Notes under the pieces: model-generated
Seen by the model: only the letters and a program-made list of their open reading frames with translations
What the model was told of the DNA's origin: nothing
Database searches by the model: none
Assembly: GCF_030034735.1 (NCBI RefSeq)
Contig: NZ_CP125370.1
Coordinates: forward strand, 3,410,001 to 3,474,000
DNA from: Paenibacillus sp. RC334
GTDB lineage: Bacteria > Bacillota > Bacilli > Paenibacillales > Paenibacillaceae
Length of the DNA: 64,000 nt
Direction: 5' to 3'
Part shown: positions 1-64,000 of the stretch, one piece after another
How the letters are laid out: each line of letters opens with the position of its first letter
How positions within the stretch are numbered: position 1 is the first letter of the stretch
Translations under genes and position numbers: made by a program

Positions 1-655
1 TGTAGCTACCGGAGGCATTTCCCAAACGTACCGACCCGAATGCAGCGTTCATATATCCTTCACTCGTCGTGTCCAGACTGCTATGCAGCAGCTCATAATC
101 ATCGCCACCCAGCCACAATAGCAGATCGAGCATATGAATCAAATCATCATAAACCGTCTGTGCCGCAAGTCTCTGATCATATCCAGTCCGATGCTTGATC
201 GCCGCGCATCGGCTGAAACCTCCTGCTTCCTCCAGCCACGCTTTAGCAGCTACATAATGCGGGGCAAAACGTCGGTTAAAGCCGACCGCCAGCAGCACAG
301 CCTGTGCCTCCGCAAACGCGGTCATTTCCAGATTTTGACGCACATCATAGGACAGAGGTTTATCCACATACACCGCAACACCTTTTTCAATACACGCCAT
401 AACCAGATCAAAATGGGCTTCGGTCGCAGCATGTATGAATACAGCCTCCGGCTCCCATGCCAGCATTTCCTTTACATCCGTCGTTCCTCTCGGCAGCCTG
501 TATTGCTCCATAATGGAACTAACCGGCTCCTGCGAACGGTTCATGACTCCTACAATATCTACACCTTCGTGCGCAGTCAGCAGCGGCAAATACACTTTGC
601 GGGCAATACCGCCCAGACCTGCAATAGCCACTCTTGTTTTCGTTTGCTTATTCAT
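1..655 (-). CDS. Gfo/Idh/MocA family oxidoreductase (partial, C-terminus outside window)
   Basis: About 218 codons are visible, reading leftward off the window edge. The N-terminus carries the Rossmann nucleotide-binding motif AGLGGIARK near residue 12, and EKGVAVYVDKPLS near residue 100 is the family's conserved EKP-type loop that contacts NAD(P) and substrate. The ATG at 653-655 is preceded by an AGAGGTGG ribosome-binding site. Members are NAD(P)-dependent dehydrogenases of sugars, inositols or related alcohols; the substrate cannot be read here. The terC gene lies upstream on the same strand but is separated by a terminator, so this is a separate transcription unit. Confidence 0.85.
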   Translation of the reverse strand, partial: MNKQTKTRVAIAGLGGIARKVYLPLLTAHEGVDIVGVMNRSQEPVSSIMEQYRLPRGTTDVKEMLAWEPEAVFIHAATEAHFDLVMACIEKGVAVYVDKPLSYDVRQNLEMTAFAEAQAVLLAVGFNRRFAPHYVAAKAWLEEAGGFSRCAAIKHRTGYDQRLAAQTVYDDLIHMLDLLLWLGGDDYELLHSSLDTTSEGYMNAAFGSVRLGNASGSY

Positions 656-721
656 ATCATACCCACCTCTGATGACTCATTTCTTCTGTTGTCTAGTTTA
701 CATGGAAGTCAGCTGACAAGC

Positions 722-770
722 AAAGAAAAGAGGCTGCCCCGATCCAGTTAGACCTGACGGAACAGCCTCT
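722..770 (-). terminator. Rho-independent terminator after terC
   Basis: Inverted repeat AGAGGCTG (729-736) / CAGCCTCT (763-770). Read on the minus strand, the stem is followed by TTTTCTTTG. It lies just past the terC stop codon and before the oxidoreductase. Confidence 0.65.
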
Positions 771-817
771 ATGCATGAGCCTTCAGCTTCAGCTACGATG
801 ATTTCAGTGTGCTTAAC

Positions 818-1507
818 TTAGGCGTGCAGCGCTTGTTTTCTTGTTTTTTCACTTTTTATTTTTTTAACACGCATTCCAATGGCTACGACCAGAACAACGA
901 CTAGAACTTCAAATCCGTATTTGACGACCCCATTCGTGAACCAATGTGCAATCAGCGGCTCGGCCACTACCATTTTGGCAGCAGTATAGGCCAGTACAGC
1001 AGCTCCAATTGTAATGACCATCGGAAAACGTTCGGTCAGCTTCAAGATAATTGTACTGCCCCATACCATAATCGGAACGGAGATCGCCAGTCCCAAAATA
1101 ACAAGCAACATATTTCCATGAGCTGCTCCTGCAACGGCAAGTACATTGTCGAGCCCCATCATGGTATCGGCAATAATAATGGTACGAATCGCTGCCCACA
1201 TTTGATTGGTTGCAGAGATTTCATGTTTTTTCTCCTCAACCAGCAGCTTGTAAGCAATGTAGATGAGCGCAAGCCCCCCGATTAAACGCAAGCCGTAAAT
1301 TTCCAGTAAGTACGTGACCAGCAAAGTAGCGATAACTCGAATGACAACCGCGCCGACCGTCCCCCAAATAATGACCTTTTTTTGATTGGCCTTCTCGACA
1401 TTACGGGCTGCCAGACCAATCACAATCGCATTGTCACCAGCCAGCACCAAATCAATGATAATGATTGACAATAGTGCGGTTAAAAACTCGATTGACAAAA
1501 AATCCAT
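818..1507 (-). CDS. TerC family integral membrane protein (YkoY/YjbE type)
   Basis: A 229-aa multi-pass membrane protein. The two TerC signature acidic motifs are present: DLVLAGDNAIV (D19, D25, N26) in helix 1 and DTMMGLDNVL (D114, D120, N121) in a central helix. A basic C-terminal tail follows the last helix. TerC homologues in Bacillus are linked to manganese efflux or metalation of exported proteins. That role is supported here by the yybP-ykoY riboswitch in the 5' leader, so Mn2+ export or supply to secreted enzymes is the likely function (inference). It forms a single-gene transcription unit with its own promoter and terminator. Confidence 0.92.
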   Translation of the reverse strand: MDFLSIEFLTALLSIIIIDLVLAGDNAIVIGLAARNVEKANQKKVIIWGTVGAVVIRVIATLLVTYLLEIYGLRLIGGLALIYIAYKLLVEEKKHEISATNQMWAAIRTIIIADTMMGLDNVLAVAGAAHGNMLLVILGLAISVPIMVWGSTIILKLTERFPMVITIGAAVLAYTAAKMVVAEPLIAHWFTNGVVKYGFEVLVVVLVVAIGMRVKKIKSEKTRKQALHA

Positions 1508-1567
1508 ACGTTTCTCCCACCTTCTTTATTTATTTGTTATACTGTACTTAGTTCTGCGCTTTATACT

Positions 1568-1605
1568 AAAAAAGCGCCATTTCACGGAATCCGGAAACGG
1601 CGCTT
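1568..1605 (-). terminator. Second leader terminator of terC
   Basis: Minus-strand hairpin AAGCGCC...GGCGCTT with an inner TTTCCGG/CCGtGAA pairing, followed by TTTTTT. It lies between the riboswitch expression platform and terC, so transcripts must pass two terminators to reach the gene. Confidence 0.75.
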
Positions 1606-1622
1606 GACCCAAATTTAGCATC

Positions 1623-1668
1623 AAAAAAAGACCATTACCCGGATTCCAAAAATCCTGGCAAAGGTCTC
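1623..1668 (-). terminator. Riboswitch expression-platform terminator
   Basis: On the minus strand GACCTTTGCC pairs with GGTAATGGTC and runs into seven T residues. The 5' arm of the hairpin is the 3' strand of the aptamer's closing helix, so ligand binding would compete with terminator formation, giving an ON switch as known for this class. Confidence 0.85.
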
Positions 1669-1756
1669 GCTTACAACATTACGTTGCCAATAAAGCCGGG
1701 GATTTAAAAAATCCCGTAATGACGACTTTACTCGTTGAGCTACTCCCCTTTGGGAA
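1657..1756 (-). ncRNA. yybP-ykoY manganese riboswitch aptamer
   Basis: Minus-strand leader of terC. The class hallmarks are present: AAAGGGGAGTAGC at the 5' side (about 1742-1755), an internal AAAGTCGTCATTACGGG / CCCGGCTTTATTGGCAACG arm, and the 3' strand GAGACCTTTGCC (1657-1668). This class binds Mn2+ and controls TerC-type and Mn exporters, matching the gene downstream. Confidence 0.93.
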
Positions 1757-1772
1757 CTATTCTGTTAGTGGC

Positions 1773-1801
1773 AGTATAGCACACATTATCAGGAATGTGA
1801 A
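1773..1801 (-). promoter_or_regulatory. SigA-type promoter for the terC leader
   Basis: On the minus strand TTCACA, 17 nt spacer, TATACT (-10 at 1773-1778, -35 at 1796-1801). Transcription would start just upstream of the riboswitch aptamer. Confidence 0.8.
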
Positions 1802-1859
1802 CCCTATTTTTTTCTGTATAAGCGACAAGCCGAACAGGGATATTGAAAGAGGTATGTAA

Positions 1860-2477
1860 ATGAAAAAATGGCTACTCGCCGCAGCTTATGTTTCGCTGCT
1901 CTGCATCGCGTTTATCTACAGATATGATTGGCTCGCCTGGGCGAACAAGCAAACCTCATTTCCAGTTCTGCTGCTGCTCGCGTTTCTATTCGCGTTAATT
2001 CCATTTGTGCCTTACAAGCTGATTATCGCTTCCATTGCTTATGCAGCAGGTGCCTGGCAAGGCGCACTTATCTGCTGGCTCGGCACTACATTGGCTGCGT
2101 TGGTGGTTTACGGGGCGGTACTTACCCTCTTCCGTGACAAAGGACGGGCTTATCTGGAGCGAATTCCAGCGTTAGAGCGCTTGAACCGGGTCATGGAGCG
2201 AGAGCCTTTTGCTGCTGTGCTGCTGGCCCGCCTGATTCCGATCATCCCGCAGGCAGCTGTGAATGTATATGCCGGGGTCGCAGGCTTTCCGTTCTGGAGC
2301 TTTATGCTGGGTACGGCGATTGGCAAGCTTCCTGCAATTGCGGTATACGCTTATGCAGGCGGGACTATTGCCGAACGTCCGGTCACTGGTTTGCTCATTT
2401 TGCTGCTGTATACAGCACTGGTGGGCGGTGGCTTTGTGCTTTACCGCAAAAAGATTCAACGTGTTAATAAATCATAG
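1860..2477 (+). CDS. TVP38/TMEM64 (VTT/SNARE-associated, DedA-like) membrane protein
   Basis: A 205-aa polytopic protein. The central segment FAAVLLARLIPIIPQ followed by VNVYAGVAGFPFWSF is the typical VTT signature, with the Arg-Pro and Gly residues placed within re-entrant helices. The family transports lipids or polyprenyl carriers across the membrane, but the exact cargo of this subgroup is not established. The ATG at 1860 has AAGAGG about ten bases upstream. The gene is divergent from terC with a short shared intergenic region. Confidence 0.85.
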   Translation: MKKWLLAAAYVSLLCIAFIYRYDWLAWANKQTSFPVLLLLAFLFALIPFVPYKLIIASIAYAAGAWQGALICWLGTTLAALVVYGAVLTLFRDKGRAYLERIPALERLNRVMEREPFAAVLLARLIPIIPQAAVNVYAGVAGFPFWSFMLGTAIGKLPAIAVYAYAGGTIAERPVTGLLILLLYTALVGGGFVLYRKKIQRVNKS

Positions 2478-2573
2478 CTTCTGTGAGCCTGCCGCTAGAT
2501 CAGTAAGGATGAAGGTTAGCGGTGGCTTTTAGTCCAAAGAAATTTGCAAAGCTGGTTTGTTTCTGTCGTTCCA

Positions 2574-2602
2574 TTGGATTTTGCGAACATGTCGTATATA
2601 AT
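2574..2602 (+). promoter_or_regulatory. SigA-type promoter for msrAB
   Basis: TTGGAT (2574-2579), 17 nt spacer, TATAAT (2597-2602), about 60 bases upstream of the msrAB start codon. Confidence 0.75.
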
Positions 2603-2662
2603 TTAATTGTAAGCTATTTAAATAACAACTAATTGAAACTTTCTCAGAATGGAGTGACAAAT

Positions 2663-3634
2663 ATGAGCACCAACAATCCAAACACCGTGGAGAAGGCAAC
2701 TTTTGCAGGCGGCTGCTTCTGGTGCATGGTTTCCCCCTTCGAGGAGCTACCCGGCATTTTAAAGGTAAGCTCCGGTTACACAGGAGGACATACGGAAAAC
2801 CCGACCTATGAAGAGGTATGTTCCGAAACAACGGGACATGTAGAAGCAGTACAGATTACATTTGATCCGCAAATCTTCCCATATGAAAAATTATTAGAGC
2901 TGTTCTGGCAACAGATTGATCCGACGGATGAAGGTGGACAATTCCACGATAGAGGTTCATCCTACCAAACAGCTATTTTCTATCATAACGAAGAACAACG
3001 AATCAAGGCAGAGGCTTCCAAAAAAGCGCTGGGTGAAAGCGGCCGTTTTGACAAGCCCATTGCTACACCAATTCTGCCTGCGGCAACCGCTCATGAAGCG
3101 GAAGAATATCATCAGGACTATCATAAGAAGAATCCCGCCCATTACAAGCGTTACCGCAAAGGCTCTGGACGTGAAGATTTTATTGAGCAAAATTGGTCGG
3201 GCAAAATAGATAAATCTGATCTTAAAGATCGGCTGACACCTATTCAATACGAAGTAACACAAAAAAACGCGACCGAGCGCCCTTTTCAAAATGAGTTTTG
3301 GGACCATGAGGGTGAAGGGATTTATGTGGACATTGTTTCGGGAGAGCCTTTGTTCAGCTCGCTCGACAAATATGATGCAGGTTGCGGTTGGCCCAGCTTT
3401 ACTCGCCCGCTGCGCAGCTATAACGTCAAAGAAAAAAACGACCTCAGCCACTTTATGATTCGTACCGAGGTCCGTAGTCGCGAAGCGGATTCCCATTTGG
3501 GACACGTATTTGATGATGGCCCAGGTCCTGATGGCCTGCGCTATTGTATTAATTCCGCTGCGCTCCGTTTTGTGCCTCAAGAAGACTTGGAACGTGAAGG
3601 CTATGGAGCCTATAAGTCATTATTTGAAAAGTAA
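2663..3634 (+). CDS. msrAB: Bifunctional peptide methionine sulfoxide reductase MsrA/MsrB
   Basis: A 323-aa cytoplasmic fusion with MsrA first. GGCFWCM at 16-22 contains the catalytic Cys18 for methionine-S-sulfoxide. The MsrB domain begins near residue 185: [27 protein letters not shown] and [11 protein letters not shown], with catalytic Cys295 for the R-sulfoxide. Where zinc-binding MsrB proteins carry CxxC, this one has DIVSGEPLF, so it is the zinc-free type. The start is the ATG at 2663, eight bases past a GGAG; an in-frame codon 30 bases upstream lacks a ribosome-binding site. Role: repair of oxidised methionine in proteins. Confidence 0.96.
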
Positions 3635-3656
3635 GTAGACTTCAAAAATATTTTAG

Positions 3657-3705
3657 ACTGGCCCAGAAATCATCTTTCGCAGATGGCTCCGGGTCAGCTT
3701 TTTTT
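3657..3705 (+). terminator. Terminator after msrAB
   Basis: CTGGCCC / GGGTCAG stem with a 20-odd-base loop, followed by CTTTTTTT. It lies 20 bases past the msrAB stop and separates it from the convergent amj gene. Confidence 0.85.
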
Positions 3706-3734
3706 GAATTAAACTGGTGAATTCAGTTTCCGGC

Positions 3735-4547
3735 TCAGTCCATAATCCATCCAAGCCAGATTGCGAGCGGCACCAATAGCAATTGTGCAAGCAAGGTACC
3801 TCCCAGACGCGAAATGATCATCCAGCCGTACATACTGTTCATACGATTTAAGGGCAGCTCCCCGCGCAGCGTTTTTTCAGACAATACCGCCAATCTGGGA
3901 TCAATTAGCAAAGTTAGCAGTACCGTTGCCATACCATTGATTAGACCCGATGACATAGACATTGCTGTACCCTGAGCGGGCCACAGGAATGATGCATATA
4001 AAGCAGACACCACTCCAGTCGTATATATCGCGGTCACAATCATATTCAGGGTAATCAGACGCTTTGGGATCGCTCCCTTGAACAGCGAGGTGAGCATGGA
4101 CCAGGTTGGACGCTTCATGTAGTAGCCTGCATGCTTCCAGTGGTTGCGCACCATTAAATGACGCACCAATGCCGGAATAGACCCGGTATGCTCCAGATGC
4201 ACAATCCATCTGGCGGACATGCGTACCACTGTCGGATACAAAATTATAGCGATCATGGTTCCAACGGTTGCTGCCAGTAGGACCCCATGCATATACAGCT
4301 CCAGTCTAACATCAGCCCCACTCGCTCGCACGGCGGCCTTAGCCTGATCGACCATACCTCCGAGTAAAGGTCCCTGCGCCATATTAGAGGTGCGTGAAAC
4401 CAACAGCAGCATACTTGCAACGGTTAAAGCCAATCCAATCCGACGCGCTCGCAAACCGCCAAGCCGGAGGGCATAGGACAAGCTATCTGTAGTATGTATG
4501 ATGATGGTTAGCATAAAGACGAAACCCCAGGCAAGCAAATGCCCCAC
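3735..4547 (-). CDS. amj: Lipid II flippase Amj family
   Basis: A 270-aa polytopic membrane protein recognised as Amj (YdaH, DUF2837). It has an N-terminal helix with HTTDSLSYALRLGGLRARR and the conserved LLVSRTSNMAQGPLLGGMVD segment around residues 48-67. In B. subtilis, Amj is the alternate lipid II flippase that backs up MurJ under envelope stress and is controlled by SigM. Nothing in the short upstream region lets me confirm such control here. It converges on msrAB with a terminator between them. Confidence 0.88.
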   Translation of the reverse strand: MGHLLAWGFVFMLTIIIHTTDSLSYALRLGGLRARRIGLALTVASMLLLVSRTSNMAQGPLLGGMVDQAKAAVRASGADVRLELYMHGVLLAATVGTMIAIILYPTVVRMSARWIVHLEHTGSIPALVRHLMVRNHWKHAGYYMKRPTWSMLTSLFKGAIPKRLITLNMIVTAIYTTGVVSALYASFLWPAQGTAMSMSSGLINGMATVLLTLLIDPRLAVLSEKTLRGELPLNRMNSMYGWMIISRLGGTLLAQLLLVPLAIWLGWIMD

Positions 4548-4715
4548 TCCTTTTCATATTTAAATCCTGAGCATGTAAGACCCTGACATTCTGTACACCA
4601 TTATACGCTTTTTCTCAAAATACATTTTACAATATATTCATTTCTTGCTTTCCGTTTATTTAAGCGGACAGCGGGTAATACATAATACATCATCTGCTAT
4701 AGGGAGTGATTAGCT

Positions 4716-5001
4716 GTCCCTTGGACCAAACATGATTATCCCCCATCTATGAAAAATCTGGAGCCTCGTGTGCGGGAAAGGCAATCATTCCGCTTCTTAC
4801 GGATCTCAGGAGCCTATTCATGTCGTGCCACATGAGGATGGCTGGGCTATTAAGGAAGAAGGACATGACAAGTCTGCTTCAACCTTTAAGCACAAAAATA
4901 AAGCGGTGGACGAGGCTCGAAAATGAGTAGACCGCCAGCAGATTTCGGCGATTATTTATGACCGGAGCGGACGTATTCATTCTACTTTGAAGCCTTCCTG
5001 A
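4716..5001 (+). pseudogene. Decayed DUF2188-type small protein gene
   Basis: The reading frame opens with PWTKHDYPPSMKNLEPRVRE (from 4719), the start of a ChaB/DUF2188-type protein common in Paenibacillus, but the ATG position is occupied by GTC. A ribosome-binding site AGGGAG (4701-4706) is still present. After a deletion and frame change near 4778 the C-terminal part resumes as PIHVVPHEDGWAIKEEGHDK. An in-frame TGA at 4924-4926 then splits ARK from QQISAIIYDRSGRIHSTL. There are thus three independent lesions: start codon, internal deletion and nonsense. DUF2188 proteins are small, of unknown function, and often stress- or sporulation-related. Confidence 0.75.
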
Positions 5002-5019
5002 CAAAGCCTGGATACAGCG

Positions 5020-5065
5020 AAAGGGTGTCACGTAGGAAGATTTCTCTCCTGACGTAACACCCTTT
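5020..5065 (-). terminator. Inverted repeat, probable terminator of yitT
   Basis: AAAGGGTGTcACGT (5020-5033) pairs with ACGTaACACCCTTT (5052-5065), a 13-bp stem immediately past the yitT stop. The T tract is short on both strands, so it may act as a weak bidirectional terminator between yitT and the DUF2188 remnant. Confidence 0.6.
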
Positions 5066-5067
5066 CC

Positions 5068-5772
5068 TTATTGACGAAGGCTGTGGACGACCGGCACTGT
5101 TTTGGCAACTACCTTTGGGGCTGGAATAGCCGCAGGCAGCACCTTTTTCACAGGTCGGTGTAGTTGGAACGTTGTCGTCCATGTAATTATTTTTCCGGCG
5201 AGCCACACAGCCAGTATGGTAAACATTGTTTCCTTCACAGGCAGATACAACAGCGATAATCCCAATACAATAATGTCACTGACGATAAACACGTTACCGA
5301 TTTTCCATCCGCGCCACTCGCTGATCAGCAGGGACAAAATATCATCGCCCCCGGTTGCTCCACCGAATCGCAGTACGATTCCGGCACCCAAGCCTGTAAG
5401 CACTCCGCAAAGCAGAGCCGCTACCAGCAAGTTGCCGTGCAGATCTATAACCAGCGTCGAATACTTTTCAAATCCTGCATAAAACAGGGAAAAGGCGACC
5501 GCCCCGATCAATGCCAGCAGCATGAATCTTTTGCCCTTCAGTACCCAGGCCAGCAATATGACAGGGATATCAAGCAGTAGCATACTCCAAGCCGGAGACA
5601 CGCCAAATGCGTAATGTCCCAGCAGGGCCAAGCCTGCAAATCCGCCTTCTGACAAATGATTTTGAGCATTGATGTGATAATACGTAAAAGCTAAAATGCA
5701 TGTTCCGAGCAGCATGACAGCAATCTGCCTTAATGCTCCATTGTTCACGATAGATTCGTAAGTTTTCCTCAT
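5068..5772 (-). CDS. YitT family membrane protein
   Basis: A 234-aa protein with about five hydrophobic helices and the YitT/DUF161 signature RFGGATGGDDILSLLIS around residues 130-146. The family's usual C-terminal DUF2179 domain is replaced by a short Pro/Val-rich tail, so this is the short, membrane-only form. Function of the family is unknown. I chose the ATG at 5770-5772 because GAGGGAG lies just upstream; the frame stays open 45 bases further without a ribosome-binding site. The leader is structured (see 5773-5959). Confidence 0.85.
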   Translation of the reverse strand: MRKTYESIVNNGALRQIAVMLLGTCILAFTYYHINAQNHLSEGGFAGLALLGHYAFGVSPAWSMLLLDIPVILLAWVLKGKRFMLLALIGAVAFSLFYAGFEKYSTLVIDLHGNLLVAALLCGVLTGLGAGIVLRFGGATGGDDILSLLISEWRGWKIGNVFIVSDIIVLGLSLLYLPVKETMFTILAVWLAGKIITWTTTFQLHRPVKKVLPAAIPAPKVVAKTVPVVHSLRQ

Positions 5773-5959
5773 ACAGGCTCCCTCGGTTTCTCGTAAGTTT
5801 GATGTGGATGAACCCACTCTTACGGAAGCTACCGGGTAAGTTGTGCCTGGAGGACTTGGTCCTTCGCATATACAATCCCCTCTTCCGCAGAGTTGGCTTT
5901 CGCAACTTGACGTTACTCCGCGGAAAAGCTAAGTATAAGACAGATCAAATCGTTTCCAA
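5773..5959 (-). promoter_or_regulatory. Promoter and structured leader of yitT
   Basis: On the minus strand TTGGAA (5954-5959), 16 nt, TATACT (5932-5937). The transcript would begin with a strong hairpin: TTCCGC...GCGGAA closes 5883-5925, with a nested AGTTG/CAACT. Smaller hairpins follow (AGGACCAAGTCCT and GTGGGTTCATCCAC) before the yitT ribosome-binding site. I do not recognise a known riboswitch class. Regulation by this leader is an inference from length and structure. Confidence 0.5.
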
Positions 5960-6256
5960 ATCGTCCTTTGGGGAAGTATCCTTCGGGGACACATGGTATC
6001 CTGATCCTTTCTTTTGTGGAATAAAACTCCGACATTTCTGTGGTACATGTAATTCTATTATTTATTATACCACACCTTACCACCTGCTAAACAGCTTGCT
6101 TTTTATGCCGCACCATATTTTTATTTTATGCGTGAGCATGCTTTATTGTATGTGCGAATAACGGCATTATACCGAAGGTTTGGCGGATGCACATACAATG
6201 TACTTATAGCATGGTTAATGTACTTATGGCATGGTTTATGCAGGTTTTCAGTGATA
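5960..6256. other. Intergenic spacer with a 20-bp tandem repeat
   Basis: AT-rich, no convincing gene. It contains two back-to-back copies of AATGTACTTATrGCATGGTT (6197-6216 and 6217-6236, one mismatch) near the end of the downstream transporter gene. A shorter repeat, TCCTTyGGGGA, occurs twice at about 5962-5988. No function can be assigned. Confidence 0.6.
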
Positions 6257-7171
6257 CTACCCGGCTAATTTGGCTGTTCTGCGTTGGTTGGCCATAAACA
6301 CCCCTCCGAGTATAAGGAGCAGCCCGGTCAGAACGTTCCAGCCGATGTGTTCATTCAGAAGCAAAAAGCCCCATACAATAGCGCTCACCGGTACAAAATA
6401 AGTCACCGAGGAGGCAAATTCCGGACTTCCCCGCAAAATCATATAATTGAACAATATATACGCTACTCCCGATCCCAAAACCCCCAGCCCTATAAGGGAA
6501 CCCAACACACCAGGGATGAAGACGACCGACAGATCAGGTCGATCCACCATTGCCGTCATGATGCCGCCCCCTGCCGCCGCACCCAATAGTGTCGCAAAGG
6601 TTGCCTGATACATCGACAGATTGGATAAAAACCGCTTGGACAACTGCGTTCCGAAGCCATAGCAGAGAGTCGCAAGCAGCATACATCCAAAGCCGACGGG
6701 GTCGACAGAAATAATGGATACAGGATTAATACCCAGTAAAATAACGATTCCTACAAAAGCGAGGCCCATTCCAAACCACTGCATTCGATAAAAGATAGCT
6801 CTGAAAAAGACAATTCCGACCAACATGGTCCAGATTGGCGTGGTGGCATTCAATACGGAAGCCATGCTGCTAGCAATTCTGGTCTCGCTAAAACTAATCA
6901 AGGCCCATGGCAAAACCATGTTCACTAGAGCTACGAGAATAACCGATTTCCATGGAATACTTCTGAATTCAAATGGCTTGCGCATAAGTAGCATCAACAA
7001 AACAATAAAAATGAGGCCAAAGCCGGAACGAAGAAATACAATAGTCCAAGGCCCTACGTGATGGAGCAATAACACCTTGATAAACAAAAATGATCCGCCC
7101 CAAATGAGGCTTAGCAGCAATAGCACCGCATATAACGAGCGTGACAATATGTATACCTTCTTTCTTTCCAA
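6257..7171 (-). CDS. EamA/DMT superfamily transporter
   Basis: A 304-aa protein with ten predicted transmembrane helices arranged as two EamA repeats. The first repeat opens with SLIWGGSFLFIKVLL, the classical EamA start. PWALISFSETRIASSMASVLNATTP is the conserved end of repeat 1, and repeat 2 runs to the C-terminus (SAIVWGFLLLNEHIGW). The family exports amino acids, metabolites or drugs; the cargo is not predictable here. It is divergent from the gene at 7285. Confidence 0.9.
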   Translation of the reverse strand: MERKKVYILSRSLYAVLLLLSLIWGGSFLFIKVLLLHHVGPWTIVFLRSGFGLIFIVLLMLLMRKPFEFRSIPWKSVILVALVNMVLPWALISFSETRIASSMASVLNATTPIWTMLVGIVFFRAIFYRMQWFGMGLAFVGIVILLGINPVSIISVDPVGFGCMLLATLCYGFGTQLSKRFLSNLSMYQATFATLLGAAAGGGIMTAMVDRPDLSVVFIPGVLGSLIGLGVLGSGVAYILFNYMILRGSPEFASSVTYFVPVSAIVWGFLLLNEHIGWNVLTGLLLILGGVFMANQRRTAKLAG

Positions 7172-7223
7172 TAATTGATGATTGCTTTGGCAAAGGAATA
7201 ATTTCTATGATGAAGTATAAAAA

Positions 7224-7252
7224 GAACATTTGTTCTGTATGCTGATTATAAT
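7224..7252 (+). promoter_or_regulatory. LexA-like box and promoter upstream of the 7285 gene
   Basis: GAACATTTGTTC (7224-7235) matches the Gram-positive LexA/DinR operator core GAAC-N4-GTTC exactly. A TATAAT -10 box follows at 7247-7252, so the operator covers the -35 position of a promoter reading into the 135-aa protein. Repression by LexA is inferred. Confidence 0.65.
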
Positions 7253-7284
7253 TGTATTCCTGCTATGAGTAAAGGAGATTTCTT

Positions 7285-7692
7285 ATGAAAAAGATACTGG
7301 ACAACAAGAATAAGGCCCCACTGCCTTCCGAGGAAGACGCAGGGCTGATCAAAACTTGTGTACTTCTGACCCTCGTGCTGGATGTGCTGGAGCGGGACAT
7401 TCGCATTCTGAATGCCTCTGCCTTAAAAATGCCCGATCTGTACGTTCGCAGCCTGACCGGGGTGCAACAGCGTGTAGCTGTTCAATTGGCGGAGACAAAG
7501 GCGCGAATGAAAAGGCAAGGAGTTAAAATATACAACGAAACCCGGAATCACGAAGGCGTGGAGGTTCTGTATGTATGCCGTGGCTACCAAAAGCGGTTTT
7601 TCATGCTTTCCTCCTTTGCACGCAGCGAGGTTCGACGAGAATTGGGACATTATTTAGGAATTGATGTGACCCAAAGCCACTCGACTGTGTAG
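7285..7692 (+). CDS. Conserved hypothetical protein, putative SOS gene
   Basis: A 135-aa soluble protein that I do not recognise. It starts at an ATG nine bases after AAAGGAG. Visible features are an acidic/basic N-terminus, an alpha-helical region LIKTCVLLTLVLDVLERDI at 22-40, a basic central stretch (AETKARMKRQGVKIYNE), a Cys at about 97 within VLYVCRGYQKRFF, and a Ser/Arg-rich helix SSFARSEVRRELGHYLGI near the end. No signal peptide or transmembrane segment is seen. The LexA-like box in its promoter suggests induction by DNA damage. Codon use and an ideal ribosome-binding site support a real gene. Confidence 0.75.
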   Translation: MKKILDNKNKAPLPSEEDAGLIKTCVLLTLVLDVLERDIRILNASALKMPDLYVRSLTGVQQRVAVQLAETKARMKRQGVKIYNETRNHEGVEVLYVCRGYQKRFFMLSSFARSEVRRELGHYLGIDVTQSHSTV

Positions 7693-7698
7693 TCTCGT

Positions 7699-8052
7699 TT
7701 ACAATCCTTGTACGATGCGTTTTCCGCGTACCGTTGCTTGTACGAGCACCTCTTTCTCGTCTATTGTTAGCAACTGTCTTCCGCGCATTAGCACACGCCC
7801 ATTCACAATGGTCGTATCAACATCCGCGCCGTTTACACTGTAAGCAAGCAGTGACTCTATCTGGTGTATTGGCTGTAAATGCGGCTTTTGCATATCTATC
7901 AGAATGATATCTGCCTTTTTCCCCACCTCAAGTGTGCTGGTTTCGTGCTCAAGGTTTAGCAGCTTGGCTCCATTGACTGTAGCCATTTGCAGCGCCTGCG
8001 CAGCAGTAAAAGCAGCTGGATTGCCTGTGCTTAGCTTTTGCAGCCATGTCGC
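7699..8052 (-). pseudogene. C-terminal remnant of an amidohydrolase (MtaD/guanine deaminase type)
   Basis: About 115 codons of the C-terminal part survive: ATWLQKLSTGNPAAFTAAQ, then MATVNGAKLLNLEHETSTLEVGKKADIILIDM and VNGRVLMRGRQLLT. These are the closing helix and beta-sandwich of 5-methylthioadenosine/S-adenosylhomocysteine deaminase-like amidohydrolases. The metal-binding N-terminal three quarters are missing. The break at about 8052 abuts the end of the MerR-methyltransferase remnant on the same strand, so one deletion probably removed both the methyltransferase C-terminus and the amidohydrolase N-terminus. Confidence 0.8.
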
Positions 8053-9046
8053 TGCCTAAATGCAGTCTCCCTGTAATATGCCAGAAAGCCGCAAAATACC
8101 CATGTCTATCGAACCAATCCAGCATGCGGGAGCGTTCTGCACAATATACAGGCAACTCGGACTCCTCGTTATCCGGTGTAGACATGCTTTCCCCCGCTTC
8201 CGGTATCTCTGCTGCATCAACCATCAGATCCACGACGCAAATACGTCCGTGTGGTTTAAGCGTGCGTCGCATTTCTGACAGAGAGAGTATTTTTTGTTCA
8301 TCTGTCAGATGATGCAGGGCATAACTGCTGACTACAAGTCAAAGGTCCCGTCCATATAAGGAATCGACATCAGATTTCCCAGCCTCGTCTCCACCTGCGG
8401 GAATTTACTCCGGCAGCGCTTGAGCATTCCATTCGATTGATCCACACCTGCCATACGAATGCCCTTTTCAGCGAACAACCCCGCCAGATTCCCCGTCCCT
8501 GTACCTGCGTCCAGACTCACCTGCATTGGCAGCCACACGCTGTACGATAAGACGCAAAGCACGCCTGTACGCGGGATGCCTGCCATTTTCTCCCTCTTCC
8601 AGACTCACCCTGATATCATGTACAGCTGCGCGGCTGTCAAAATCCCAACCGTCAAACCAGTCTTCACGCAGCTCCCGCTGACGCTTCAAACCTCCGGCCA
8701 ACTGAAACATCTCTTCCCACTCCAGCTCGCTGTCACGTCTCAAACGTTCGATCATTTGGTCGGCTGCCTCCAGCCTGCGCTTATGATCCATCCACGTCGT
8801 GAACATCACAGAACGTTGCAGCTCCAGCTCATGAAGTGCCTCATCCCTTCTCCCTTGATCCAATCGGTCCAGTATGGATTTGACTTCCTCTACCGACATA
8901 CCGAATTCACGTAGCGCCATAATCATCCTCAGGCGAACGGCTTCACGCTCTGTAAAATAACGATATCCATTATCCGGGTGCTTAACAGGAGCAATCATCC
9001 CTTTCCTCATAGAATCGTATCGTGCGTGTAGATATATGTAATTGAG
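8053..9046 (-). pseudogene. MerR regulator fused to SAM methyltransferase, multiply frameshifted
   Basis: The N-terminus keeps STRTIRFYE, followed by GMIAPVKHPDNGYRYF in another frame: a MerR winged-helix motif broken by a small indel near 9010. The middle part (EFGMSVEEVKSILDRLDQG) is intact. A shift near 8520 then leads into LDAGTGTGNLAGLFAEKG, the SAM-binding motif I of a class I methyltransferase. A further shift near 8335 leads into YALHHLTDEQKI and GRICVVDLMV. The end runs into the amidohydrolase remnant. MerR-methyltransferase fusions occur in Bacillales, probably as ligand-responsive regulators. With three frameshifts and a lost C-terminus this copy is not functional. Confidence 0.8.
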
Positions 9047-9132
9047 TCTCTCGTTTTCAGCCTATTCTATTATAAAACATTCACGTTACGTGAGGTGAAA
9101 CATGATGCGGGATATGGATAGATCGCCAGATC

Positions 9133-10660
9133 ATGGATAAATCCAATCCATTTGGCACACATTATGCTTATCTCATCCAAAAAGAAGGTGTTTCCTTGAC
9201 TGGACATAACCCAGCTTCCTTTGAACTGAACAAGAATATTTCCTTTATCGAGCAAGCTCTTTTTTATACGGATGATTTAAAAAAACAGGCTATTTCTGTT
9301 GACGGGAAAGATGGCATTCTTCTCTATATAGACTCACTCGTGGATCAGGAGATCATTCAGACGCATATTCTGGCCACATTGTATAAGAAAACCGATTCTG
9401 GCTCTCATCAAATGTTTACCACCCTGAACAGCCAAAAGGACACCGACCTCCGAAATGCCGCTGATTCGCTTATTGAGGGATACTCCATTTTAATGGTGGA
9501 TGGCGCAGAAGAATTTTATATCCTTTCCTCCGAAAAAACATACGCCCGTAGTACAGATGAGCCGGAGAACGAGGGAATTATCCCGCGGGCCGCACAATGG
9601 ATTTATTGAGCAGCTGTCCGTCAATCTGAATCTTATTCGCAAACAAATCATCAGCACATCGCTGATTGTGCGCTACTTTTATGTCGGATCTAAAACCCGG
9701 ACCAAAGTCGCTATCATGTATATGCAAGACTTGGCCAATCCTGAGCTAGTGGAGGAAGTGGAAAAAAGAATACAAGCCATCTCCTCCGATCTGGTACTGC
9801 CTCCCGGTTTTATTCAGGAATTCACGGAGGACAATCCCTTTTCCCTGTTCCCTCAGCAACTCAGCACAGAACGTCCAGATCGGGTAGCCGCTAATTTAAT
9901 GGAAGGACGAGTAACTATTTTGGCCGAAGGCAGCCCTACTGCCTTAATCGCTCCCGTCTCTTTTTTTGCATTTTATCAAAGCCCGGATGATTATAACGGT
10001 CGCTGGATTATTAGTTCCTTTCTGAGAATGATCCGAATGATGAGCTTTCTGATCGCTTTTACACTGCCCGCCGTTTATATTGCAACGATTGCCTTTCACT
10101 CAGCCATTCTACCGCTAGAGCTCGCACATACGATCAAAAAATCGTTGGAAAATGTTCCATTTCCCGCCATTGTGGAGGCGATGTTGCTTGAAGTGATTTT
10201 TGAGGTGCTACGGGAAGCCGGGATTCGTCTGCCCAGCCGAGTGGGCCAAACAATAGGCATCGTTGGCGGTCTGGTTATCGGGGATGCTATCGTTCGGGCT
10301 GGTCTCGTATCATACACCATGATTATTGTCGTTTCGTTAACAGCTATCTCTTCTTTTTTGGTACCTTCCCATGAAATGAGCTCAGCTGTCCGCATTCTCC
10401 GTTTTCCAATGATGATTGCTGCAGCCTTGTTCGGATATATTGGCATTGCCTTCGGAATGCTTATTCTCCTTATTCACCTTTGTAAGCTGGAAACATTTGG
10501 TTCACCTTATTTTGCTCCTCTGGCACCTTTCCGGCTTGGAGATATGAAGGATGTTTTTATTCGCTTCCCCATTTGGACACTCCAACAGCGGCCGCATGAT
10601 TCCCGACCCCAAAAAATGAAGCAGCAGAACTACTCTAGGAGCTGGAAACGTCGTGAATAA
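9133..10660 (+). pseudogene. GerA-family spore germination protein A subunit, one-base frameshift
   Basis: The first part (9133-9609) holds the soluble N-domain (SFIEQALFYTDDLKKQ). The second frame resumes with RGPHNGFIEQLSVNLNLIRKQI, the most conserved GerA block, and continues through LPPGFIQEFTEDNPFSLFPQQ, four to five membrane helices and a basic tail. Removing one C from the CCC at 9582-9584 restores IIRGPHNG and gives an uninterrupted 508-aa protein, the usual family length. GerA subunits form the nutrient-gated channel of the spore inner membrane together with B and C. An in-frame stop lies upstream of 9133 and no clear ribosome-binding site precedes it, so the start may also be damaged. 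Confidence 0.88.
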
Positions 10661-11741
10661 AGAAAGTACAATTACACAGGGTCAATTGTTTTTTTTGATT
10701 ATCAAGTTTGAGATTGGCGTGGATATTCTATCACTTCCTTATCAGATGCATTTGTCATCCAAGGGAGGGGGCTGGATATCCGTCATTATTGGAGGCATTT
10801 TGATCCAGCTTATCATTTTAATGTGCTGGCTCCTGTTAAGACGTTTTCCCTCCTCCTCCATTTACCAAATCCTCACTCGGATTACTGGTTCCTGGATGGG
10901 TAAAATTTTGACGTTGGCTTACATTATGTACTACTTGCTTATGGGAACTTCGGTTCTTGTGAGCGCCTATGACGTCATTAATCGCTGGATGCTGCAAAAA
11001 ACCCCGCGTTGGGCTATATTGGCTCTGATTCTGTTCAGCAGCATCTATCTAGTTCGCGAAAATTTGAGGACAATTGCCCGAGTGCTTGTTTTAATCTCCT
11101 TCCTGATCGTACCGATGATGCTTTTAATCAGTTATGGAATAAAACAGGCCAATCTGCTCTATCTGCTGCCTTTGACTGAGGCTGGATGGCCTCATATTAT
11201 TATAGGTTCCAAAGAAACGCTTCTAGCCATGTTCGGCTTTGAATTCATCCTCGTGGTCTTTCCCATGGTCGAGGGCAAAAGTAAGGGGAAGCTCAAGTCG
11301 CTCCTGCTAGCTAACGGGGTCGTGGTTCTCTTGTATGGTTTTACCATATTAACCTGTACAAGTGTATTTAGCCCCCAGCAGCTTGATTTGATGCCTGAGC
11401 CTGTCATTTACCTGCTCAGATCTATTCCGCTGGGAACGATGGACCGGGTTGATTTTATTTTCCTGCCCATCTGGTTAATTTCAATCTTTGGCTCCATAAG
11501 CGGTTATTATGCAGCGTCCTATGGACTAGGCTATTTGTTCAAGCAGAAAAACCACAAACAAGCCGTTCCTTTCGTAGTATTCGTCTCATGCATTATTGCC
11601 TGCATCCCTCAAAAAAGAGAGGATTTTGAACTCGTCGGTACAATTGCCAACAATTCGGCTTATTTTTTCCTGATTGCACTACCTCTGCTGTTGCTGATTC
11701 TATCGTATATATTCAACAAAAAGGAGGAGCCCGGAACATGA
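10653..11741 (+). CDS. GerAB-family spore germination permease (B subunit)
   Basis: A 362-aa protein with ten hydrophobic helices, the APC-type permease fold of germinant receptor B subunits (YndE/GerAB). The GTG start overlaps the end of the A gene by eight bases (GTGAATAA) and follows CTAGGAG. Conserved points are QLFFLIIKFEIGVDILSLP in helix 1 and VFPMVEGKSKGK around 200-211. It binds the nutrient germinant in the spore inner membrane. It is intact, although the A subunit is frameshifted. Confidence 0.92.
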   Translation: MNKESTITQGQLFFLIIKFEIGVDILSLPYQMHLSSKGGGWISVIIGGILIQLIILMCWLLLRRFPSSSIYQILTRITGSWMGKILTLAYIMYYLLMGTSVLVSAYDVINRWMLQKTPRWAILALILFSSIYLVRENLRTIARVLVLISFLIVPMMLLISYGIKQANLLYLLPLTEAGWPHIIIGSKETLLAMFGFEFILVVFPMVEGKSKGKLKSLLLANGVVVLLYGFTILTCTSVFSPQQLDLMPEPVIYLLRSIPLGTMDRVDFIFLPIWLISIFGSISGYYAASYGLGYLFKQKNHKQAVPFVVFVSCIIACIPQKREDFELVGTIANNSAYFFLIALPLLLLILSYIFNKKEEPGT

Positions 11742-11763
11742 AAAAAAGAGGAGAGCACTTGGT

Positions 11764-12858
11764 ATGCTGGCTCTACTCATTTTTATGACTGGCTGCTGGG
11801 ATCAGGACAGCTTGAAGGATGCCCGGCTGGCAAATGCTTCGGCCTACGATCTTACTCCAGAAGGCATATTGCTGCAAACACTCGAAATTGTAGACGACTC
11901 TGGAAATAACCAAGGGAAAAGCACCAATGAAATTCATTCAGGCACCGGAAATTCCGTTCGGCAAAGTACAGACAAAATTCGAGCCAAAGTAACAGGGGAT
12001 ATCCGTTACTTTAAATATGGGGTTACTTTGTATGGCACAAGCTTGGCCCAAAAAGATTTGTATCCATATCTGGATGTCCTGTATCGGGAGCCGGATCATC
12101 CAACCTCACATGTAAAGGTAGCTATAGTAGAAGGATCAGCTGGAGAATTAATGAACAAGAAAAGTGTAGGCAGTCTCTTAATCGGCGAATTTATAACGAA
12201 AAAAATACGAAGCCTGGAGGAAATGTGCGTATTTCCCGAAGTGACGCTAGAAACACTGCTTCCCCCTATGCTTGATCCAGGACAGGACTTTGTTCTCCCC
12301 TATCTCTCCAAAGATGGAGAAGACATCGTAGCACGAGGGATTGCCTTGTTTCACGGACAAAGATTTACAGGAACCCTTAACGACGAGCAAGGGGTGCTTT
12401 ATGTCCTGATGACCGGGAAATGGAAGGACACAGCGCGCTTTGTAAAAAGGGTTCACTCGGGACCTGCCAGTGATTTGCAAAACTTTATTACCTATCAGGC
12501 TCATATTCGGAACATCAAACGCCAGCTTATAGTGAAAGTTGGACGTGATGGTCAAATTGATGTGTACCTCAACCTGAAGCTCCCTGTCGATGTTGTTGAA
12601 TACGCGCGGGATCATCTTCAGGATAAGGATAATGTCATACGCCTGAACCGTCAGCTTTCGGAAATCATGACCCAGGATGCGGAGGAAATTATCCGTACGC
12701 TTCAAAAAAGCGGTTGTGATGCCTTTGGCATCGGCAGACAATTGATTGCCCATCACCCGACCTTGTGGAAAAGTCTGGAGTGGAATAAAGAGTACCCTAA
12801 TGTTCGTTTTCACCCACAGATCACCGTTAATATTGTCGGGAACGGCATTTTGAATTAG
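11764..12858 (+). CDS. Ger(x)C family germination lipoprotein (C subunit)
   Basis: A 364-aa protein with the lipobox FMTGC at residues 7-11, followed by WDQDSLKDARLANA, typical of GerAC. The C-terminal domain keeps the NIKRQLIVKVGRDGQ and QKSGCDAFGIGRQLIAHHPTLWKSL segments, the latter being the hallmark F-G-x-G region. It is a lipid-anchored component of the germinant receptor. The start is doubtful. The ATG at 11764 gives a signal peptide without basic residues, whereas the ATG at 11738, with a perfect AGGAG, is out of frame by one base after a run of seven A residues (11741-11747). Eight A residues would give MKKKRRALG joined to this protein. Confidence 0.85.
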   Translation: MLALLIFMTGCWDQDSLKDARLANASAYDLTPEGILLQTLEIVDDSGNNQGKSTNEIHSGTGNSVRQSTDKIRAKVTGDIRYFKYGVTLYGTSLAQKDLYPYLDVLYREPDHPTSHVKVAIVEGSAGELMNKKSVGSLLIGEFITKKIRSLEEMCVFPEVTLETLLPPMLDPGQDFVLPYLSKDGEDIVARGIALFHGQRFTGTLNDEQGVLYVLMTGKWKDTARFVKRVHSGPASDLQNFITYQAHIRNIKRQLIVKVGRDGQIDVYLNLKLPVDVVEYARDHLQDKDNVIRLNRQLSEIMTQDAEEIIRTLQKSGCDAFGIGRQLIAHHPTLWKSLEWNKEYPNVRFHPQITVNIVGNGILN

Positions 12859-12873
12859 GCCGCTCCCTTTTGT

Positions 12874-15390
12874 TTAGTTTTCCGGCTGATCAGGTGTTTC
12901 GTTATGAATAGCTTCGCTGGGTTTATTTTCTGGAGCTTCATTCTGGGTTTCTGGTTCAGAAGGAGGCTCCTGCTTATTTTCAACAGATGGCTGCGAACTA
13001 TCTGCTGGCGGCAAATCATTACTCTCACCATTTGTATCTATTTCTGTGTCAGGATCAGAAGGTACTGTTTCTTCTGGTAGAATCTCCTTCTGATCCGTTG
13101 CAGGTTCTTGTTTCTCCGGAGTTGCTTTATCCTTTGTATCCGATTTGGACGGTACGACAGGTATGGATGAACGTGTTCGTTGCTCCCTCCCAACTTCCGT
13201 TGGCACGTATTTTTGGTTAAACCAGTCTGTCACAAGTTGACCGGATTGACGGGAATAACTTCCCGGCAGCTTACCTGTAAGACTGGAGACCGTAACTTTT
13301 ACAACACCTTCTGGCTGTGTAAAATGCTTATTTTTGAAAAGCTGGGGCTGATCCTTGACCGCCTCGTTCATGATAAGCGCCCACACCGATTGTGCTCTGG
13401 AGTGCCCTTCTTGAGATAGCGTGTTAACCTGTTGACGGTAACCTGCCCAGACGCCAAGTGTAACATCCGGGGTATAGCCCATGAACCATACATCGCCAAA
13501 GTTTTGTGTCGTACCGGTCTTGCCAGCAATATCAATGGTACCATAGCTTTTAAAAGCATTTTGCATACGTTTGCCTGTACCCCTAGGGTCCGATATAACC
13601 GTTTTGAGCATATCTGTCATCAAAAACGCGGTTTGCTTGGAATATACACGCTTCGCCTGCGGTTTGAATTGATATACGATCTTGCCGTCGGCATCCGTAA
13701 TTTTACTGATCAAATGGGGTTCATTGTATACGCCCATATTGGGAATCGTACCATATGCCGCTGTCAGTTCCTTGACAGATACTCCCTTACTCAGCCCACC
13801 CAGAACGCCTGTCTGAGCATGTTCATCCTGCGGCTGAATTGTTGTAACCCCAAGGGAACGCACAAAATTCCAGGCATTTGGAATTTTAACTTCATATAAA
13901 AACAATCTCAGCGCAGGAATGTTGATCGATCGATTGAGTGCTTCGCGGGCTGTCATCAGTCCTTCGTACCGTCTGTTATAATTTTTAGGGATATGATAGC
14001 CTTTACGTCCGTCTTTCAATACAATTTGCGAATCATCAATAAGACCAGCAGGCTGAGTGTAGCCTTTTTCCAAAGCAGGCAAATAAGCTGCAATAGGCTT
14101 CATGGCAGAACCGGGCTGACGCGTCATCTGGGTTGCATAGTTCATTTGCTCAGTATTAAAGTCCCTGCCCTCGATCATACCGAGTATAGCCCCCGTTTTA
14201 TGATCAATCATGATGGCAGCAATCTGTTCCAGTCCCTTCTGCTTACTGTATGGAGAAAAGTTTTGCGGATTGGCTGCAATCTGTCTCATATCGTTATAAA
14301 CTTTCTTATTTATCGTTGTATAAATCCGATAACCGGACCGTTGCAGCTCTTCCCGTGTATTTTGAAGGAGTTCAGCATGCTCAGGTTTGGAAATCTCAGC
14401 TGTTGTAAGATCCGGATTTTCCTGGAGCGCCAACAACCGAGTGGCCTCCCGCTCCGTCTCCAGCATCAAATAAGGGAATGTATTGTAGCTTTTCTCGCGA
14501 TGTGGTGCAAGAGTAGCTTTAATATCAAAATGAAGTCCCTCGTTATATTCCGTTCGTGTGATTTTACCTGTTGCCAGCATTCTTCCCAGCACGACATGCT
14601 GGCGCTCGATAGCTTTGTTGAAGCCCTCTTCATCAAACTTCCCTTTACCGTCAAAAGCTGAATAAACAGATGGTAATTGTGGAAGACCGGCCAAATAAGC
14701 CGCTTGAGCAATATGAAGCTTATGTAGATCACTTACATTAAAAATCCCTAACGAAGCCGACTTGATCCCGTACAAATTGTAACCTGCGGAGCCATTGCCA
14801 AACGGCATTTTGTTTAAGTATGCCGTTAATATTTTATCCTTGCTCATAAAACGCTCCATACGCAGTGCGAGCAGCATTTCCTTTACCTTGCGGCTGTCCG
14901 TCTTATCCAGACTGAGGAAAACTCGCCGGGCTACCTGCTGTGTCAGTGTGCTGCCGCCTGTTTGGCGATTTTCGTTCAGAAGCTTCTGTTTGACGGCGCG
15001 AGCCGTCCCTTTTAGATCAACACCCTGATGCTCATAAAATTGGCTGTCTTCTGTTGAAATAAGGGCATCTACAATGGATTGGGGAACATCCTTCAGATCC
15101 ACGAGCTGCCGATCCTCCTCCATGCGCATTCGTCCAACCGGGGTTACCTGGTCATTAAAAAATACAAAGCTGGTCAGAGCGTTCTCGTTTACCTTTTCAT
15201 ATATCAACTGGCGTGATCGTACAGGTTCATCATGAACCAGCGCTGCCACATAACCGGATATAAGACCTCCCGCAAATAGGATCCCAAGTACGCCCGCTAG
15301 CGAGAACCACTTGATATTAATCAGCAAAACTCTGCCAAAAATACGCCACCTGCTGCGTTTTTGAGATGATGGTCGACGTTTTGGGTTCAT
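12874..15390 (-). CDS. Class A penicillin-binding protein (PBP1A family)
   Basis: An 838-aa bifunctional peptidoglycan synthase. It has a basic cytoplasmic tail, one membrane helix near 27-52, and a GT51 glycosyltransferase domain with EDSQFYEHQGVD and GGSTLTQQVARR (catalytic Glu near residue 113). The transpeptidase domain follows, with SAMK (SxxK, about residue 432), SIN (SxN) and KTGTTQ (KTG). The last 130 residues are low-complexity Pro/Glu/Ser/Thr/Asn, a likely flexible wall-spanning tail. It has its own ATG at 15388-15390, converges on the germination operon, and marks the left edge of the conserved backbone before the accessory region. Confidence 0.95.
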   Translation of the reverse strand: MNPKRRPSSQKRSRWRIFGRVLLINIKWFSLAGVLGILFAGGLISGYVAALVHDEPVRSRQLIYEKVNENALTSFVFFNDQVTPVGRMRMEEDRQLVDLKDVPQSIVDALISTEDSQFYEHQGVDLKGTARAVKQKLLNENRQTGGSTLTQQVARRVFLSLDKTDSRKVKEMLLALRMERFMSKDKILTAYLNKMPFGNGSAGYNLYGIKSASLGIFNVSDLHKLHIAQAAYLAGLPQLPSVYSAFDGKGKFDEEGFNKAIERQHVVLGRMLATGKITRTEYNEGLHFDIKATLAPHREKSYNTFPYLMLETEREATRLLALQENPDLTTAEISKPEHAELLQNTREELQRSGYRIYTTINKKVYNDMRQIAANPQNFSPYSKQKGLEQIAAIMIDHKTGAILGMIEGRDFNTEQMNYATQMTRQPGSAMKPIAAYLPALEKGYTQPAGLIDDSQIVLKDGRKGYHIPKNYNRRYEGLMTAREALNRSINIPALRLFLYEVKIPNAWNFVRSLGVTTIQPQDEHAQTGVLGGLSKGVSVKELTAAYGTIPNMGVYNEPHLISKITDADGKIVYQFKPQAKRVYSKQTAFLMTDMLKTVISDPRGTGKRMQNAFKSYGTIDIAGKTGTTQNFGDVWFMGYTPDVTLGVWAGYRQQVNTLSQEGHSRAQSVWALIMNEAVKDQPQLFKNKHFTQPEGVVKVTVSSLTGKLPGSYSRQSGQLVTDWFNQKYVPTEVGREQRTRSSIPVVPSKSDTKDKATPEKQEPATDQKEILPEETVPSDPDTEIDTNGESNDLPPADSSQPSVENKQEPPSEPETQNEAPENKPSEAIHNETPDQPEN

Positions 15391-15501
15391 AAAAATGGTT
15401 TTCTCCCCTCAATATGCATTCATTTCCACATGCTTTCGTTCAAGATAATATAATACGCCATGTTAGGTTTTCCGTAAACTATAACGTTCCAGAAAATACA
15501 T

Positions 15502-15532
15502 TTGGATTAAGAACACTTGTTCTGTATATAAT
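15502..15532 (+). promoter_or_regulatory. LexA-like box within a promoter for the first polymerase remnant
   Basis: TTGGAT (15502-15507), GAACACTTGTTC (15511-15522) and TATAAT (15527-15532). The LexA core ends four bases before the -10 box, the same spacing as upstream of the intact uvrX gene at 30253. The box is preserved although its gene is broken. Confidence 0.75.
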
Positions 15533-15606
15533 ACTACTATATGAATTTACATTCAAGAATATTTTGGAAAGACGATCAGCATACATCTGGAGAGGAGGTT
15601 GTAACA

Positions 15607-16077
15607 TTGAACAAACGCGGAAAAAAAACTATATTTTTAGCAGACTGCCAAAGCTTTTATACCAGCATTGGAAAGGCCGACAATCCCGAATACCACCATA
15701 AGCCGCTAGTTGTTGCTGGTGACCCTTCGCTGCGTTCGGGCATTATCTTGGCTGCGTGTCCACTTGCTAAAAAATACGCTATATCTACAGCAGAGCGTTT
15801 GGGGGAAGCGATAAAAAAATGTCCTGACCTTACCATTGTACGCCCGCGCATGCAGCATTATATCGACGTCTCATTAAAAATAACAGAAATTTATAACGAG
15901 TATACGGATTTGGTTGAGGTTTTCAGTATTGATGAGCAGTTTTTAGACATAACGGAAGCCTCTCCCTGTTCGGAGATCCAGTGAGTATCGCAAGTGAAAT
16001 TCAACAAAAAGTAATGGCACAGACAGGGGTATGGATTCGCATCGGCATCAGTTCCAATAAAATGCTCGCTAAAATGG
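15607..16077 (+). pseudogene. UvrX-type Y-family DNA polymerase, N-terminal remnant
   Basis: The TTG start at 15607 follows GGAGAGGAGG. The frame matches residues of the intact copy: KTIFLADCQSFYTSIGKAD with the first catalytic Asp, then LVVAGDPSLRSGIILAACP, then EVFSIDEQFLDI with the SIDE active-site motif. Near 15965 a frame change occurs, after which LFGDPVSIASEIQQKV and GVWIRIGISSNKMLAKM continue to about residue 157. Homology then stops abruptly at 16077. This is the 5' third of a lesion-bypass polymerase gene. Confidence 0.88.
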
Positions 16078-16518
16078 TATTTAGACAAACTAAATTTCTT
16101 GTACATAATTATAGAATCCTGTAGGAACAAGATATTTAACGAATAAAAGTGATGTACAGTATTCAATTGCTTTGTTTATTGTCTTCTGAAAAAGTTTTAG
16201 ATTAAAAGATTAAGTTATAGACTAGGAAAATAAAGTATTCGACTGGTCCTAGAATGAGGGCTAACATGTCTGATAACAATTCACTAACTTTACCTCTAAT
16301 TTCTAAATATTGTAGAGGTCTTTATGTTTATTAAACTGTTAGATAAGGAGTATAAATCCATTTTTTAAGTCTGTTGAAATTCAAATCAGTATCCTATTCC
16401 AGAAGGATCTAAAGTGGTTTCTAGCAACCATACAGCAAACCATGTCGTTATAGTCCATAAGCATTCAGATAGTTTGCTGCTATTCTAAAATAACGAATTT
16501 ATCTAATACCATCATTAT
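16078..16518. other. AT-rich stretch without a recognisable gene
   Basis: Homology to the polymerase ends sharply at 16077 and the guanidine exporter genes begin at 16519. Between them I see no coding region, no tRNA and no clear inverted repeat. The abrupt left border is a candidate insertion or deletion junction. Confidence 0.5.
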
Positions 16519-16833
16519 TCAGCTTACCAGCTTTAGACCAACTGCTGAACCAAGTACCATCGCAATGAACAAAATTCTCGCAGTATTACGTGGTTCACCA
16601 TAAAAGATCATACCCAATATGGCCCCGCCCGAAGCTCCAATACCGGTCCAGACGGCATAGGCTGTTCCCATTGGTAGTGCTTCCATGGCCAGGTTAAGAA
16701 AGAAAAAGCTCAATCCAAAGCCTCCAAGCAAGTAGAAAATGGACAGGAAATTCCGGTCTTTATGGAGCTTATTAATCATGAGAACTCCAATCATCTCAAA
16801 TACGCCTGCCAAAATTAGTAATACCCAGTTCAT
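16519..16833 (-). CDS. ykkD: SMR family guanidinium exporter subunit YkkD
   Basis: A 104-aa four-helix small multidrug resistance protein. The membrane-embedded Glu is in LAGVFEMIGVLMINKL (E13). The conserved MGTAYAVWTGIGASGGAILG is the SMR helix-3 signature. It is encoded three bases after ykkC, so the two are co-translated and would form the heteromeric antiporter. SMR proteins behind a ykkC riboswitch are Gdx-type guanidinium/proton antiporters, which fixes the likely substrate. Confidence 0.93.
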   Translation of the reverse strand: MNWVLLILAGVFEMIGVLMINKLHKDRNFLSIFYLLGGFGLSFFFLNLAMEALPMGTAYAVWTGIGASGGAILGMIFYGEPRNTARILFIAMVLGSAVGLKLVS

Positions 16834-16836
16834 ACG

Positions 16837-17178
16837 TCAGTGCACCTCTTTTCCTTGTTTCTTCTCTTTGCTCTGTATTTTGAGTCCTACAACTCCGAAC
16901 AGAAGTAGCCCGATCAACATCAATTTAGATCCCTGTACTTCAGCACCAAACAACAAAATATCTGCCAATACAGTACCAGCCGTTCCCAAACCGACAAACA
17001 CTGCATATACTGTTCCTACTGGAAGCGTACGGGAAGCCATAATCATGAGTATGAAACTTACAAAAATGGCGACTAAAGTCCCTCCCCACTCTAACCATCC
17101 ACTAGCATGTTTCAGGCCGATAACCCATCCGACTTCAAATAATGCCGCAATTACAACAGATAACCATGTCTTGTTCAT
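16837..17178 (-). CDS. ykkC: SMR family guanidinium exporter subunit YkkC
   Basis: A 113-aa four-helix SMR protein. The conserved Glu is in VIAALFEVGWVIGLKHASG (E15), and PVGTVYAVFVGLGTAGTVL is helix 3. A short charged tail (QSKEKKQGKE) ends the protein. It is first in the ykkC-ykkD operon under a guanidine-I riboswitch. Export of toxic guanidinium is therefore the probable role. A CTTCCTCC complement gives a good ribosome-binding site just upstream of the ATG. Confidence 0.94.
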   Translation of the reverse strand: MNKTWLSVVIAALFEVGWVIGLKHASGWLEWGGTLVAIFVSFILMIMASRTLPVGTVYAVFVGLGTAGTVLADILLFGAEVQGSKLMLIGLLLFGVVGLKIQSKEKKQGKEVH

Positions 17179-17237
17179 TCTGTGCTTCCTCCTTTTTGAT
17201 AACGCTGCAAATGTAGTATGGGTTTAAAGCAGCAATT

Positions 17238-17290
17238 GAAAAAAAGCCTGAGATCATACTGCATACAGCAGTTTTTCTCCCAGGCTTTTA
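17238..17290 (-). terminator. Guanidine-I riboswitch expression-platform terminator
   Basis: On the minus strand AAGCCTGGGAG pairs with CTCAGGCTT across an inner hairpin CTGCTGTATGCAG, then TTTTTTT. The 5' arm is the 3' end of the aptamer, so guanidine binding would prevent termination. Confidence 0.9.
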
Positions 17291-17366
17291 TCCCTCCGTG
17301 ACACAGTACGACGACTGTGAGTTTTCTCTCGGACCAGCCGATATTATATCGCGGAACCCTAGAAAA
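17270..17366 (-). ncRNA. ykkC guanidine-I riboswitch aptamer
   Basis: Minus-strand leader of ykkC. The consensus blocks are all present: CTAGGGTTCCG (17352-17362), CTGGTCCGAGAGAAAACTC (about 17311-17330), ACGGAGGGATAAAAGCC and TGGGAGAAA (17274-17300). These are the invariant loops of this class. Confidence 0.97.
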
Positions 17367-17392
17367 CATTTTTGAATTCAATTATGGCTAAT

Positions 17393-17420
17393 ATTATACA
17401 CATAAGTAAACAAATTACAA
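17393..17420 (-). promoter_or_regulatory. Promoter for the ykkC leader
   Basis: On the minus strand TTGTAA (17415-17420), 16 nt, TATAAT (17393-17398), about 25 bases ahead of the aptamer. Confidence 0.7.
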
Positions 17421-17551
17421 TATAAAATAATAAAGATTCGGATATTATCAGGTAGTGCTTGCTAAGTAAGCTGTCGAATGTTAAAAAGGAGTAGACCCGA
17501 ACCCTTGCTCAATATCACAGTTTTATTACTGGAAAGATGCATTTACTAAAC

Positions 17552-18549
<998 letters not shown>

Positions 18550-18573
18550 AATTAACTCCTTTGCACCTATTTT

Positions 18574-18634
18574 GTTGCAAACGCAATAAAAATGGTATAT
18601 ATTAAATTTACCCTAATTTTGTTGCATTTGCAAC
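18574..18634. promoter_or_regulatory. Two MarR-type operators in the divergent promoter region
   Basis: GTTGCAAACGCAA (18574-18586) and GTTGCATTTGCAAC (18621-18634, perfect palindrome with a TT centre). The first overlaps a TTGCAA -35 element of a rightward promoter (TATATT at 18598-18603). The second overlaps the TTGCAA -35 element of a leftward promoter (TAAATT -10 after 17 nt). A dimeric repressor bound at both would control both directions. Confidence 0.75.
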
Positions 18635-18663
18635 ATGAAATTATGATAAAGAGGTCGAGTACA

Positions 18664-19308
18664 GTGAAATATGTTTTTTTTGTATTAGGAATTTTTATAT
18701 TATCCCTTGGAATTTCGTTCACTATACAATCAGACCTTGGGACTTCACCTTTTGATGCACTTTTGGTAGGACTGTCCATAAATGTGGGGCTTACTGTGGG
18801 AAGTTGGGAAATAATAATAGCTTTAATATTGATATGTTGTAATTCACTTTTAAAAAGACAAAGACCAGAATTTTTAGGGTTGTTAACAGCATTTATAACG
18901 GGTATTGGTATTGATATGTGGCTTTTTTTATTGCACAATTTGATAACACCTGAACTATGGTACAGCAAAGTTGTTTGTTTTGGAATTGGTTTAGTTCTTG
19001 TAGGATTAGGAACTGCAACATATTTACAGACAAATTTCGCACCCATTCCAGTTGACCGATTAACATTAATCATACAAGAATTAACTAGAACAAATCTATT
19101 TTTTTCGAGAACATTCATTTACCTCATATTCTTGATAATAGCAGTTATTTTAAATGGACCCATTGGCGTTGGAACTTTGTTAACCGTTTGTTTAGGGGGG
19201 CTAATACTCAATTACTTTATGCCATTTACTGAAAAGGTACTTGACCGCATACTAACACACTCTGGTACATCACCAAATCATGATAAAGATAAAAAGCATT
19301 CTATATAG
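18664..19308 (+). CDS. YczE/YitT-like integral membrane protein
   Basis: A 214-aa protein with about five helices. The opening FFVLGIFILSLGISFTIQSDLGTSPFDAL is the YczE-family signature, and PIPVDRLTLIIQ lies in a conserved polar loop. B. subtilis YczE is needed for production of the lipopeptide bacillaene/surfactin group, but the molecular function is unknown. The GTG start at 18664 follows AGAGGTCGAG; the frame is open 72 bases further but without a ribosome-binding site. It is divergent from marR and probably controlled by it. Confidence 0.82.
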   Translation: MKYVFFVLGIFILSLGISFTIQSDLGTSPFDALLVGLSINVGLTVGSWEIIIALILICCNSLLKRQRPEFLGLLTAFITGIGIDMWLFLLHNLITPELWYSKVVCFGIGLVLVGLGTATYLQTNFAPIPVDRLTLIIQELTRTNLFFSRTFIYLIFLIIAVILNGPIGVGTLLTVCLGGLILNYFMPFTEKVLDRILTHSGTSPNHDKDKKHSI

Positions 19309-19322
19309 AATGCTTTTTATCT
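19289..19322 (+). terminator. Terminator of the YczE-like gene
   Basis: GATAAAAAGCATTCTATA / TATAGAATGCTTTTTATC is a near-perfect long stem spanning the stop codon, with T residues on both sides, so it can act bidirectionally. Confidence 0.85.
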
Positions 19323-19621
19323 TTCTTGTTCAACTAACCTGATCCGTTAAAAGATGTAATAACATCCGTTGATTTCGATACAGAATTGTATTTTGTACTT
19401 AGTTCCAGACCTACGGCCGAGGAAATTTCTTACGTATTGAACCTCATTTTTTTCCAAGTTGACACTGAAGCTTGATGCTCATATTTCTTTGTTTCGATCT
19501 TAAGTTTCTCTAGAAGAATTGGTACTGTTATTTGTCTCTCAATTGGTACTTTAATTGTGTCTAATTCATTTTTATAATGTGTTTGTATTTTGAAGGTCAA
19601 TTAATAAAGGAGTGTAGCATT

Positions 19622-20536
19622 ATGTTCTGTGGATTATCTGCTTTTCCACTCACCCCAGTTAACGAGACAGGTATTAACGAAAAAGCATTTGTAACACTGA
19701 TTCAACAATTAGTTGCAGCTGGTGTAGACTCAATTGGTGCATTGGGTTCAACTGGAAATTATGCATATCTTAATCGAGAAGAACGTTTACGTGTTCTTCG
19801 ACTTGCTGTCCATTCAGCTGAGGGGATTCCCGTGATGACAAGCATAAGTGCGATTCGTACTTCTGAAGTACTTCGATTAGCGGAAGATGCACAAAGAGCA
19901 GGAGCAAGCGCAGTGCTGCTAGCCCCTATCTCCTATCAAACACTAACTAATGACGAAGTATTTTTACTCTATGAACAGGTGACGAATTCACTCTCCATTC
20001 CACTTTGTGTATATGATAATCCGAGTACCTCACATTTTCATTTCAGCGATGAGTTGCACGGTCGAATTGCTGAGCTACCTAACGTTAGTTCTATCAAGAT
20101 TCCTGGAGTACCTTCTGATCCTGAAGCAGCCAAGACACGCATTAGAAAACTGCGAACGGCCATTCCTCCCCATGTAACTATAGGAGTAAGTGGAGATTCA
20201 TTTGCAGTCACTGGCTTGAATGCAGGCTGTGAAGCATGGTACTCAGTTCTCGGTGGTTTGTTTCCAAATGTGTGCCTAAAAATGACCCGTTTGGCCCAGG
20301 CCGGTTTTGCTGACGAAGCGAAACGACTCTCGGCACTACTTGAACCGATTTGGACGTTATTTCATCAATATGGTAGCCTTCGTGTTATTTCAGCAGCAGC
20401 AGAAATAAGTGGCTTGATCTCAAGTCCCAGTCTTCCTTTACCCTTACAACCATTGAATCAATCAGCTAGAGAACACTTGGAATTCATACTAAAGGATATT
20501 CAGACTACAGAAACATCCTGTTCCCCATTCGGCTAA
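19622..20536 (+). CDS. Dihydrodipicolinate synthase/N-acetylneuraminate lyase family protein
   Basis: A 304-aa TIM-barrel aldolase. It has GALGSTGNYAYL (the family GTTGE-type substrate loop) near residue 44, LCVYDNPSTS with the catalytic Tyr, and VSSIKIPG with the Schiff-base Lys near 164. The canonical GTTGE is replaced by GSTGN, so it is unlikely to be the housekeeping DapA; a pyruvate-dependent aldolase of other substrate is more likely. The ATG at 19622 is eleven bases after AAAGGAG. A broken DMT transporter follows 74 bases downstream, probably once co-transcribed. Confidence 0.85.
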   Translation: MFCGLSAFPLTPVNETGINEKAFVTLIQQLVAAGVDSIGALGSTGNYAYLNREERLRVLRLAVHSAEGIPVMTSISAIRTSEVLRLAEDAQRAGASAVLLAPISYQTLTNDEVFLLYEQVTNSLSIPLCVYDNPSTSHFHFSDELHGRIAELPNVSSIKIPGVPSDPEAAKTRIRKLRTAIPPHVTIGVSGDSFAVTGLNAGCEAWYSVLGGLFPNVCLKMTRLAQAGFADEAKRLSALLEPIWTLFHQYGSLRVISAAAEISGLISSPSLPLPLQPLNQSAREHLEFILKDIQTTETSCSPFG

Positions 20537-20610
20537 TACCTTTTCGAAGGGGAGACTACTAAGCACGTTTGCTGTGAAATTTTTCTTTATGAGTGTTGGA
20601 GGAACAACAG

Positions 20611-21255
20611 ATGTGGTTCACATTTGCAATTGGCGCTGCTTTTTTCTTTGGCTTACATGGTATCTTCTATCAATGGACGTCTCAACGGTCTATTGATCGG
20701 AATCTGTTGTTTGTTGGGGTGTATGTATCCAGTACAATCCTGGCATTAATTATGAATAATGTACGCAAATCAAACTTGGAGTTACAAGGCCTGGCTCGGC
20801 TTATTAATGGGTATTTTTTCTTTTATGGCCAATACGTTCTTATACAAAGGTTATGCTGTTGGTAGAGCTTCAGTCATAGCATTTTTTTCGGGACTAACGC
20901 CTATGCTTGTTGTCCTGCTAGCTGCTTTGCTTTGGCAAAAGACGCTTACTTTAGTGCAGCTAGTCGGATTCTGCATCATTATCCTCTCTCTAATCGTCGT
21001 TAGATACCAGCGAGATCTGCAAGTAGACAGTATCAAGGCTGGCAATGGGGCATACTGGCCATCTTGTTTTATAGCTTCACAGACCTTTCCTCAAAACAAG
21101 CTTTACTTTACGGAGTATCTATTTTTCCTGTTTTGACAATTATGTTCATGACAAGTAGCATATTATTTGCTGGAGCATACTTTGTAATTAAGATTAGACA
21201 AGATCCTTCTTCAACAGATATAACTTTTAATGAAGCAAAACAATTCGGAGCATAA
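20611..21255 (+). pseudogene. EamA/DMT transporter with two frameshifts
   Basis: The first frame has AIGAAFFFGLHGIFYQWTS (helix 1). After a shift near 20795 the second frame continues with WLGLLMGIFSFMANTFLYKGYAVG and LAALLWQKTLTLVQLVGFCIIILSL. After another shift near 21055, FYSFTDLSSKQALLYG and IFPVLTIMFMTSSILFAGAYFV follow. Even if repaired, the protein would be shorter than the ten-helix family norm. The ATG at 20611 still has GGAGG upstream. The gene was probably a companion of the DapA-family enzyme. Confidence 0.85.
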
Positions 21256-21598
21256 AATGGAGTTAATCCATCTTGTACTCTTCCCTTAATATATAATGTG
21301 CGTAATCAACCTAAATTACAGTTTCTAAAAGCTTGCTATTGTATTTGCTACGCAGGCAAATCACATCGAAACCCAGCATATTTTTCATTCAATGAAGCTC
21401 TATTCCCTCTGACTAGTACTCCTCTATGGTTTTTCAAACTACATACATTTGTGCTCAACCGAGAAAGCTTGCTACCTGTATTCAGTCTAGCCACTGATCA
21501 ATTGACGAACCGAGTCAGTATATCCATAACACGCGTAACCATGGCAGCTAGTAGCATTATTACGTGCTATTTGTCATCTAATCCAATCCGTGGATTTC
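21256..21598. other. Stretch without a recognisable gene
   Basis: An open frame of about 100 codons runs here on the plus strand, but its translation has no family resemblance I can name and no ribosome-binding site precedes its ATG. It ends inside the neighbouring N-acetyltransferase gene. I treat it as non-coding or a remnant of unknown origin. Confidence 0.4.
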
Positions 21599-22393
21599 TT
21601 AGAGGCAGGAGTTAAACAAGCCGAAATGGTGTTTTGCAATACTACAAAACATTTCTTTATCTATTATCTCTGTTTTTTTCATTTCTCCATTCACCCATTC
21701 AGTGAACGAAGTATCTGTTAATGTTAAGTTTCCGTTATCGGTGAATTTAGTGACTATCGGTCTCTTATTAAAGTTCGATCCAAGATGTTCAACGGTGAGC
21801 TTTTGAACTTCATTTAACTCAGTTATATCCTGTATGGCGTTTTTGGAATCAAAAGCATAACCAATCTTCCAATCAGTATCCTTGTACCTCATTTTCATAC
21901 AAAAAATAAAATCCCCATACCCACTGCTTACATTTATTACTTTGAATTCCCCATTTTCAGAAGTCACCTTATCTCCATTTAAAGGAACAATCTTTAATGG
22001 TGAATACCCTCCAAACCCAACATCGACGAGGTACAACTTATCGTTATGATTGATTATAATAGCAACATGTGTTTTTCCTATCGCACTCCAGCTTCGATTA
22101 GTATAGTCGTACCTCATACAGCGAATTAGCTTTGCATTATACCCATTTTCACTCAAAAAGAAATAAAATAATGAATTTAATTCATAGCAAAGTCCACCTT
22201 CATTGCGTTCGATTATTTTTTTTAATAGATTTTCAGGTGTTATTTCACTCGACGAACTGTTTATAATACTTAAATTCTCAAATGGAATTGTTTTTGCTGT
22301 TTTTTCAATAATAGTATTTAAATCTTCAAGTTCTAATTTATTGTCCCAACTTATTCCTAATCTATTACACAATAATTTATTTAGGTTTAACAT
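21599..22393 (-). CDS. Arylamine N-acetyltransferase
   Basis: A 264-aa NAT-family enzyme that moves acetyl groups from acetyl-CoA to arylamines or hydrazines. The catalytic triad is visible: C69 in RNEGGLCYE, H109 in GKTHVAII and D124 in LVDVGFGG. PFENLSI near 37-43 is another conserved block. The length is typical for bacterial NATs. The gene stands alone. A second, heavily truncated NAT C-terminus lies at 28216-28333, so the region once held two paralogues. Confidence 0.93.
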   Translation of the reverse strand: MLNLNKLLCNRLGISWDNKLELEDLNTIIEKTAKTIPFENLSIINSSSSEITPENLLKKIIERNEGGLCYELNSLFYFFLSENGYNAKLIRCMRYDYTNRSWSAIGKTHVAIIINHNDKLYLVDVGFGGYSPLKIVPLNGDKVTSENGEFKVINVSSGYGDFIFCMKMRYKDTDWKIGYAFDSKNAIQDITELNEVQKLTVEHLGSNFNKRPIVTKFTDNGNLTLTDTSFTEWVNGEMKKTEIIDKEMFCSIAKHHFGLFNSCL

Positions 22394-22559
22394 ATTGGTT
22401 CATTCCTCCATAATTAGTATCGAAACCAGTGCATTTCAAAGCAAGACACCTCTTCCGGGGTGAAATGTAGACATTGAGTCTATCATTTGCTAGCAAAGAG
22501 ATGTGTTGGATATCGTACGGAATTAAAACTTCATTCGTGGTCGGTTAAAGAAAATACTA

Positions 22560-22799
22560 TTAACGGATACGATAAAGTGTTGATTTAATTCTCCCATATG
22601 TCTTGTGCATCAACAAGTAGAGGTCCGTTCGCGACCTTAACAAAATGTCTTCTCTTACATGTGCGTATTCCTTTAACGAGAGTGCACACTTAGGAGTTTC
22701 CAGTTGTACATCCACTCTTGTAGGCATCGTCATCAACTCTTTTACGATTGTTTCTGCAATGTCAAAAGACAAAGGAAGCTCCGTTTTTGGTTTATCCAC
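22560..22799 (-). CDS. Small hypothetical protein
   Basis: A 79-aa frame with a GTG start and no strong ribosome-binding site. The composition is plausible for a protein: an amphipathic N-terminal half with KTELPLSFDIAETIVKELMTMP, then a basic C-terminus ending TYGRIKSTLYRIR. The frame is open 10 codons upstream to a stop. I do not recognise it. It could be a fragment of a larger decayed gene. Confidence 0.35.
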   Translation of the reverse strand: MDKPKTELPLSFDIAETIVKELMTMPTRVDVQLETPKCALSLKEYAHVREDILLRSRTDLYLLMHKTYGRIKSTLYRIR

Positions 22800-22871
22800 T
22801 CTAGTTAAAGCTGTAAAATTCGTAATATCTTAATCCTTTTCTTCGTTAGCAACAGAACTATCTACTAAAAA

Positions 22872-22912
22872 CTAAAAAACAACCAGCTATAATAGCATAG
22901 CTGGTTGTTATA
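22872..22912 (-). terminator. Terminator of the beta-glucoside operon
   Basis: AACAACCAGCTAT / ATAGCTGGTTGTT is a perfect 13-bp stem with a short loop, followed by TTTTTTAG on the minus strand, 45 bases past the PTS gene stop. Confidence 0.9.
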
Positions 22913-22956
22913 CGTTTTTTAATTTACTTCCAAGATCAAATCCATGCTGTCCTGTG

Positions 22957-24822
22957 TTAAATCAAATTTGAAGATGAAACCCCAGGTTCTGCAGGAATCA
23001 CATGTAATAACTGTTTTGAATTTGGATCCTCCAGATTCACATGCACTTGATCATAATTAGATGAATTCGTAACAATAACCATTACCGTAGGATCATAACC
23101 TGCAGCCTTGATTTGCTCCAAGTCAAACTCAACTAATTTGTCTCCAATCGTAATTCTCTCATTTTCCTTAACCAATGGTTTAAAGTGTTGTCCCTTTAAT
23201 TTCACAGTATTAATACCGATATGGATCAAAAGTTCTACACCGGAATCAGATACAATGCCAATCGCATGCCCGGTTTTGTACACGCTGCTTACCGTTCCGT
23301 TTACCGGAGCTGTAACAATTCCGCTTATTGGAACAATCCCTGCTCCTTTACCCATCGCTTCAGACGCAAACACTTCATCGCTTACACTGCTTAAAGGAAC
23401 AATTTGGCCATCCACAAGTACCACAATGTCGTTTGGATTTGCTTGAACGCTTATGGAATTCGTCCCAGACTTATTAGATACACCGAAGAAATACGTTAAA
23501 ATGACGGCTCCAAAGAATGCAATAATCAATCCAATGACTTCTCCAATAAAGCCTTGTCCTAAATACGTTGGAATTGCCAACAAGCTAGGAAATGTGAAAG
23601 TGGATGCATGTACTTCAAACGATCCAATGACAGCGCCTCCAATACCGGCGGCAATCATTGCACAGTAGAATGGACGCTTTAACTTAAGGGTTACGCCGTA
23701 AATTGCCGGTTCAGTGATACCAAAAATGGCTGTGATCGCTGCAGAACCCGATAGGCCTTTGATTTTGGCATCCTTGGTTTTCAAAAATACGCCGAGAGCA
23801 GCACCAGCTTGGGAAAGTACAGCTGCACATACGATAGGTAGCCATTGGTCGTATCCTTGATTAGCGACATTGTTTATCATCAGCGTAATCAGCGCCCAAT
23901 GGACTCCAAAAATGACGATCGACTGATGGAACGCTCCTAAAACCAACCCAGCAAGTAATGGGGAGAACCCGTAGATTGCCAACAATACCATGGCGAACAG
24001 GTCACTGATCTTTGTGCCTACAGGGCCGATAGCAGCCAAAGTTAGAGGCAACATGATCACTAGCGAAAACAGAGGGGTTAACATATTACGAATCGATTCC
24101 GGAAAGAATTTGTTCAACAAAGGTTCCAAGTAAGAGAGGCCCCAAATCGACAACAGAATGGGAAACACAGACGACGTATACGTAATTGGTAGGATCGGTA
24201 TGCCAAAGAAATCAATCGTTTGTGAATTGGATACGATCTCTACTAAAGACGGATGAATGAGTGCACCAGCTAACGAAACGGCTACGAATTGATTGACTTT
24301 CAGCTTCTTGGCCGCAGTAAATGCCAAGAAAATCGGCAAGAAGTAGAAAATTGCATCACTTGCTGCATTCCATACTTTATACGCACCACTGTCGATCGAT
24401 ATCCAGTTCATTGTTGTAAATAAAGCCAGAATACCTTTTAAAATTCCGGCTCCAGCCAAAGCTCCCAGGAATGGAGTGAATACGGCCGAAACAAAATCCA
24501 TCAACTGACTGACAGGATTAAATTTCCCAGTTCTTTTTTCTGAAGCGCTTTCAGCGTTGGCAGACGCATGTACTGCCATTCCAGGTAATGAAGTTAGTTC
24601 ATCGTAGACTTGAGATACAGAATTACCGACAACTACCTGATACTGTCCAGCACTATTGACAACAGTAATGACCCCATCTGTGTTTTCAATCTTTTTGGTG
24701 TTGGCAGCACTGGCATCATTTAATTTGAAACGCAATCTTGTAGCACAATGCCAAACCGCATTGACGTTCTCTTTACCTCCTACACCATCCAGAATATCCT
24801 TTGCCAATTTTTGATAACTCAT
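22957..24822 (-). CDS. PTS beta-glucoside transporter, subunits IIB-IIC-IIA
   Basis: A 621-aa fused permease. The IIB domain starts at the N-terminus with the phosphorylated Cys26 in WHCATRLRFKL. The IIC membrane domain spans about 100-455 and has GITEPAIYGVTLKLKRP. The IIA domain near 480-600 keeps GVELLIHIGINTVKLKG with the phospho-His. This is the BglP architecture: uptake and phosphorylation of aryl- or alkyl-beta-glucosides. I start at the ATG at 24820-24822 after GGGAGGG. It lies downstream of the 6-phospho-beta-glucosidase gene, which would hydrolyse the imported sugar phosphate. Confidence 0.95.
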   Translation of the reverse strand: MSYQKLAKDILDGVGGKENVNAVWHCATRLRFKLNDASAANTKKIENTDGVITVVNSAGQYQVVVGNSVSQVYDELTSLPGMAVHASANAESASEKRTGKFNPVSQLMDFVSAVFTPFLGALAGAGILKGILALFTTMNWISIDSGAYKVWNAASDAIFYFLPIFLAFTAAKKLKVNQFVAVSLAGALIHPSLVEIVSNSQTIDFFGIPILPITYTSSVFPILLSIWGLSYLEPLLNKFFPESIRNMLTPLFSLVIMLPLTLAAIGPVGTKISDLFAMVLLAIYGFSPLLAGLVLGAFHQSIVIFGVHWALITLMINNVANQGYDQWLPIVCAAVLSQAGAALGVFLKTKDAKIKGLSGSAAITAIFGITEPAIYGVTLKLKRPFYCAMIAAGIGGAVIGSFEVHASTFTFPSLLAIPTYLGQGFIGEVIGLIIAFFGAVILTYFFGVSNKSGTNSISVQANPNDIVVLVDGQIVPLSSVSDEVFASEAMGKGAGIVPISGIVTAPVNGTVSSVYKTGHAIGIVSDSGVELLIHIGINTVKLKGQHFKPLVKENERITIGDKLVEFDLEQIKAAGYDPTVMVIVTNSSNYDQVHVNLEDPNSKQLLHVIPAEPGVSSSNLI

Positions 24823-24845
24823 CGTTATCCCTCCCATTTTAAGTG

Positions 24846-24899
24846 CCCGGATCATTCTTCCAGATACCGTTAACTGGTACGATAAAATGATCCGGGGAT
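24846..24899 (-). other. Intercistronic stem-loop between the glucosidase and PTS genes
   Basis: CCCGGATCATT pairs with AATGATCCGGG across an inner TACC...GGTA. There is no T run, so it is more likely an mRNA processing or stability element than a terminator. It sits in the gap before the PTS ribosome-binding site. Confidence 0.6.
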
Positions 24900-24926
24900 G
24901 CCTTATTCAATTAGTCAGTTCTCATC

Positions 24927-26393
<1,467 letters not shown>

Positions 26394-26834
26394 TTAAAAT
26401 TTTTGTACGATAAAGACTCCTGCAATAACCAAAAGAGCTCCCAATAATCGAGGAATATTCAAAGTGTGCATACTAGCACCAATTAATCCAAAATGATCAA
26501 TGATCACCGACACGATTATTTGTCCAGCTAAAACGTATCCAACCGTAGCTGCTACTCCTATTCTGGGCATGAGAATGGTTGTCGCCAATACATAGAAAGC
26601 ACCCAGTAGTCCTCCTGTCCACATCCACCAGGGAGCTTCAAACCATTCTTTTTTGAACAACGATCCTTTTACAAAAAAAGATATGATTATTAATGAGATG
26701 GCACCTACTGTAAAAGAAATGGCCGAAGCAACAATAGGTGATCCCACCACCGTCCTTAGCTGCGCATTAACACTAAATTGCGTAGGTAAGGCCATTCCTG
26801 CCAATAATGCGAAAATTATGAATACGATAGCCAC
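26394..26834 (-). CDS. DMT family protein, YdcZ/DUF606 type
   Basis: A 146-aa protein of five helices. It has GMALPTQFSVNAQLRTVVGSP near the N-terminus and PWWMWTGGLLGAFYVLATTILMPRIGVA in the centre, both typical of the YdcZ half-size transporters, which act as dimers. It is the first gene of an operon with the GH1 enzyme (22-base gap) and the PTS. The link of a YdcZ exporter to beta-glucoside use is unusual; overflow export is one possibility. Confidence 0.85.
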   Translation of the reverse strand: MAIVFIIFALLAGMALPTQFSVNAQLRTVVGSPIVASAISFTVGAISLIIISFFVKGSLFKKEWFEAPWWMWTGGLLGAFYVLATTILMPRIGVAATVGYVLAGQIIVSVIIDHFGLIGASMHTLNIPRLLGALLVIAGVFIVQKF

Positions 26835-26843
26835 GTATGTTCC

Positions 26844-27000
26844 CCTTTCTCTTGCTTTGATCGATTAGCCAATCGGAAATTGAACGAAGTGCTTCATTAA
26901 ATCGTTTATCCGATTTTAGAACCACGAGAAAATACCAAAAGAACGGTTTCAAGTGTGTCCATTGCAAAAGTAATCCCACCTACTATTTAGAGAGCAATGG
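26844..27000 (-). pseudogene. Possible C-terminal remnant of a regulator
   Basis: A frame upstream of the YdcZ gene reads THLKPFFWYFLVVLKSDKRFN and ALRSISDWLIDQSKRKG, which resembles the last beta-strand and helix of LysR substrate-binding domains. No N-terminal part is present. The assignment is weak. Confidence 0.3.
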
Positions 27001-27211
27001 AATAGAAATCAGAAACATTCAGTATTATCCCCTCTCAAATTCTGAAGATTGAATATCCCCTACAGATGATTCAATAATTTATCTTAAATATGGGAATACT
27101 AGATTGATCACCTTCTCAATTTATCGATTAATCATTGACAACCCGAGTATAATTCACGCAGTATAATAAGTAAAATTAATAATAAATATAGGAGGTATAC
27201 TAATTACTTAT

Positions 27212-28105
27212 ATGGATATTAATTATGAGCTCTATAAGATCTTCTATATCACAGTAAAAGCTGGAAGTATGTCTAATGCGGCAAAAGAACTGTTTACATC
27301 ACAATCGGCAGTTAGTCAGTCCATAAAATTACTTGAAAATAAGCTAGGTGGACAGTTGTTTCATAGAAGAGCACAAGGAGTGTCCCTTACTGTAGAAGGA
27401 GAGGTATTATTTCAATATGTAGAACAAAGCTATGAGTTATTACAGGCGGCTGAAAGAAAATTTTCGGAATTAAGGAATTTAGATGCTGGCCAACTAAGAA
27501 TAGCCGTAAGCACAACAGCTTGTAGTAACTTCTTGATGCAATACCTAGAAAGATTCTCCTTGGCTTACCCTAATATCGAGATTTATATCAAAGATCAATC
27601 TACTCATTCTACAATTAAGCAGCTAGAGTCAGGCGAAGTTGACATAGGAATCATCAATCTGAACGGAAGCAGAGATTCTCTGACGGTGATTGGAAAAATA
27701 GAAATACAAGATTGTTTTGTAGTAGGTGAGAGATTTAAAGAAATATGTGATAAACCAATATTCTTAAAAGAACTAGTAGTAAATTACCCGATCATTCTAA
27801 TGCAGAAAGGACTTAATACAAGAAAGTACATTGACAACTTTTTCACTTCATATGGCTTAAAAGTAATACCTAAAGTAGAGCTGAGTACCATGGAACTGTT
27901 AATTGAGTTTGCTAAAAAAGGTTTGGGCATATCATGTGTAATCGAGGATTTTGTTCGCAGCGATTTGGATCAACAACAGCTATTCAAAGTACCAATCCAA
28001 GAAACCATACCTAAAAGGTTTCTAAGTATTGCTATCAAAAAAGATTTGCCCCTTTCTTCAGCAACTCAAAGGTTTATTGAGCTTTTTCAAAGTAGTACAG
28101 GATAA
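27212..28105 (+). CDS. LysR family transcriptional regulator
   Basis: A 297-aa regulator. The N-terminal winged helix is clear: AGSMSNAAKELFTSQSAVSQSIKLLENKLGGQLFHRR at about 19-55. The substrate-binding domain follows from about residue 90 (LRIAVSTTACSNFL). The ATG at 27212 is 16 bases from AGGAGG, longer than usual. It is divergent from the YdcZ-glucosidase-PTS operon and is the best candidate for its regulator, since no LicT-type antiterminator gene is nearby. The ligand is unknown. Confidence 0.9.
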   Translation: MDINYELYKIFYITVKAGSMSNAAKELFTSQSAVSQSIKLLENKLGGQLFHRRAQGVSLTVEGEVLFQYVEQSYELLQAAERKFSELRNLDAGQLRIAVSTTACSNFLMQYLERFSLAYPNIEIYIKDQSTHSTIKQLESGEVDIGIINLNGSRDSLTVIGKIEIQDCFVVGERFKEICDKPIFLKELVVNYPIILMQKGLNTRKYIDNFFTSYGLKVIPKVELSTMELLIEFAKKGLGISCVIEDFVRSDLDQQQLFKVPIQETIPKRFLSIAIKKDLPLSSATQRFIELFQSSTG

Positions 28106-28215
28106 ATTTAATTATATAAAGAGCTTCCTTTTTTCTATATGCATCTAGAATCTTAACTACAGTAACTAGAATACGATCTAATAGAGCCATCGTTCCTCTA
28201 TAACAAATTTTTTGT

Positions 28216-28333
28216 TCAATAATCAAGCAATTTTTTAAATTCGAAATGACTTTTCAGAATATCTTGAAATATGCTTCTATCATTTTCTGCATCTGTCCAT
28301 CCACCCATTTAGTGAATGAGGTATCCGATCTGT
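28216..28333 (-). pseudogene. C-terminal remnant of an arylamine N-acetyltransferase
   Basis: The minus strand reads SDTSFTKWVDGQMQKMIEAYFQ and then SHFEFKKLLDY before a stop at 28216-28218. This aligns with TDTSFTEWVNGEMKK at the C-terminus of the NAT at 21599. Only about 38 codons remain. Confidence 0.75.
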
Positions 28334-28432
28334 AAAAGGATCATGTGTATGTCCTTTACGGCAAAGGAGAACAAGTTCTTGTCCGAAGAAGTGGGGAGAA
28401 TTCGGATTGAGGCATCCACTGCGTGCAAAGAT

Positions 28433-28795
28433 CTATTTCACAGCTTCCAGATACGCACCGAACAAAGCTCGGTATGAATATTCAGGATGAGATCGAATAC
28501 GAGATTTCTCCAACAACCACGCAATAAGGCGAAGTATACGAGCTACAATCTCTATGTCTTCGTCCTTTACAAGCAGATAAACGTAGCCGAGGTCCAGCGA
28601 ACCTCGCTTCAACCGCTCCAGAATGAAGTCCGTTTGCTCCTGTGACAACTGGATGGTCGGTATAGTGAGCATGAAACTGATCAAATTGGAATTTGTCTTC
28701 TTTCTTCTTGCTAACAGGCATATCATTCAAATAAAGATACTCTTGATAATTTTTTTCTTGCTCTAGTAAAGCTTCGACTAAGATGTTAGGAAAGA
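28433..28795 (-). pseudogene. Frameshifted hypothetical gene
   Basis: The N-terminal part ILVEALLEQEKNYQEYLYLN and DMPVSKKKEDKFQFDQF is in one frame. Near 28650 the sense shifts to LSQEQTDFILERLKRGSLDLG, followed by LRLIAWLLEKSRIRSHPEYSYRALFGAYLEAVK to the stop at 28433. The joined product would be about 120 aa, mostly helical and soluble. I do not recognise the family. It lies downstream of uvrX on the same strand, a position often held by YolD-like genes, but the sequence does not look like YolD. Confidence 0.5.
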
Positions 28796-28984
28796 TTACG
28801 CAGTGTTCTTTTCATTTATTTTCTACACCCTCATCGTAAATTTGACATACTTTATACATTATATTCCTTTAGCAATGGAAAGCATAATTATTTTTGTATT
28901 ATTGATTTATGGTACTATCTTAAAGGAGCATTCTAAATGCATAGTGCTAGATGATTAGTTTTATTTTCCTTATCTGCGAACTGT

Positions 28985-30253
28985 TTATTTATAATGCCCC
29001 CCGATTTTTAGGGACCTTTCCAGCGCCTGACCGGCGTTGGTCAAAGAGGAAGCTCTTACAATAGCTGCACTACCATAGCGTTCTTTAATGCTATCTGTTG
29101 CTTTTTCCAGGGAACGTGTACGCTCCTGATCTTCAAAGAAGGAGAGTTGATATGTTTGATCGTCAACCAGTTCACTTAAAGTGACACCTAGGCGTCGTAT
29201 CGGCATGCCATTCCAAAAATTATAAAATATTTTTTTTGCTGCATCGTACACTTTATTCGTATTGTTAGTCGGGTCAGTAAGCTTCATTTGCCTGGAAAAT
29301 CCAGTAGGGGCTTCATATGGACTGCATATACAACTGACAGTCACAACAGAACCCATATACCCTTTACGACGGCTGTCTCGACAAACCTCTTCGGTGAGTT
29401 CAAGCAAAATCGTTTCAATCTCATTCTTGTTCGAATAATCCTTGGGCAGGGTCATTGCATGGCTTATCGACTTTTGCGGGGAATCGAGCGTAGATGGGAT
29501 AACAGGACTATCGTCCAAACCGTTAGCAGTTCTCCACATAATCTCAGCCTGGATGTCCGACTGTTTTCCAAAATGACTGCGGAGTTTCGTCTTAAGTTCT
29601 GGCAAAGTCATTCTGCCTATATCTCCAATAGTTGTTATGCCAAGCCGTACAAAATGTGCTGTCATCCGCGATCCCACTCCAAACATTTTGCTGACCGGCT
29701 GTGGCCACAATAAATGTTCAACTTCTGCTCTGGATAGTGTGAAAATCCCGTTTTTGTTCTTCTTGGCCCAAATGTCAGTTGCAATTTTTGCAAGTATCTT
29801 ATTGAAGCTGCTTCCTATTCGAACCCAAACTCCAGTTTGTAAAAGAACATTTTGCTGAATGTCTTTTGCAATAACTAATGAATCACCAAACGTTCTTACA
29901 CTACCAGAAATATCCAAGAACTGTTCATCAATACTAAACACTTCTACAAGATCAGTATACTCCTTGTATATATTCGTGATTGCTAAAGAAACATCAATAT
30001 AGTATTTCATCCGTGGTCGTACGATAACAAGTTTAGGACACTTTTTCACAGCTTCTCCCAGACGCTCTGCTGTAGTTACACCAAAACTTTTTGCAATGGG
30101 GCACGCCGCTAAAATGATTCCCGACCTACGTGAAGGATCGCCAGCTACCACAAGTGGTTTATTTCTATATTCTGGGTGAGAAGCTTTTTCCACGCTAGCG
30201 TAAAAACTTTGACAATCTGCTAAAAAAATTGTTCTCTTATCTTTTTTAATCAT
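28985..30253 (-). CDS. uvrX: UvrX-type Y-family DNA polymerase (intact copy)
   Basis: A 422-aa translesion polymerase. D13 in FLADCQSFY and D109/E110 in FSIDEQFLDI are the metal-binding acidic residues. It also has VRIGSSFNKILAKIATD (palm/fingers), FGVGSRMTAHFVRLGITTIGD (helix-hairpin-helix thumb) and a C-terminal little-finger domain from about 245. This is the SP-beta UvrX / YqjW subfamily, induced by SOS in Bacillus. I start at the ATG at 30251-30253 with TTGGAGGTG upstream. A LexA-like box lies in the promoter. Remnants of related genes occur at 15.6, 32.7-32.9 and 40.6 kb. Confidence 0.95.
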   Translation of the reverse strand: MIKKDKRTIFLADCQSFYASVEKASHPEYRNKPLVVAGDPSRRSGIILAACPIAKSFGVTTAERLGEAVKKCPKLVIVRPRMKYYIDVSLAITNIYKEYTDLVEVFSIDEQFLDISGSVRTFGDSLVIAKDIQQNVLLQTGVWVRIGSSFNKILAKIATDIWAKKNKNGIFTLSRAEVEHLLWPQPVSKMFGVGSRMTAHFVRLGITTIGDIGRMTLPELKTKLRSHFGKQSDIQAEIMWRTANGLDDSPVIPSTLDSPQKSISHAMTLPKDYSNKNEIETILLELTEEVCRDSRRKGYMGSVVTVSCICSPYEAPTGFSRQMKLTDPTNNTNKVYDAAKKIFYNFWNGMPIRRLGVTLSELVDDQTYQLSFFEDQERTRSLEKATDSIKERYGSAAIVRASSLTNAGQALERSLKIGGHYK

Positions 30254-30301
30254 GTTGCACCTCCAAAAAGCAAATGAATAAGAGCATACATTCACAAGTC
30301 A

Positions 30302-30323
30302 ATTATATACCAAACATACGTTC
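30302..30323 (-). promoter_or_regulatory. LexA-like box and -10 of uvrX
   Basis: On the minus strand GAACGTATGTTT (30312-30323) is followed after four bases by TATAAT (30302-30307). One base deviates from the GAAC-N4-GTTC core. The geometry equals that at 15511-15532. Confidence 0.75.
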
Positions 30324-30349
30324 TATACACAAAGTAAATACTGGAATTA

Positions 30350-30393
30350 AAAAAATAGTGGACAGCAATTAAAGAGCTATCTCCACTATTTTT
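30350..30393 (-). terminator. Terminator after the DGQHR-type remnant
   Basis: AAAAATAGTGGA / TCCACTATTTTT stem with T runs on both strands, between the remnant at 30493 and the uvrX promoter. Confidence 0.8.
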
Positions 30394-30492
30394 GTTACTT
30401 ATATCATGTGCTAAGCATCCTGCCTTTTATAAAAAATGTATTACTAATAAAGAGCTTAAGTCTATCTAAGATGTTTAGGGATATAAAAACAA

Positions 30493-30990
30493 TTACGCCA
30501 AAAGCATCATATCGATTAAATCTGCTGCTAAAGATTTAGATCCACTCACACCTTTTACATATTTTAAAGGACCGTCAGATGACCAATTCATTGTACTGAG
30601 CTTCTTTACTCTCTTATGCATCATATTATAATCGATTCTACCACGCTCATTTATGCACATTGTTAGAAGCTTGGACCCCGCAATAGAAAGAGCATCTAGA
30701 CAAAAAATATGAGTGATACGGTACTCCCCGTAGTCAATCCATTCCTTGGAGAATGTATCTTTAATTGATCGATAATAGTTTAATGCAACTTGGTATCTCT
30801 CTTCGTTGCTCGTCCCTATTAACTTTTGTTCCTTAAATAACAATTGAGTAGTTCGATACAGATTTTGGAGAGTAATGTGACGTCCGCGAGTGCGTTTACC
30901 TATTATGCTGCCAATATTGTGGAAGGGACTCTCTGGTCTAGTGATAAGTTCAGTCGCGATCCAGCTAGACTCATCAGAATTACGGCGTTA
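30493..30990 (-). pseudogene. C-terminal remnant of a DGQHR/DndB-like protein
   Basis: The frame is open from just after a stop near 30995 and reads SSWIATELITRPESPFHNIG, then RTRGRHITLQNLYRTTQLLF, then DYGEYRITHIFCLDALSIAG, ending LAADLIDMMLLA. This pattern, including the LSTMNWS segment, resembles the C-terminal half of DGQHR-domain proteins such as DndB, the regulator of DNA phosphorothioation. The DGQHR motif itself and the whole N-terminal half are absent, and no dnd genes are nearby. The assignment is from memory of the family and only moderately certain. Confidence 0.5.
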
Positions 30991-31140
30991 AGATAGTGCA
31001 TTGTAAACCCTCCACATCATATCGACTCAACCTGATAATCTTATGGTATCATCAACGATGACAGAAGTATAATTTATGATAAGTATGCTTTCGATGCATT
31101 TCAGTAATGAATAATGTGAAATGAATTCAGGAGGACACGT

Positions 31141-31597
31141 ATGGAAATTCAACAATTAAAATATTTTCAGGTCTTGGCTGACATACAGCATGTTACGCGA
31201 GCTTCAGAGGTACTGAACCTTTCCCAGCCAGCATTAAGCCGATCAATCTCCAAGCTCATTTCATTGGTTTGAACGAATTAGCTAATGAATCCCTTATTTT
31301 GTTAAAAAAGGATACGCTCTCCGTCAAACCACGGATCTGATGTTTCAAGAACACGGAATCCAACCTCACATCACCTTTGAAGGCGAAGAGGTCGCAACCG
31401 TTGCGGGACTGGTGGGCTCAGGCCTTGGCGTATCGTTGCTTCCAGACTTACAGGGACTGGACACCCATAAGGTTGTCCAAGTCCGCCTAAATGTCCCAGA
31501 ATGCCACCGATCCATAGGATTAGCATGGAGGATTGAGAGATATTTACCGCCCGCTGCTGGGAGTTTTAAAAATTTTATTATAGCCAAATTTTCTTAG
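31141..31597 (+). pseudogene. LysR-type regulator, internally deleted
   Basis: MEIQQLKYFQVLADIQHVTRA and SQPALSRSISKL form an intact LysR helix-turn-helix start with AGGAGG upstream. The frame is then broken near 31260 and most of the effector domain is missing. A C-terminal piece from 31340 reads TFEGEEVATVAGLVGSGLGVSLLPD. The remnant is about half the length of a LysR protein. Confidence 0.85.
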
Positions 31598-31846
31598 GGA
31601 AATTTTACAACTGGGAACAAGATGAAAAGATTAGAGCAGCGGGCTGATTATAAAATTCATCTCTATTGGATGCTAGGATTAACCGTATTTGGGATGCATC
31701 TGATACGCAAATAAAATTAAAAGCATGGGAAACCTGTCTCCTCTTTAATGAACCAGTTACTACGACCTGATATTTTGGAATTGAAGTGAATAGAACTCAC
31801 TATAACTTGTGGGAAATAGGGTGCGGTTTGGTCACAACATGTAAAA
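31598..31846. other. Spacer without a recognisable gene
   Basis: AT-rich, with no ribosome-binding site or coherent reading frame. Nothing supportable is seen. Confidence 0.4.
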
Positions 31847-32694
<848 letters not shown>

Positions 32695-32811
32695 CTGGAT
32701 CACAGTCCCGTCAAGCCGGAAACATTGGATACACCCCCAAAATCGATCGGTCATATAATGACCCTGCCCCGGGATTATGTTCAGTCTGCGGAAGTGGAGA
32801 CTATCCTGCTT
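32695..32811 (+). pseudogene. UvrX-type polymerase remnant, middle segment
   Basis: The plus strand reads LDHSPVKPETLDTPPKSIG and then HIMTLPRDYVQSAEVETILL. This aligns with about residues 246-284 of the intact UvrX (LDDSPVIPSTLDSPQKSIS, HAMTLPKDY). It ends at 32811, where an inverted piece of the same gene family begins. Confidence 0.85.
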
Positions 32812-32948
32812 GGCATCAATATAATATTTCATATGGGGACGGGCAAATCACAAGCTCAGGACACTTCTTGAGAGCTTCACCGAGCCTTTTTGCTGTAGAC
32901 ACTCCGAAGCTTTTTGCCATAGGACAGGCTGCCAAAATAATTCCGGAT
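32812..32948 (-). pseudogene. UvrX-type polymerase remnant, N-terminal segment in inverted orientation
   Basis: The minus strand reads SGIILAACPMAKSFGVSTAK, then RLGEALKKCPELVI, then after a one-base shift PHMKYYIDA, matching about residues 43-88 of UvrX. It is head-to-head with the residue 246-284 segment, so an inversion or joining of two copies has occurred at about 32812. Confidence 0.85.
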
Positions 32949-33139
32949 CCTCTTTACCAAGACTTAATTTTATAAATTCTTGTTCATAAGGTGGTTAATC
33001 GATATATATGTATTTATCGATAGATAAGAGCAGCTCCATATAAAATAGAAGCTGCTGCTTCCTGTTTATTTTACAACTTTAAAATATTTTAAAAAGGAGG
33101 CGTAAAATGCCTGAACTAACTGCAATGAAATGTAATGAG

Positions 33140-34033
33140 TTAGCCCTTCATTAGAACAGATTGGAGCTCAACCAAGAACTGTTCTAAGTTTACAGGGTCC
33201 TGCCCTGTGAGTTCTGCAAATGCTGGAGAAACCTGTTCATATTCTCCTTTAGCAGCTGCAGTATCAAAAGAAGCTAATCCCTGTGCCACTTTCGGAGGCG
33301 CTCCAAACGCTTCATACATACCTTCTACTTGTTTTATGTTTATTAGGTTGTACGTAATGCTCTTACCTGTGATTTTATTTAAAATGTCTGCTATATCGGA
33401 GCTGGAGAGTGCTGTTGGACCGGTAATATTCAAGGTGCGTTTGTCCTGTTTCGCAAAAGCTAATGCCACTGCCGCTGCAATTGCACAATCATTACGAGTG
33501 ACGTAAGCAACTTTGCCTTCGTCTATAGCGTTGATATATTGACCAGTTTTAACTGCATGTACTAGAGAAGGTAGTAAATTATCAGCATACAAATTATTAC
33601 GAAGTATAGTATAAGCGAGACCACTTTGGTGTAAGGCTTGTTCCGTTCCATAGTGGTCAGAAGCAGTAGTATTAGCTGTGCCAGGCACAGGATTCAGAAA
33701 TGAAGTATAGACAATGTGCTTTACTCCTTTCTGGGCTGCTATCTGTATCGCATCCTGATGCTGTTTCAATCGTTGACCAGGTACTGCCAGAGCGTCGGTA
33801 CTAATAAGAAGTAACCGTTGTACTCCAGCAAAGGATTCTTTTAACTGCTCTAGATAGTTAAAATCTGCTTGACGGACCTCTAATCCTTGCGTAACTAGAT
33901 CCGAAAGTTTCTCAGGGTGACGTGTTAATGCAATAATTGATCCTTCATAATGGTCAAGCAGCCATTCTATAGCTGTACGGCCTAGATGCCCGCTTGCTCC
34001 CGTGACTAATAATGTATCTTTTTGTGTGCTCAT
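33140..34033 (-). CDS. NAD(P)H-binding SDR family oxidoreductase (QorB/NmrA-like)
   Basis: A 297-aa atypical short-chain dehydrogenase. LLVTGASGHLGRTAIEWL at 8-25 is the glycine-rich dinucleotide site. The segment HIVYTSFLNPVPG and the C-terminal organisation resemble QorB, NADPH:quinone oxidoreductase 2. It is downstream of the nitrilase gene with a 62-base gap, probably one operon controlled through the palindrome at 35161-35188. Quinone or electrophile detoxification is a reasonable guess. Confidence 0.88.
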   Translation of the reverse strand: MSTQKDTLLVTGASGHLGRTAIEWLLDHYEGSIIALTRHPEKLSDLVTQGLEVRQADFNYLEQLKESFAGVQRLLLISTDALAVPGQRLKQHQDAIQIAAQKGVKHIVYTSFLNPVPGTANTTASDHYGTEQALHQSGLAYTILRNNLYADNLLPSLVHAVKTGQYINAIDEGKVAYVTRNDCAIAAAVALAFAKQDKRTLNITGPTALSSSDIADILNKITGKSITYNLINIKQVEGMYEAFGAPPKVAQGLASFDTAAAKGEYEQVSPAFAELTGQDPVNLEQFLVELQSVLMKG

Positions 34034-34095
34034 ATTAGTATATCCTCCTCAAAGTAACAAAATTAAAATATGATTTACCTTATTGACTGATGGCT

Positions 34096-35019
34096 CTAAA
34101 ATATATCAACAGATGAAGGTGCAGACGCAGAAAAATTAAAGTTTTGGCGGATATTAAACAACCATTTTTCATAGATTTCTGGTCGCCAATCTGGAGAACC
34201 TGTAAGTGGATTGGCTCCAAACAAAGTTAGCATTTGACGTGATTTATCAACGAGTGACAGATTCAGCGTTGCGACTTGTAATTCTTCTCTGGATCCGGCT
34301 GGTTTAGCATAATAAGCTGTACTTAAGATAGATGACGAAGGACCAATAATGAGACTCTCACCTGAAAAAGATAAATTACAATCGTATCCTACCAGATTGG
34401 AACTCATTATAAATAATGCATTTTCAATTACACGTGCTTTGAGTTGAGTAAAATAACTGTCTTCCCAGCCTATAGCAGATGCCGTCGGATTAAGATACAA
34501 CCTAGAGCCAAGAGCGGCATAATACCTTACCACTTCGGGGAATGTATAGGTATCGAAACATATACCAATACCTACAGGTCCCCATGGTGTATCAAATAAC
34601 AAAGGATCGTTTCCTTTTGTGGCCCACAACAGCTCATGACCAACAGGATGAATTTTTCGGTAAGCACCTACAATGCCTCCTGGGCCAACAACGAGTGCTG
34701 TATTGTAAAGTATAGAAGAATCTATAGCATCGCGTTCTGGCATACCCACTATAATATATGCATTATGTTTTTGAGCAAGTAAAGCCAGCTCGTTGGCTGC
34801 TGGACCTGGTATTGTTTCCGCATTTTCAATTTGCATTGCTGTGGAATCTTTCTCAATGTTATACCCGGTAAGTGCCATTTCCGGGAAAAGAATAATTTTA
34901 GCACCCTGTTCAGCAGCAGATTGAATATATTCTTTAATTCGAGCTAAATTCCCAGTTTTATTTCCCCATTCTGCATGGAAATTAATATTTGCTACCGTAA
35001 CGATATTTTCATAAGACAT
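34096..35019 (-). CDS. Carbon-nitrogen hydrolase (nitrilase superfamily)
   Basis: A 307-aa cytoplasmic amidase/nitrilase fold. The catalytic triad is E47 (IILFPEMALTGY), K122 (YRKIHP) and C154 (GIGICFDTYTFPE). The tail from about 270 (GANPLTGSPDWRPEIYEKW) is unlike the omega-amidase core and may set specificity. The ATG at 35017-35019 has AAAGGAG upstream. It is first in a nitrilase-SDR operon preceded by a WYL-type operator. Confidence 0.92.
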   Translation of the reverse strand: MSYENIVTVANINFHAEWGNKTGNLARIKEYIQSAAEQGAKIILFPEMALTGYNIEKDSTAMQIENAETIPGPAANELALLAQKHNAYIIVGMPERDAIDSSILYNTALVVGPGGIVGAYRKIHPVGHELLWATKGNDPLLFDTPWGPVGIGICFDTYTFPEVVRYYAALGSRLYLNPTASAIGWEDSYFTQLKARVIENALFIMSSNLVGYDCNLSFSGESLIIGPSSSILSTAYYAKPAGSREELQVATLNLSLVDKSRQMLTLFGANPLTGSPDWRPEIYEKWLFNIRQNFNFSASAPSSVDIF

Positions 35020-35148
35020 AGTTACTCTCCTTTTGTATGGATTGCGCTACTTGAGTTAAACTGAAATAAAATTGGTTCAGGCATGTTTATGAAGTTGGTT
35101 TATCCAGTGATTATTGAGACATTCCTGATTTGATCAGCAGGTATCTAA

Positions 35149-35188
35149 ACTATACAGAAACACTACTGACAACTGTATGGCAGTAGTG
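35149..35188 (-). promoter_or_regulatory. WYL-regulon operator 1 with -10 box
   Basis: CACTACTG / CAGTAGTG arms (35161-35188) around AC-aactgtat-GG. The minus-strand -10 box TATAGT lies at 35149-35154. The TACTGAC half-site begins 15 bases from the -10 edge, exactly as in the other two sites. It stands upstream of the nitrilase-SDR operon. Confidence 0.75.
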
Positions 35189-35419
35189 TTTTTGGTGTTC
35201 AAATATTTATTTTTTAGTTTGACAAATGAATTTTCAAACCATAAACTGATGAAATTGAAATAGAAAGTTCTTCCATATTAGCAAAACTCATTCTATTTCA
35301 ACTGTGGTACAGGCGATCCGAAATTGGGCCACCTGTACCTTTTTTTGTGCACGAATTCATGCACACAAGCAATCAAAACGAAGGTGGAAATAAAAAAGGT
35401 GGAGAGATTTAGGAATAAC

Positions 35420-36370
35420 AGCGAGGATATATTTTAACTGGTATTTTACTTGCCACAACGATATCAACACCGATTTTTGGTAAGTTAAGTGATTTATACG
35501 GAAGAAAACCAGTCTTTGTGATTGGCAGCATCCTTTTTTCTCTTGGTTCTTTTTGGTGTATGTTTGCCCATTCAATGGAGTCGCTAATTATATATCGGAT
35601 AATTCAGGGGATAGGAGCAGGAAGTGTAGTTCCGGTTACTTTTACAATTGTAGGAGATATCTATAAAGCAGAAGAGAGGGGCAAAGGATTGAAAAGCAGG
35701 CAAAGGAACCAGTCGTTCCGCTAAAACTGTTTCGTATTCGTGATATCATGATTTCATGTATAGCCGGCTTTCTGGTAAGTTCATTGATTATAGGATTGAC
35801 TAGTTATTTACCACTATGGATTCAAGGTGTCTACGGGGGTAATGCATCTTCCGCTGGAGTGGCACTATTACCAATGACTATAGGCTGGTTTATTAGTTCA
35901 ATCGTTAGTGGAAGAATCATGTTTTCTCTCGGCCCTCGGATTACATGTATTATTGGTTCAAGTTTTATCGTTTTTGGCGCTGTCACTCTGGCGTTTTTTT
36001 GAATAGTAGCTCACCGTCCTGGTTTTTACCGCTGTGTACGCTGCTGTATGGTATAGGTTTTGGTTTTTGTGTTACTGTCTTTACTGTTATTGCGCAGTCT
36101 GCAGTTGGATTTAAACTAAGAGGATCGTCAATTGCACTATCAACGTTTTTAAGGAGTCTGGGTTCTACCTTGGGAGCAGCGGTATTTGGCTCATGGCTTA
36201 ATTATAGAACTACTTCGGAGGTTCAACAAGAAGACCTGCTATCTCAAAAAGTTACACAGTCGGATATCGACTCGATTCTTTCACCACATTCACATCAGGC
36301 AGGGGATCAGGTCGCTCTGCTCTTGCGTGGTCTTCTGGAACACAGTTTGCAATCCCTCTTTAATGGTTTC
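35420..36370 (+). pseudogene. MFS drug transporter (EmrB/QacA type), deleted and frameshifted
   Basis: The surviving first part is GYILTGILLATTISTPIFGK, LSDLYGRKPVFVIGS (motif A) and YRIIQGIGAGSVVPVTFT, so the first helix is lost. A deletion near 35690 jumps to VPLKLFRIRDIMISCIAGF in the second half. A shift near 36000 then follows, with LYGIGFGFCVTVFTVIAQSAVG and STLGAAVFGSWLN. The end merges with an inverted azoreductase remnant at about 36370. In the original gene this would be a 14-helix proton-driven multidrug exporter. Confidence 0.87.
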
Positions 36371-36532
36371 AGAATTTATTTCCGGCACCTGTAAATCATA
36401 CAGATCAAAATGAATAATTTTATGTTGCGGATAAGTTGCACGATAAGAATCCGCCAATTGCTGACCAACCGATAGAACGCAGGAATGAGAGGAGAATCCT
36501 GAATGTGCAGTGAGAAATAAAATAGTGGACAT
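36365..36532 (-). pseudogene. FMN-dependent NADH-azoreductase, N-terminal remnant
   Basis: The frame STILFLTAHSGFSSHSCVLS, GQQLADSYRATYPQHKIIHF and DLYDLQVPEI matches the flavodoxin-like N-terminus of AzoR/AcpD. Homology stops after about 55 codons where the convergent MFS remnant begins. The promoter, with a WYL-type operator at 36617-36642, is preserved. Confidence 0.75.
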
Positions 36533-36603
36533 GTTGGTGTCTTCCTTCCAGTAAGTAAATTGTCTAACTTGGCAACCCATAAAAATATATGCGCTTAGAT
36601 TAA

Positions 36604-36642
36604 ACTATACAAAAATGCTACTGACGATAGTGTGTCAGTAGC
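36604..36642 (-). promoter_or_regulatory. WYL-regulon operator 2 with -10 box
   Basis: Perfect 9-bp arms GCTACTGAC / GTCAGTAGC (36617-36642) with an 8-base centre, and TATAGT on the minus strand at 36604-36609. It precedes the azoreductase remnant and overlaps the last codons of the WYL regulator gene. Confidence 0.78.
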
Positions 36643-37582
36643 GCTCTAGCATCTTTTGAATTTCTTTGTGGACCTGATCCCGAAAGGATTCCGGTTCGAG
36701 AACAATTACATCAGACCCCCAGTTGAGAATCCAGGACAATAATTCTTCCGGTTGACGAACACGGAAATTCACCACATATCCGTCCGGACATAGCTCGGCA
36801 TCTTCCATATAATAATTGTTTGTTTCTTGAACCTTACCTGCAAGTTCTGCTTTAAACAATGCACGGATATGAATATGACGATCATCTTTCCGTCTATATT
36901 CATGCAGATTGAAATCCTCTGGAAGCTGAAAAGGTTCATCTGTAATAACAAGATCACTAATTCGGGAGATTTTAAAGTGGCGGATATCTTCACGCAAATC
37001 ACATCTGGCGAGCAACATCCACATGCCTTGTAGCAATACTAGTCCGAAAGGTGCCACGGTCCGGATGGTTTCACTATAGCCATTCGACTCTTTTACGCCT
37101 TTACGGTATTTAAATCTAACTTTTTTTCCATCAAGCATAGCGATACGTATAATCGCCAGATCATTTCTTGTAGGTTCTCCTGCTGCTGGTTCTTCAGGAG
37201 GTAAAAGTCGGATGTTACTGTAATTCCGACCAGCCTCTTCTCTTACTTTTTGAGGTAAGATTGTTTCTATTTTAGCACGAGAAGAACGAGCATTTTTGCT
37301 AAGGTTGCTATCAAAATGGTGTTCTATAAAATCAGAACCAATTAATAATGTTAAAGCCTCTTCCATCGTAAAACTAATGGGAGGCAGAAAGTATCCCTCC
37401 ATTAAGGAATAACCTGATCCCGGCAGACCTACAATTGGAATACCCGCTTCGCTAAGAGCCTGGATATCACGATAGATTGTTCGTACACTGGTTTCTACCC
37501 GCGCTGCCAGCTCTTCAGCTTTTAATACACGACTGCGTTGCAATTCTAACACAATGGCTAACAGGCGTTCTGTTTTATTCAA
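36635..37582 (-). CDS. HTH/WYL-domain transcriptional regulator (YafY family)
   Basis: A 315-aa regulator. The N-terminal DeoR-type helix-turn-helix reads LKAEELAARVETSVRTIYRDIQAL at about 20-43, followed by EAGIPIVGLPGSGYSL. The WYL domain spans about 140-225, with the degenerate WML in GMWMLLARCDL. A C-terminal WCX region follows (residues 235-315). WYL domains sense small ligands or nucleic acids. It is the second gene after sfsA (16-base gap). Three matching palindromes nearby suggest that it controls its own operon, the nitrilase-SDR operon and the former azoreductase gene. Confidence 0.9.
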   Translation of the reverse strand: MNKTERLLAIVLELQRSRVLKAEELAARVETSVRTIYRDIQALSEAGIPIVGLPGSGYSLMEGYFLPPISFTMEEALTLLIGSDFIEHHFDSNLSKNARSSRAKIETILPQKVREEAGRNYSNIRLLPPEEPAAGEPTRNDLAIIRIAMLDGKKVRFKYRKGVKESNGYSETIRTVAPFGLVLLQGMWMLLARCDLREDIRHFKISRISDLVITDEPFQLPEDFNLHEYRRKDDRHIHIRALFKAELAGKVQETNNYYMEDAELCPDGYVVNFRVRQPEELLSWILNWGSDVIVLEPESFRDQVHKEIQKMLERY

Positions 37583-37598
37583 CTTATGGTCTTCCTCC

Positions 37599-38354
37599 TT
37601 AGCCAGTGAAATTCTCAGTCATTTCATAATAATTAACCAGGTCAACTCCAGTGGAAGTGATTTTAAAATTGATTTGCCATATTTCGATTCCTTGCTGGAT
37701 TGAAGCATATATAGATTCTTTAATATAATGACTATTTTTATTTTTCATGGCAGGTCGAAAGCCTTGGTTATTATACACTAAACAGGTTAATAAAATCGCT
37801 CGTTCATTGGCTTCTAAACTTCCAGCCAACTCACTAATATGCTTGATGAATCGCTCATGAGAATTAAAGTCGCTCCCTTTTTGTTCAGTAATATGAGCGG
37901 GAATTTCGATCTGCAATTGCTGAAGAGGGGTTTTAACCTCAATATAGGTGTTATTCACTAGGAAATCTAACTTTGAATTTCCGAGTTTCTGCTCTCGTTT
38001 CAATGTAGTTCCGTTTTTAACCATGTCTGATAACTGGTCGGTGACTATATAATGCTCTACATAACGATTAGCTGCATTTTGGTTAATACCGATCCAATTT
38101 TTCTGTTCTGAGTTAAGGTGGTCAAGTGATATAGCTTCAACAGTATAGGGTGTTTTTCGTTTTAGATCAGTGCTATGAGACAACAAACAAGCAATATCTC
38201 GAATAACAATATTACCGATTCGTCCAGTAGTAGGGCAATGGCAATCATAAATGATTCCATTAATCTCTACTTCCATGATAAAACGATTTCTACGCTTGCG
38301 AATTATCCCTTCCTGAAGAGGGGGCTCAAAAATAAATGGATTATTGTTTTTCAT
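37599..38354 (-). CDS. SfsA family protein (sugar fermentation stimulation/nuclease-like)
   Basis: A 251-aa protein with an N-terminal OB-like part (RRNRFIMEVEINGIIYDCHCPTTGRIGNI) and a central nuclease-like core, LDFLVNNTYIEVKTPLQQLQ, carrying the D-(x)n-E-V-K residues of restriction-endonuclease folds. SfsA proteins bind DNA and have been proposed as nucleases. The second conserved patch is ERFIKHISELA. The ATG at 38352-38354 follows CAGGAGA. It is first in the sfsA-WYL operon, with operator 3 about 150 bases upstream. Confidence 0.82.
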   Translation of the reverse strand: MKNNNPFIFEPPLQEGIIRKRRNRFIMEVEINGIIYDCHCPTTGRIGNIVIRDIACLLSHSTDLKRKTPYTVEAISLDHLNSEQKNWIGINQNAANRYVEHYIVTDQLSDMVKNGTTLKREQKLGNSKLDFLVNNTYIEVKTPLQQLQIEIPAHITEQKGSDFNSHERFIKHISELAGSLEANERAILLTCLVYNNQGFRPAMKNKNSHYIKESIYASIQQGIEIWQINFKITSTGVDLVNYYEMTENFTG

Positions 38355-38489
38355 TAGATGTCTCCTGGATAAGATCTGAATTGCTGTTCTTAGTGAATAT
38401 ATAGAAAAAAGCATACCAAGAAGGAGAAATTACAAGATGCAATTCAAAATCTCTATAGTCAGTGTATAGCTTGTTAACACTGCACCTTG

Positions 38490-38528
38490 ATTATATAAAA
38501 ACACTCCTGACAACAGTATGTCAGTAGT
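38490..38528 (-). promoter_or_regulatory. WYL-regulon operator 3 with -10 box
   Basis: ACTcCTGAC / GTCAGtAGT (38503-38528) around AACAGTAT, with one mismatched pair in the arms. The minus-strand TATAAT lies at 38490-38495, again 15 bases from the half-site. It is upstream of sfsA and the WYL gene. Confidence 0.75.
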
Positions 38529-38582
38529 ATTATTATACTAAAATCATTAAATTAGGAAAATTTGAAATTTTATAATATTTTC

Positions 38583-39182
38583 TTAAAAATCACCATCTTT
38601 GTACAACCTGCTTTTTGCAATGATCGCATGAGTCCCAACATCCCAACTTGATTTCCATAAGTTCTTGCGTTTCATGCGCACCATTTGAGCTGCATAATGA
38701 ACAAATGACTGGGAAAAATGATCCAAATGCTTATGGTAATGGAGTTGGGCTTCCAACTGAGCATGCCCACCTTTGCGTGCAATAGTTAACATATTAAATC
38801 CCTGTAGCATCATATTGCAAAAGGCAAATGTCTGGTGTCGCCGGGTCTTATTCTTTCAATATCACCATACTTTGGGACAACCATTTCATCATAAAATCGA
38901 TCAATCAAGGTAATAAATTGATAAGAACCTATTCTCGGGAAGAATAGACAGTCGTAAAGCTAAGGAATCTTTGCTTTGTTGCTGTCTTACTAAGAAACAA
39001 CCAATTTGTTCCAGTTGATAATTTCCACTCCGGTCAGAAGGTTTTTTGATACCAATTTTCTGATCCACAATTCCGTAACAGATAAATAGTCGGCTGCTTT
39101 ATTTTTCTGCTCCAAAACATTATTTTTATTAAAGTAAACCCAAAGAAATTATTGTCCAAGAACAATGACTCGATTTCGCTAC
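38583..39182 (-). pseudogene. Tyrosine recombinase remnant, catalytic C-terminal part
   Basis: Scattered frames on the minus strand read GSYQFITLIDRFYDEMVVPK, then GDIERIRPGDTRH, then LQGFNMLTIARKGGHAQLEA and QLHYHKHLDHFSQSFVHY. RH and GGHAQ...HYHKH look like the R-H-x-x-R / G-H / Y regions of a site-specific recombinase. The N-terminal two thirds are reduced to uninterpretable sequence between about 38940 and 39180. It lies downstream of another recombinase remnant on the same strand, as in multi-recombinase elements. Confidence 0.6.
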
Positions 39183-40437
39183 TCATTTTTTTGTTAATTT
39201 TGGCAAGTAATCTTTATACAATTTGTTGCATCCGGTTCTCAATTTTTTTCTCATTCGTTCCGTATTACCTTGATAAACCAGCGATGATGAAAGATTAGAG
39301 TCTCCTCTTGGCAGTGCAATATCGTATGGATTATCAGCTTCTTCGGCCAGAAGATTTGTAAATATGCCGCGGCCTAAATGAGTGGACCACTTATATTCCT
39401 CCAACTTGATTGTAAACAAGGTCATCCGAATTAGATGATTTCCTGAGTCGCTTTTAAAAACTCTTGTTTTAACCTACTGAAATAAGCCCTGTAGCTTGTC
39501 CTGACATGGCTTTACCATCTCGATTTACAAATAACGCAACCGACCCATCCACAGGGGAATAAGTTTCTAAATGGTTTCGATACAATAACTGAAGCCAATC
39601 TTGAATTGGAAAAACAATCTGTCTTCTTGCTTTTTTAACACCATTCGAACCGGAACTATCTTTAAGATCCGTTCTCATATTTGTTTGTTGCAGCTTAACC
39701 ACTAAACCAAATTCTCCAAAGAAGCCGATTGAGGTCACATCTGATCTTCGGACGTTCACAAGCTCTCCTTGGCGGATTCCTCCAAAGCAATGCATATAAA
39801 CTCCCAAAGCAATGGGATTCGCGACTTTCACTACCAGCTCAATCAAAGGTAAAATATATTGTTCCGGTAAATCATGGGCTATATGGCCTTGCTTTTTTCT
39901 CGGCATGATGACCCCTTGAAATGCAGAAACCGTATATTTTTGATTCGATGTTCCGTAGAGGATTTTCTTTTTAAAGACACTTTCATCAACATGGACCAGC
40001 AGTTTTTTCTTCGCTAAGAACTCATAAAACAAGGTTAAGGTTCTCTCTGCTTTCCTTACAGTCATTCTTGTTTCCTCTGTTTTCATTAATTCGTTCAAAA
40101 AAGCAGTTGCATGATAAAATTGGAGCTCCCGCAAAGACGAAAGCTTGTACTTTATTCGGTTTTCAATAAGTATGTAATTTAAAAGCGCAAAGATAATTGG
40201 CGTGTAGTCTCTGGGAATTGAACGCTCTATATTTCCAGTAATGAAATATAAATTCCGATAAGGAGTGAACGCACATCCATCCATTTTTTTATTTTGTAAA
40301 ACGATCACAGCATGTTTATTAATAACAGGTTCGCGATCCCGATACTTTTTCCACAATTCAATTCCTACGCTTTGTACACCAAAACGCACCTCGTTAATCT
40401 TCCATGAAAAAGGTACGATTGAATTATTATGATTCAT
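39183..40437 (-). pseudogene. Site-specific tyrosine recombinase, frameshifted
   Basis: The main frame from 40437 gives 322 aa with HCFGGIRQGELVNVRRSDV, the first catalytic Arg box of tyrosine recombinases. It stops prematurely at 39469 after AMSGQATG. The other frame continues with YRAYFSRLKQEFLKATQE, and a third holds WSTHLGRGIFTNLLAEEADNPYDIALPRG and the C-terminal helix up to 39183. Two frameshifts and a stop therefore separate the conserved parts. It probably belonged to a transposon or integrative element carrying several recombinases in a row. Confidence 0.8.
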
Positions 40438-40597
40438 CTAAAGTCCCCCATGACTAATTCGTCTCATAGTTATGCCCATAGATTATTACATGAAATTCAA
40501 TACATTACCATATTTTAGTTATCATGTTAAATCGCTATTTATGCTCACACAGAAAAAAGGGAAGCAATAAAACCTGTGGGATATAAGGATTTACATC

Positions 40598-40833
40598 GTA
40601 ATTAATGAGGCAGCGACCGGGTTTTCCCGCCAGATAAAGCTGTCCGATCCTACAAACCGTGCCGAAAAAAATATATGAAACCGTGAAAAAAAATTTTTAT
40701 ACCTTTTGGAACCATATGCCTGTGAAGCGAGTGGGTGTCGCCTTAAGCGGCCTGATGGATGATCAGCTGTACCAGCTGGACTTTTTATGAAGATCAGGAG
40801 CGATCCGTCAAAATTGGCGGTCATTATAAATAA
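40598..40833 (+). pseudogene. UvrX-type polymerase remnant, C-terminal segment
   Basis: VINEAATGFSRQIKLSDPTNR runs into a stop at about 40673. After a short shift ETVKKNFYTFWNHMPVKRVGV and ALSGLMDDQLYQLDF follow, then DQERS and KIGGHYK with the stop at 40831-40833. These match about residues 313-382 and 415-422 of the intact UvrX, including its exact C-terminus. It lies on the same strand as the 5' remnant at 15607. Confidence 0.88.
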
Positions 40834-40937
40834 AATCTCTCCATTAACACACAGTCTATTACCCGGGGAATTAAATACGAGCGAAGGCTATGGAATACTA
40901 TGCTGAATAGAAAACAATCTGGAAATAGAGGAGCAAG

Positions 40938-40975
40938 CAAAAAAGGACCACCTGACATCAGGCAATCCTTTTTCC
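40938..40975. terminator. Bidirectional terminator at the right edge of the accessory region
   Basis: AAAAAAGGA...TCCTTTTT with an inner CCTGacatCAGG. It could terminate the polymerase remnant on the plus strand and spoVIF on the minus strand. Confidence 0.65.
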
Positions 40976-41033
40976 AGCTTGGATGAGCATCGAGCATTCA
41001 GAGAGATTTTAGAGACATTCTGCGTATGTCTGG

Positions 41034-41321
41034 TTAACGAAACATCCCCCACAGCTTAATCAGATGGAACGTATTAGATGGATCGATTTTTTGGGCCAGT
41101 ACGAAGGCCGTCAGTTGCTCTTCCTGTGCAGCCGTCAGCCGCTCGTTCAGAATAGCGGAAGTGGACTTCACAAGTTGACGTACCTTGGCTTTGTTTTGCA
41201 GGTCCGCCTTGGTCACACCTTCGATCTGCTGCTTAACTCGCTCCTTGAGTGCACGATTTTTCATTTTCAACTTAATCCGCTCCACCAGTTGCGGACTGAT
41301 TCCATATTGCTGATAGCTCAA
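41034..41321 (-). CDS. spoVIF: Stage VI sporulation protein F
   Basis: A small basic coat-assembly protein of about 95 aa. YQQYGISPQLVERIKLKMKN at the N-terminus and LVKSTSAILNERLTAAQEEQLTAFVLAQKIDP in the second half are typical of SpoVIF (YjcC-type). In B. subtilis it is made in the mother cell and is needed for coat integrity. I prefer the TTG at 41319-41321, placed eight bases after GGGAGGTG; an ATG 18 bases upstream would overlap that ribosome-binding site. It lies downstream of recG on the same strand. Confidence 0.85.
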   Translation of the reverse strand: MSYQQYGISPQLVERIKLKMKNRALKERVKQQIEGVTKADLQNKAKVRQLVKSTSAILNERLTAAQEEQLTAFVLAQKIDPSNTFHLIKLWGMFR

Positions 41322-41432
41322 TGTTACCGCACCTCCCATATCATTCGGTCATTCCCAAATATATGACGGTCAGCCTGTCCATTGTGCCTATCTGTTTAAA
41401 ACTATAAAAACAACCTTATAATTCAAGGTGTA

Positions 41433-43481
41433 TCAGTCGATAAGATCTCCCTGGAAAATCTGCTCTTTTTGCAAATAGCCACGTAATGCTTCATAATGCG
41501 GAGATGTCCAAAAGGACGAATCCGCGATCAAACCAGTCGCATCCTCACGTGCCTTTTCCAGCACCTCAAAATCCGCTACCATATCTGCTAACCGAAACTC
41601 GGGCAGCCCACTTTGCTTGGTACCGAAAAAGTCACCCGGCCCTCTCAAATCCAAGTCACGTCTAGCCACCTCAAAACCATCGTCCGTATCGGTCATAACC
41701 TTCATCCGCTCCTGACCCACCTCAGACTTGGGATCAGCGACCAGCACACAGTACGAGGCATGTGTACCCCGTCCGACACGTCCACGCAGCTGATGCAACT
41801 GGGACAAGCCAAAGCGGTCGGCATCCATAATGATCATTAGCGTCGCATTCGGCACGTCTACGCCCACCTCTACAACTGTCGTTGAAATGAGTAACTGGAC
41901 TTCATTGGCATAGAAAGAACGCATAACCTCTTCCTTTTCTGCGGGAGTCATTCGCCCATGCAGCAGACCGACGCGGTAACGTGGAAAAGCCTGTTGCATT
42001 TGAATATGCAGATCGATGGCATTCTGTACATCCAGCTTCTCAGACTCCTCAATCAACGGGCAGATCAGATAAGCCTGCCGTCCCTGATCCACCTCACGGG
42101 AAATAAATCCGAGCACACGATCCATCAGCTCATGCTTTACCCAATACGTAGAAATCGGAATACGACCCTTTGGCCGCTCTGACAACGTAGAGACATCCAT
42201 ATCGCCAAATGCGGTGATCGCCAGCGTACGCGGAATCGGCGTTGCCGTCATCGTAAGAACGTCGGGATTATAGCCCTTGCGACGCAATATACTACGCTGA
42301 TTTACACCAAACCTGTGCTGCTCATCCGTTACGACAAGCCCAAGCTGGCGGAAATACACATCTTCCTGAATAAGGGCATGCGTGCCCACCACAATATCCA
42401 GCAGACCCATCTGGAGCGAAGCCAGCAGCTCCTTACGCTTCTTCCCGGTCGTACTGCCCGTCAACAACCCCACACTAATCCCAAACGGTTCAAATAACTT
42501 ATGAAGCGACCGCATATGCTGTTCAGCCAAAATTTCCGTTGGCACCATCAGCGCCCCCTGAAAACCGGAACGCACCGTAGCAAACAAACCGATGGCGGCA
42601 ACCACGGTTTTACCTGACCCAACATCCCCTTGAAGCAGACGGTTCATACAATAGGGCGAGCGCAGGTCATGCAGTATTTCAAGCTCCACTTTCTTCTGAG
42701 CATCCGTCAGTTCAAACGGCAAGGCCCTCACAAATTCGCGAACCGTGGCATTATCCACTGTATGTACAACCCCATCTGCCCGGCCGCGGTTCAACGCACG
42801 GAATGCCTGCATTTTCAACTGAAATAAAAACAGCTCTTCATACACCATCCGGCGGCGGGCCTCTTGTCCCTCTCGATTGTCCTGAGGCTGGTGTATACCT
42901 GCAATAGCCTGCTTACGCGGCATTATACTATATTTACGTACAAGTGACTCCGGTAAAATTTCGGGAATCATTTCACCAAACTGCTGGAGCGTCTGGTTCA
43001 TCGTCTTGCGCATCCAGGTCTGCGTAATCTTGCCGCCTACGGAATACACAGGCTGAAGCGTCCCCGAACGAGCGACTCCTTTATCGGGAAACTCAGAATC
43101 TGCAACAGTCATTTGCATCCGTTTGAGGTCCCATTTACCAGTCACCACAATTTCACGACCTGAGGTTAGCTGCTCCTTCATGAAATGCCGATTAAACCAC
43201 GTTGCTGTAAACATCCAATCCTCGGCCATCAATTTACAAGTCAATCTGGATTTGCGCCCGTAACGCTGAAGCACCGGAATGCCCATGATTTTAGCCTGCA
43301 CCGTAATTTTATCTCCGTCCTTCACTTCGCTCAACGAACGCAGACGGTAATCCTCATACCGGAACGGATAGTATTCCAGCATGTCCTGCACGTTAGAAAT
43401 GCCAAAAGCGTGAAGCTCTCCTTCTTTGAGAGCACTCACGCCATGTATTTGTTTTAAAGGTATTTGATCCAAATGCAGCAT
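41433..43481 (-). CDS. recG: ATP-dependent DNA helicase RecG
   Basis: A 682-aa branched-DNA helicase. It has an N-terminal wedge/OB domain (about 1-230), Walker A RLLQGDVGSGKTVVAAI, the DEQH box TDEQHRFGVNQR, MTATPIPRTLAI (motif III) and the C-terminal helicase motifs GLLHGRM and QLRGRVGRGTHASYCVL. It rescues stalled forks and resolves Holliday-type junctions. The ATG at 43479-43481 lies one base after the degV stop, and the last degV codons (GAGAGG) supply its ribosome-binding site, so the two are translationally coupled. Confidence 0.97.
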   Translation of the reverse strand: MLHLDQIPLKQIHGVSALKEGELHAFGISNVQDMLEYYPFRYEDYRLRSLSEVKDGDKITVQAKIMGIPVLQRYGRKSRLTCKLMAEDWMFTATWFNRHFMKEQLTSGREIVVTGKWDLKRMQMTVADSEFPDKGVARSGTLQPVYSVGGKITQTWMRKTMNQTLQQFGEMIPEILPESLVRKYSIMPRKQAIAGIHQPQDNREGQEARRRMVYEELFLFQLKMQAFRALNRGRADGVVHTVDNATVREFVRALPFELTDAQKKVELEILHDLRSPYCMNRLLQGDVGSGKTVVAAIGLFATVRSGFQGALMVPTEILAEQHMRSLHKLFEPFGISVGLLTGSTTGKKRKELLASLQMGLLDIVVGTHALIQEDVYFRQLGLVVTDEQHRFGVNQRSILRRKGYNPDVLTMTATPIPRTLAITAFGDMDVSTLSERPKGRIPISTYWVKHELMDRVLGFISREVDQGRQAYLICPLIEESEKLDVQNAIDLHIQMQQAFPRYRVGLLHGRMTPAEKEEVMRSFYANEVQLLISTTVVEVGVDVPNATLMIIMDADRFGLSQLHQLRGRVGRGTHASYCVLVADPKSEVGQERMKVMTDTDDGFEVARRDLDLRGPGDFFGTKQSGLPEFRLADMVADFEVLEKAREDATGLIADSSFWTSPHYEALRGYLQKEQIFQGDLID

Positions 43482-43482
43482 A

Positions 43483-44352
43483 TTACCTCTCATCTCCGGC
43501 CGGCCATACAAAAATGCCAATCGTTCCTGGTCCTACATGGGTCCCAATAACAGCGCCAAGTTCAGTATATATTCGATCTCCCAGCTCAAAGTGTTCTGCC
43601 AACTGTGCCTCGAACGCTTCTGCTGCCGAACGATCTGCCGTATGGCCTACAGCAATATTAATTTTTTGGCCCTTTAAATCCCGCTCCAGCAATTCAATGA
43701 TTCTTGCTGTCGCTTTTTTATGTCCTCTTGCCTTGTCTACCGAATAAATGATACCTTCCTTGTCCATCGAGAGAATCGGCTTAATATTGAGCAGGGTGCC
43801 AACCATTGCCGCTGCCTTGCCAATACGTCCACCTTTTTGCAAGTATTCCAGGGTATCCACCAGGAAATACAAACAACGGCGCTCCCCACGACGTTCCACA
43901 GCCCGACCAATATCAGCTGGGGATTGCCCGGCAGCCGCCAGCTCTGCCGCATAAACCACTAGCATGCCGTATCCGTATGAAGCTGATTTGGAATCCACCA
44001 CGGTCACTCTATGTTCATGCTTCTCCAGCATGGATTTACCCAACAGAGCGGACTGATACGTTCCACTCACGCCGGAAGACAAATGGATGGAAACGATCTG
44101 GCTCTCGGGATGTTGCTCCAACAGCGTCGTAAATGTCTCCAAAAAGCGGGCTGGTGAAGGCTGTGACGTCGTAGGTAGCTCATCAGCCCGTACCAGTTCG
44201 CTGTAAAATTGCGCAGCAGACATCTCAATGCCGTCAAGGTAAGTCGTGTTTCCAAACATCACCGTCAGCGGCACAATGACTATCCCGAGACGGTCTACCA
44301 GTTCCTGTGGAATATCAGCCGTGCTATCGGTCACAATGATGGTGTTACTCAT
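43483..44352 (-). CDS. DegV family fatty-acid-binding protein
   Basis: A 289-aa cytoplasmic protein. IVTDSTADIPQEL at the N-terminus and SIHLSSGVSGTYQSA (fatty-acid carboxylate-binding Ser) near 93-107 define the DegV/FakB family. LQKGGRIGKAAAMVGTLLNIKPIL is the second hallmark. It presents fatty acids to FakA for phosphorylation, and the fakA gene lies just upstream in the same direction. That neighbour makes a FakB role very likely. Confidence 0.93.
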   Translation of the reverse strand: MSNTIIVTDSTADIPQELVDRLGIVIVPLTVMFGNTTYLDGIEMSAAQFYSELVRADELPTTSQPSPARFLETFTTLLEQHPESQIVSIHLSSGVSGTYQSALLGKSMLEKHEHRVTVVDSKSASYGYGMLVVYAAELAAAGQSPADIGRAVERRGERRCLYFLVDTLEYLQKGGRIGKAAAMVGTLLNIKPILSMDKEGIIYSVDKARGHKKATARIIELLERDLKGQKINIAVGHTADRSAAEAFEAQLAEHFELGDRIYTELGAVIGTHVGPGTIGIFVWPAGDER

Positions 44353-44401
44353 CGATCAGACCTCCATTTGTGTTGAGCTTCTATGGACGCTCTACAGCCC
44401 A

Positions 44402-46186
44402 TCAAGTTTCCACCGAAAACAGGTAAGGATAAATCGGCTGACCGCCTTCATGAACTTCCACTTCAGCATCCGAATAATTTTCTTCAAGCCATGCAACGAG
44501 CAGCTCTGTATCTTCTTGCTTCGCATCCGAACCTGTGAGAATCGTAACAATCTCATCACCATTCACCAACATTTTGGTCAGCAAAAGACGAGCCGTTGCG
44601 ATTAATTGTTCTTCAGTCGCTACAATTTTGGAATCCTGAATACCGATATAATGGCCGGCCGTAATGTGCAGGTCATCAAGCGTCGTATCCCGTACTGCAT
44701 AGGTTACCTGTCCTGATTTCACGCGGCTGACCGCGTCCCGCATGCTGTCCTGATTGGCCTCAAAGGCTTCTTCCTCCTGAAAAGCGAATGCCGCAGCAAT
44801 ACCCTGAGGAATCGTCTTGCTCGGAATAACCGACACCAGGCGCTCCATCTCCAGCAGTTCACGGGCCTGCTCTGCCGCCAGAATAATATTGGAATTATTC
44901 GGCAGGATAAAAATGTGCTGAGCCGCAATCGAGCGAGCCGCATTAACAAAGTCTTCCGTACTTGGATTCATCGTCTGACCACCGGAAAGGACAACATCCA
45001 CACCTAAGCTTCTGAAAATATCAGCAATCCCTTCGCCTGAAGCCACTGCTATGAAACCATAGGGTGCCAGCTCATGAGCCGGTGGCTCAGATGGCTCCTC
45101 CTCACGTGCAGGCTCTGCCGGTATTTCAGCAAACCACTCAGGCTCAGGAGCGCCATCCATACCCGCAGACAACAAATCACGATGCTGCTCGCGCATATTC
45201 AGAATACGGATCTGTGTAATTTCCCCGTAACGTAGCGCCAGATTCAACACTTCGCCCGGAGCCTTGGAATGAACATGAACCTTAATAACATCATCGTCAG
45301 AAATAACAATGATAGAGTCTCCATCCACAGATAACGCTTTCCGGAAGGCTTCCTCATCAAAGTCCGTACCTTGGGCTTCTCCCAATTGTCGATTAATAAA
45401 AAATTCCATATCATATAAAAATTCAATATTTTCCGTTTCAAGCTTCGCCTGCGCCGAAATCGGTGCATCCGGTGAAGGAGCAATCGATTGCGCTGTCGGT
45501 CTCTCGGATACATGAGGAGCATAAGCAGTGCGTACATTCTCCCCTTTTACAATTGGAGCTGTCACCAAACCGCTTCCAAGATGCTGCATGAACCCTTCAT
45601 AAATATACACAAGTCCTTGTCCACCCGAGTCCACAACCCCAACTTGCTTCAGTACCGGAAGCATGTCCTGCGTCATGGCAAGCGTTTCCTTCGCTTTGGC
45701 AAGCACTTCTTCCATCAGTTCAGTAATGTCATTTGTCCGGCGTGAAAAAAACACAGCATGCTTGGCCGCTTCCTTCGCCACGGTAAGAATTGTACCCTCC
45801 ACCGGCTTAACCACCGCCTTGTAGGCCGCATCCACCCCGCTCTGCAATGCCGATGCGAACTGAAGGGTATTCAATTCCTCGTATGGGGCAGCGTAACGGC
45901 TAAAGCCACGAAACAACTGAGACAGGATAACCCCTGAATTGCCGCGGGCTCCCATCAGCAAACCTTTGGATAATATGCCGGACATGACACCGATGGAGGA
46001 AGAATCCCCCCTCTTTAATTCTGTTACGCCCGCGCTCATCGTCAAATTCATGTTAGTTCCTGTGTCACCGTCCGGCACCGGAAATACATTAAGTGAATTG
46101 ACGTGTTCCGCATGCTGCTGTAATTGTTCCGCCCCGGCTAAAACCATTGCGGTAAAATCTGTTCCATTCAAAGAACGATTACTCAA
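44402..46186 (-). CDS. fakA: Fatty acid kinase catalytic protein FakA (YloV, DAK2 domain)
   Basis: A 594-aa protein. The N-terminal DhaL/DAK2 kinase domain (about 1-205) has NVFPVPDGDTGTNMNLTM with the Mg-ATP aspartates, GARGNSGVILSQLFRG, and VDSGGQGLVYIYEGF. A middle linker is rich in Pro/Ala/Glu. The C-terminal EDD domain binds the DegV-type partner. Together with FakB it makes acyl phosphate from exogenous fatty acids. It is divergent from rpmB, with the degV-recG genes downstream. Confidence 0.95.
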   Translation of the reverse strand: MSNRSLNGTDFTAMVLAGAEQLQQHAEHVNSLNVFPVPDGDTGTNMNLTMSAGVTELKRGDSSSIGVMSGILSKGLLMGARGNSGVILSQLFRGFSRYAAPYEELNTLQFASALQSGVDAAYKAVVKPVEGTILTVAKEAAKHAVFFSRRTNDITELMEEVLAKAKETLAMTQDMLPVLKQVGVVDSGGQGLVYIYEGFMQHLGSGLVTAPIVKGENVRTAYAPHVSERPTAQSIAPSPDAPISAQAKLETENIEFLYDMEFFINRQLGEAQGTDFDEEAFRKALSVDGDSIIVISDDDVIKVHVHSKAPGEVLNLALRYGEITQIRILNMREQHRDLLSAGMDGAPEPEWFAEIPAEPAREEEPSEPPAHELAPYGFIAVASGEGIADIFRSLGVDVVLSGGQTMNPSTEDFVNAARSIAAQHIFILPNNSNIILAAEQARELLEMERLVSVIPSKTIPQGIAAAFAFQEEEAFEANQDSMRDAVSRVKSGQVTYAVRDTTLDDLHITAGHYIGIQDSKIVATEEQLIATARLLLTKMLVNGDEIVTILTGSDAKQEDTELLVAWLEENYSDAEVEVHEGGQPIYPYLFSVET

Positions 46187-46552
46187 GAGAATTCCCCTTC
46201 CTAGCTTAATACACTTGTTTTGCCATCAACCTTCCGCATCGTCATGTTCATCTGTGCGGACAGGTTCAATTGAATTATACTAAAGCCAGACGACGAATAC
46301 GAATGTCACACTTTCGTAAGCTTTTCGTACTCATGGCCTGATCAGCCTTCCACAGGTCATATATATGAAAAACCAGTCAACCACCCGACACTGAAACATC
46401 GGCTGGAATGATAAATATGGTTCCGCCTCTGATCTGTCCGGCATGACTGGAATAAGAATTCACATTCCAACTATTACAAGAATAATCACAGCAATAGCTA
46501 TCCCATATTGTACTATAATGCGTAAGAGAAATAAATAAAGTTTTTGAATCGG
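46187..46552. other. Divergent intergenic region between fakA and rpmB
   Basis: No gene is seen. In particular there is no Asp23/YloU frame, which in B. subtilis stands next to fakA. A short minus-strand frame near 46380-46470 has no ribosome-binding site and I do not call it. Confidence 0.5.
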
Positions 46553-46582
46553 TTGACGGAGCTTTTTTGACTATGATATTAT
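46553..46582 (+). promoter_or_regulatory. SigA-type promoter of rpmB
   Basis: TTGACG (46553-46558), 18 nt, TATTAT (46577-46582). The leader that follows contains two small hairpins, CCGACT...AGTCGG (46622-46638) and GTTCCatacGGAAC (about 46655-46668), ahead of the AGGAGGTG ribosome-binding site. Confidence 0.7.
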
Positions 46583-46698
46583 ATATAAGTATTGTTTTGT
46601 TCAGGTTAGTGACTTACAAAGTCCGACTGACCCAGTCGGCCTGAAGAGCGACCCGTTCCATACGGAACTTGGTTATTTTCAGAATAGGAGGTGGAATC

Positions 46699-46887
46699 AT
46701 GTCTCGTAAATGTTCTGTAACAGGCAAAAAGCCTGGCACCGGTAACCACGTATCTCACGCTAACAACCGTAATCGCCGTACTTGGGGCGTCAACGTACAG
46801 AAAGTTCGTATTCTCGTTAACGGTAAACCGAAACGCGTTTATGTCAGCACTCGTGCATTGAAAGCCGGTAAAGTGACTCGCGTGTAG
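46699..46887 (+). CDS. rpmB: Large ribosomal subunit protein bL28
   Basis: A 62-aa ribosomal protein with [20 protein letters not shown] and [17 protein letters not shown], typical of L28. The ATG at 46699 is seven bases after AGGAGGTG. Only one Cys remains (C5), so it lacks the four-Cys zinc form. It is the only plus-strand gene of the right-hand backbone block, as its divergent position next to spoVM/rpe also is in B. subtilis. Confidence 0.97.
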
Positions 46888-46913
46888 TCGCAAAAAAATA
46901 ACGTTATAAACAA

Positions 46914-46945
46914 AAGGCACCTCGTTTTAAACGGGTGCTTTTTTG
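46914..46945 (+). terminator. Terminator of rpmB
   Basis: GCACCtCGTT / AACGgGTGC stem, then TTTTTT, 25 bases past the rpmB stop. Confidence 0.9.
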
Positions 46946-47114
46946 GTTATTCAAAATGTTACGTCCATTCGATCCATGATGTCAAAATGTCAGGCATCTT
47001 CCCGCGCGTTCCCGCCTTTTGCTGCCGAGCTACCTTTATGTTATTGTGCCCGGGAAGCATGCCCTGCGTACCTTGCTCTTCATTTTGCATCCTGTGTGTA
47101 CGTTACCGTGCAAT

Positions 47115-47195
47115 TCAGCTTTTCTGGAATGTATTCAGAATGGCTTTGACGAATCCACCCAGAAATCTTGGTAGCTTGATTGTATAAAACTTCAT
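47115..47195 (-). CDS. spoVM: Stage V sporulation protein M
   Basis: A 26-aa amphipathic peptide, too short for most gene finders. It reads MKFYTIKLPRFLGGFVKAI and then LNTFQKS; B. subtilis SpoVM starts MKFYTIKLPKFLGGFVRAM. Pro9 and the basic face needed to sense the convex forespore membrane are kept. A strong ribosome-binding site GGGGAGGGTG precedes the ATG at 47193-47195. SpoVM anchors SpoIVA and starts coat assembly. It lies between rpe and rpmB as in Bacillus. Upstream GCATAAACT resembles a SigE -10 element (inference). Confidence 0.95.
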   Translation of the reverse strand: MKFYTIKLPRFLGGFVKAILNTFQKS

Positions 47196-47267
47196 GCTTC
47201 ACCCTCCCCATCATCCTCGTGCATCCGTTCTCTGTAGTTTATGCAACCTGTCAAGGGTTGTTGCCAT

Positions 47268-47306
47268 ACAAAAAAAGGCTACATGAGAATCCCGCTCATG
47301 TAACCA
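47268..47306 (-). terminator. Terminator after the rpe-linked membrane protein gene
   Basis: Minus-strand stem GGTTACATGAGC...CTCATGTAGCC with a run of seven T residues. It separates the rsgA-rpe unit from spoVM. Confidence 0.9.
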
Positions 47307-47337
47307 TATTTATGCACATCCATCCCATGCTATACCA

Positions 47338-47589
47338 TTAGACAAGTCCACGAACATACAGATATGCTGAGAGTATGAAAATAAATAGGATATAATAAAG
47401 CACGCTGCTTATTACAAAGCCGATGCGCAAACCGCGCCGTTCATTTTTACGAAAATAAAACAGCACAATCAGAACGGCAACGAGTGAAAGAAGGGCATTC
47501 CAAGGAGCCTTCACCAGCGAGAAGCAACTTAGGATCACACCAGTCGCCATACTCGCTACCGTCATCCACAGCGCTTCGGTCAGCTTCAC
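47338..47589 (-). CDS. Small integral membrane protein, unknown function
   Basis: An 83-aa protein with three hydrophobic segments (about 5-25, 28-46 and 56-80) and a basic loop FRKNERRGLRIG between the last two. It overlaps the end of rpe by four bases (ATGA type), so it is translationally coupled. In B. subtilis thiN occupies this position; this protein is not related to ThiN. I do not recognise a family. Confidence 0.75.
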   Translation of the reverse strand: MKLTEALWMTVASMATGVILSCFSLVKAPWNALLSLVAVLIVLFYFRKNERRGLRIGFVISSVLYYILFIFILSAYLYVRGLV

Positions 47590-48254
47590 TTGGACAAATG
47601 AGCTGCACTGTCCCGAATAGCCGTAATAGCCGCTCCACGGTCCGCTCTGCCAAATACCGCACTACCAGCCACCAGAACGTCAGCACCTGCTTCAAATACG
47701 GCTGGTGCCGTCTCCTCGGCGATGCCACCGTCTACCTCGATATGTACATCCGGACGGCCGATTTCATTCAACCATGTGCGAATCTGTCTGATTTTATCCA
47801 GCGTCTCCGGAATAAAAGACTGTCCTCCAAACCCAGGGTTAACTGTCATAACCAGAATCATATCTACATTTGGCAGCACTTCCTTGATCGCATATGGTGA
47901 AGTGCCCGGATTGAGGGCCACACCGGCAAGAGCACCTTGCTGCTTGATCAAATGAATGACCCCGTGCAGATGAACACAAGCTTCGGCATGAACGGTGACG
48001 ATATTAGCTCCAGCCTTCACAAAATCGCCGATGTAACGTTCAGGATGCTCAATCATCAGATGAACGTCCAGAGGAAGGCTCGTATGCGGACGAATAGCCT
48101 GAACGATAGGAGGCCCTAAGGTAATATTGGATACAAAATGACCATCCATGACATCCACATGAATCCAGTCTGCTCCTCCTGCTTCAGCTTCCGCAACTTC
48201 ACTGCCCAAACGGGCAAAATCAGCGGATAAAATCGACGGTGCTATTTTTAACAT
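47586..48254 (-). CDS. rpe: Ribulose-phosphate 3-epimerase
   Basis: A 222-aa TIM-barrel enzyme of the pentose phosphate pathway interconverting ribulose 5-phosphate and xylulose 5-phosphate. IAPSILSADFARLG opens the protein. DWIHVDVMDGHFV holds the metal-binding His/Asp. DVHLMIEHPERYI, MTVNPGFGGQSF and EVDGGI complete the active site. It starts four bases after the rsgA stop. Confidence 0.97.
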   Translation of the reverse strand: MLKIAPSILSADFARLGSEVAEAEAGGADWIHVDVMDGHFVSNITLGPPIVQAIRPHTSLPLDVHLMIEHPERYIGDFVKAGANIVTVHAEACVHLHGVIHLIKQQGALAGVALNPGTSPYAIKEVLPNVDMILVMTVNPGFGGQSFIPETLDKIRQIRTWLNEIGRPDVHIEVDGGIAEETAPAVFEAGADVLVAGSAVFGRADRGAAITAIRDSAAHLSK

Positions 48255-48258
48255 ATGC

Positions 48259-49176
48259 TCAGTACCTCCGCTTTTTTTCTTTTAACTCCTGATAAAACTG
48301 TAAATAGTTATCATACCGGCCCTGCGAAATATGTCCTTCTGACAAGGCCTCTCTCACTTTACAGCCAGGTTCGTGAATATGAGTACAACCTCGAAATTTA
48401 CACCCATCAGCGTACGGTTGGAATTCACGGAAACACGGGGATAACTCATCCACGCCCAGCTCCAAAAAATCCAGCTGGCTGAAACCCGGTGTATCTGCTA
48501 CAAAACCGCCATTGTCGAGTGGAATTAATTCTACATGACGAGTCGTGTGCCGTCCTCGGCCCAGCTTATTGCTAATGGCACTCGTCTCCAGCGTTAGGCC
48601 CGGTTCCAGCGCATTAAGCATGGAAGACTTCCCGACACCTGACTGTCCGGAAAACACGCTGATTTGACCAGCCAACAGCTTTTTAAGCTCAGCCGTACCT
48701 TCCCCGGTACGAGCACTGGTCACCAGTACCTCATAACCAATCTTCTGGTACATTTCCTGAACAGCCAAAACCGTCTCATCCTCCGAAGGACTACCCTCAT
48801 ACAAATCGCGCTTTGTCAGACAGATAATCGTATCCAGCCCTGCGTGCTCAATATGCACCAAAAATTTGTCCAGCAGAGGCAGATTTAAATCCGGCTCACG
48901 CAGGGAAAACAACAATACGGCAAGCGTAGTGTTAGCCACTGGCGGGCGAATGAGCTCCGTCGTGCGCTTCCGAATCTCATTAACCATACCTTCCCCGTTT
49001 TCAGTCAGTTCGTAAACGACCCGGTCGCCGACAAGCGGCGTAATCTCTTTTTTCTTAAAAATTCCGCGTGCTCTGCATTGTACCGTAGCTTCGCCGGATA
49101 CCGGCCGCCCATTCTGATCCAGACTGGAGACATAATAATATCCGCTGAGCGCCTTGACGATCAGACCTTCAGGCAT
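48259..49176 (-). CDS. rsgA: Ribosome small subunit-dependent GTPase RsgA
   Basis: A 305-aa circularly permuted GTPase: OB fold first (about 1-70), then G4 LTKRDLYEG, G1 GQSGVGKSSMLN and G3 DTPGFSQLD. A zinc motif with CKFRGCTHIHEPGCKV closes the domain. It helps late maturation of the 30S subunit and in Bacillus is also called CpgA. I start at the ATG at 49174-49176, which follows AAGGAGG; an upstream in-frame ATG has no ribosome-binding site. The neighbour prkC encodes the kinase that phosphorylates RsgA in Bacillus. Confidence 0.97.
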   Translation of the reverse strand: MPEGLIVKALSGYYYVSSLDQNGRPVSGEATVQCRARGIFKKKEITPLVGDRVVYELTENGEGMVNEIRKRTTELIRPPVANTTLAVLLFSLREPDLNLPLLDKFLVHIEHAGLDTIICLTKRDLYEGSPSEDETVLAVQEMYQKIGYEVLVTSARTGEGTAELKKLLAGQISVFSGQSGVGKSSMLNALEPGLTLETSAISNKLGRGRHTTRHVELIPLDNGGFVADTPGFSQLDFLELGVDELSPCFREFQPYADGCKFRGCTHIHEPGCKVREALSEGHISQGRYDNYLQFYQELKEKKRRY

Positions 49177-49266
49177 GTGTAAGCTGTCCTCCTTTATTTT
49201 TTTAGGTTCCAAAATTCGAATAGTGAAAGCGAATAACGGATAGTATTATACTGACCTCCGGCAAGA

Positions 49267-51543
49267 TTACTGATGCTTTACAGCCTCAATGACTTCACCC
49301 TGTTTTTTGTGGAGGCCCTTTTCCTTACCTGAATGGTTTGTGTGTTTAACAGCAAACTCACCACCCGCTAGGCCCGTGGAGCCCGTTTCGGGGGCAAGAG
49401 CGGACGGTTCACCGTTACTATTGGTACCATCCTGATTGCTTGGGTCACCCCCAGTATTACCATCATTTGAAGTATCCCCGCTATTCCCTTGTTCGCCACT
49501 GCCATTCTGTGAAGAAGTACCTTCTGGCGTATCCGTCGGTGTAGTTCCAGCAGGCGGAGCGATTTGAGGCATCGTCACCGTTCCATTCTTCGCGTCAATA
49601 TAAGAAACGGGATACGTATCAACAAATTGTCCATCTCTGTATACAGAGACAACACTGTCCTTGTTCGGAGCCAGCAACAGATTAATAGTGAACACTTGTG
49701 TCGTATTAATCGTACGGCTTCCCCATTCCTGGTTTTCTCCACGTGCATCCGTATAAGTAATACGAATCTTGCTGTTTTTACCCTCTTCCTTCGGCGCAAC
49801 TGGCACATTAAATGGCAGTGTAATCGCTTCTGGCGGATAACCAGTGCTTACATAAAACGTAATTTCCGTATTTGGAGGCAAATCACTGCCAGCCTCTGAT
49901 GGCCACTGCTTGGTTACTTTTCCTTTTTCCTGCTCATAGCTGAATTCCTCTTTAATCGAGCCAACCTTCAAGCCCGCCTTTTTGACCTCATTTTCTGCTT
50001 CCTTCTGTGTATGCCCGAGCAGATCTGGCATTTTCACTGTAGCAGCGCCCTTGCTGACCGTCAGCACCACCTGTACCGTATCCTTATCAAAGGACTCATT
50101 CGCCGTCGGTGTCTGACTAAGGACGGTTCCTTCGGCCTTGTCACTGAACTGCTCATTCCGCTGAATCTGTGTCTCCTTAATTTGCTGGGAGGTCAACAGC
50201 TTGACAGCATCATCATAGCTCTGCCCTTTGACATCCGGCATCGGAGTAAGTGGCTTCGCAATCCCGACTTTCAGCTCAATTTCTGTTCCCTTCTTAACCA
50301 CAGATTTCTCTGGATAGCTCTGATAGTAAACAATTCCAGGCGCAACCCCATCCTTATACTCACGCTTAATCGGATCCTTAATAACCAACCCGGACTGACT
50401 GATCAGCACTTTCGCCTGATCCTCGGTTTTGGTCACCACATTCGGCACTTCAACGTCAGGGACGACGAGCAAATTTTGCACATAGTACACTACGCCGCCC
50501 ATGCAAAGAAGCAATACGAGCACCAGCGTTATCCATAAGATCGGCTTCTTTTTACTTTTTTTAGCCGTTTGCTTGCTCTGAGGCTTTTCAGAATTGCCGG
50601 ATTGGACAGACACGTCGTCTCCATTGGAGGACATTCCCATTTGCTGAGGCTTAATAGCCGGAATAACCCGCGTTTGATCCTCGTCGTCCAAATGTGTAAA
50701 TTCCAGCTTGGATTCATTACGTCGTCCTGGCAACAGGCATGTCTCCAAATCTTTTAACATTTCATCCGCTGATTGATAACGTTCCTCCGGATTTTTGCGC
50801 ATGGATTTTAAAATGACGTTTTCCACGCTTTGCGGAATCAGCGGATTAATTTTGCGTGGTTCCTCAAACTCCTCTTGCAAATGCTTGAGTGCTACACTGA
50901 TCGGGCTTTCCCCCAGAAAGGGGAGCTGCGCCGTCAGCATTTGGTATAAAACAATCCCAAGAGAATATAAGTCCGATTTCTCGCCGGTGACGATTCCCTT
51001 CGCATGCTCAGGTGAAAAGTAATGGACAGAGCCCACGACAGAGCCTGTCTGGGTAATCGTCGTTGACGTGACGGCTCTAGCAATCCCAAAATCGGTTACC
51101 TTAACCCGTCCGTTGCGCCCGATCAATATGTTATGCGGTTTAATGTCCCGGTGAATAATCTGATTTTGGTGAGCGTGTTCCAGCGCATCACAAATTTGAG
51201 AAGCGATTCGTACCGCTTCATCCACTTGCAGCGGAGCACGTTCCTTAATGATTTCGTTCAGATTTTTGCCCTCCACGCACTCCATTACGATATAATGGAT
51301 TTCATCCTCTTGGCCGACATCATAAATACTGACCACATTAGGATGGGAGAGCGAGGCCGCAGACTGCGCCTCACGCCGAAACCGGCGAATAAATTCATCA
51401 TCATGAACAAATTGCTGACGCAGCACCTTGACCGCCACATTACGATTCAGCAAAATGTCTTGAGCCCTGTACACCAGCGCCATACCGCCGCCGCCGATAC
51501 GCTCAATAATTTCGTATCTTCCCCCAAGCAGGTGCCCGATCAT
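49267..51543 (-). CDS. prkC: Membrane Ser/Thr protein kinase with PASTA repeats (PrkC)
   Basis: 758 aa. The kinase domain (about 10-270) has RIGGGGMALVYRAQD, K39 in VAVKVLR, HRDIKPHNILIG and DFGIARA. One membrane helix is at about 339-361 (PILWITLVLVLLLCMGGVVYY). Three extracellular PASTA domains follow (VPNVVTKTEDQAKVL, MPDVKGQSYDDAVKLL, MPDLLGHTQKEAENEV). The tail is Ser/Thr/Gly/Asn-rich. PrkC senses muropeptides and triggers germination and stationary-phase responses. Its ATG overlaps the prpC stop (ATGA), so kinase and phosphatase are co-translated. Confidence 0.97.
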   Translation of the reverse strand: MIGHLLGGRYEIIERIGGGGMALVYRAQDILLNRNVAVKVLRQQFVHDDEFIRRFRREAQSAASLSHPNVVSIYDVGQEDEIHYIVMECVEGKNLNEIIKERAPLQVDEAVRIASQICDALEHAHQNQIIHRDIKPHNILIGRNGRVKVTDFGIARAVTSTTITQTGSVVGSVHYFSPEHAKGIVTGEKSDLYSLGIVLYQMLTAQLPFLGESPISVALKHLQEEFEEPRKINPLIPQSVENVILKSMRKNPEERYQSADEMLKDLETCLLPGRRNESKLEFTHLDDEDQTRVIPAIKPQQMGMSSNGDDVSVQSGNSEKPQSKQTAKKSKKKPILWITLVLVLLLCMGGVVYYVQNLLVVPDVEVPNVVTKTEDQAKVLISQSGLVIKDPIKREYKDGVAPGIVYYQSYPEKSVVKKGTEIELKVGIAKPLTPMPDVKGQSYDDAVKLLTSQQIKETQIQRNEQFSDKAEGTVLSQTPTANESFDKDTVQVVLTVSKGAATVKMPDLLGHTQKEAENEVKKAGLKVGSIKEEFSYEQEKGKVTKQWPSEAGSDLPPNTEITFYVSTGYPPEAITLPFNVPVAPKEEGKNSKIRITYTDARGENQEWGSRTINTTQVFTINLLLAPNKDSVVSVYRDGQFVDTYPVSYIDAKNGTVTMPQIAPPAGTTPTDTPEGTSSQNGSGEQGNSGDTSNDGNTGGDPSNQDGTNSNGEPSALAPETGSTGLAGGEFAVKHTNHSGKEKGLHKKQGEVIEAVKHQ

Positions 51544-52316
51544 GCGTCACACCCCTTTTCACTCAATGAAACTGTGTCATCGGGTAATTCAAACAAAGCT
51601 ACCGTGATGTTGTCGTCGCCTCCGGCAAGCAGTGCCAGATGCAGCAGACGATCTGCTCGTTCTTCCAGAGGATTCTCGGCGGCACCTACTACTTTACTAA
51701 TTTGCTCCTCTGTCACCAGATTGCTCAGCCCGTCGCTGCACAGTAACAGTACATCGCCTTTTTCCAGAGAAATGGAGTCCATATCCACCTGCACCTCGGA
51801 ATCAGTACCCAGCGCCCGTGTTAACACATTGCGACGAGGGTGGTTCTCCCGCTCTTCCTTACTGATCTGACCGTTTTTGAATAACTCATTGACCAGCGTG
51901 TGATCTTCCGTAATCTGACGTACCGCCCCTTTAGAAATCACATAGGCACGGCTGTCCCCGATATGTCCGATAATCCCGGAGGCATCGTTTAGCAAAACGG
52001 CTACAACTGTTGTTCCCATATTATGATACTTGTCATCGTGGGCAGCCGTCTGGAAGATGACTTCATTAGCATGCAAAATAGCGTCGCTAAGCGCCGCTGT
52101 CAAAGAATGCGCGGATAACCCGCTCTCCAGCGTCGCCAAATCAGCGGCAAGTGTCTCAACCGCAAGGCGGCTGGCCGTATCACCGGCCAAATGCCCCCCC
52201 ATGCCGTCGGCAACAATTCCAAGAATATATCCCTGCTCCAAGTGCCTGATCCAGGCAGAATCCTCATTCACCGAACGTACACGTCCGACGTGGCTGACAT
52301 GAACTGTTTTGATCAA
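51540..52316 (-). CDS. prpC: PP2C-family protein phosphatase PrpC
   Basis: A 258-aa Stp1-type phosphatase. The metal-binding motifs are SVNEDSAWI, VADGMGGHLAGD, GHIGDSRAYVI and LLCSDGLSNLV, with the final acidic residues in GGDDNITV. It counteracts PrkC, whose gene overlaps by four bases. It is preceded by rlmN with a six-base gap. Confidence 0.97.
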   Translation of the reverse strand: MIKTVHVSHVGRVRSVNEDSAWIRHLEQGYILGIVADGMGGHLAGDTASRLAVETLAADLATLESGLSAHSLTAALSDAILHANEVIFQTAAHDDKYHNMGTTVVAVLLNDASGIIGHIGDSRAYVISKGAVRQITEDHTLVNELFKNGQISKEERENHPRRNVLTRALGTDSEVQVDMDSISLEKGDVLLLCSDGLSNLVTEEQISKVVGAAENPLEERADRLLHLALLAGGDDNITVALFELPDDTVSLSEKGCDA

Positions 52317-52322
52317 ATGGTC

Positions 52323-53363
52323 TCACCCCAACTCCATATGCTTTGCACGCAACTGGCCGCACGCAGCGGCGATATCATGACCCTGCTCACGCCGGATCGT
52401 CACATTGACGCCTTTCTCGGCAAGAATGCGCTGGAAATTAAAAATATCGCTGCGCGATGTGCGCACATACTTGCGCTCAGGCACATGGTTAACCGGAATC
52501 AGGTTGACGTGGCACAGCATGTCCTTCAGCACGTCCGCCAGTTCTTCAGCATGTTCCGCCTGATCATTCACTCCACCAATCAAGGCATATTCAAACGAAA
52601 TTCTCCGGCCTGTTTTAGCAAGATAGTAACGAAGCGATTCCATAACATCCTGAAAAGGATAACGTCGGTTTACAGGCATCAGCTTCGAACGAAGCGCATC
52701 ATTGGGGGCATGAATGGATATTGCCAGATTAATCTGGGTATCCTCGTCCGCAAATTTGTAAATATTCGGCACGATACCGCTGGTCGACACCGTGATGTGA
52801 CGCTGACCAATATTCAGACCCTTTTCATGAATCATCGTACGCAAAAATGTCATGGTCGCTTCATAGTTTTCAAAAGGCTCGCCCGAACCCATAATGACGA
52901 TGCTGCTCACACGTTCATTCGTCTTATCCAAAATTTTCTGTGCCTGAACGACCTGCGCAGTTATTTCACCGGCGGTCAGGTTACGTTTGAGTCCGCCAAG
53001 CGTCGAAGCGCAAAATGTACAGCCGATCCGGCAGCCCACTTGAGTCGTTACACAAATACTGTTTCCGTAATTGTGTCTCATAATAACTGTCTCGATAGCA
53101 TGATCATCATGCAGACCAAACAGAAATTTTACCGTACCGTCCTTCGACTCCAGCTTTGTAATTTCATGAAGCGTCACAAAACTGAACTGGTCCTCAAGCT
53201 TCTCTCTCAGCGACTTGGACAAATTCGTCATCTCACTAAAATCATTGACCCGCTTCACATACAGCCAGTCAAAAATTTGTCCTCCGCGAAAAGCAGGCTC
53301 GCCATTACGCTTGGTCCAGTCCTGCAACTCCTCCAGAGTTAAATCATATATAAAAGGTTTCAT
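52323..53363 (-). CDS. rlmN: 23S rRNA (adenine2503-C2)/tRNA methyltransferase RlmN
   Basis: A 346-aa radical SAM enzyme. The CxxxCxxC cluster is in [15 protein letters not shown] (C-R-I-G-C-T-F-C). [17 protein letters not shown] and the C-terminal Cys in [11 protein letters not shown], which carries the transient methyl, are all present. It methylates A2503 of 23S rRNA and A37 of some tRNAs. The start is taken at the ATG at 53361-53363; in-frame ATGs up to 48 bases upstream are alternatives. A terminator upstream separates it from rsmB, so it probably has its own promoter. Confidence 0.96.
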
Positions 53364-53480
53364 CAATGTTTGCACCCGTTCCTTCTTCATTAAGTTCTGT
53401 TTCATTCTCACAGACAGTGTTTTTCATTCTTCCTATTTTAGCACAAATCCCTTAGGGGGTAAAAATTTTTCGTCCCAATG

Positions 53481-53509
53481 CAAAAACCGCCGGATGATGT
53501 CCGGCGGAA
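53481..53509 (-). terminator. Terminator after rsmB
   Basis: Perfect stem CCGCCGGA (53487-53494) / TCCGGCGG (53500-53507) with a 5-base loop, followed by TTTTTG on the minus strand. Confidence 0.92.
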
Positions 53510-53552
53510 TGTGGAAATGTTGGTGGTTGACTGCCTTCGGGATTCTTACGAA

Positions 53553-54968
53553 CTATTTTACCCGGCGCAAACGCGCGATATAAAATCCGTCGCTGTGAAA
53601 ATGCTGCGGCAACAGCTGTATCGAGCCGCGCTGAGCATGATCCATGCCGTCAGTTACGTCTGATAAGAAATGTCCTTCTGCCAGTTCATACTCGGGATGG
53701 TCACTTAAAAAACGGGTGATTTGCCCTTCATTTTCATCCGGTTCAATCGTGCATGTACTGTACACCAGAATACCACCCGGCTTCAAAAGCTCAGCTACGC
53801 TGTCCAGCAGTTCATGCTGGAGCTGCGTGATGTCACGAACATCCTGGAGAGTTTTACTCCAGCGCAAGTCAGGCTTGCGGCGGATCACTCCAAAACCGGA
53901 GCATGGCGCGTCCAGCAAGACGCGGTCAAATGATGCCGGAGCATAACGATTTTTCAACTCAAGTGCGTCCCCGGTGACCGTTTCCACGGCATCCAGCCCT
54001 AGCCGATCTGCCTGTTCCTGGATTAGCCGATGTTTGTGAGCATGCAGATCGTTGGCGATAATCCGGCCCTGATCCTTCATTAACTCAGCCATATGAGCTG
54101 TTTTGCCGCCCGGAGCAGCGCAGCAATCCAGTACCAGCATATCCGGCTCAGGCGCAACCGCCTCGGCGACGAGCATGGAGCTTTCGTCCTGCACGGACAG
54201 CAAACCGTCTGTATACCAGGAAGTGAGCGCCATATTTCCGCCGCTGCGAACGACAATTCCGTAAGGGCTAACCCCCGATGGAACAGCATCCATCCCTTTC
54301 GCAAGCATCTCGTTCAAGAGTTGATCACGACTGGTCATTGTCGTATTCACCCGCACGCTGACCGCAGGTGGCTCATTATTAGCGCAGCAGATGGCTTCCG
54401 CAATATCCACACCGTATTGCTTAATCCAGCGCTTGACCAGCCACTGCGGATGGGAATGCTCCAATGCAATCCGTTCCTCGGCTGACAGCCCGTCCGGAAT
54501 GCGCAGCTTGTCCGGCTCACGCAGCATGCTGCGCAACACGCCGTTGACCATCCCTGAAATCCCCTGGTGTCCGCGACGCTTGGCAATGGTCACTGCTTCA
54601 CTAACGACTGCATGATCCGGAATGCGATCCAGATATACGATCTGATACACACTCATTCGCAACAGCGAACGTACCCAAGCCTGGAGCTTGGCTGTTCCTT
54701 TCTGAACAAACTTGTTGAGAAAATAATCCAGCGTATTCCGGCGTGCAACCGTACCATATACAAGTTCCGTGGCCAAGCCAGCGTCACTCGCGGACAAGCC
54801 CGCCTGTTGAAGCCGACGGTTCAGCTCAAGGTTGCTATATGCACCTTCCTGCTCAACTCCCGTCAGCACGTCCAACGCAACTTCCCTAGCCGTCTGGTTA
54901 CGGGTCTTGCCTGCTCTTGCACCAACGTCCCTGCCTTGGCCTCCCTGACGGGAGTGACCGCCGCTCAC
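53553..54968 (-). CDS. rsmB: 16S rRNA (cytosine967-C5)-methyltransferase RsmB
   Basis: 471 aa. An N-terminal NusB-like helical domain (ALDVLTGVEQEGAYSNLELN onward) is followed by the methyltransferase: LDCCAAPGGKTAHMAEL (SAM site), LDAPCSGFGVIRRKPD (Cys motif) and YSTCTIEPDENEGQ with the catalytic Cys. The GTG start at 54966-54968 overlaps the fmt stop (GTGA), giving translational coupling. The frame extends 36 bases further into fmt but without a better site. The first 20 residues are Gly/Arg-rich. Confidence 0.94.
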   Translation of the reverse strand: MSGGHSRQGGQGRDVGARAGKTRNQTAREVALDVLTGVEQEGAYSNLELNRRLQQAGLSASDAGLATELVYGTVARRNTLDYFLNKFVQKGTAKLQAWVRSLLRMSVYQIVYLDRIPDHAVVSEAVTIAKRRGHQGISGMVNGVLRSMLREPDKLRIPDGLSAEERIALEHSHPQWLVKRWIKQYGVDIAEAICCANNEPPAVSVRVNTTMTSRDQLLNEMLAKGMDAVPSGVSPYGIVVRSGGNMALTSWYTDGLLSVQDESSMLVAEAVAPEPDMLVLDCCAAPGGKTAHMAELMKDQGRIIANDLHAHKHRLIQEQADRLGLDAVETVTGDALELKNRYAPASFDRVLLDAPCSGFGVIRRKPDLRWSKTLQDVRDITQLQHELLDSVAELLKPGGILVYSTCTIEPDENEGQITRFLSDHPEYELAEGHFLSDVTDGMDHAQRGSIQLLPQHFHSDGFYIARLRRVK

Positions 54969-55924
54969 CCGAGCACCGTGCCCGGCTTCATCTGGCCGCC
55001 ACACGCAAAGTTCCCGGCTTCCATAACCTTCTTGCCTGCCGGCTGCACCTGTGTCAGCCAGAGCGTGCCCTTGCCCGTCTGTACTTCAACGCCACGGGCA
55101 GTCAATTGCAGAACTGTTCCGGGTGCTGGAGCATTTGGACCAGCCGCTTCACTATGGATGGAAGGCTGCTCAGCCGCCCATATTTTAAAAACATTTTCTT
55201 CCCACAGCGTAAATGCACCTGAAAACGGAACCAGCCCGCGAATCCGGTTGTATATTTGCTGCGCACTGTCATTCCACGGAATGCGCTCATCATCGCGGTT
55301 CAGGTTCGGAGCGTAAGTTGCCTCTTCCTCGTTTTGCGGCGTTCGACCCGATTGCCCTGCCAGCAGCTTAGGCAGCTCATCCTGTAAAAGCTCTGCTCCA
55401 GCTATGCTCAGCTTCTCAAAAATCGAACCGGATGTATCCTCCGGTTCAATAGCAACCTCAACCCGCGATATCATATCGCCGGTATCCAGTCCTTCCGCCA
55501 TATACATCAGCGTTACACCTGTAACGGTTTCACCGTTAATAATTGCACGCTGGATTGGCGCCCCTCCCCGATAACGAGGAAGCAGCGAACCATGTACGTT
55601 AAGACAACCGAAACGGGGCAAGTCCAATACGGATTTAGGCAAAATCTGCCCATAAGCCGCTGTTACGATCAGATCCGGACGCAGCTCCGCCACCTGAGCC
55701 ACCGCTTCCGGCTGGCGTAAGCGGGTCGGTTGAAGCACGGGCAACCCGCGCTTCTCCGCCGCTTCCTTAACTGGCGTAGGCGTTAATATTTTTTTCCGTC
55801 CCTGCGGCTTATCCGGCTGCGTAATGACACCGACTACATTATAGCCATTGTCCAGCAGCATGTTTAACGAAGGCACAGCGAAATCCGGCGTGCCCATAAA
55901 GACGATACGAATGTCTTGACTCAT
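54965..55924 (-). CDS. fmt: Methionyl-tRNA formyltransferase
   Basis: A 319-aa enzyme that formylates initiator Met-tRNA. IVFMGTPDFAVPSLN opens the Rossmann part. NVHGSLLPRYRGGAPIQRAIINGE contains the catalytic Asn/His, and MAEGLDTGDMISRVEV is the Asp-containing loop. The C-terminal OB domain starts near 205. It is six bases downstream of def, the functionally linked deformylase. Confidence 0.97.
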   Translation of the reverse strand: MSQDIRIVFMGTPDFAVPSLNMLLDNGYNVVGVITQPDKPQGRKKILTPTPVKEAAEKRGLPVLQPTRLRQPEAVAQVAELRPDLIVTAAYGQILPKSVLDLPRFGCLNVHGSLLPRYRGGAPIQRAIINGETVTGVTLMYMAEGLDTGDMISRVEVAIEPEDTSGSIFEKLSIAGAELLQDELPKLLAGQSGRTPQNEEEATYAPNLNRDDERIPWNDSAQQIYNRIRGLVPFSGAFTLWEENVFKIWAAEQPSIHSEAAGPNAPAPGTVLQLTARGVEVQTGKGTLWLTQVQPAGKKVMEAGNFACGGQMKPGTVLG

Positions 55925-55930
55925 CGAACC

Positions 55931-56428
55931 TCACTCTCCTGTCTGACGGTTCGGTCCTGGCTGTTCCGGAGCAACCTCATATACTTTTTCCGCAATATCC
56001 GTAAATAAAACTCCGTTCAAATGGTCAATTTCATGTTGAAAAGCCCGAGAAAGCAATCCTGTCGCTGTAACCGTAATCGCCTTACCATCACGGTCCAGCC
56101 CCTTGACGGTAACCTTCTCGGCACGACGCACATCACCATTTAACCCAGGAATACTTAAGCAGCCCTCAGCACCCAATTGCTCGCCTTCTTCGGACATAAT
56201 TTCAGGATTTATCATTTTAATTAAACCATGCTCATCCCCGGCATCCACAACGATTAGACGTTTCAAAATACCTACTTGTGGAGCAGCAAGGCCCACTCCC
56301 TCAGCTTCATACATGGTATCTGCCATATCGTCGAGCAGCTTTTGCACGTTAGGCGTAATTTTAGTAACTTCCTTTGCTACTTTGTGCAGTACATCATCCG
56401 GTTCCAACACTATAATTCTAATTGACAT
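55931..56428 (-). CDS. def: Peptide deformylase
   Basis: A 165-aa metallo-hydrolase that removes the N-formyl group from nascent proteins. All three motifs are intact: GVGLAAPQ at 44-51, EGCLS with C90, and QHEIDHLNG with H132, E133 and H136. The tail after 150 (APEQPGPNRQTGE) is short and Pro-rich. It sits between priA and fmt in a continuous minus-strand run. Confidence 0.97.
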   Translation of the reverse strand: MSIRIIVLEPDDVLHKVAKEVTKITPNVQKLLDDMADTMYEAEGVGLAAPQVGILKRLIVVDAGDEHGLIKMINPEIMSEEGEQLGAEGCLSIPGLNGDVRRAEKVTVKGLDRDGKAITVTATGLLSRAFQHEIDHLNGVLFTDIAEKVYEVAPEQPGPNRQTGE

Positions 56429-56558
56429 GACAATAGAACACCTTCCTCTTTATCCTTCATTTAAGCTTCGTCGTATTCACAACAAGCGCGACTGCTACAT
56501 TATCCTATGTACGGACGGCTTGTCCGCATTAACTGTGCCGAAAACTTTTGCGCATACG

Positions 56559-59180
56559 CTACATAAGCATCTGCGGATCGACATCCAGACTGACCAGCAG
56601 CTTTTGGGCCTGTGCGGATTCCGCCATTTCATCAGCTACCTGCTGGGCCAGACCAATCGCATCTATATTTCCACGCCATTTTATCATACATTGAAATCGG
56701 TATCTATTCTTGATTCTCGAAATCGGTGAAGCTACAGGCCCTAAAATGTCAAGCACATCCGATGTAAGCCGATCCATATTGCCGAACCAGCCCCTTTGCC
56801 TCGCTCTCCCTTGTACTGTGGCTGAATAGTTCTCAGCCAGTCGAACCAGTACAGGGAGCTGTTCATGAGAGAAGGTCACCAAAATGAGACGGCAATACGG
56901 TGGATAATGCAGATTACGGCGGTGTTTTAACTCTTCCCTGACAAAAGAACCGTAGTCGTGCCGACTCGCGTGAATAACCGAGTAATGTTCCGGTGTATAG
57001 GTTTGCACGAACACTTCCCCAGGCAATTGATGCCTCCCGGCGCGTCCGGCTACCTGTGTTAACAACTGGAATGTCTTTTCCGCAGCCCGAAAATCCGGTA
57101 AATTAAGCGCCGAATCCGCAGTGATGACACCTACCAGCGTTACATCGGGAAAGTCCAGCCCTTTGGCAACCATTTGGGTGCCGAGCAGTACATCCGCTTT
57201 TTTATCACGAAATTGCTTGAGCAGCTTTTCATGGGCATTTTTCTCCGTCGTTGTATCGACGTCCATCCGCACGACACGTATACCGGGAAACAGCTTTGCC
57301 AGTTCCTCTTCCACTCGCTGAGTACCTGTGCCAAAGTAGCGAATATGCTCACTACCGCATTCCGGACAAACCTGAGGCACGGGCTCAGAATAACCGCAGT
57401 AATGGCAACGTAAATTGTTTGACCGCTGATGATATGTGAGCGAAATATCACAATGCGGGCAACCCGCCACATAGCCGCAGCTACGGCACATGACGAACGT
57501 AGAATGTCCGCGCCGATTCAGTAGCAATACTGTCTGTTCCTTGCGCTCCAGCCGCTCTGCGATTCCGTTATGCAATGCGCGGCTGAACATGGAGCGGTTG
57601 CCAGCACGCAGTTCCTCGCGCATATCCATGATATGCACCTCGGGTAATGAGTTCCCTAGTGCGCGAGTCTGCATTTCAAGCAGCAGCGGTGCAAACTCGT
57701 CATTACTTTGCGAGCGGGCCGCGTAATAGCTTTCCAGAGACGGCGTAGCTGAACCAAGAATAACCACAGCCCCATGCTGATGGGCTCTGCGTACAGCCAC
57801 GTCACGCGCGTGGTATTTGGGTGTCTCTTCCTGCTTATAGGAGGTTTCATGCTCCTCATCCATAATAATAAGGCCAAGTTCACGAAAAGGCGCAAATACA
57901 GCCGAACGGGCGCCAATCGCCACCTTCACACGGCCTTCGCGTATTTTACGCCACTCGTCGTAACGTTCGCCTCCGGACAGTCTGCTGTGCATCACCGCGA
58001 CCTGATCGCCAAAGCGACCTTTAAAACGCTCTACCATTTGCGGTGTCAACGATATTTCCGGAACCAGCACAATCGCCTGACGATTCTGCTCAATACAGCG
58101 CTGAATCGTCTGTAGATAAATTTCCGTCTTACCACTGCCCGTAACTCCATGCAGCAAATAAGCTCCTTGCTCACGCGTATCCAGCTGCCGGATGATCCGT
58201 TCATACACGTATTGCTGCTCTTCGGTGAGCGGCAACGGCTTCGTAGGCTTGAAGTTTCTACCCCGATAAGGGTCGCGGAACACCTCTACATCCTCAAGCA
58301 CCGCATAGCCCTTATCCTCCAGCGCCTTGACCGTTGCGGCTGATACACTAAGCGAGGTCATGACTTCCTTCAGCGGCAGGGGCAGAAACTCGCTGCGTTC
58401 CAGCAAAAAAGCAAGTACCTCCCGCTGACGCTGCGCTTTGGCGGAAAACTGTTCAAGCGCCGCTGATGCCTCTTCTATGCCGATAGCCAAATCCACGGCC
58501 TTCATGGTCTTCTTGCCAAGCTTGTCCTTAATAACCTGACTCTCCTGAAGCACCCCCCGGCGCAACAGCGATTTAATAATCTCTGCTTCTTCGGGGAAAC
58601 GGCGGCTTAGCTGCTGAAGCGGGACTTGCTCCTTCTCCTGAATAAAGCTGACAATCTGGCGTTCAGCCGGGTCGCTCATACCATCGTCGGTCAGAAGAGC
58701 CCATTCGGGTTCTCCCCTCATATCCGACCGCATGGCTCGATGTGTATCCGCTTCTGAACCGTAATTCAAAACGTCAGCAGCAGGCAGATGATCTGTGAAT
58801 TCATGCTGCTCAGCGATAGAAATATAACGTTCGGCCTTGCCCTTTAACGCTGTAGGAATCATCACTTGCAGCGCCATAATTTGATTGCAGGCATAGCGTT
58901 CGCTTATCCATTTACCCAGTTCTACCAGATCCGGAGACAGGGGCGGTACCAAATCCAGCAGCTCCTGTATCGCCCTCATCCGATATTTCGGCGGCTCCTC
59001 GGCCGGTACTACCGAGATGACAAATGCCTGCACCGTCCGTTTGCCGAATGGCACTGCAACCCGGCTACCCGGCTCAATCCATGGCCGCATTGACTCAGGA
59101 ATCAGATAATCGAAAGTACGATCCGTATCCTTGGCGGGCACATCTACAATAACTTTGGCAACTAAATTGCCCATTTCCAT
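56559..59180 (-). CDS. priA: Primosomal protein N' (replication restart helicase PriA)
   Basis: An 873-aa helicase. The N-terminal DNA 3'-end-binding domain is followed by Walker A LHGVTGSGKTEIYL, the DEEH box IMDEEHETSYKQ and a zinc insertion with eight Cys (CRSCGYVAGCPHC, then CHYCGY and CPECGSEH). LVGVITADSALNLPDFRAAEKTFQLLTQVAGRAGR is the C-terminal helicase motif. The residues between about 110 and 220 are a long variable insertion. The ATG overlaps the coaBC stop (TAATG). Confidence 0.96.
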   Translation of the reverse strand: MEMGNLVAKVIVDVPAKDTDRTFDYLIPESMRPWIEPGSRVAVPFGKRTVQAFVISVVPAEEPPKYRMRAIQELLDLVPPLSPDLVELGKWISERYACNQIMALQVMIPTALKGKAERYISIAEQHEFTDHLPAADVLNYGSEADTHRAMRSDMRGEPEWALLTDDGMSDPAERQIVSFIQEKEQVPLQQLSRRFPEEAEIIKSLLRRGVLQESQVIKDKLGKKTMKAVDLAIGIEEASAALEQFSAKAQRQREVLAFLLERSEFLPLPLKEVMTSLSVSAATVKALEDKGYAVLEDVEVFRDPYRGRNFKPTKPLPLTEEQQYVYERIIRQLDTREQGAYLLHGVTGSGKTEIYLQTIQRCIEQNRQAIVLVPEISLTPQMVERFKGRFGDQVAVMHSRLSGGERYDEWRKIREGRVKVAIGARSAVFAPFRELGLIIMDEEHETSYKQEETPKYHARDVAVRRAHQHGAVVILGSATPSLESYYAARSQSNDEFAPLLLEMQTRALGNSLPEVHIMDMREELRAGNRSMFSRALHNGIAERLERKEQTVLLLNRRGHSTFVMCRSCGYVAGCPHCDISLTYHQRSNNLRCHYCGYSEPVPQVCPECGSEHIRYFGTGTQRVEEELAKLFPGIRVVRMDVDTTTEKNAHEKLLKQFRDKKADVLLGTQMVAKGLDFPDVTLVGVITADSALNLPDFRAAEKTFQLLTQVAGRAGRHQLPGEVFVQTYTPEHYSVIHASRHDYGSFVREELKHRRNLHYPPYCRLILVTFSHEQLPVLVRLAENYSATVQGRARQRGWFGNMDRLTSDVLDILGPVASPISRIKNRYRFQCMIKWRGNIDAIGLAQQVADEMAESAQAQKLLVSLDVDPQMLM

Positions 59181-60493
59181 TAATGCAACACCCCACCCAT
59201 ACGTCCAGCCGCTATCGTAAGGAGCTTACGCGCTACTTCTTCCTTTGACTGCACAGGAATACGTTCTACCATTCCGCCACGGTCATAAATTTGTACAGCG
59301 TTCGTATCGACGCCAAAGCCTGCTCCATCAGCAGTTACGTCGTTAGCCGCCAGAAGATCACAATTTTTTCGCTCCAGCTTATCCATGGCATACGTCTCCA
59401 GGTTCCCGGTCTCCGCAGCAAAGCCGATTAAAAATTGATGCTTCTTGCTTCGTCCGAGTGACTCCAGAATATCGATATTCTTCACTAACTCCAGTGTAAA
59501 TGTACTATCCTTCTTCTTGATCTTGGTCAGTGCCGCCTCACGCGGTCGATAGTCTGCAACCGCAGCAGCCATCACGACCAAATCGCTCTCTTCCCACTGT
59601 CTGAGCACAGCGCTATACATGTCGTCAGCGGACTGAACTTTTTCAATCGAAATGCCCACAGGAGGCTCCGCACTTGTATTTGCAGCAATCAAATGTACAT
59701 CGGCACCCAACTCCTGAGCCACTTTTGCGATGGCAAAGCCCATTTTACCGGAAGAGTCATTCGTAATGTAACGTACCGGATCAATTCTCTCGATCGTGCC
59801 TCCAGCGGTTACAATCACTTTTTTGCCTGACAGCAACCGTTTATTGCCATTCAGCAGCGAACCTTGCGATTGTCCACCCGAATCCACAGCTTCTCCGCCA
59901 AACCAACGTGGCTCCGGCTTGTTGGTGACGCCCTTACCTTCCTGTTCTTGCTGTTCAAAAAACCGTTCTACCGTTTGTACGATGGTTTCCGGCTCTTCCA
60001 ACCGTCCTTTGCCAACATAACCACAAGCCAGCAATCCTTCACCCGGCTCAATCATCATGACACCCCGGGATACGAGCGTCTCCATGTTTTGCATTACTGC
60101 GGGATGAGTATACATATGCACGTTCATAGCAGGTGCTACCATAATAGGTGCTGTCGTTGCCAGCAGCGTTGTGGATAGCATATCTTCAGCAAGCCCATGC
60201 GCCATTTTCCCGATGATATTTGCGGTTGCAGGTGCAACCAGCACCAGATCGGCTTTGTCCGCCAGATGAATATGGGATACGACGGACGGTTCTCTTTCAT
60301 CAAACGTGTCACTGTATACCGGATTACGAGAGAGCGACTGAAGCGTAAGCTCGGTAATAAACTCCTTCGCGGATGCCGTCATAATGACATGAACCTCGGC
60401 TCCCTTTTGCGTTAGCTTACTACACAGCGCAGCCCCTTTATAAGCGGCAATTCCGCCGGTAATACCAAGAATAATAACTTTCCCCTTCAACAT
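59180..60493 (-). CDS. coaBC: Phosphopantothenoylcysteine decarboxylase/synthetase CoaBC
   Basis: A 437-aa bifunctional enzyme of coenzyme A synthesis. The FMN-dependent CoaC domain (about 1-190) has ITGGIAAYKGAAL, SHIHLADKADLVLVAPATANIIGKMAHG and the substrate-binding PAMNVHMYTHP. The CoaB domain starts near 225 with KKVIVTAGGTIERIDPVRYITNDSSGKMG. Between them lies a 35-residue Gly/Ser/Glu-rich linker (for example KPEPRWFGGEAVDSGG), longer than usual. It is downstream of a terminator that separates it from rpoZ. Confidence 0.96.
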   Translation of the reverse strand: MLKGKVIILGITGGIAAYKGAALCSKLTQKGAEVHVIMTASAKEFITELTLQSLSRNPVYSDTFDEREPSVVSHIHLADKADLVLVAPATANIIGKMAHGLAEDMLSTTLLATTAPIMVAPAMNVHMYTHPAVMQNMETLVSRGVMMIEPGEGLLACGYVGKGRLEEPETIVQTVERFFEQQEQEGKGVTNKPEPRWFGGEAVDSGGQSQGSLLNGNKRLLSGKKVIVTAGGTIERIDPVRYITNDSSGKMGFAIAKVAQELGADVHLIAANTSAEPPVGISIEKVQSADDMYSAVLRQWEESDLVVMAAAVADYRPREAALTKIKKKDSTFTLELVKNIDILESLGRSKKHQFLIGFAAETGNLETYAMDKLERKNCDLLAANDVTADGAGFGVDTNAVQIYDRGGMVERIPVQSKEEVARKLLTIAAGRMGGVLH

Positions 60494-60511
60494 CGTTAAC
60501 TCCCCCTGACC

Positions 60512-60539
60512 GAAAAAAATAACAACCTTGCGGTTGTCA
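60512..60539 (-). terminator. Terminator between rpoZ and coaBC
   Basis: Minus-strand stem ACAACC-GCAA-GGTTGT followed by TATTTTTTT. Confidence 0.88.
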
Positions 60540-60583
60540 AAGAAATTGGCATTGCGCCCGGTTATAATAATTGTCTATAATTC

Positions 60584-60787
60584 TTATTCGTCTTCGCCAC
60601 TTTCAAGACGCAAATGATCCGCGTAGATCTCTTCCAACGCCACTCCAACTTGCTTGTGGGATTTAGGATTCTTGAGAGTCGTCTTCTCACCCTCGCGCAA
60701 CTGTCTGGCACGGCGTGAAGCCGCTACAACCAACGAATACTTACTATCTGCCTTTTTCATCATTTCATCAATGGAAGGATACAGCAC
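60584..60787 (-). CDS. rpoZ: DNA-directed RNA polymerase subunit omega
   Basis: A 67-aa omega subunit: [20 protein letters not shown], then ASRRARQL and the helix [14 protein letters not shown] start at the GTG at 60785-60787, because the family begins directly before LYPSID and AAGAGGTG lies at the right distance; an ATG 18 bases further would overlap that site. It helps beta-prime folding. It is downstream of gmk with a long inverted repeat between them. Confidence 0.95.
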
Positions 60788-60816
60788 GAATAGACACCTC
60801 TTCATGTAGTTTTGGG

Positions 60817-60867
60817 ACTATACAAGCTGAATTCCAGTGTACATTTCCGAGTTCAGCTTGTATAGTA
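60817..60867. other. Long inverted repeat between gmk and rpoZ
   Basis: ACTATACAAGCTGAA (60818-60832) and its exact complement TTCAGCTTGTATAGT (60852-60866), a 15-bp perfect stem with a 19-base loop. On the minus strand no T run follows. It may be an mRNA processing or stability element or a weak terminator. Confidence 0.7.
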
Positions 60868-60908
60868 ATTTTCTCTTTAAGTACGCTTGGCATATATATA
60901 GTCCTCGT

Positions 60909-61481
60909 TTATGGATGGACCTTACAATGTTCGGCGATAATAATGGATTCTATTCGTTTACAAGCGAAATCAATCTCATCATTGACAACCGCATAATCAT
61001 AGTGACGCAACAGATTCATTTCATCCACAGCTACCGACATGCGGTGATCAATGGTTGCCTGAGTTTCTGTGCCCCGTCCCCGAATCCGGTCCTTCAATTC
61101 ATCCAGCGAAGGCGGAAGCAAGAAAATGAAAATGCCATCAGGAAATTTCTCCTTCACTTTGAGCGCTCCCTGAACCTCAATCTCCAGAAAAATATCTTTT
61201 CCCTGCGCAAGCGTCTGATCTACAAAATCACGTGGAGTGCCGTAATAGTTACCTACGTACTCTGCATGCTCCAGCAACTCATCCCGTTCAATCATGCCCA
61301 AAAACTGTTCACGCGACTTAAAAAAATAGTTAACTCCGTCCTGTTCACCCATGCGGGGCGTGCGGGTTGTCGCGGAAACCGAGTATGTCAATTCCGGCAG
61401 TTTTTCACGCAGTGCGTTGCCTACTGTTCCTTTGCCGACACCCGAAGGTCCGGATAATACAAATAATAATCCCTTAGCCAT
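60909..61481 (-). CDS. gmk: Guanylate kinase
   Basis: A 190-aa nucleotide kinase converting GMP to GDP. P-loop GPSGVGKGT at 11-19, then [19 protein letters not shown] (GMP-binding), [13 protein letters not shown] and [10 protein letters not shown]. The ATG at 61479-61481 lies ten bases after AATGGAG. It is 14 bases downstream of remA, the usual Bacillus order. Confidence 0.97.
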
Positions 61482-61495
61482 AGTACACTCCATTT

Positions 61496-61756
61496 TTATT
61501 CGTCATTGTCATCATCTTTAGTGGATAGTCGATGAGCGACCGTTTCCGGCTGCACCGCAGACAAGATCACATGATCACTGTCCGTTATAATAACAGCTCG
61601 TGTCCGGCGGCCATAGGTAGCGTCAATCAACATATGACGGTCCCTAGCTTCTTGTATAATCCGCTTGATCGGAGCAGACTCCGGACTGACGATGGAGATA
61701 ATTCGGTTGGCCGACACGATATTGCCGAAACCAATATTGATCAATTTGATTGCCAT
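61496..61756 (-). CDS. remA: Extracellular matrix regulator RemA
   Basis: An 86-aa DNA-binding protein (YlzA/DUF370): [20 protein letters not shown] and [20 protein letters not shown] are hallmark segments, with Arg residues that line the DNA-binding ring. In B. subtilis it activates matrix and osmoprotection genes. The start at 61754-61756 follows AGGGGG. The acidic tail (STKDDDNDE) is typical of variation in the family. Confidence 0.95.
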
Positions 61757-61812
61757 ATTCAGGTCTTTCCCCCTATACATGTGACTATTGCAGCCGTGCC
61801 GCTACCAGGTAG

Positions 61813-62700
61813 CTACTCGATGTTTGCAGCCTGCTCACGAATTTTTTCCAGCTCCGCCTTCATCTCGACGACTAAATTAACTAGCGCAAGATGATTGGCC
61901 TTGGAGCCGATCGTGTTGACTTCCCTGTTCATTTCCTGGATTAAAAAATCTAATTTGCGACCGGCTGGCTCGTCCGACAGCAGCAATCCCCTGCATTGCC
62001 CAAAGTGACTTTGAAGCCGGGTAAGCTCCTCATCAATACTGCTGCGATCCGCGAATAAAGCAATCTCCATTCCGAACTTATGCTCATCAAGCGTAAATGA
62101 ACCATCCTGAAGCTCAGTAAGTCTATGTTTTAGCCTGTTACGGTAGTCGCTCACAACATGAGGAGCCAGCACAGTCATTTCATGATGCAGGGACTCCAAA
62201 CGCGAAATACGGGATTCCACATCCTGCGCCAAATGCCCGCCTTCTCGTCTTCTCATGTCCAGCAGTCCCTGCAATGCTTCATTCAGAGCTTGCTGAAGCT
62301 GCTCTCCCCAGCCCTCTTCGTCTCCATTGCAAACCTCACCAGGCTCACCCAGAACGTCAGGCAGCGCAAGAATGTCGCTTATACCCAACGTTCCCTTCAC
62401 GCCGTACCGATCCGCCAGCTGCTCCGCTGCATGCAAATAAGCCTGCACTACAGTGTCATTCAACCGTGCGGCGGGTATCTGTTCTTCATCACGTTCCCTG
62501 TGAATGAAGACGTCGACACGGCCGCGCTTGATTTGCTGTTGAACCGTTCTTCTCAAGCCATCTTCATAACGAGTCCATTCGCGCGGAATCCTCATCATCA
62601 CTTCGCAATAGCGGTGATTCACCGATTTCAGCTCCAAGCGCACTTTATAGCCTTCATAATGAAGGATGGCTTGACCGTATCCGGTCATACTCAATGACAT
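61813..62700 (-). CDS. YicC/YloC family endoribonuclease
   Basis: A 295-aa protein with SLSMTGYGQAILHYEGYKVRLELKSVNHRYCEV at the N-terminus, the YicC signature, and GRKLDFLIQEMNREVNTIGSKANHLALVNLVVEMKAELEKIREQAANIE at the end (cited in parts GRKLDFLIQEMNRE and VNTIGSKAN). The family includes RNases that act on sRNA and mRNA and form ring-shaped oligomers. The ATG at 62698-62700 fits the family start; the ribosome-binding site is weak. It precedes remA by 56 bases. Confidence 0.93.
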   Translation of the reverse strand: MSLSMTGYGQAILHYEGYKVRLELKSVNHRYCEVMMRIPREWTRYEDGLRRTVQQQIKRGRVDVFIHRERDEEQIPAARLNDTVVQAYLHAAEQLADRYGVKGTLGISDILALPDVLGEPGEVCNGDEEGWGEQLQQALNEALQGLLDMRRREGGHLAQDVESRISRLESLHHEMTVLAPHVVSDYRNRLKHRLTELQDGSFTLDEHKFGMEIALFADRSSIDEELTRLQSHFGQCRGLLLSDEPAGRKLDFLIQEMNREVNTIGSKANHLALVNLVVEMKAELEKIREQAANIE

Positions 62701-62735
62701 CGGCATCACATCCATTATACTATTGTAATTGATTA

Positions 62736-64000
62736 TTATAGTCGAAACAAGGGGGCCTGCACACGGCCGGATTTTTGCCATACATAAGAAGTCAGCTCCG
62801 CCGTCATTTCATAGAACATAAATGGAGTCATTAAATAGATACCGTTAAAATGCTCCATCGCCGTATCTAGCAGCTCCTTGGCAATGGTCACGCCCATCGC
62901 GCGGCCTTCCGCCCCCTCCAGACCAGACATACGTGCACGAACCTCGTCCGACAACTGGATGCCGGGTACCTCGTTGTGCAAGTACTCCGCATTGCGCCCG
63001 CTGGCCAGCGGCATAATACCGATAAAAATCGGCACCTCCAAATGACGGGTCTGTTCCGCCATGGCTATAATCAGTTCGCGGTCGTAAACAGGCTGGGTCA
63101 TAATGTAATCCGCACCGGAAGCAATTTTTTTCTCCAGCCGCTGCACAGCTTTGCCCAAATGCTTGACATTGGGATTAAAAGCGGCACCCACCACAAAATT
63201 AGCTTTTTGCTTGAGTGGCTTGCCGGAAAAAGCGATACCGTCATTCAATTGCTTGATCATACGTATAATTTCAAAAGAAGTCATATCATACACCGAGCTG
63301 GCACCAGGCAAATCACCGAACCGCGCCGGATCTCCTGTAACGGCCAATACATGATCAATGCCCAGCGCATCAAAGCCCATCATGTGGGACTGGGTACCAA
63401 TCAGGTTACGATCACGGCAGGCAATATGAATTAACGGGCGCATGCCCGTTTCAAGGCTCACCAAATGTCCAAGCGCCATGTTGCTCATGCGAGTAACCGC
63501 AAGTGAATTGTCTGCCAGCGTAAGCGCGTCGGCCCCGGCCGCTTTCAGTGCCTGTGCCCCCTGCATGAACCGTGTAATGTCCAGATCGCGCGGAGGATCA
63601 AGCTCTACAATCACCGTATGCCGTTCCTTGACCAATTCCACAATGTTGGGTTCGCTGGCGCTTCTACCGTTGCCCCGTTCCCCTTCACGTGCAATCTGTT
63701 CCGGCTCAGCCACAATGACTGGCGCATCTGTCAGTATCTCTCTTGGAGCCAGAGGAGGAGGCTGCAAACCATTCAAAGCTTTTGAAATCGCTGCGATATG
63801 CTCTGGTGTGGTGCCGCAGCAGCCACCGATGATTCTCGTACCCAGCTCTACGAAGGAAGCAGCGCATTCCCCAAAATATTCAGGCGATGCACCATACACA
63901 TAGTGACCATCCACATAATCCGCCAGACCCGCATTAGGATATACGGACAGCGGTACAGACAGCGGACCGTCCAGCTGCTCCATCACACTCATAATCCCCT
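62736..64000 (-). CDS. Bifunctional homocysteine S-methyltransferase/methylenetetrahydrofolate reductase (partial)
   Basis: About 420 residues are visible; the N-terminus lies beyond the window. The first part is the end of the Hcy-methyltransferase domain with IIGGCCGTTPEHIAAI, whose two Cys bind zinc. A linker of about 40 residues follows, then the MTHFR barrel: VELDPPRDLDITRFMQ, ALTLADNSLAVTRMSN, HIACRDRNLIGTQSH and DYIMTQPVYDRE. This matches YitJ of Bacillus, which makes methionine and reduces methylene-THF. YitJ genes are often under a SAM riboswitch, which would lie outside this window. Confidence 0.95.
   Translation of the reverse strand, partial: GIMSVMEQLDGPLSVPLSVYPNAGLADYVDGHYVYGASPEYFGECAASFVELGTRIIGGCCGTTPEHIAAISKALNGLQPPPLAPREILTDAPVIVAEPEQIAREGERGNGRSASEPNIVELVKERHTVIVELDPPRDLDITRFMQGAQALKAAGADALTLADNSLAVTRMSNMALGHLVSLETGMRPLIHIACRDRNLIGTQSHMMGFDALGIDHVLAVTGDPARFGDLPGASSVYDMTSFEIIRMIKQLNDGIAFSGKPLKQKANFVVGAAFNPNVKHLGKAVQRLEKKIASGADYIMTQPVYDRELIIAMAEQTRHLEVPIFIGIMPLASGRNAEYLHNEVPGIQLSDEVRARMSGLEGAEGRAMGVTIAKELLDTAMEHFNGIYLMTPFMFYEMTAELTSYVWQKSGRVQAPLFRL

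What the first reader, a model, noticed from the sequence alone, without database searches (positions are those of the whole stretch)
15502..40833. One SOS polymerase gene may be split into three plus-strand pieces over 25 kb
Remnants at 15607-16077, 32695-32811 and 40598-40833 all lie on the plus strand. They match successive, non-overlapping parts of the intact UvrX (about residues 6-157, 246-284, 313-422) in the correct order. The first keeps a LexA box, promoter and start codon; the last keeps the exact C-terminus and a terminator. Between them sit almost all AT-rich accessory genes, and outside them lie conserved backbone blocks (pbp on the left, spoVIF-recG on the right). The simplest reading is that accessory DNA entered, in steps, a Y-family polymerase gene located between pbp and spoVIF. 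Alternatively these are independent remnants from several elements.
Basis: partly seen in the sequence, partly recalled or inferred. Interest (0 to 1): 0.8.

Follow-up and report, generated by a model that had tools for sequence, protein, structure and literature searches.

The report
Polymerase gene split by polymerase-carrying islands
The three scattered fragments come from one DNA-repair polymerase gene that related strains still carry whole at the same spot; mobile islands likely split it by inserting at fixed sites inside it, and all eight related islands whose cargo end could be read sit in a broken polymerase gene next to a complete spare copy.

Summary
The three plus-strand pieces match one native uvrX gene, which four relatives carry uninterrupted between the same pbp and recG neighbours, in about 2 kb instead of 26 kb. 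Relative G035 breaks at the same bases at two of the sites.

The likely cause is a family of GInt-type islands with a four-gene recombinase operon. One subtype enters uvrX at codon 157: the window's left junction, P. polymyxa M1, Paenibacillus sp. Soil766. A second enters near codon 284: the window's middle and right remnants, P. ihumii, P. cisolokensis, P. sanguinis, P. periandrae, and a P. lautus plasmid that has a matching empty-site plasmid. A third break, codon 245, is shared by the window and two relatives; its element is less certain.

All eight islands whose cargo end was readable have a complete uvrX of their own, six with yolD. The "intact UvrX" in the window is such an element-type copy, not the native gene. 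A minus-strand fragment abutting the middle piece comes from another copy.

GInts, islands in Pseudomonas rulB, and a recA island carrying a spare recA are known. Islands that split an SOS polymerase gene and bring a replacement look like a new combination.

The parts
12874..15390 (-). pbp, conserved left neighbour of the native uvrX locus
   Evidence: Transglycosylase and transpeptidase domains; 12 of 60 genomes searched, own included, have a match of 88% identity or more, next to recG
15511..15522 (+). LexA-type box upstream of piece 1
   Evidence: GAACACTTGTTC; a like box lies 96-97 bp before the gene start in G006, G015, G014 and G035 too
15607..16077 (+). Piece 1: native uvrX codons 1-157, ends at site A
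   Evidence: 97.2% DNA identity to G006; left flank contiguous with the empty site up to L009 3414
16078..16221 (.). AT-rich cargo-side end of an A-type island
   Evidence: 16083-16221 is 89.9% identical over 139 bp to the left end of the P. polymyxa M1 island at the same site, E 2e-50; 97.8% over 324 bp to G035
28985..30295 (-). Complete element-type uvrX (likely translation start at 30253)
   Evidence: IMS and IMS_C domains; 99/94% DNA identity to copies in G035/G007, about 68% to native; groups with the copy inside the P. polymyxa M1 island (SH-aLRT 93)
30312..30323 (-). LexA-like box upstream of the element-type uvrX
   Evidence: GAACGTATGTTT on the minus strand, with TATAAT downstream; motif match only
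30496..30987 (-). Remnant of a DGQHR (DndB-like) cargo gene
   Evidence: 83.5% aa identity to the gene in the P. polymyxa M1 island; DGQHR domain in the latter
32647..32693 (.). Element end abutting piece 2 at site B
   Evidence: Same junction in G035; resembles a C-type cargo-side end in reverse (TATGCACAC..GATAC), read by eye
32694..32812 (+). Piece 2: native uvrX gene positions 735-853, between sites B and C
   Evidence: 80.5-87% DNA identity to the five native-place copies; starts at the same base as the G035 C-piece, ends at the core of site C
32813..32953 (-). Fragment of another uvrX copy, opposite orientation
   Evidence: 89.6% over 134 bp to element-type copies of G032/G038, 70-73% to native-place copies
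38581..39021 (-). Remnants of ginC and ginB of a C-type island
   Evidence: blastn matches of 76-77% to the P. ihumii island; ginC residues 361-408
39183..40437 (-). ginA remnant (tyrosine recombinase; 39469-40437 still open)
   Evidence: 71-73% aa identity to ginA of P. cisolokensis, P. ihumii and P. sanguinis, each next to a UvrX C-piece starting at residue 290/291
40607..40833 (+). Piece 3: native uvrX C-terminal part with an internal deletion of about 90 bp
   Evidence: 89% DNA identity over 200 bp to G006; right flank contiguous with the empty site from gene position 1230 on
41433..43520 (-). recG, conserved right neighbour
   Evidence: RecG domains; present in 60 of 60 genus genomes searched

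Best explanation
Pieces 1-3 are the remains of one native uvrX gene between pbp and recG, which was likely cut at fixed sites by GInt-type islands that carry their own complete uvrX. Each island brings a four-gene recombination operon (three predicted tyrosine recombinases and a small fourth protein) at one end and an AT-rich end at the other. The recombinases are predicted to join a short island site to a matching core of about 7 bp inside uvrX: codon 157 for the A type, codon 284 for the C type, and probably a C-type relative near codon 245. The host gene is split, and the island's own uvrX, in most cases with yolD, would take over the SOS polymerase role, either behind the host's LexA-controlled promoter when in direct orientation or behind its own LexA-like box as in the window. 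Because uvrX also sits on plasmids, the same target would let an island move between plasmid and chromosome. In the window lineage at least two islands entered, then deletions removed the recombination operons and the native segment between codons 158 and 245, leaving the cargo, the replacement polymerase and three native shards. Shown: the junctions, empty sites, shared target codons and presence of own copies. Inferred: the order of events, recombinase action, takeover and plasmid shuttling.
For: Empty sites with contiguous uvrX in G006, G033, G041, G046. Same breakpoint base in window and G035, and in P. polymyxa M1 within 3 bp with homologous inserted ends. Soil766 carries an M1-type ginA (frameshifted) next to a UvrX C-piece starting at residue 157/158, and the N-piece 45 kb away ends at about 161. 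C-type ginA lies next to a C-piece starting at residue 287-291 in P. ihumii, P. cisolokensis, P. sanguinis, P. periandrae and plasmid pAZOPL1. The P. ihumii and P. cisolokensis islands are 99.5% identical over 6.7 kb, starting right at the junction, while their UvrX C-pieces are 66% and 39% identical to the native protein. Plasmid empty site: Paenibacillus sp. Cedars versus pAZOPL1, 7-bp overlap at the core, codon 284. A complete own uvrX in 8 of 8 islands with a readable cargo end: P. polymyxa M1, P. ihumii, P. cisolokensis, P. sanguinis, P. periandrae, Soil766, a Sporosarcina MAG (there only 35% identical to native), pAZOPL1. Own copies of P. ihumii, P. cisolokensis and P. sanguinis are 92-94% identical in DNA, their hosts' N-pieces 62-71% over the stretches that align. 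0 of 3 GInts with other targets (G028, G308, G272) hold a uvrX in the 20 kb read, though their far ends were not located.
Against: No movement is shown; everything is sequence comparison. Site B lacks an independent occupied relative, and its end type was read by eye. No A-type gin operon was found in the window. The right end of the window's C-type island is degraded, so that junction is not exact. In P. cisolokensis and P. periandrae the two halves lie on different contigs, and in the Sporosarcina MAG the C-piece is off the contig. One ginA fragment (P. ginsengihumi, L068) has no uvrX beside it. Most ginA relatives are not next to uvrX within 1.5 kb: 10 of 14 genomes and 8 of 9, three genomes occurring in both lists. 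UvrX relatives occur on 21 plasmid records, with yolD annotated beside them in 6 of the 12 shown, so carrying one may partly be ordinary cargo. Own copies do not form one clade (6 changes on the tree), and two of the eight islands showed no yolD match.
Confidence: 0.85

Rival explanations
1. Accessory DNA entered the native uvrX by unrelated, unspecific events, and the shared breakpoints are inherited or chance.
For: Window, G035 and G007 are close relatives, so sites A and B could be single inherited events there; two Tn3 transposase fragments lie in the P. polymyxa M1 insert.
Against: The same codons are hit in distant species with gin operons beside them, islands 99.5% alike sit in uvrX genes that differ strongly, and a 7-bp core overlap is seen against an empty-site plasmid.
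Confidence: 0.06
2. The three pieces are independent remnants of several element-borne uvrX copies, not of one native gene.
For: Several uvrX copies do exist in the locus, and the minus-strand fragment at 32813-32953 is of element type.
Against: All three plus-strand pieces are nearest to the native type (pieces 1 and 3 to G006 at 97 and 89%; piece 2 to G046 at 87% and G006 at 86%), and pieces 1 and 3 are contiguous with the native flanks at 97.2% and 95.5%.
Confidence: 0.03
3. The islands carry uvrX and yolD only as ordinary SOS cargo, as many plasmids do, and targeting uvrX is unrelated to that.
For: UvrX relatives occur on 21 plasmid records, and orientation and distance to the island end vary.
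Against: 8 of 8 uvrX-targeting islands have a full copy, including a 9.6 kb island with little else, against 0 of 3 islands at other targets in the 20 kb read.
Confidence: 0.3

Closest known systems
GInts (ginABCD islands; Bardaji et al. 2017, PMC5385486: abstract, discussion section and passages read)
   Same: Four-gene operon with three tyrosine recombinases and a small fourth protein at one end, cargo, AT-rich other end, short imperfect repeats of hybrid att sites, strong site preference.
   Different: Targets named in the parts read are an ABC transporter gene and ssb ends, not a polymerase gene, and no replacement copy of the target is mentioned there. Excision circles were not tested here.
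Integron-like elements in rulB of Pseudomonas (Rhodes et al. 2014, PMC4542609: one section and passages read)
   Same: Site-specific islands with three recombinases that interrupt a Y-family SOS polymerase gene on plasmids and chromosomes, next to a LexA-controlled promoter.
   Different: They enter 123 bp into rulB, not near codons 157 or 284, and make an alternative rulB reading frame; no complete replacement copy is described in the parts read.
RME, recA mobile element of Vibrio cholerae (Rapa et al. 2014, PMC4405046: passages and start of abstract read)
   Same: An island splits an SOS gene at a specific site, carries a complete divergent copy of the same gene at one end and an integrase at the other.
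   Different: Target is recA; 9-bp inverted repeats; a phage integrase and a XerS-type recombinase rather than a gin operon.
IME8 of Lysinibacillus sphaericus (PMC13239906: passages read)
   Same: Tyrosine recombinases target the yolD-uvrX SOS operon and use sites on both plasmid and chromosome.
   Different: Site lies in yolD; two integrases plus Hp3; no replacement polymerase reported in the passages read.
SEs and Tn554 (Mob DNA 2023, PMC10214605: passages read)
   Same: Site-specific elements with several tyrosine recombinases and a short core.
   Different: The paper separates SE proteins from GInt proteins and says Tn554 lacks the Tfp/GinC counterpart. Not compared by sequence here.

Membership tests
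GInt | Operon of four consecutive genes ginABCD at one end | tested here: met
   P. polymyxa M1 L016 10181 down to 4124; homologous four-gene blocks in P. ihumii, P. sanguinis, P. periandrae, pAZOPL1. In the window only remnants.
GInt | Three tyrosine recombinases (ginA, ginB, ginC) | tested here: inconclusive
   GinA: Phage_integrase above cut-off in P. sanguinis, weak XerA/XerC matches. GinC: Phage_integrase below cut-off. R, R, H and Y positions invariant or nearly so in the GinB and GinC alignments by my reading. GinB has no recombinase match in Pfam, NCBIfam or PDB sequences; its structure job had not finished.
GInt | Small fourth protein GinD with helix-loop-helix | tested here: inconclusive
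   A small gene is present in the right place (194-202 aa); no clear domain was found.
GInt | Hybrid imperfect repeats at both ends, core of 6-7 nt | tested here: met
   attB CTATTGG, attL CTACTGG, attR CTGTTGG in the Cedars/pAZOPL1 pair; similar at other sites.
GInt | Excises as a circle; all four genes needed | not testable with these tools
   Needs PCR and mutants.
GInt | Direct sequence similarity to the published Pseudomonas Gin proteins | not tested
   Those sequences were not obtained.
ILE of rulB | Insertion in a Y-family SOS polymerase gene at a fixed site | tested here: met
   uvrX codons 157 and 284 in several species.
ILE of rulB | Same site as in rulB (123 bp into the gene) | tested here: not met
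   Sites lie near codons 157, 245 and 284 against 123 bp in the paper.
Target-replacing island (RME-like) | Complete copy of the split gene inside the island | tested here: met
   8 of 8 islands with a readable cargo end.

The most novel reading that the evidence does not exclude
A distinct class of self-compensating islands uses the SOS polymerase gene uvrX, present on both plasmids and chromosomes, as a universal dock: each island destroys the resident polymerase and installs its own, so that successive arrivals replace or recombine the cell's mutagenic polymerase. The uvrX of G015, mostly native up to gene position 837 and mostly foreign from 858, a switch that brackets the codon-284 core, would be a chimeric polymerase made by such an event.
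Probability: 0.45. Interest if true: 0.75.

Novelty: new variant of a known kind. Interest (0 to 1): 0.62.

Why it matters
SOS polymerases influence how fast bacteria mutate under stress (general knowledge). If a family of islands repeatedly breaks the resident polymerase and installs its own, the mutagenic polymerase of a lineage is set by its mobile elements. It also suggests why Y-family polymerase genes are insertion hotspots in unrelated bacteria: they sit on plasmids and chromosomes alike. The near-identical P. ihumii/P. cisolokensis islands and the Cedars/pAZOPL1 empty-occupied pair make the recombination directly testable.

Tried and rejected
Independent remnants: rejected, all plus-strand pieces are nearest to the native type. 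Unspecific insertion: rejected by repeated codons in distant species. A Tn7-like element, considered from the end repeats, was dropped once the four-gene operon was found. Reading the joint at 32812 as a plain C-type end: by eye it matches the P. ihumii end at 11 of 12 bases, but the same bases continue as minus-strand uvrX, so a deletion through this shared stretch is my inference. A search for a second copy of a neighbouring target gene in three GInts at other sites found none clear: none in G028, in G308 only matches in its ginC region, in G272 a 35% identical ABC protein, a common family. G012 has two uvrX halves at contig ends and G031 a C-terminal piece starting at residue 241; neither was resolved. 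No ginA relative was found in the phage collection. Seven literature searches listed no title or abstract opening that describes a polymerase-replacing island (9 to 15 papers listed each).
Full report
Setting. The window is bases 3410001-3474000 of a one-contig 5.98 Mb genome. Its named relatives are Paenibacillus; its own species name was not given. Between pbp (12874-15390, minus) and recG (41433-43520, minus) lie 26 kb. The stretch 16078-40600 has 38.1% GC against 46.5% and 49.8% in the flanks.

Observation. With the uvrX of the nearest empty-site genome as query, the pieces cover residues 1-157 (one frameshift), 243-284 and 318-372 plus 412-422, plus strand, in order; a weaker 31% hit overlaps piece 3. 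A control on 20 shuffles and one reversal gave a single hit at E 4.7. DNA identities to G006 uvrX are 97.2, 85.7 and 89.0%; piece 2 is marginally nearer to G046 at 87.0%. Piece 1 is contiguous with the native left flank (97.2% over 3414 bp), and the native right flank is contiguous from gene position 1230 on (95.5% over 2831 bp).

Empty sites. Sixty genomes of the genus were searched for UvrX, pbp and RecG. Twelve, the own genome included, have a pbp match of 88% identity or more beside recG. In four of these (G006, G033, G041, G046) one contiguous uvrX fills a pbp-recG gap of 2038-2087 bp. G015 and G004 also have a contiguous gene in the native place, but both look recombinant. In the other six (G000, G035, G007, G014, G032, G038) the native gene is broken or reduced to remnants, and a complete uvrX of another type lies in the interval, on the same strand as pbp and recG. 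Outside these twelve, uvrX of 57-59% identity also lies close to recG on the opposite strand, for example in G052, G059 and G030, which suggests that the gene is old at this place.

Junctions. The native sequence breaks at gene position 472 in both window and G035. The inserted left ends of window and M1 are 90% identical over 139 bp. Native sequence resumes at gene position 735 in window and G035, and G007 keeps a native fragment ending exactly at 734. Piece 2 ends at position 853.

What was inserted. The M1 insert ends in four genes of 401, 844, 563 and 202 aa. The first and third have weak tyrosine-recombinase matches, and the second has an excisionase-type helix-turn-helix. This is the layout of GInt islands (PMC5385486). 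The window keeps remnants of ginC, ginB and ginA at 38581-40437. Its ginA is 71-73% identical to ginA of three other genomes, later named P. cisolokensis, P. ihumii and P. sanguinis, and in each a UvrX C-terminal piece starting at residue 290/291 lies beside it.

Target specificity. Seven named loci came from a scan of genome contigs. In five a UvrX C-piece lies next to ginA: at residue 287-291 for P. ihumii, P. cisolokensis, P. sanguinis and P. periandrae, and at residue 158 for Paenibacillus sp. Soil766, whose frameshifted ginA is of the M1 type. The Sporosarcina MAG contig starts inside ginA, and its far end holds an N-piece ending at 291/292. P. ginsengihumi has a short ginA fragment with no uvrX. 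P. ihumii and P. cisolokensis share DNA 99.5% identical over 6.7 kb from the junction inwards, yet their C-pieces are 66% and 39% identical to the native protein. Plasmid pAZOPL1 of P. lautus holds a compact island of 9556 bp at the same codon. The related plasmid of Paenibacillus sp. Cedars has the uninterrupted gene: flanks match at 92% and 84% with a 7-bp overlap at the core, codon 284 of its uvrX. Broader searches show that most ginA relatives lie elsewhere: uvrX is adjacent in 4 of 14 genomes with a match among 295 and in 1 of 9 among 398, the window itself; three of the genomes without uvrX are in both lists.

Replacement copy. All eight uvrX-targeting islands with a readable cargo-side end have a complete uvrX near that end or within the cargo: M1, P. 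ihumii and P. sanguinis, P. cisolokensis, Soil766 and P. periandrae, the Sporosarcina MAG (only 35% identical to native) and pAZOPL1. In P. cisolokensis and P. periandrae the link to the gin-bearing contig is inferred. In P. sanguinis the island repeats the host operon layout: a small gene, uvrX and yolD. A yolD-like match lies beside the own uvrX in six of the eight, not in M1 or Soil766. Own copies of P. ihumii, P. cisolokensis and P. sanguinis are 92-94% identical in DNA, while the hosts' N-pieces are 62-71% where they align. Across all islands the own copies are not one clade. Three islands at other targets have no uvrX in the 20 kb read, their far ends not being located. UvrX relatives are frequent on Paenibacillus plasmids (20 of 21 plasmid records), so ordinary cargo remains a rival.

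The window's own history, inferred. An A-type island entered at codon 157 and left its AT-rich end at 16078. A second island, by its end sequence probably a C-type relative in reverse, entered near codon 245. The inner recombination operons and native positions 473-734 were then lost. A C-type island entered at codon 284 and left piece 2 on one side and decayed gin genes on the other. Its left end is fused to a minus-strand uvrX fragment of yet another copy. The complete minus-strand uvrX at 28985-30295 is the element-type replacement and has a LexA-like box of its own.

A possible consequence. In the stretch examined (positions 701-1000), the uvrX of G015 follows the native type up to position 837, apart from foreign-type bases at 792, 811 and 824, and the foreign type from 858, apart from a native-type base at 870. 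The switch brackets the codon-284 core. One such case could be chance.

Limits. No movement, expression or function was tested. The recombinase nature of GinB rests on my reading of conserved residues. Site B has no independent occupied relative.

Noticed in passing
window 17275-17373 (-): Guanidine-I riboswitch (Rfam match above gathering score) upstream of two small genes at 16519-17178; the one tested (16519-16833) is a small multidrug-resistance-type protein. Ordinary guanidine export layout.
   Followed up: partly
own genome G000:C1:1963610-1964816: The only other Y-family match of the own genome lies in two reading frames (residues 21-228 and 255-433), while relatives such as G035 and G007 have it in one; it may be broken here.
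   Followed up: no
L054 6164-10647 (P. sanguinis island): Cargo with SAVED, SMODS and ThiF domains, like a cyclic-oligonucleotide phage-defence set, carried by a uvrX-targeting island.
   Followed up: no
L015 15561-16559; L098 9396-10379; L066 16208-17191; L057 10465-11457; window 30496-30987: A DGQHR (DndB-like) gene recurs in islands at uvrX and also in one at another target.
   Followed up: partly
L012 4212-7896 (G015): 3.7 kb of other genes follow the apparently chimeric uvrX, then the last bases of the native gene, as if an island decayed there.
   Followed up: partly
NZ_CP029055.1 393-1588: A 5.1 kb plasmid record labelled Campylobacter jejuni encodes a protein 45% identical to ginA; possibly a mislabelled contig.
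   Followed up: no
G631 C1:357727 and C2:100475 (L072, L079): One genome of the same class holds two equally scoring copies of a ginA relative on two contigs.
   Followed up: no
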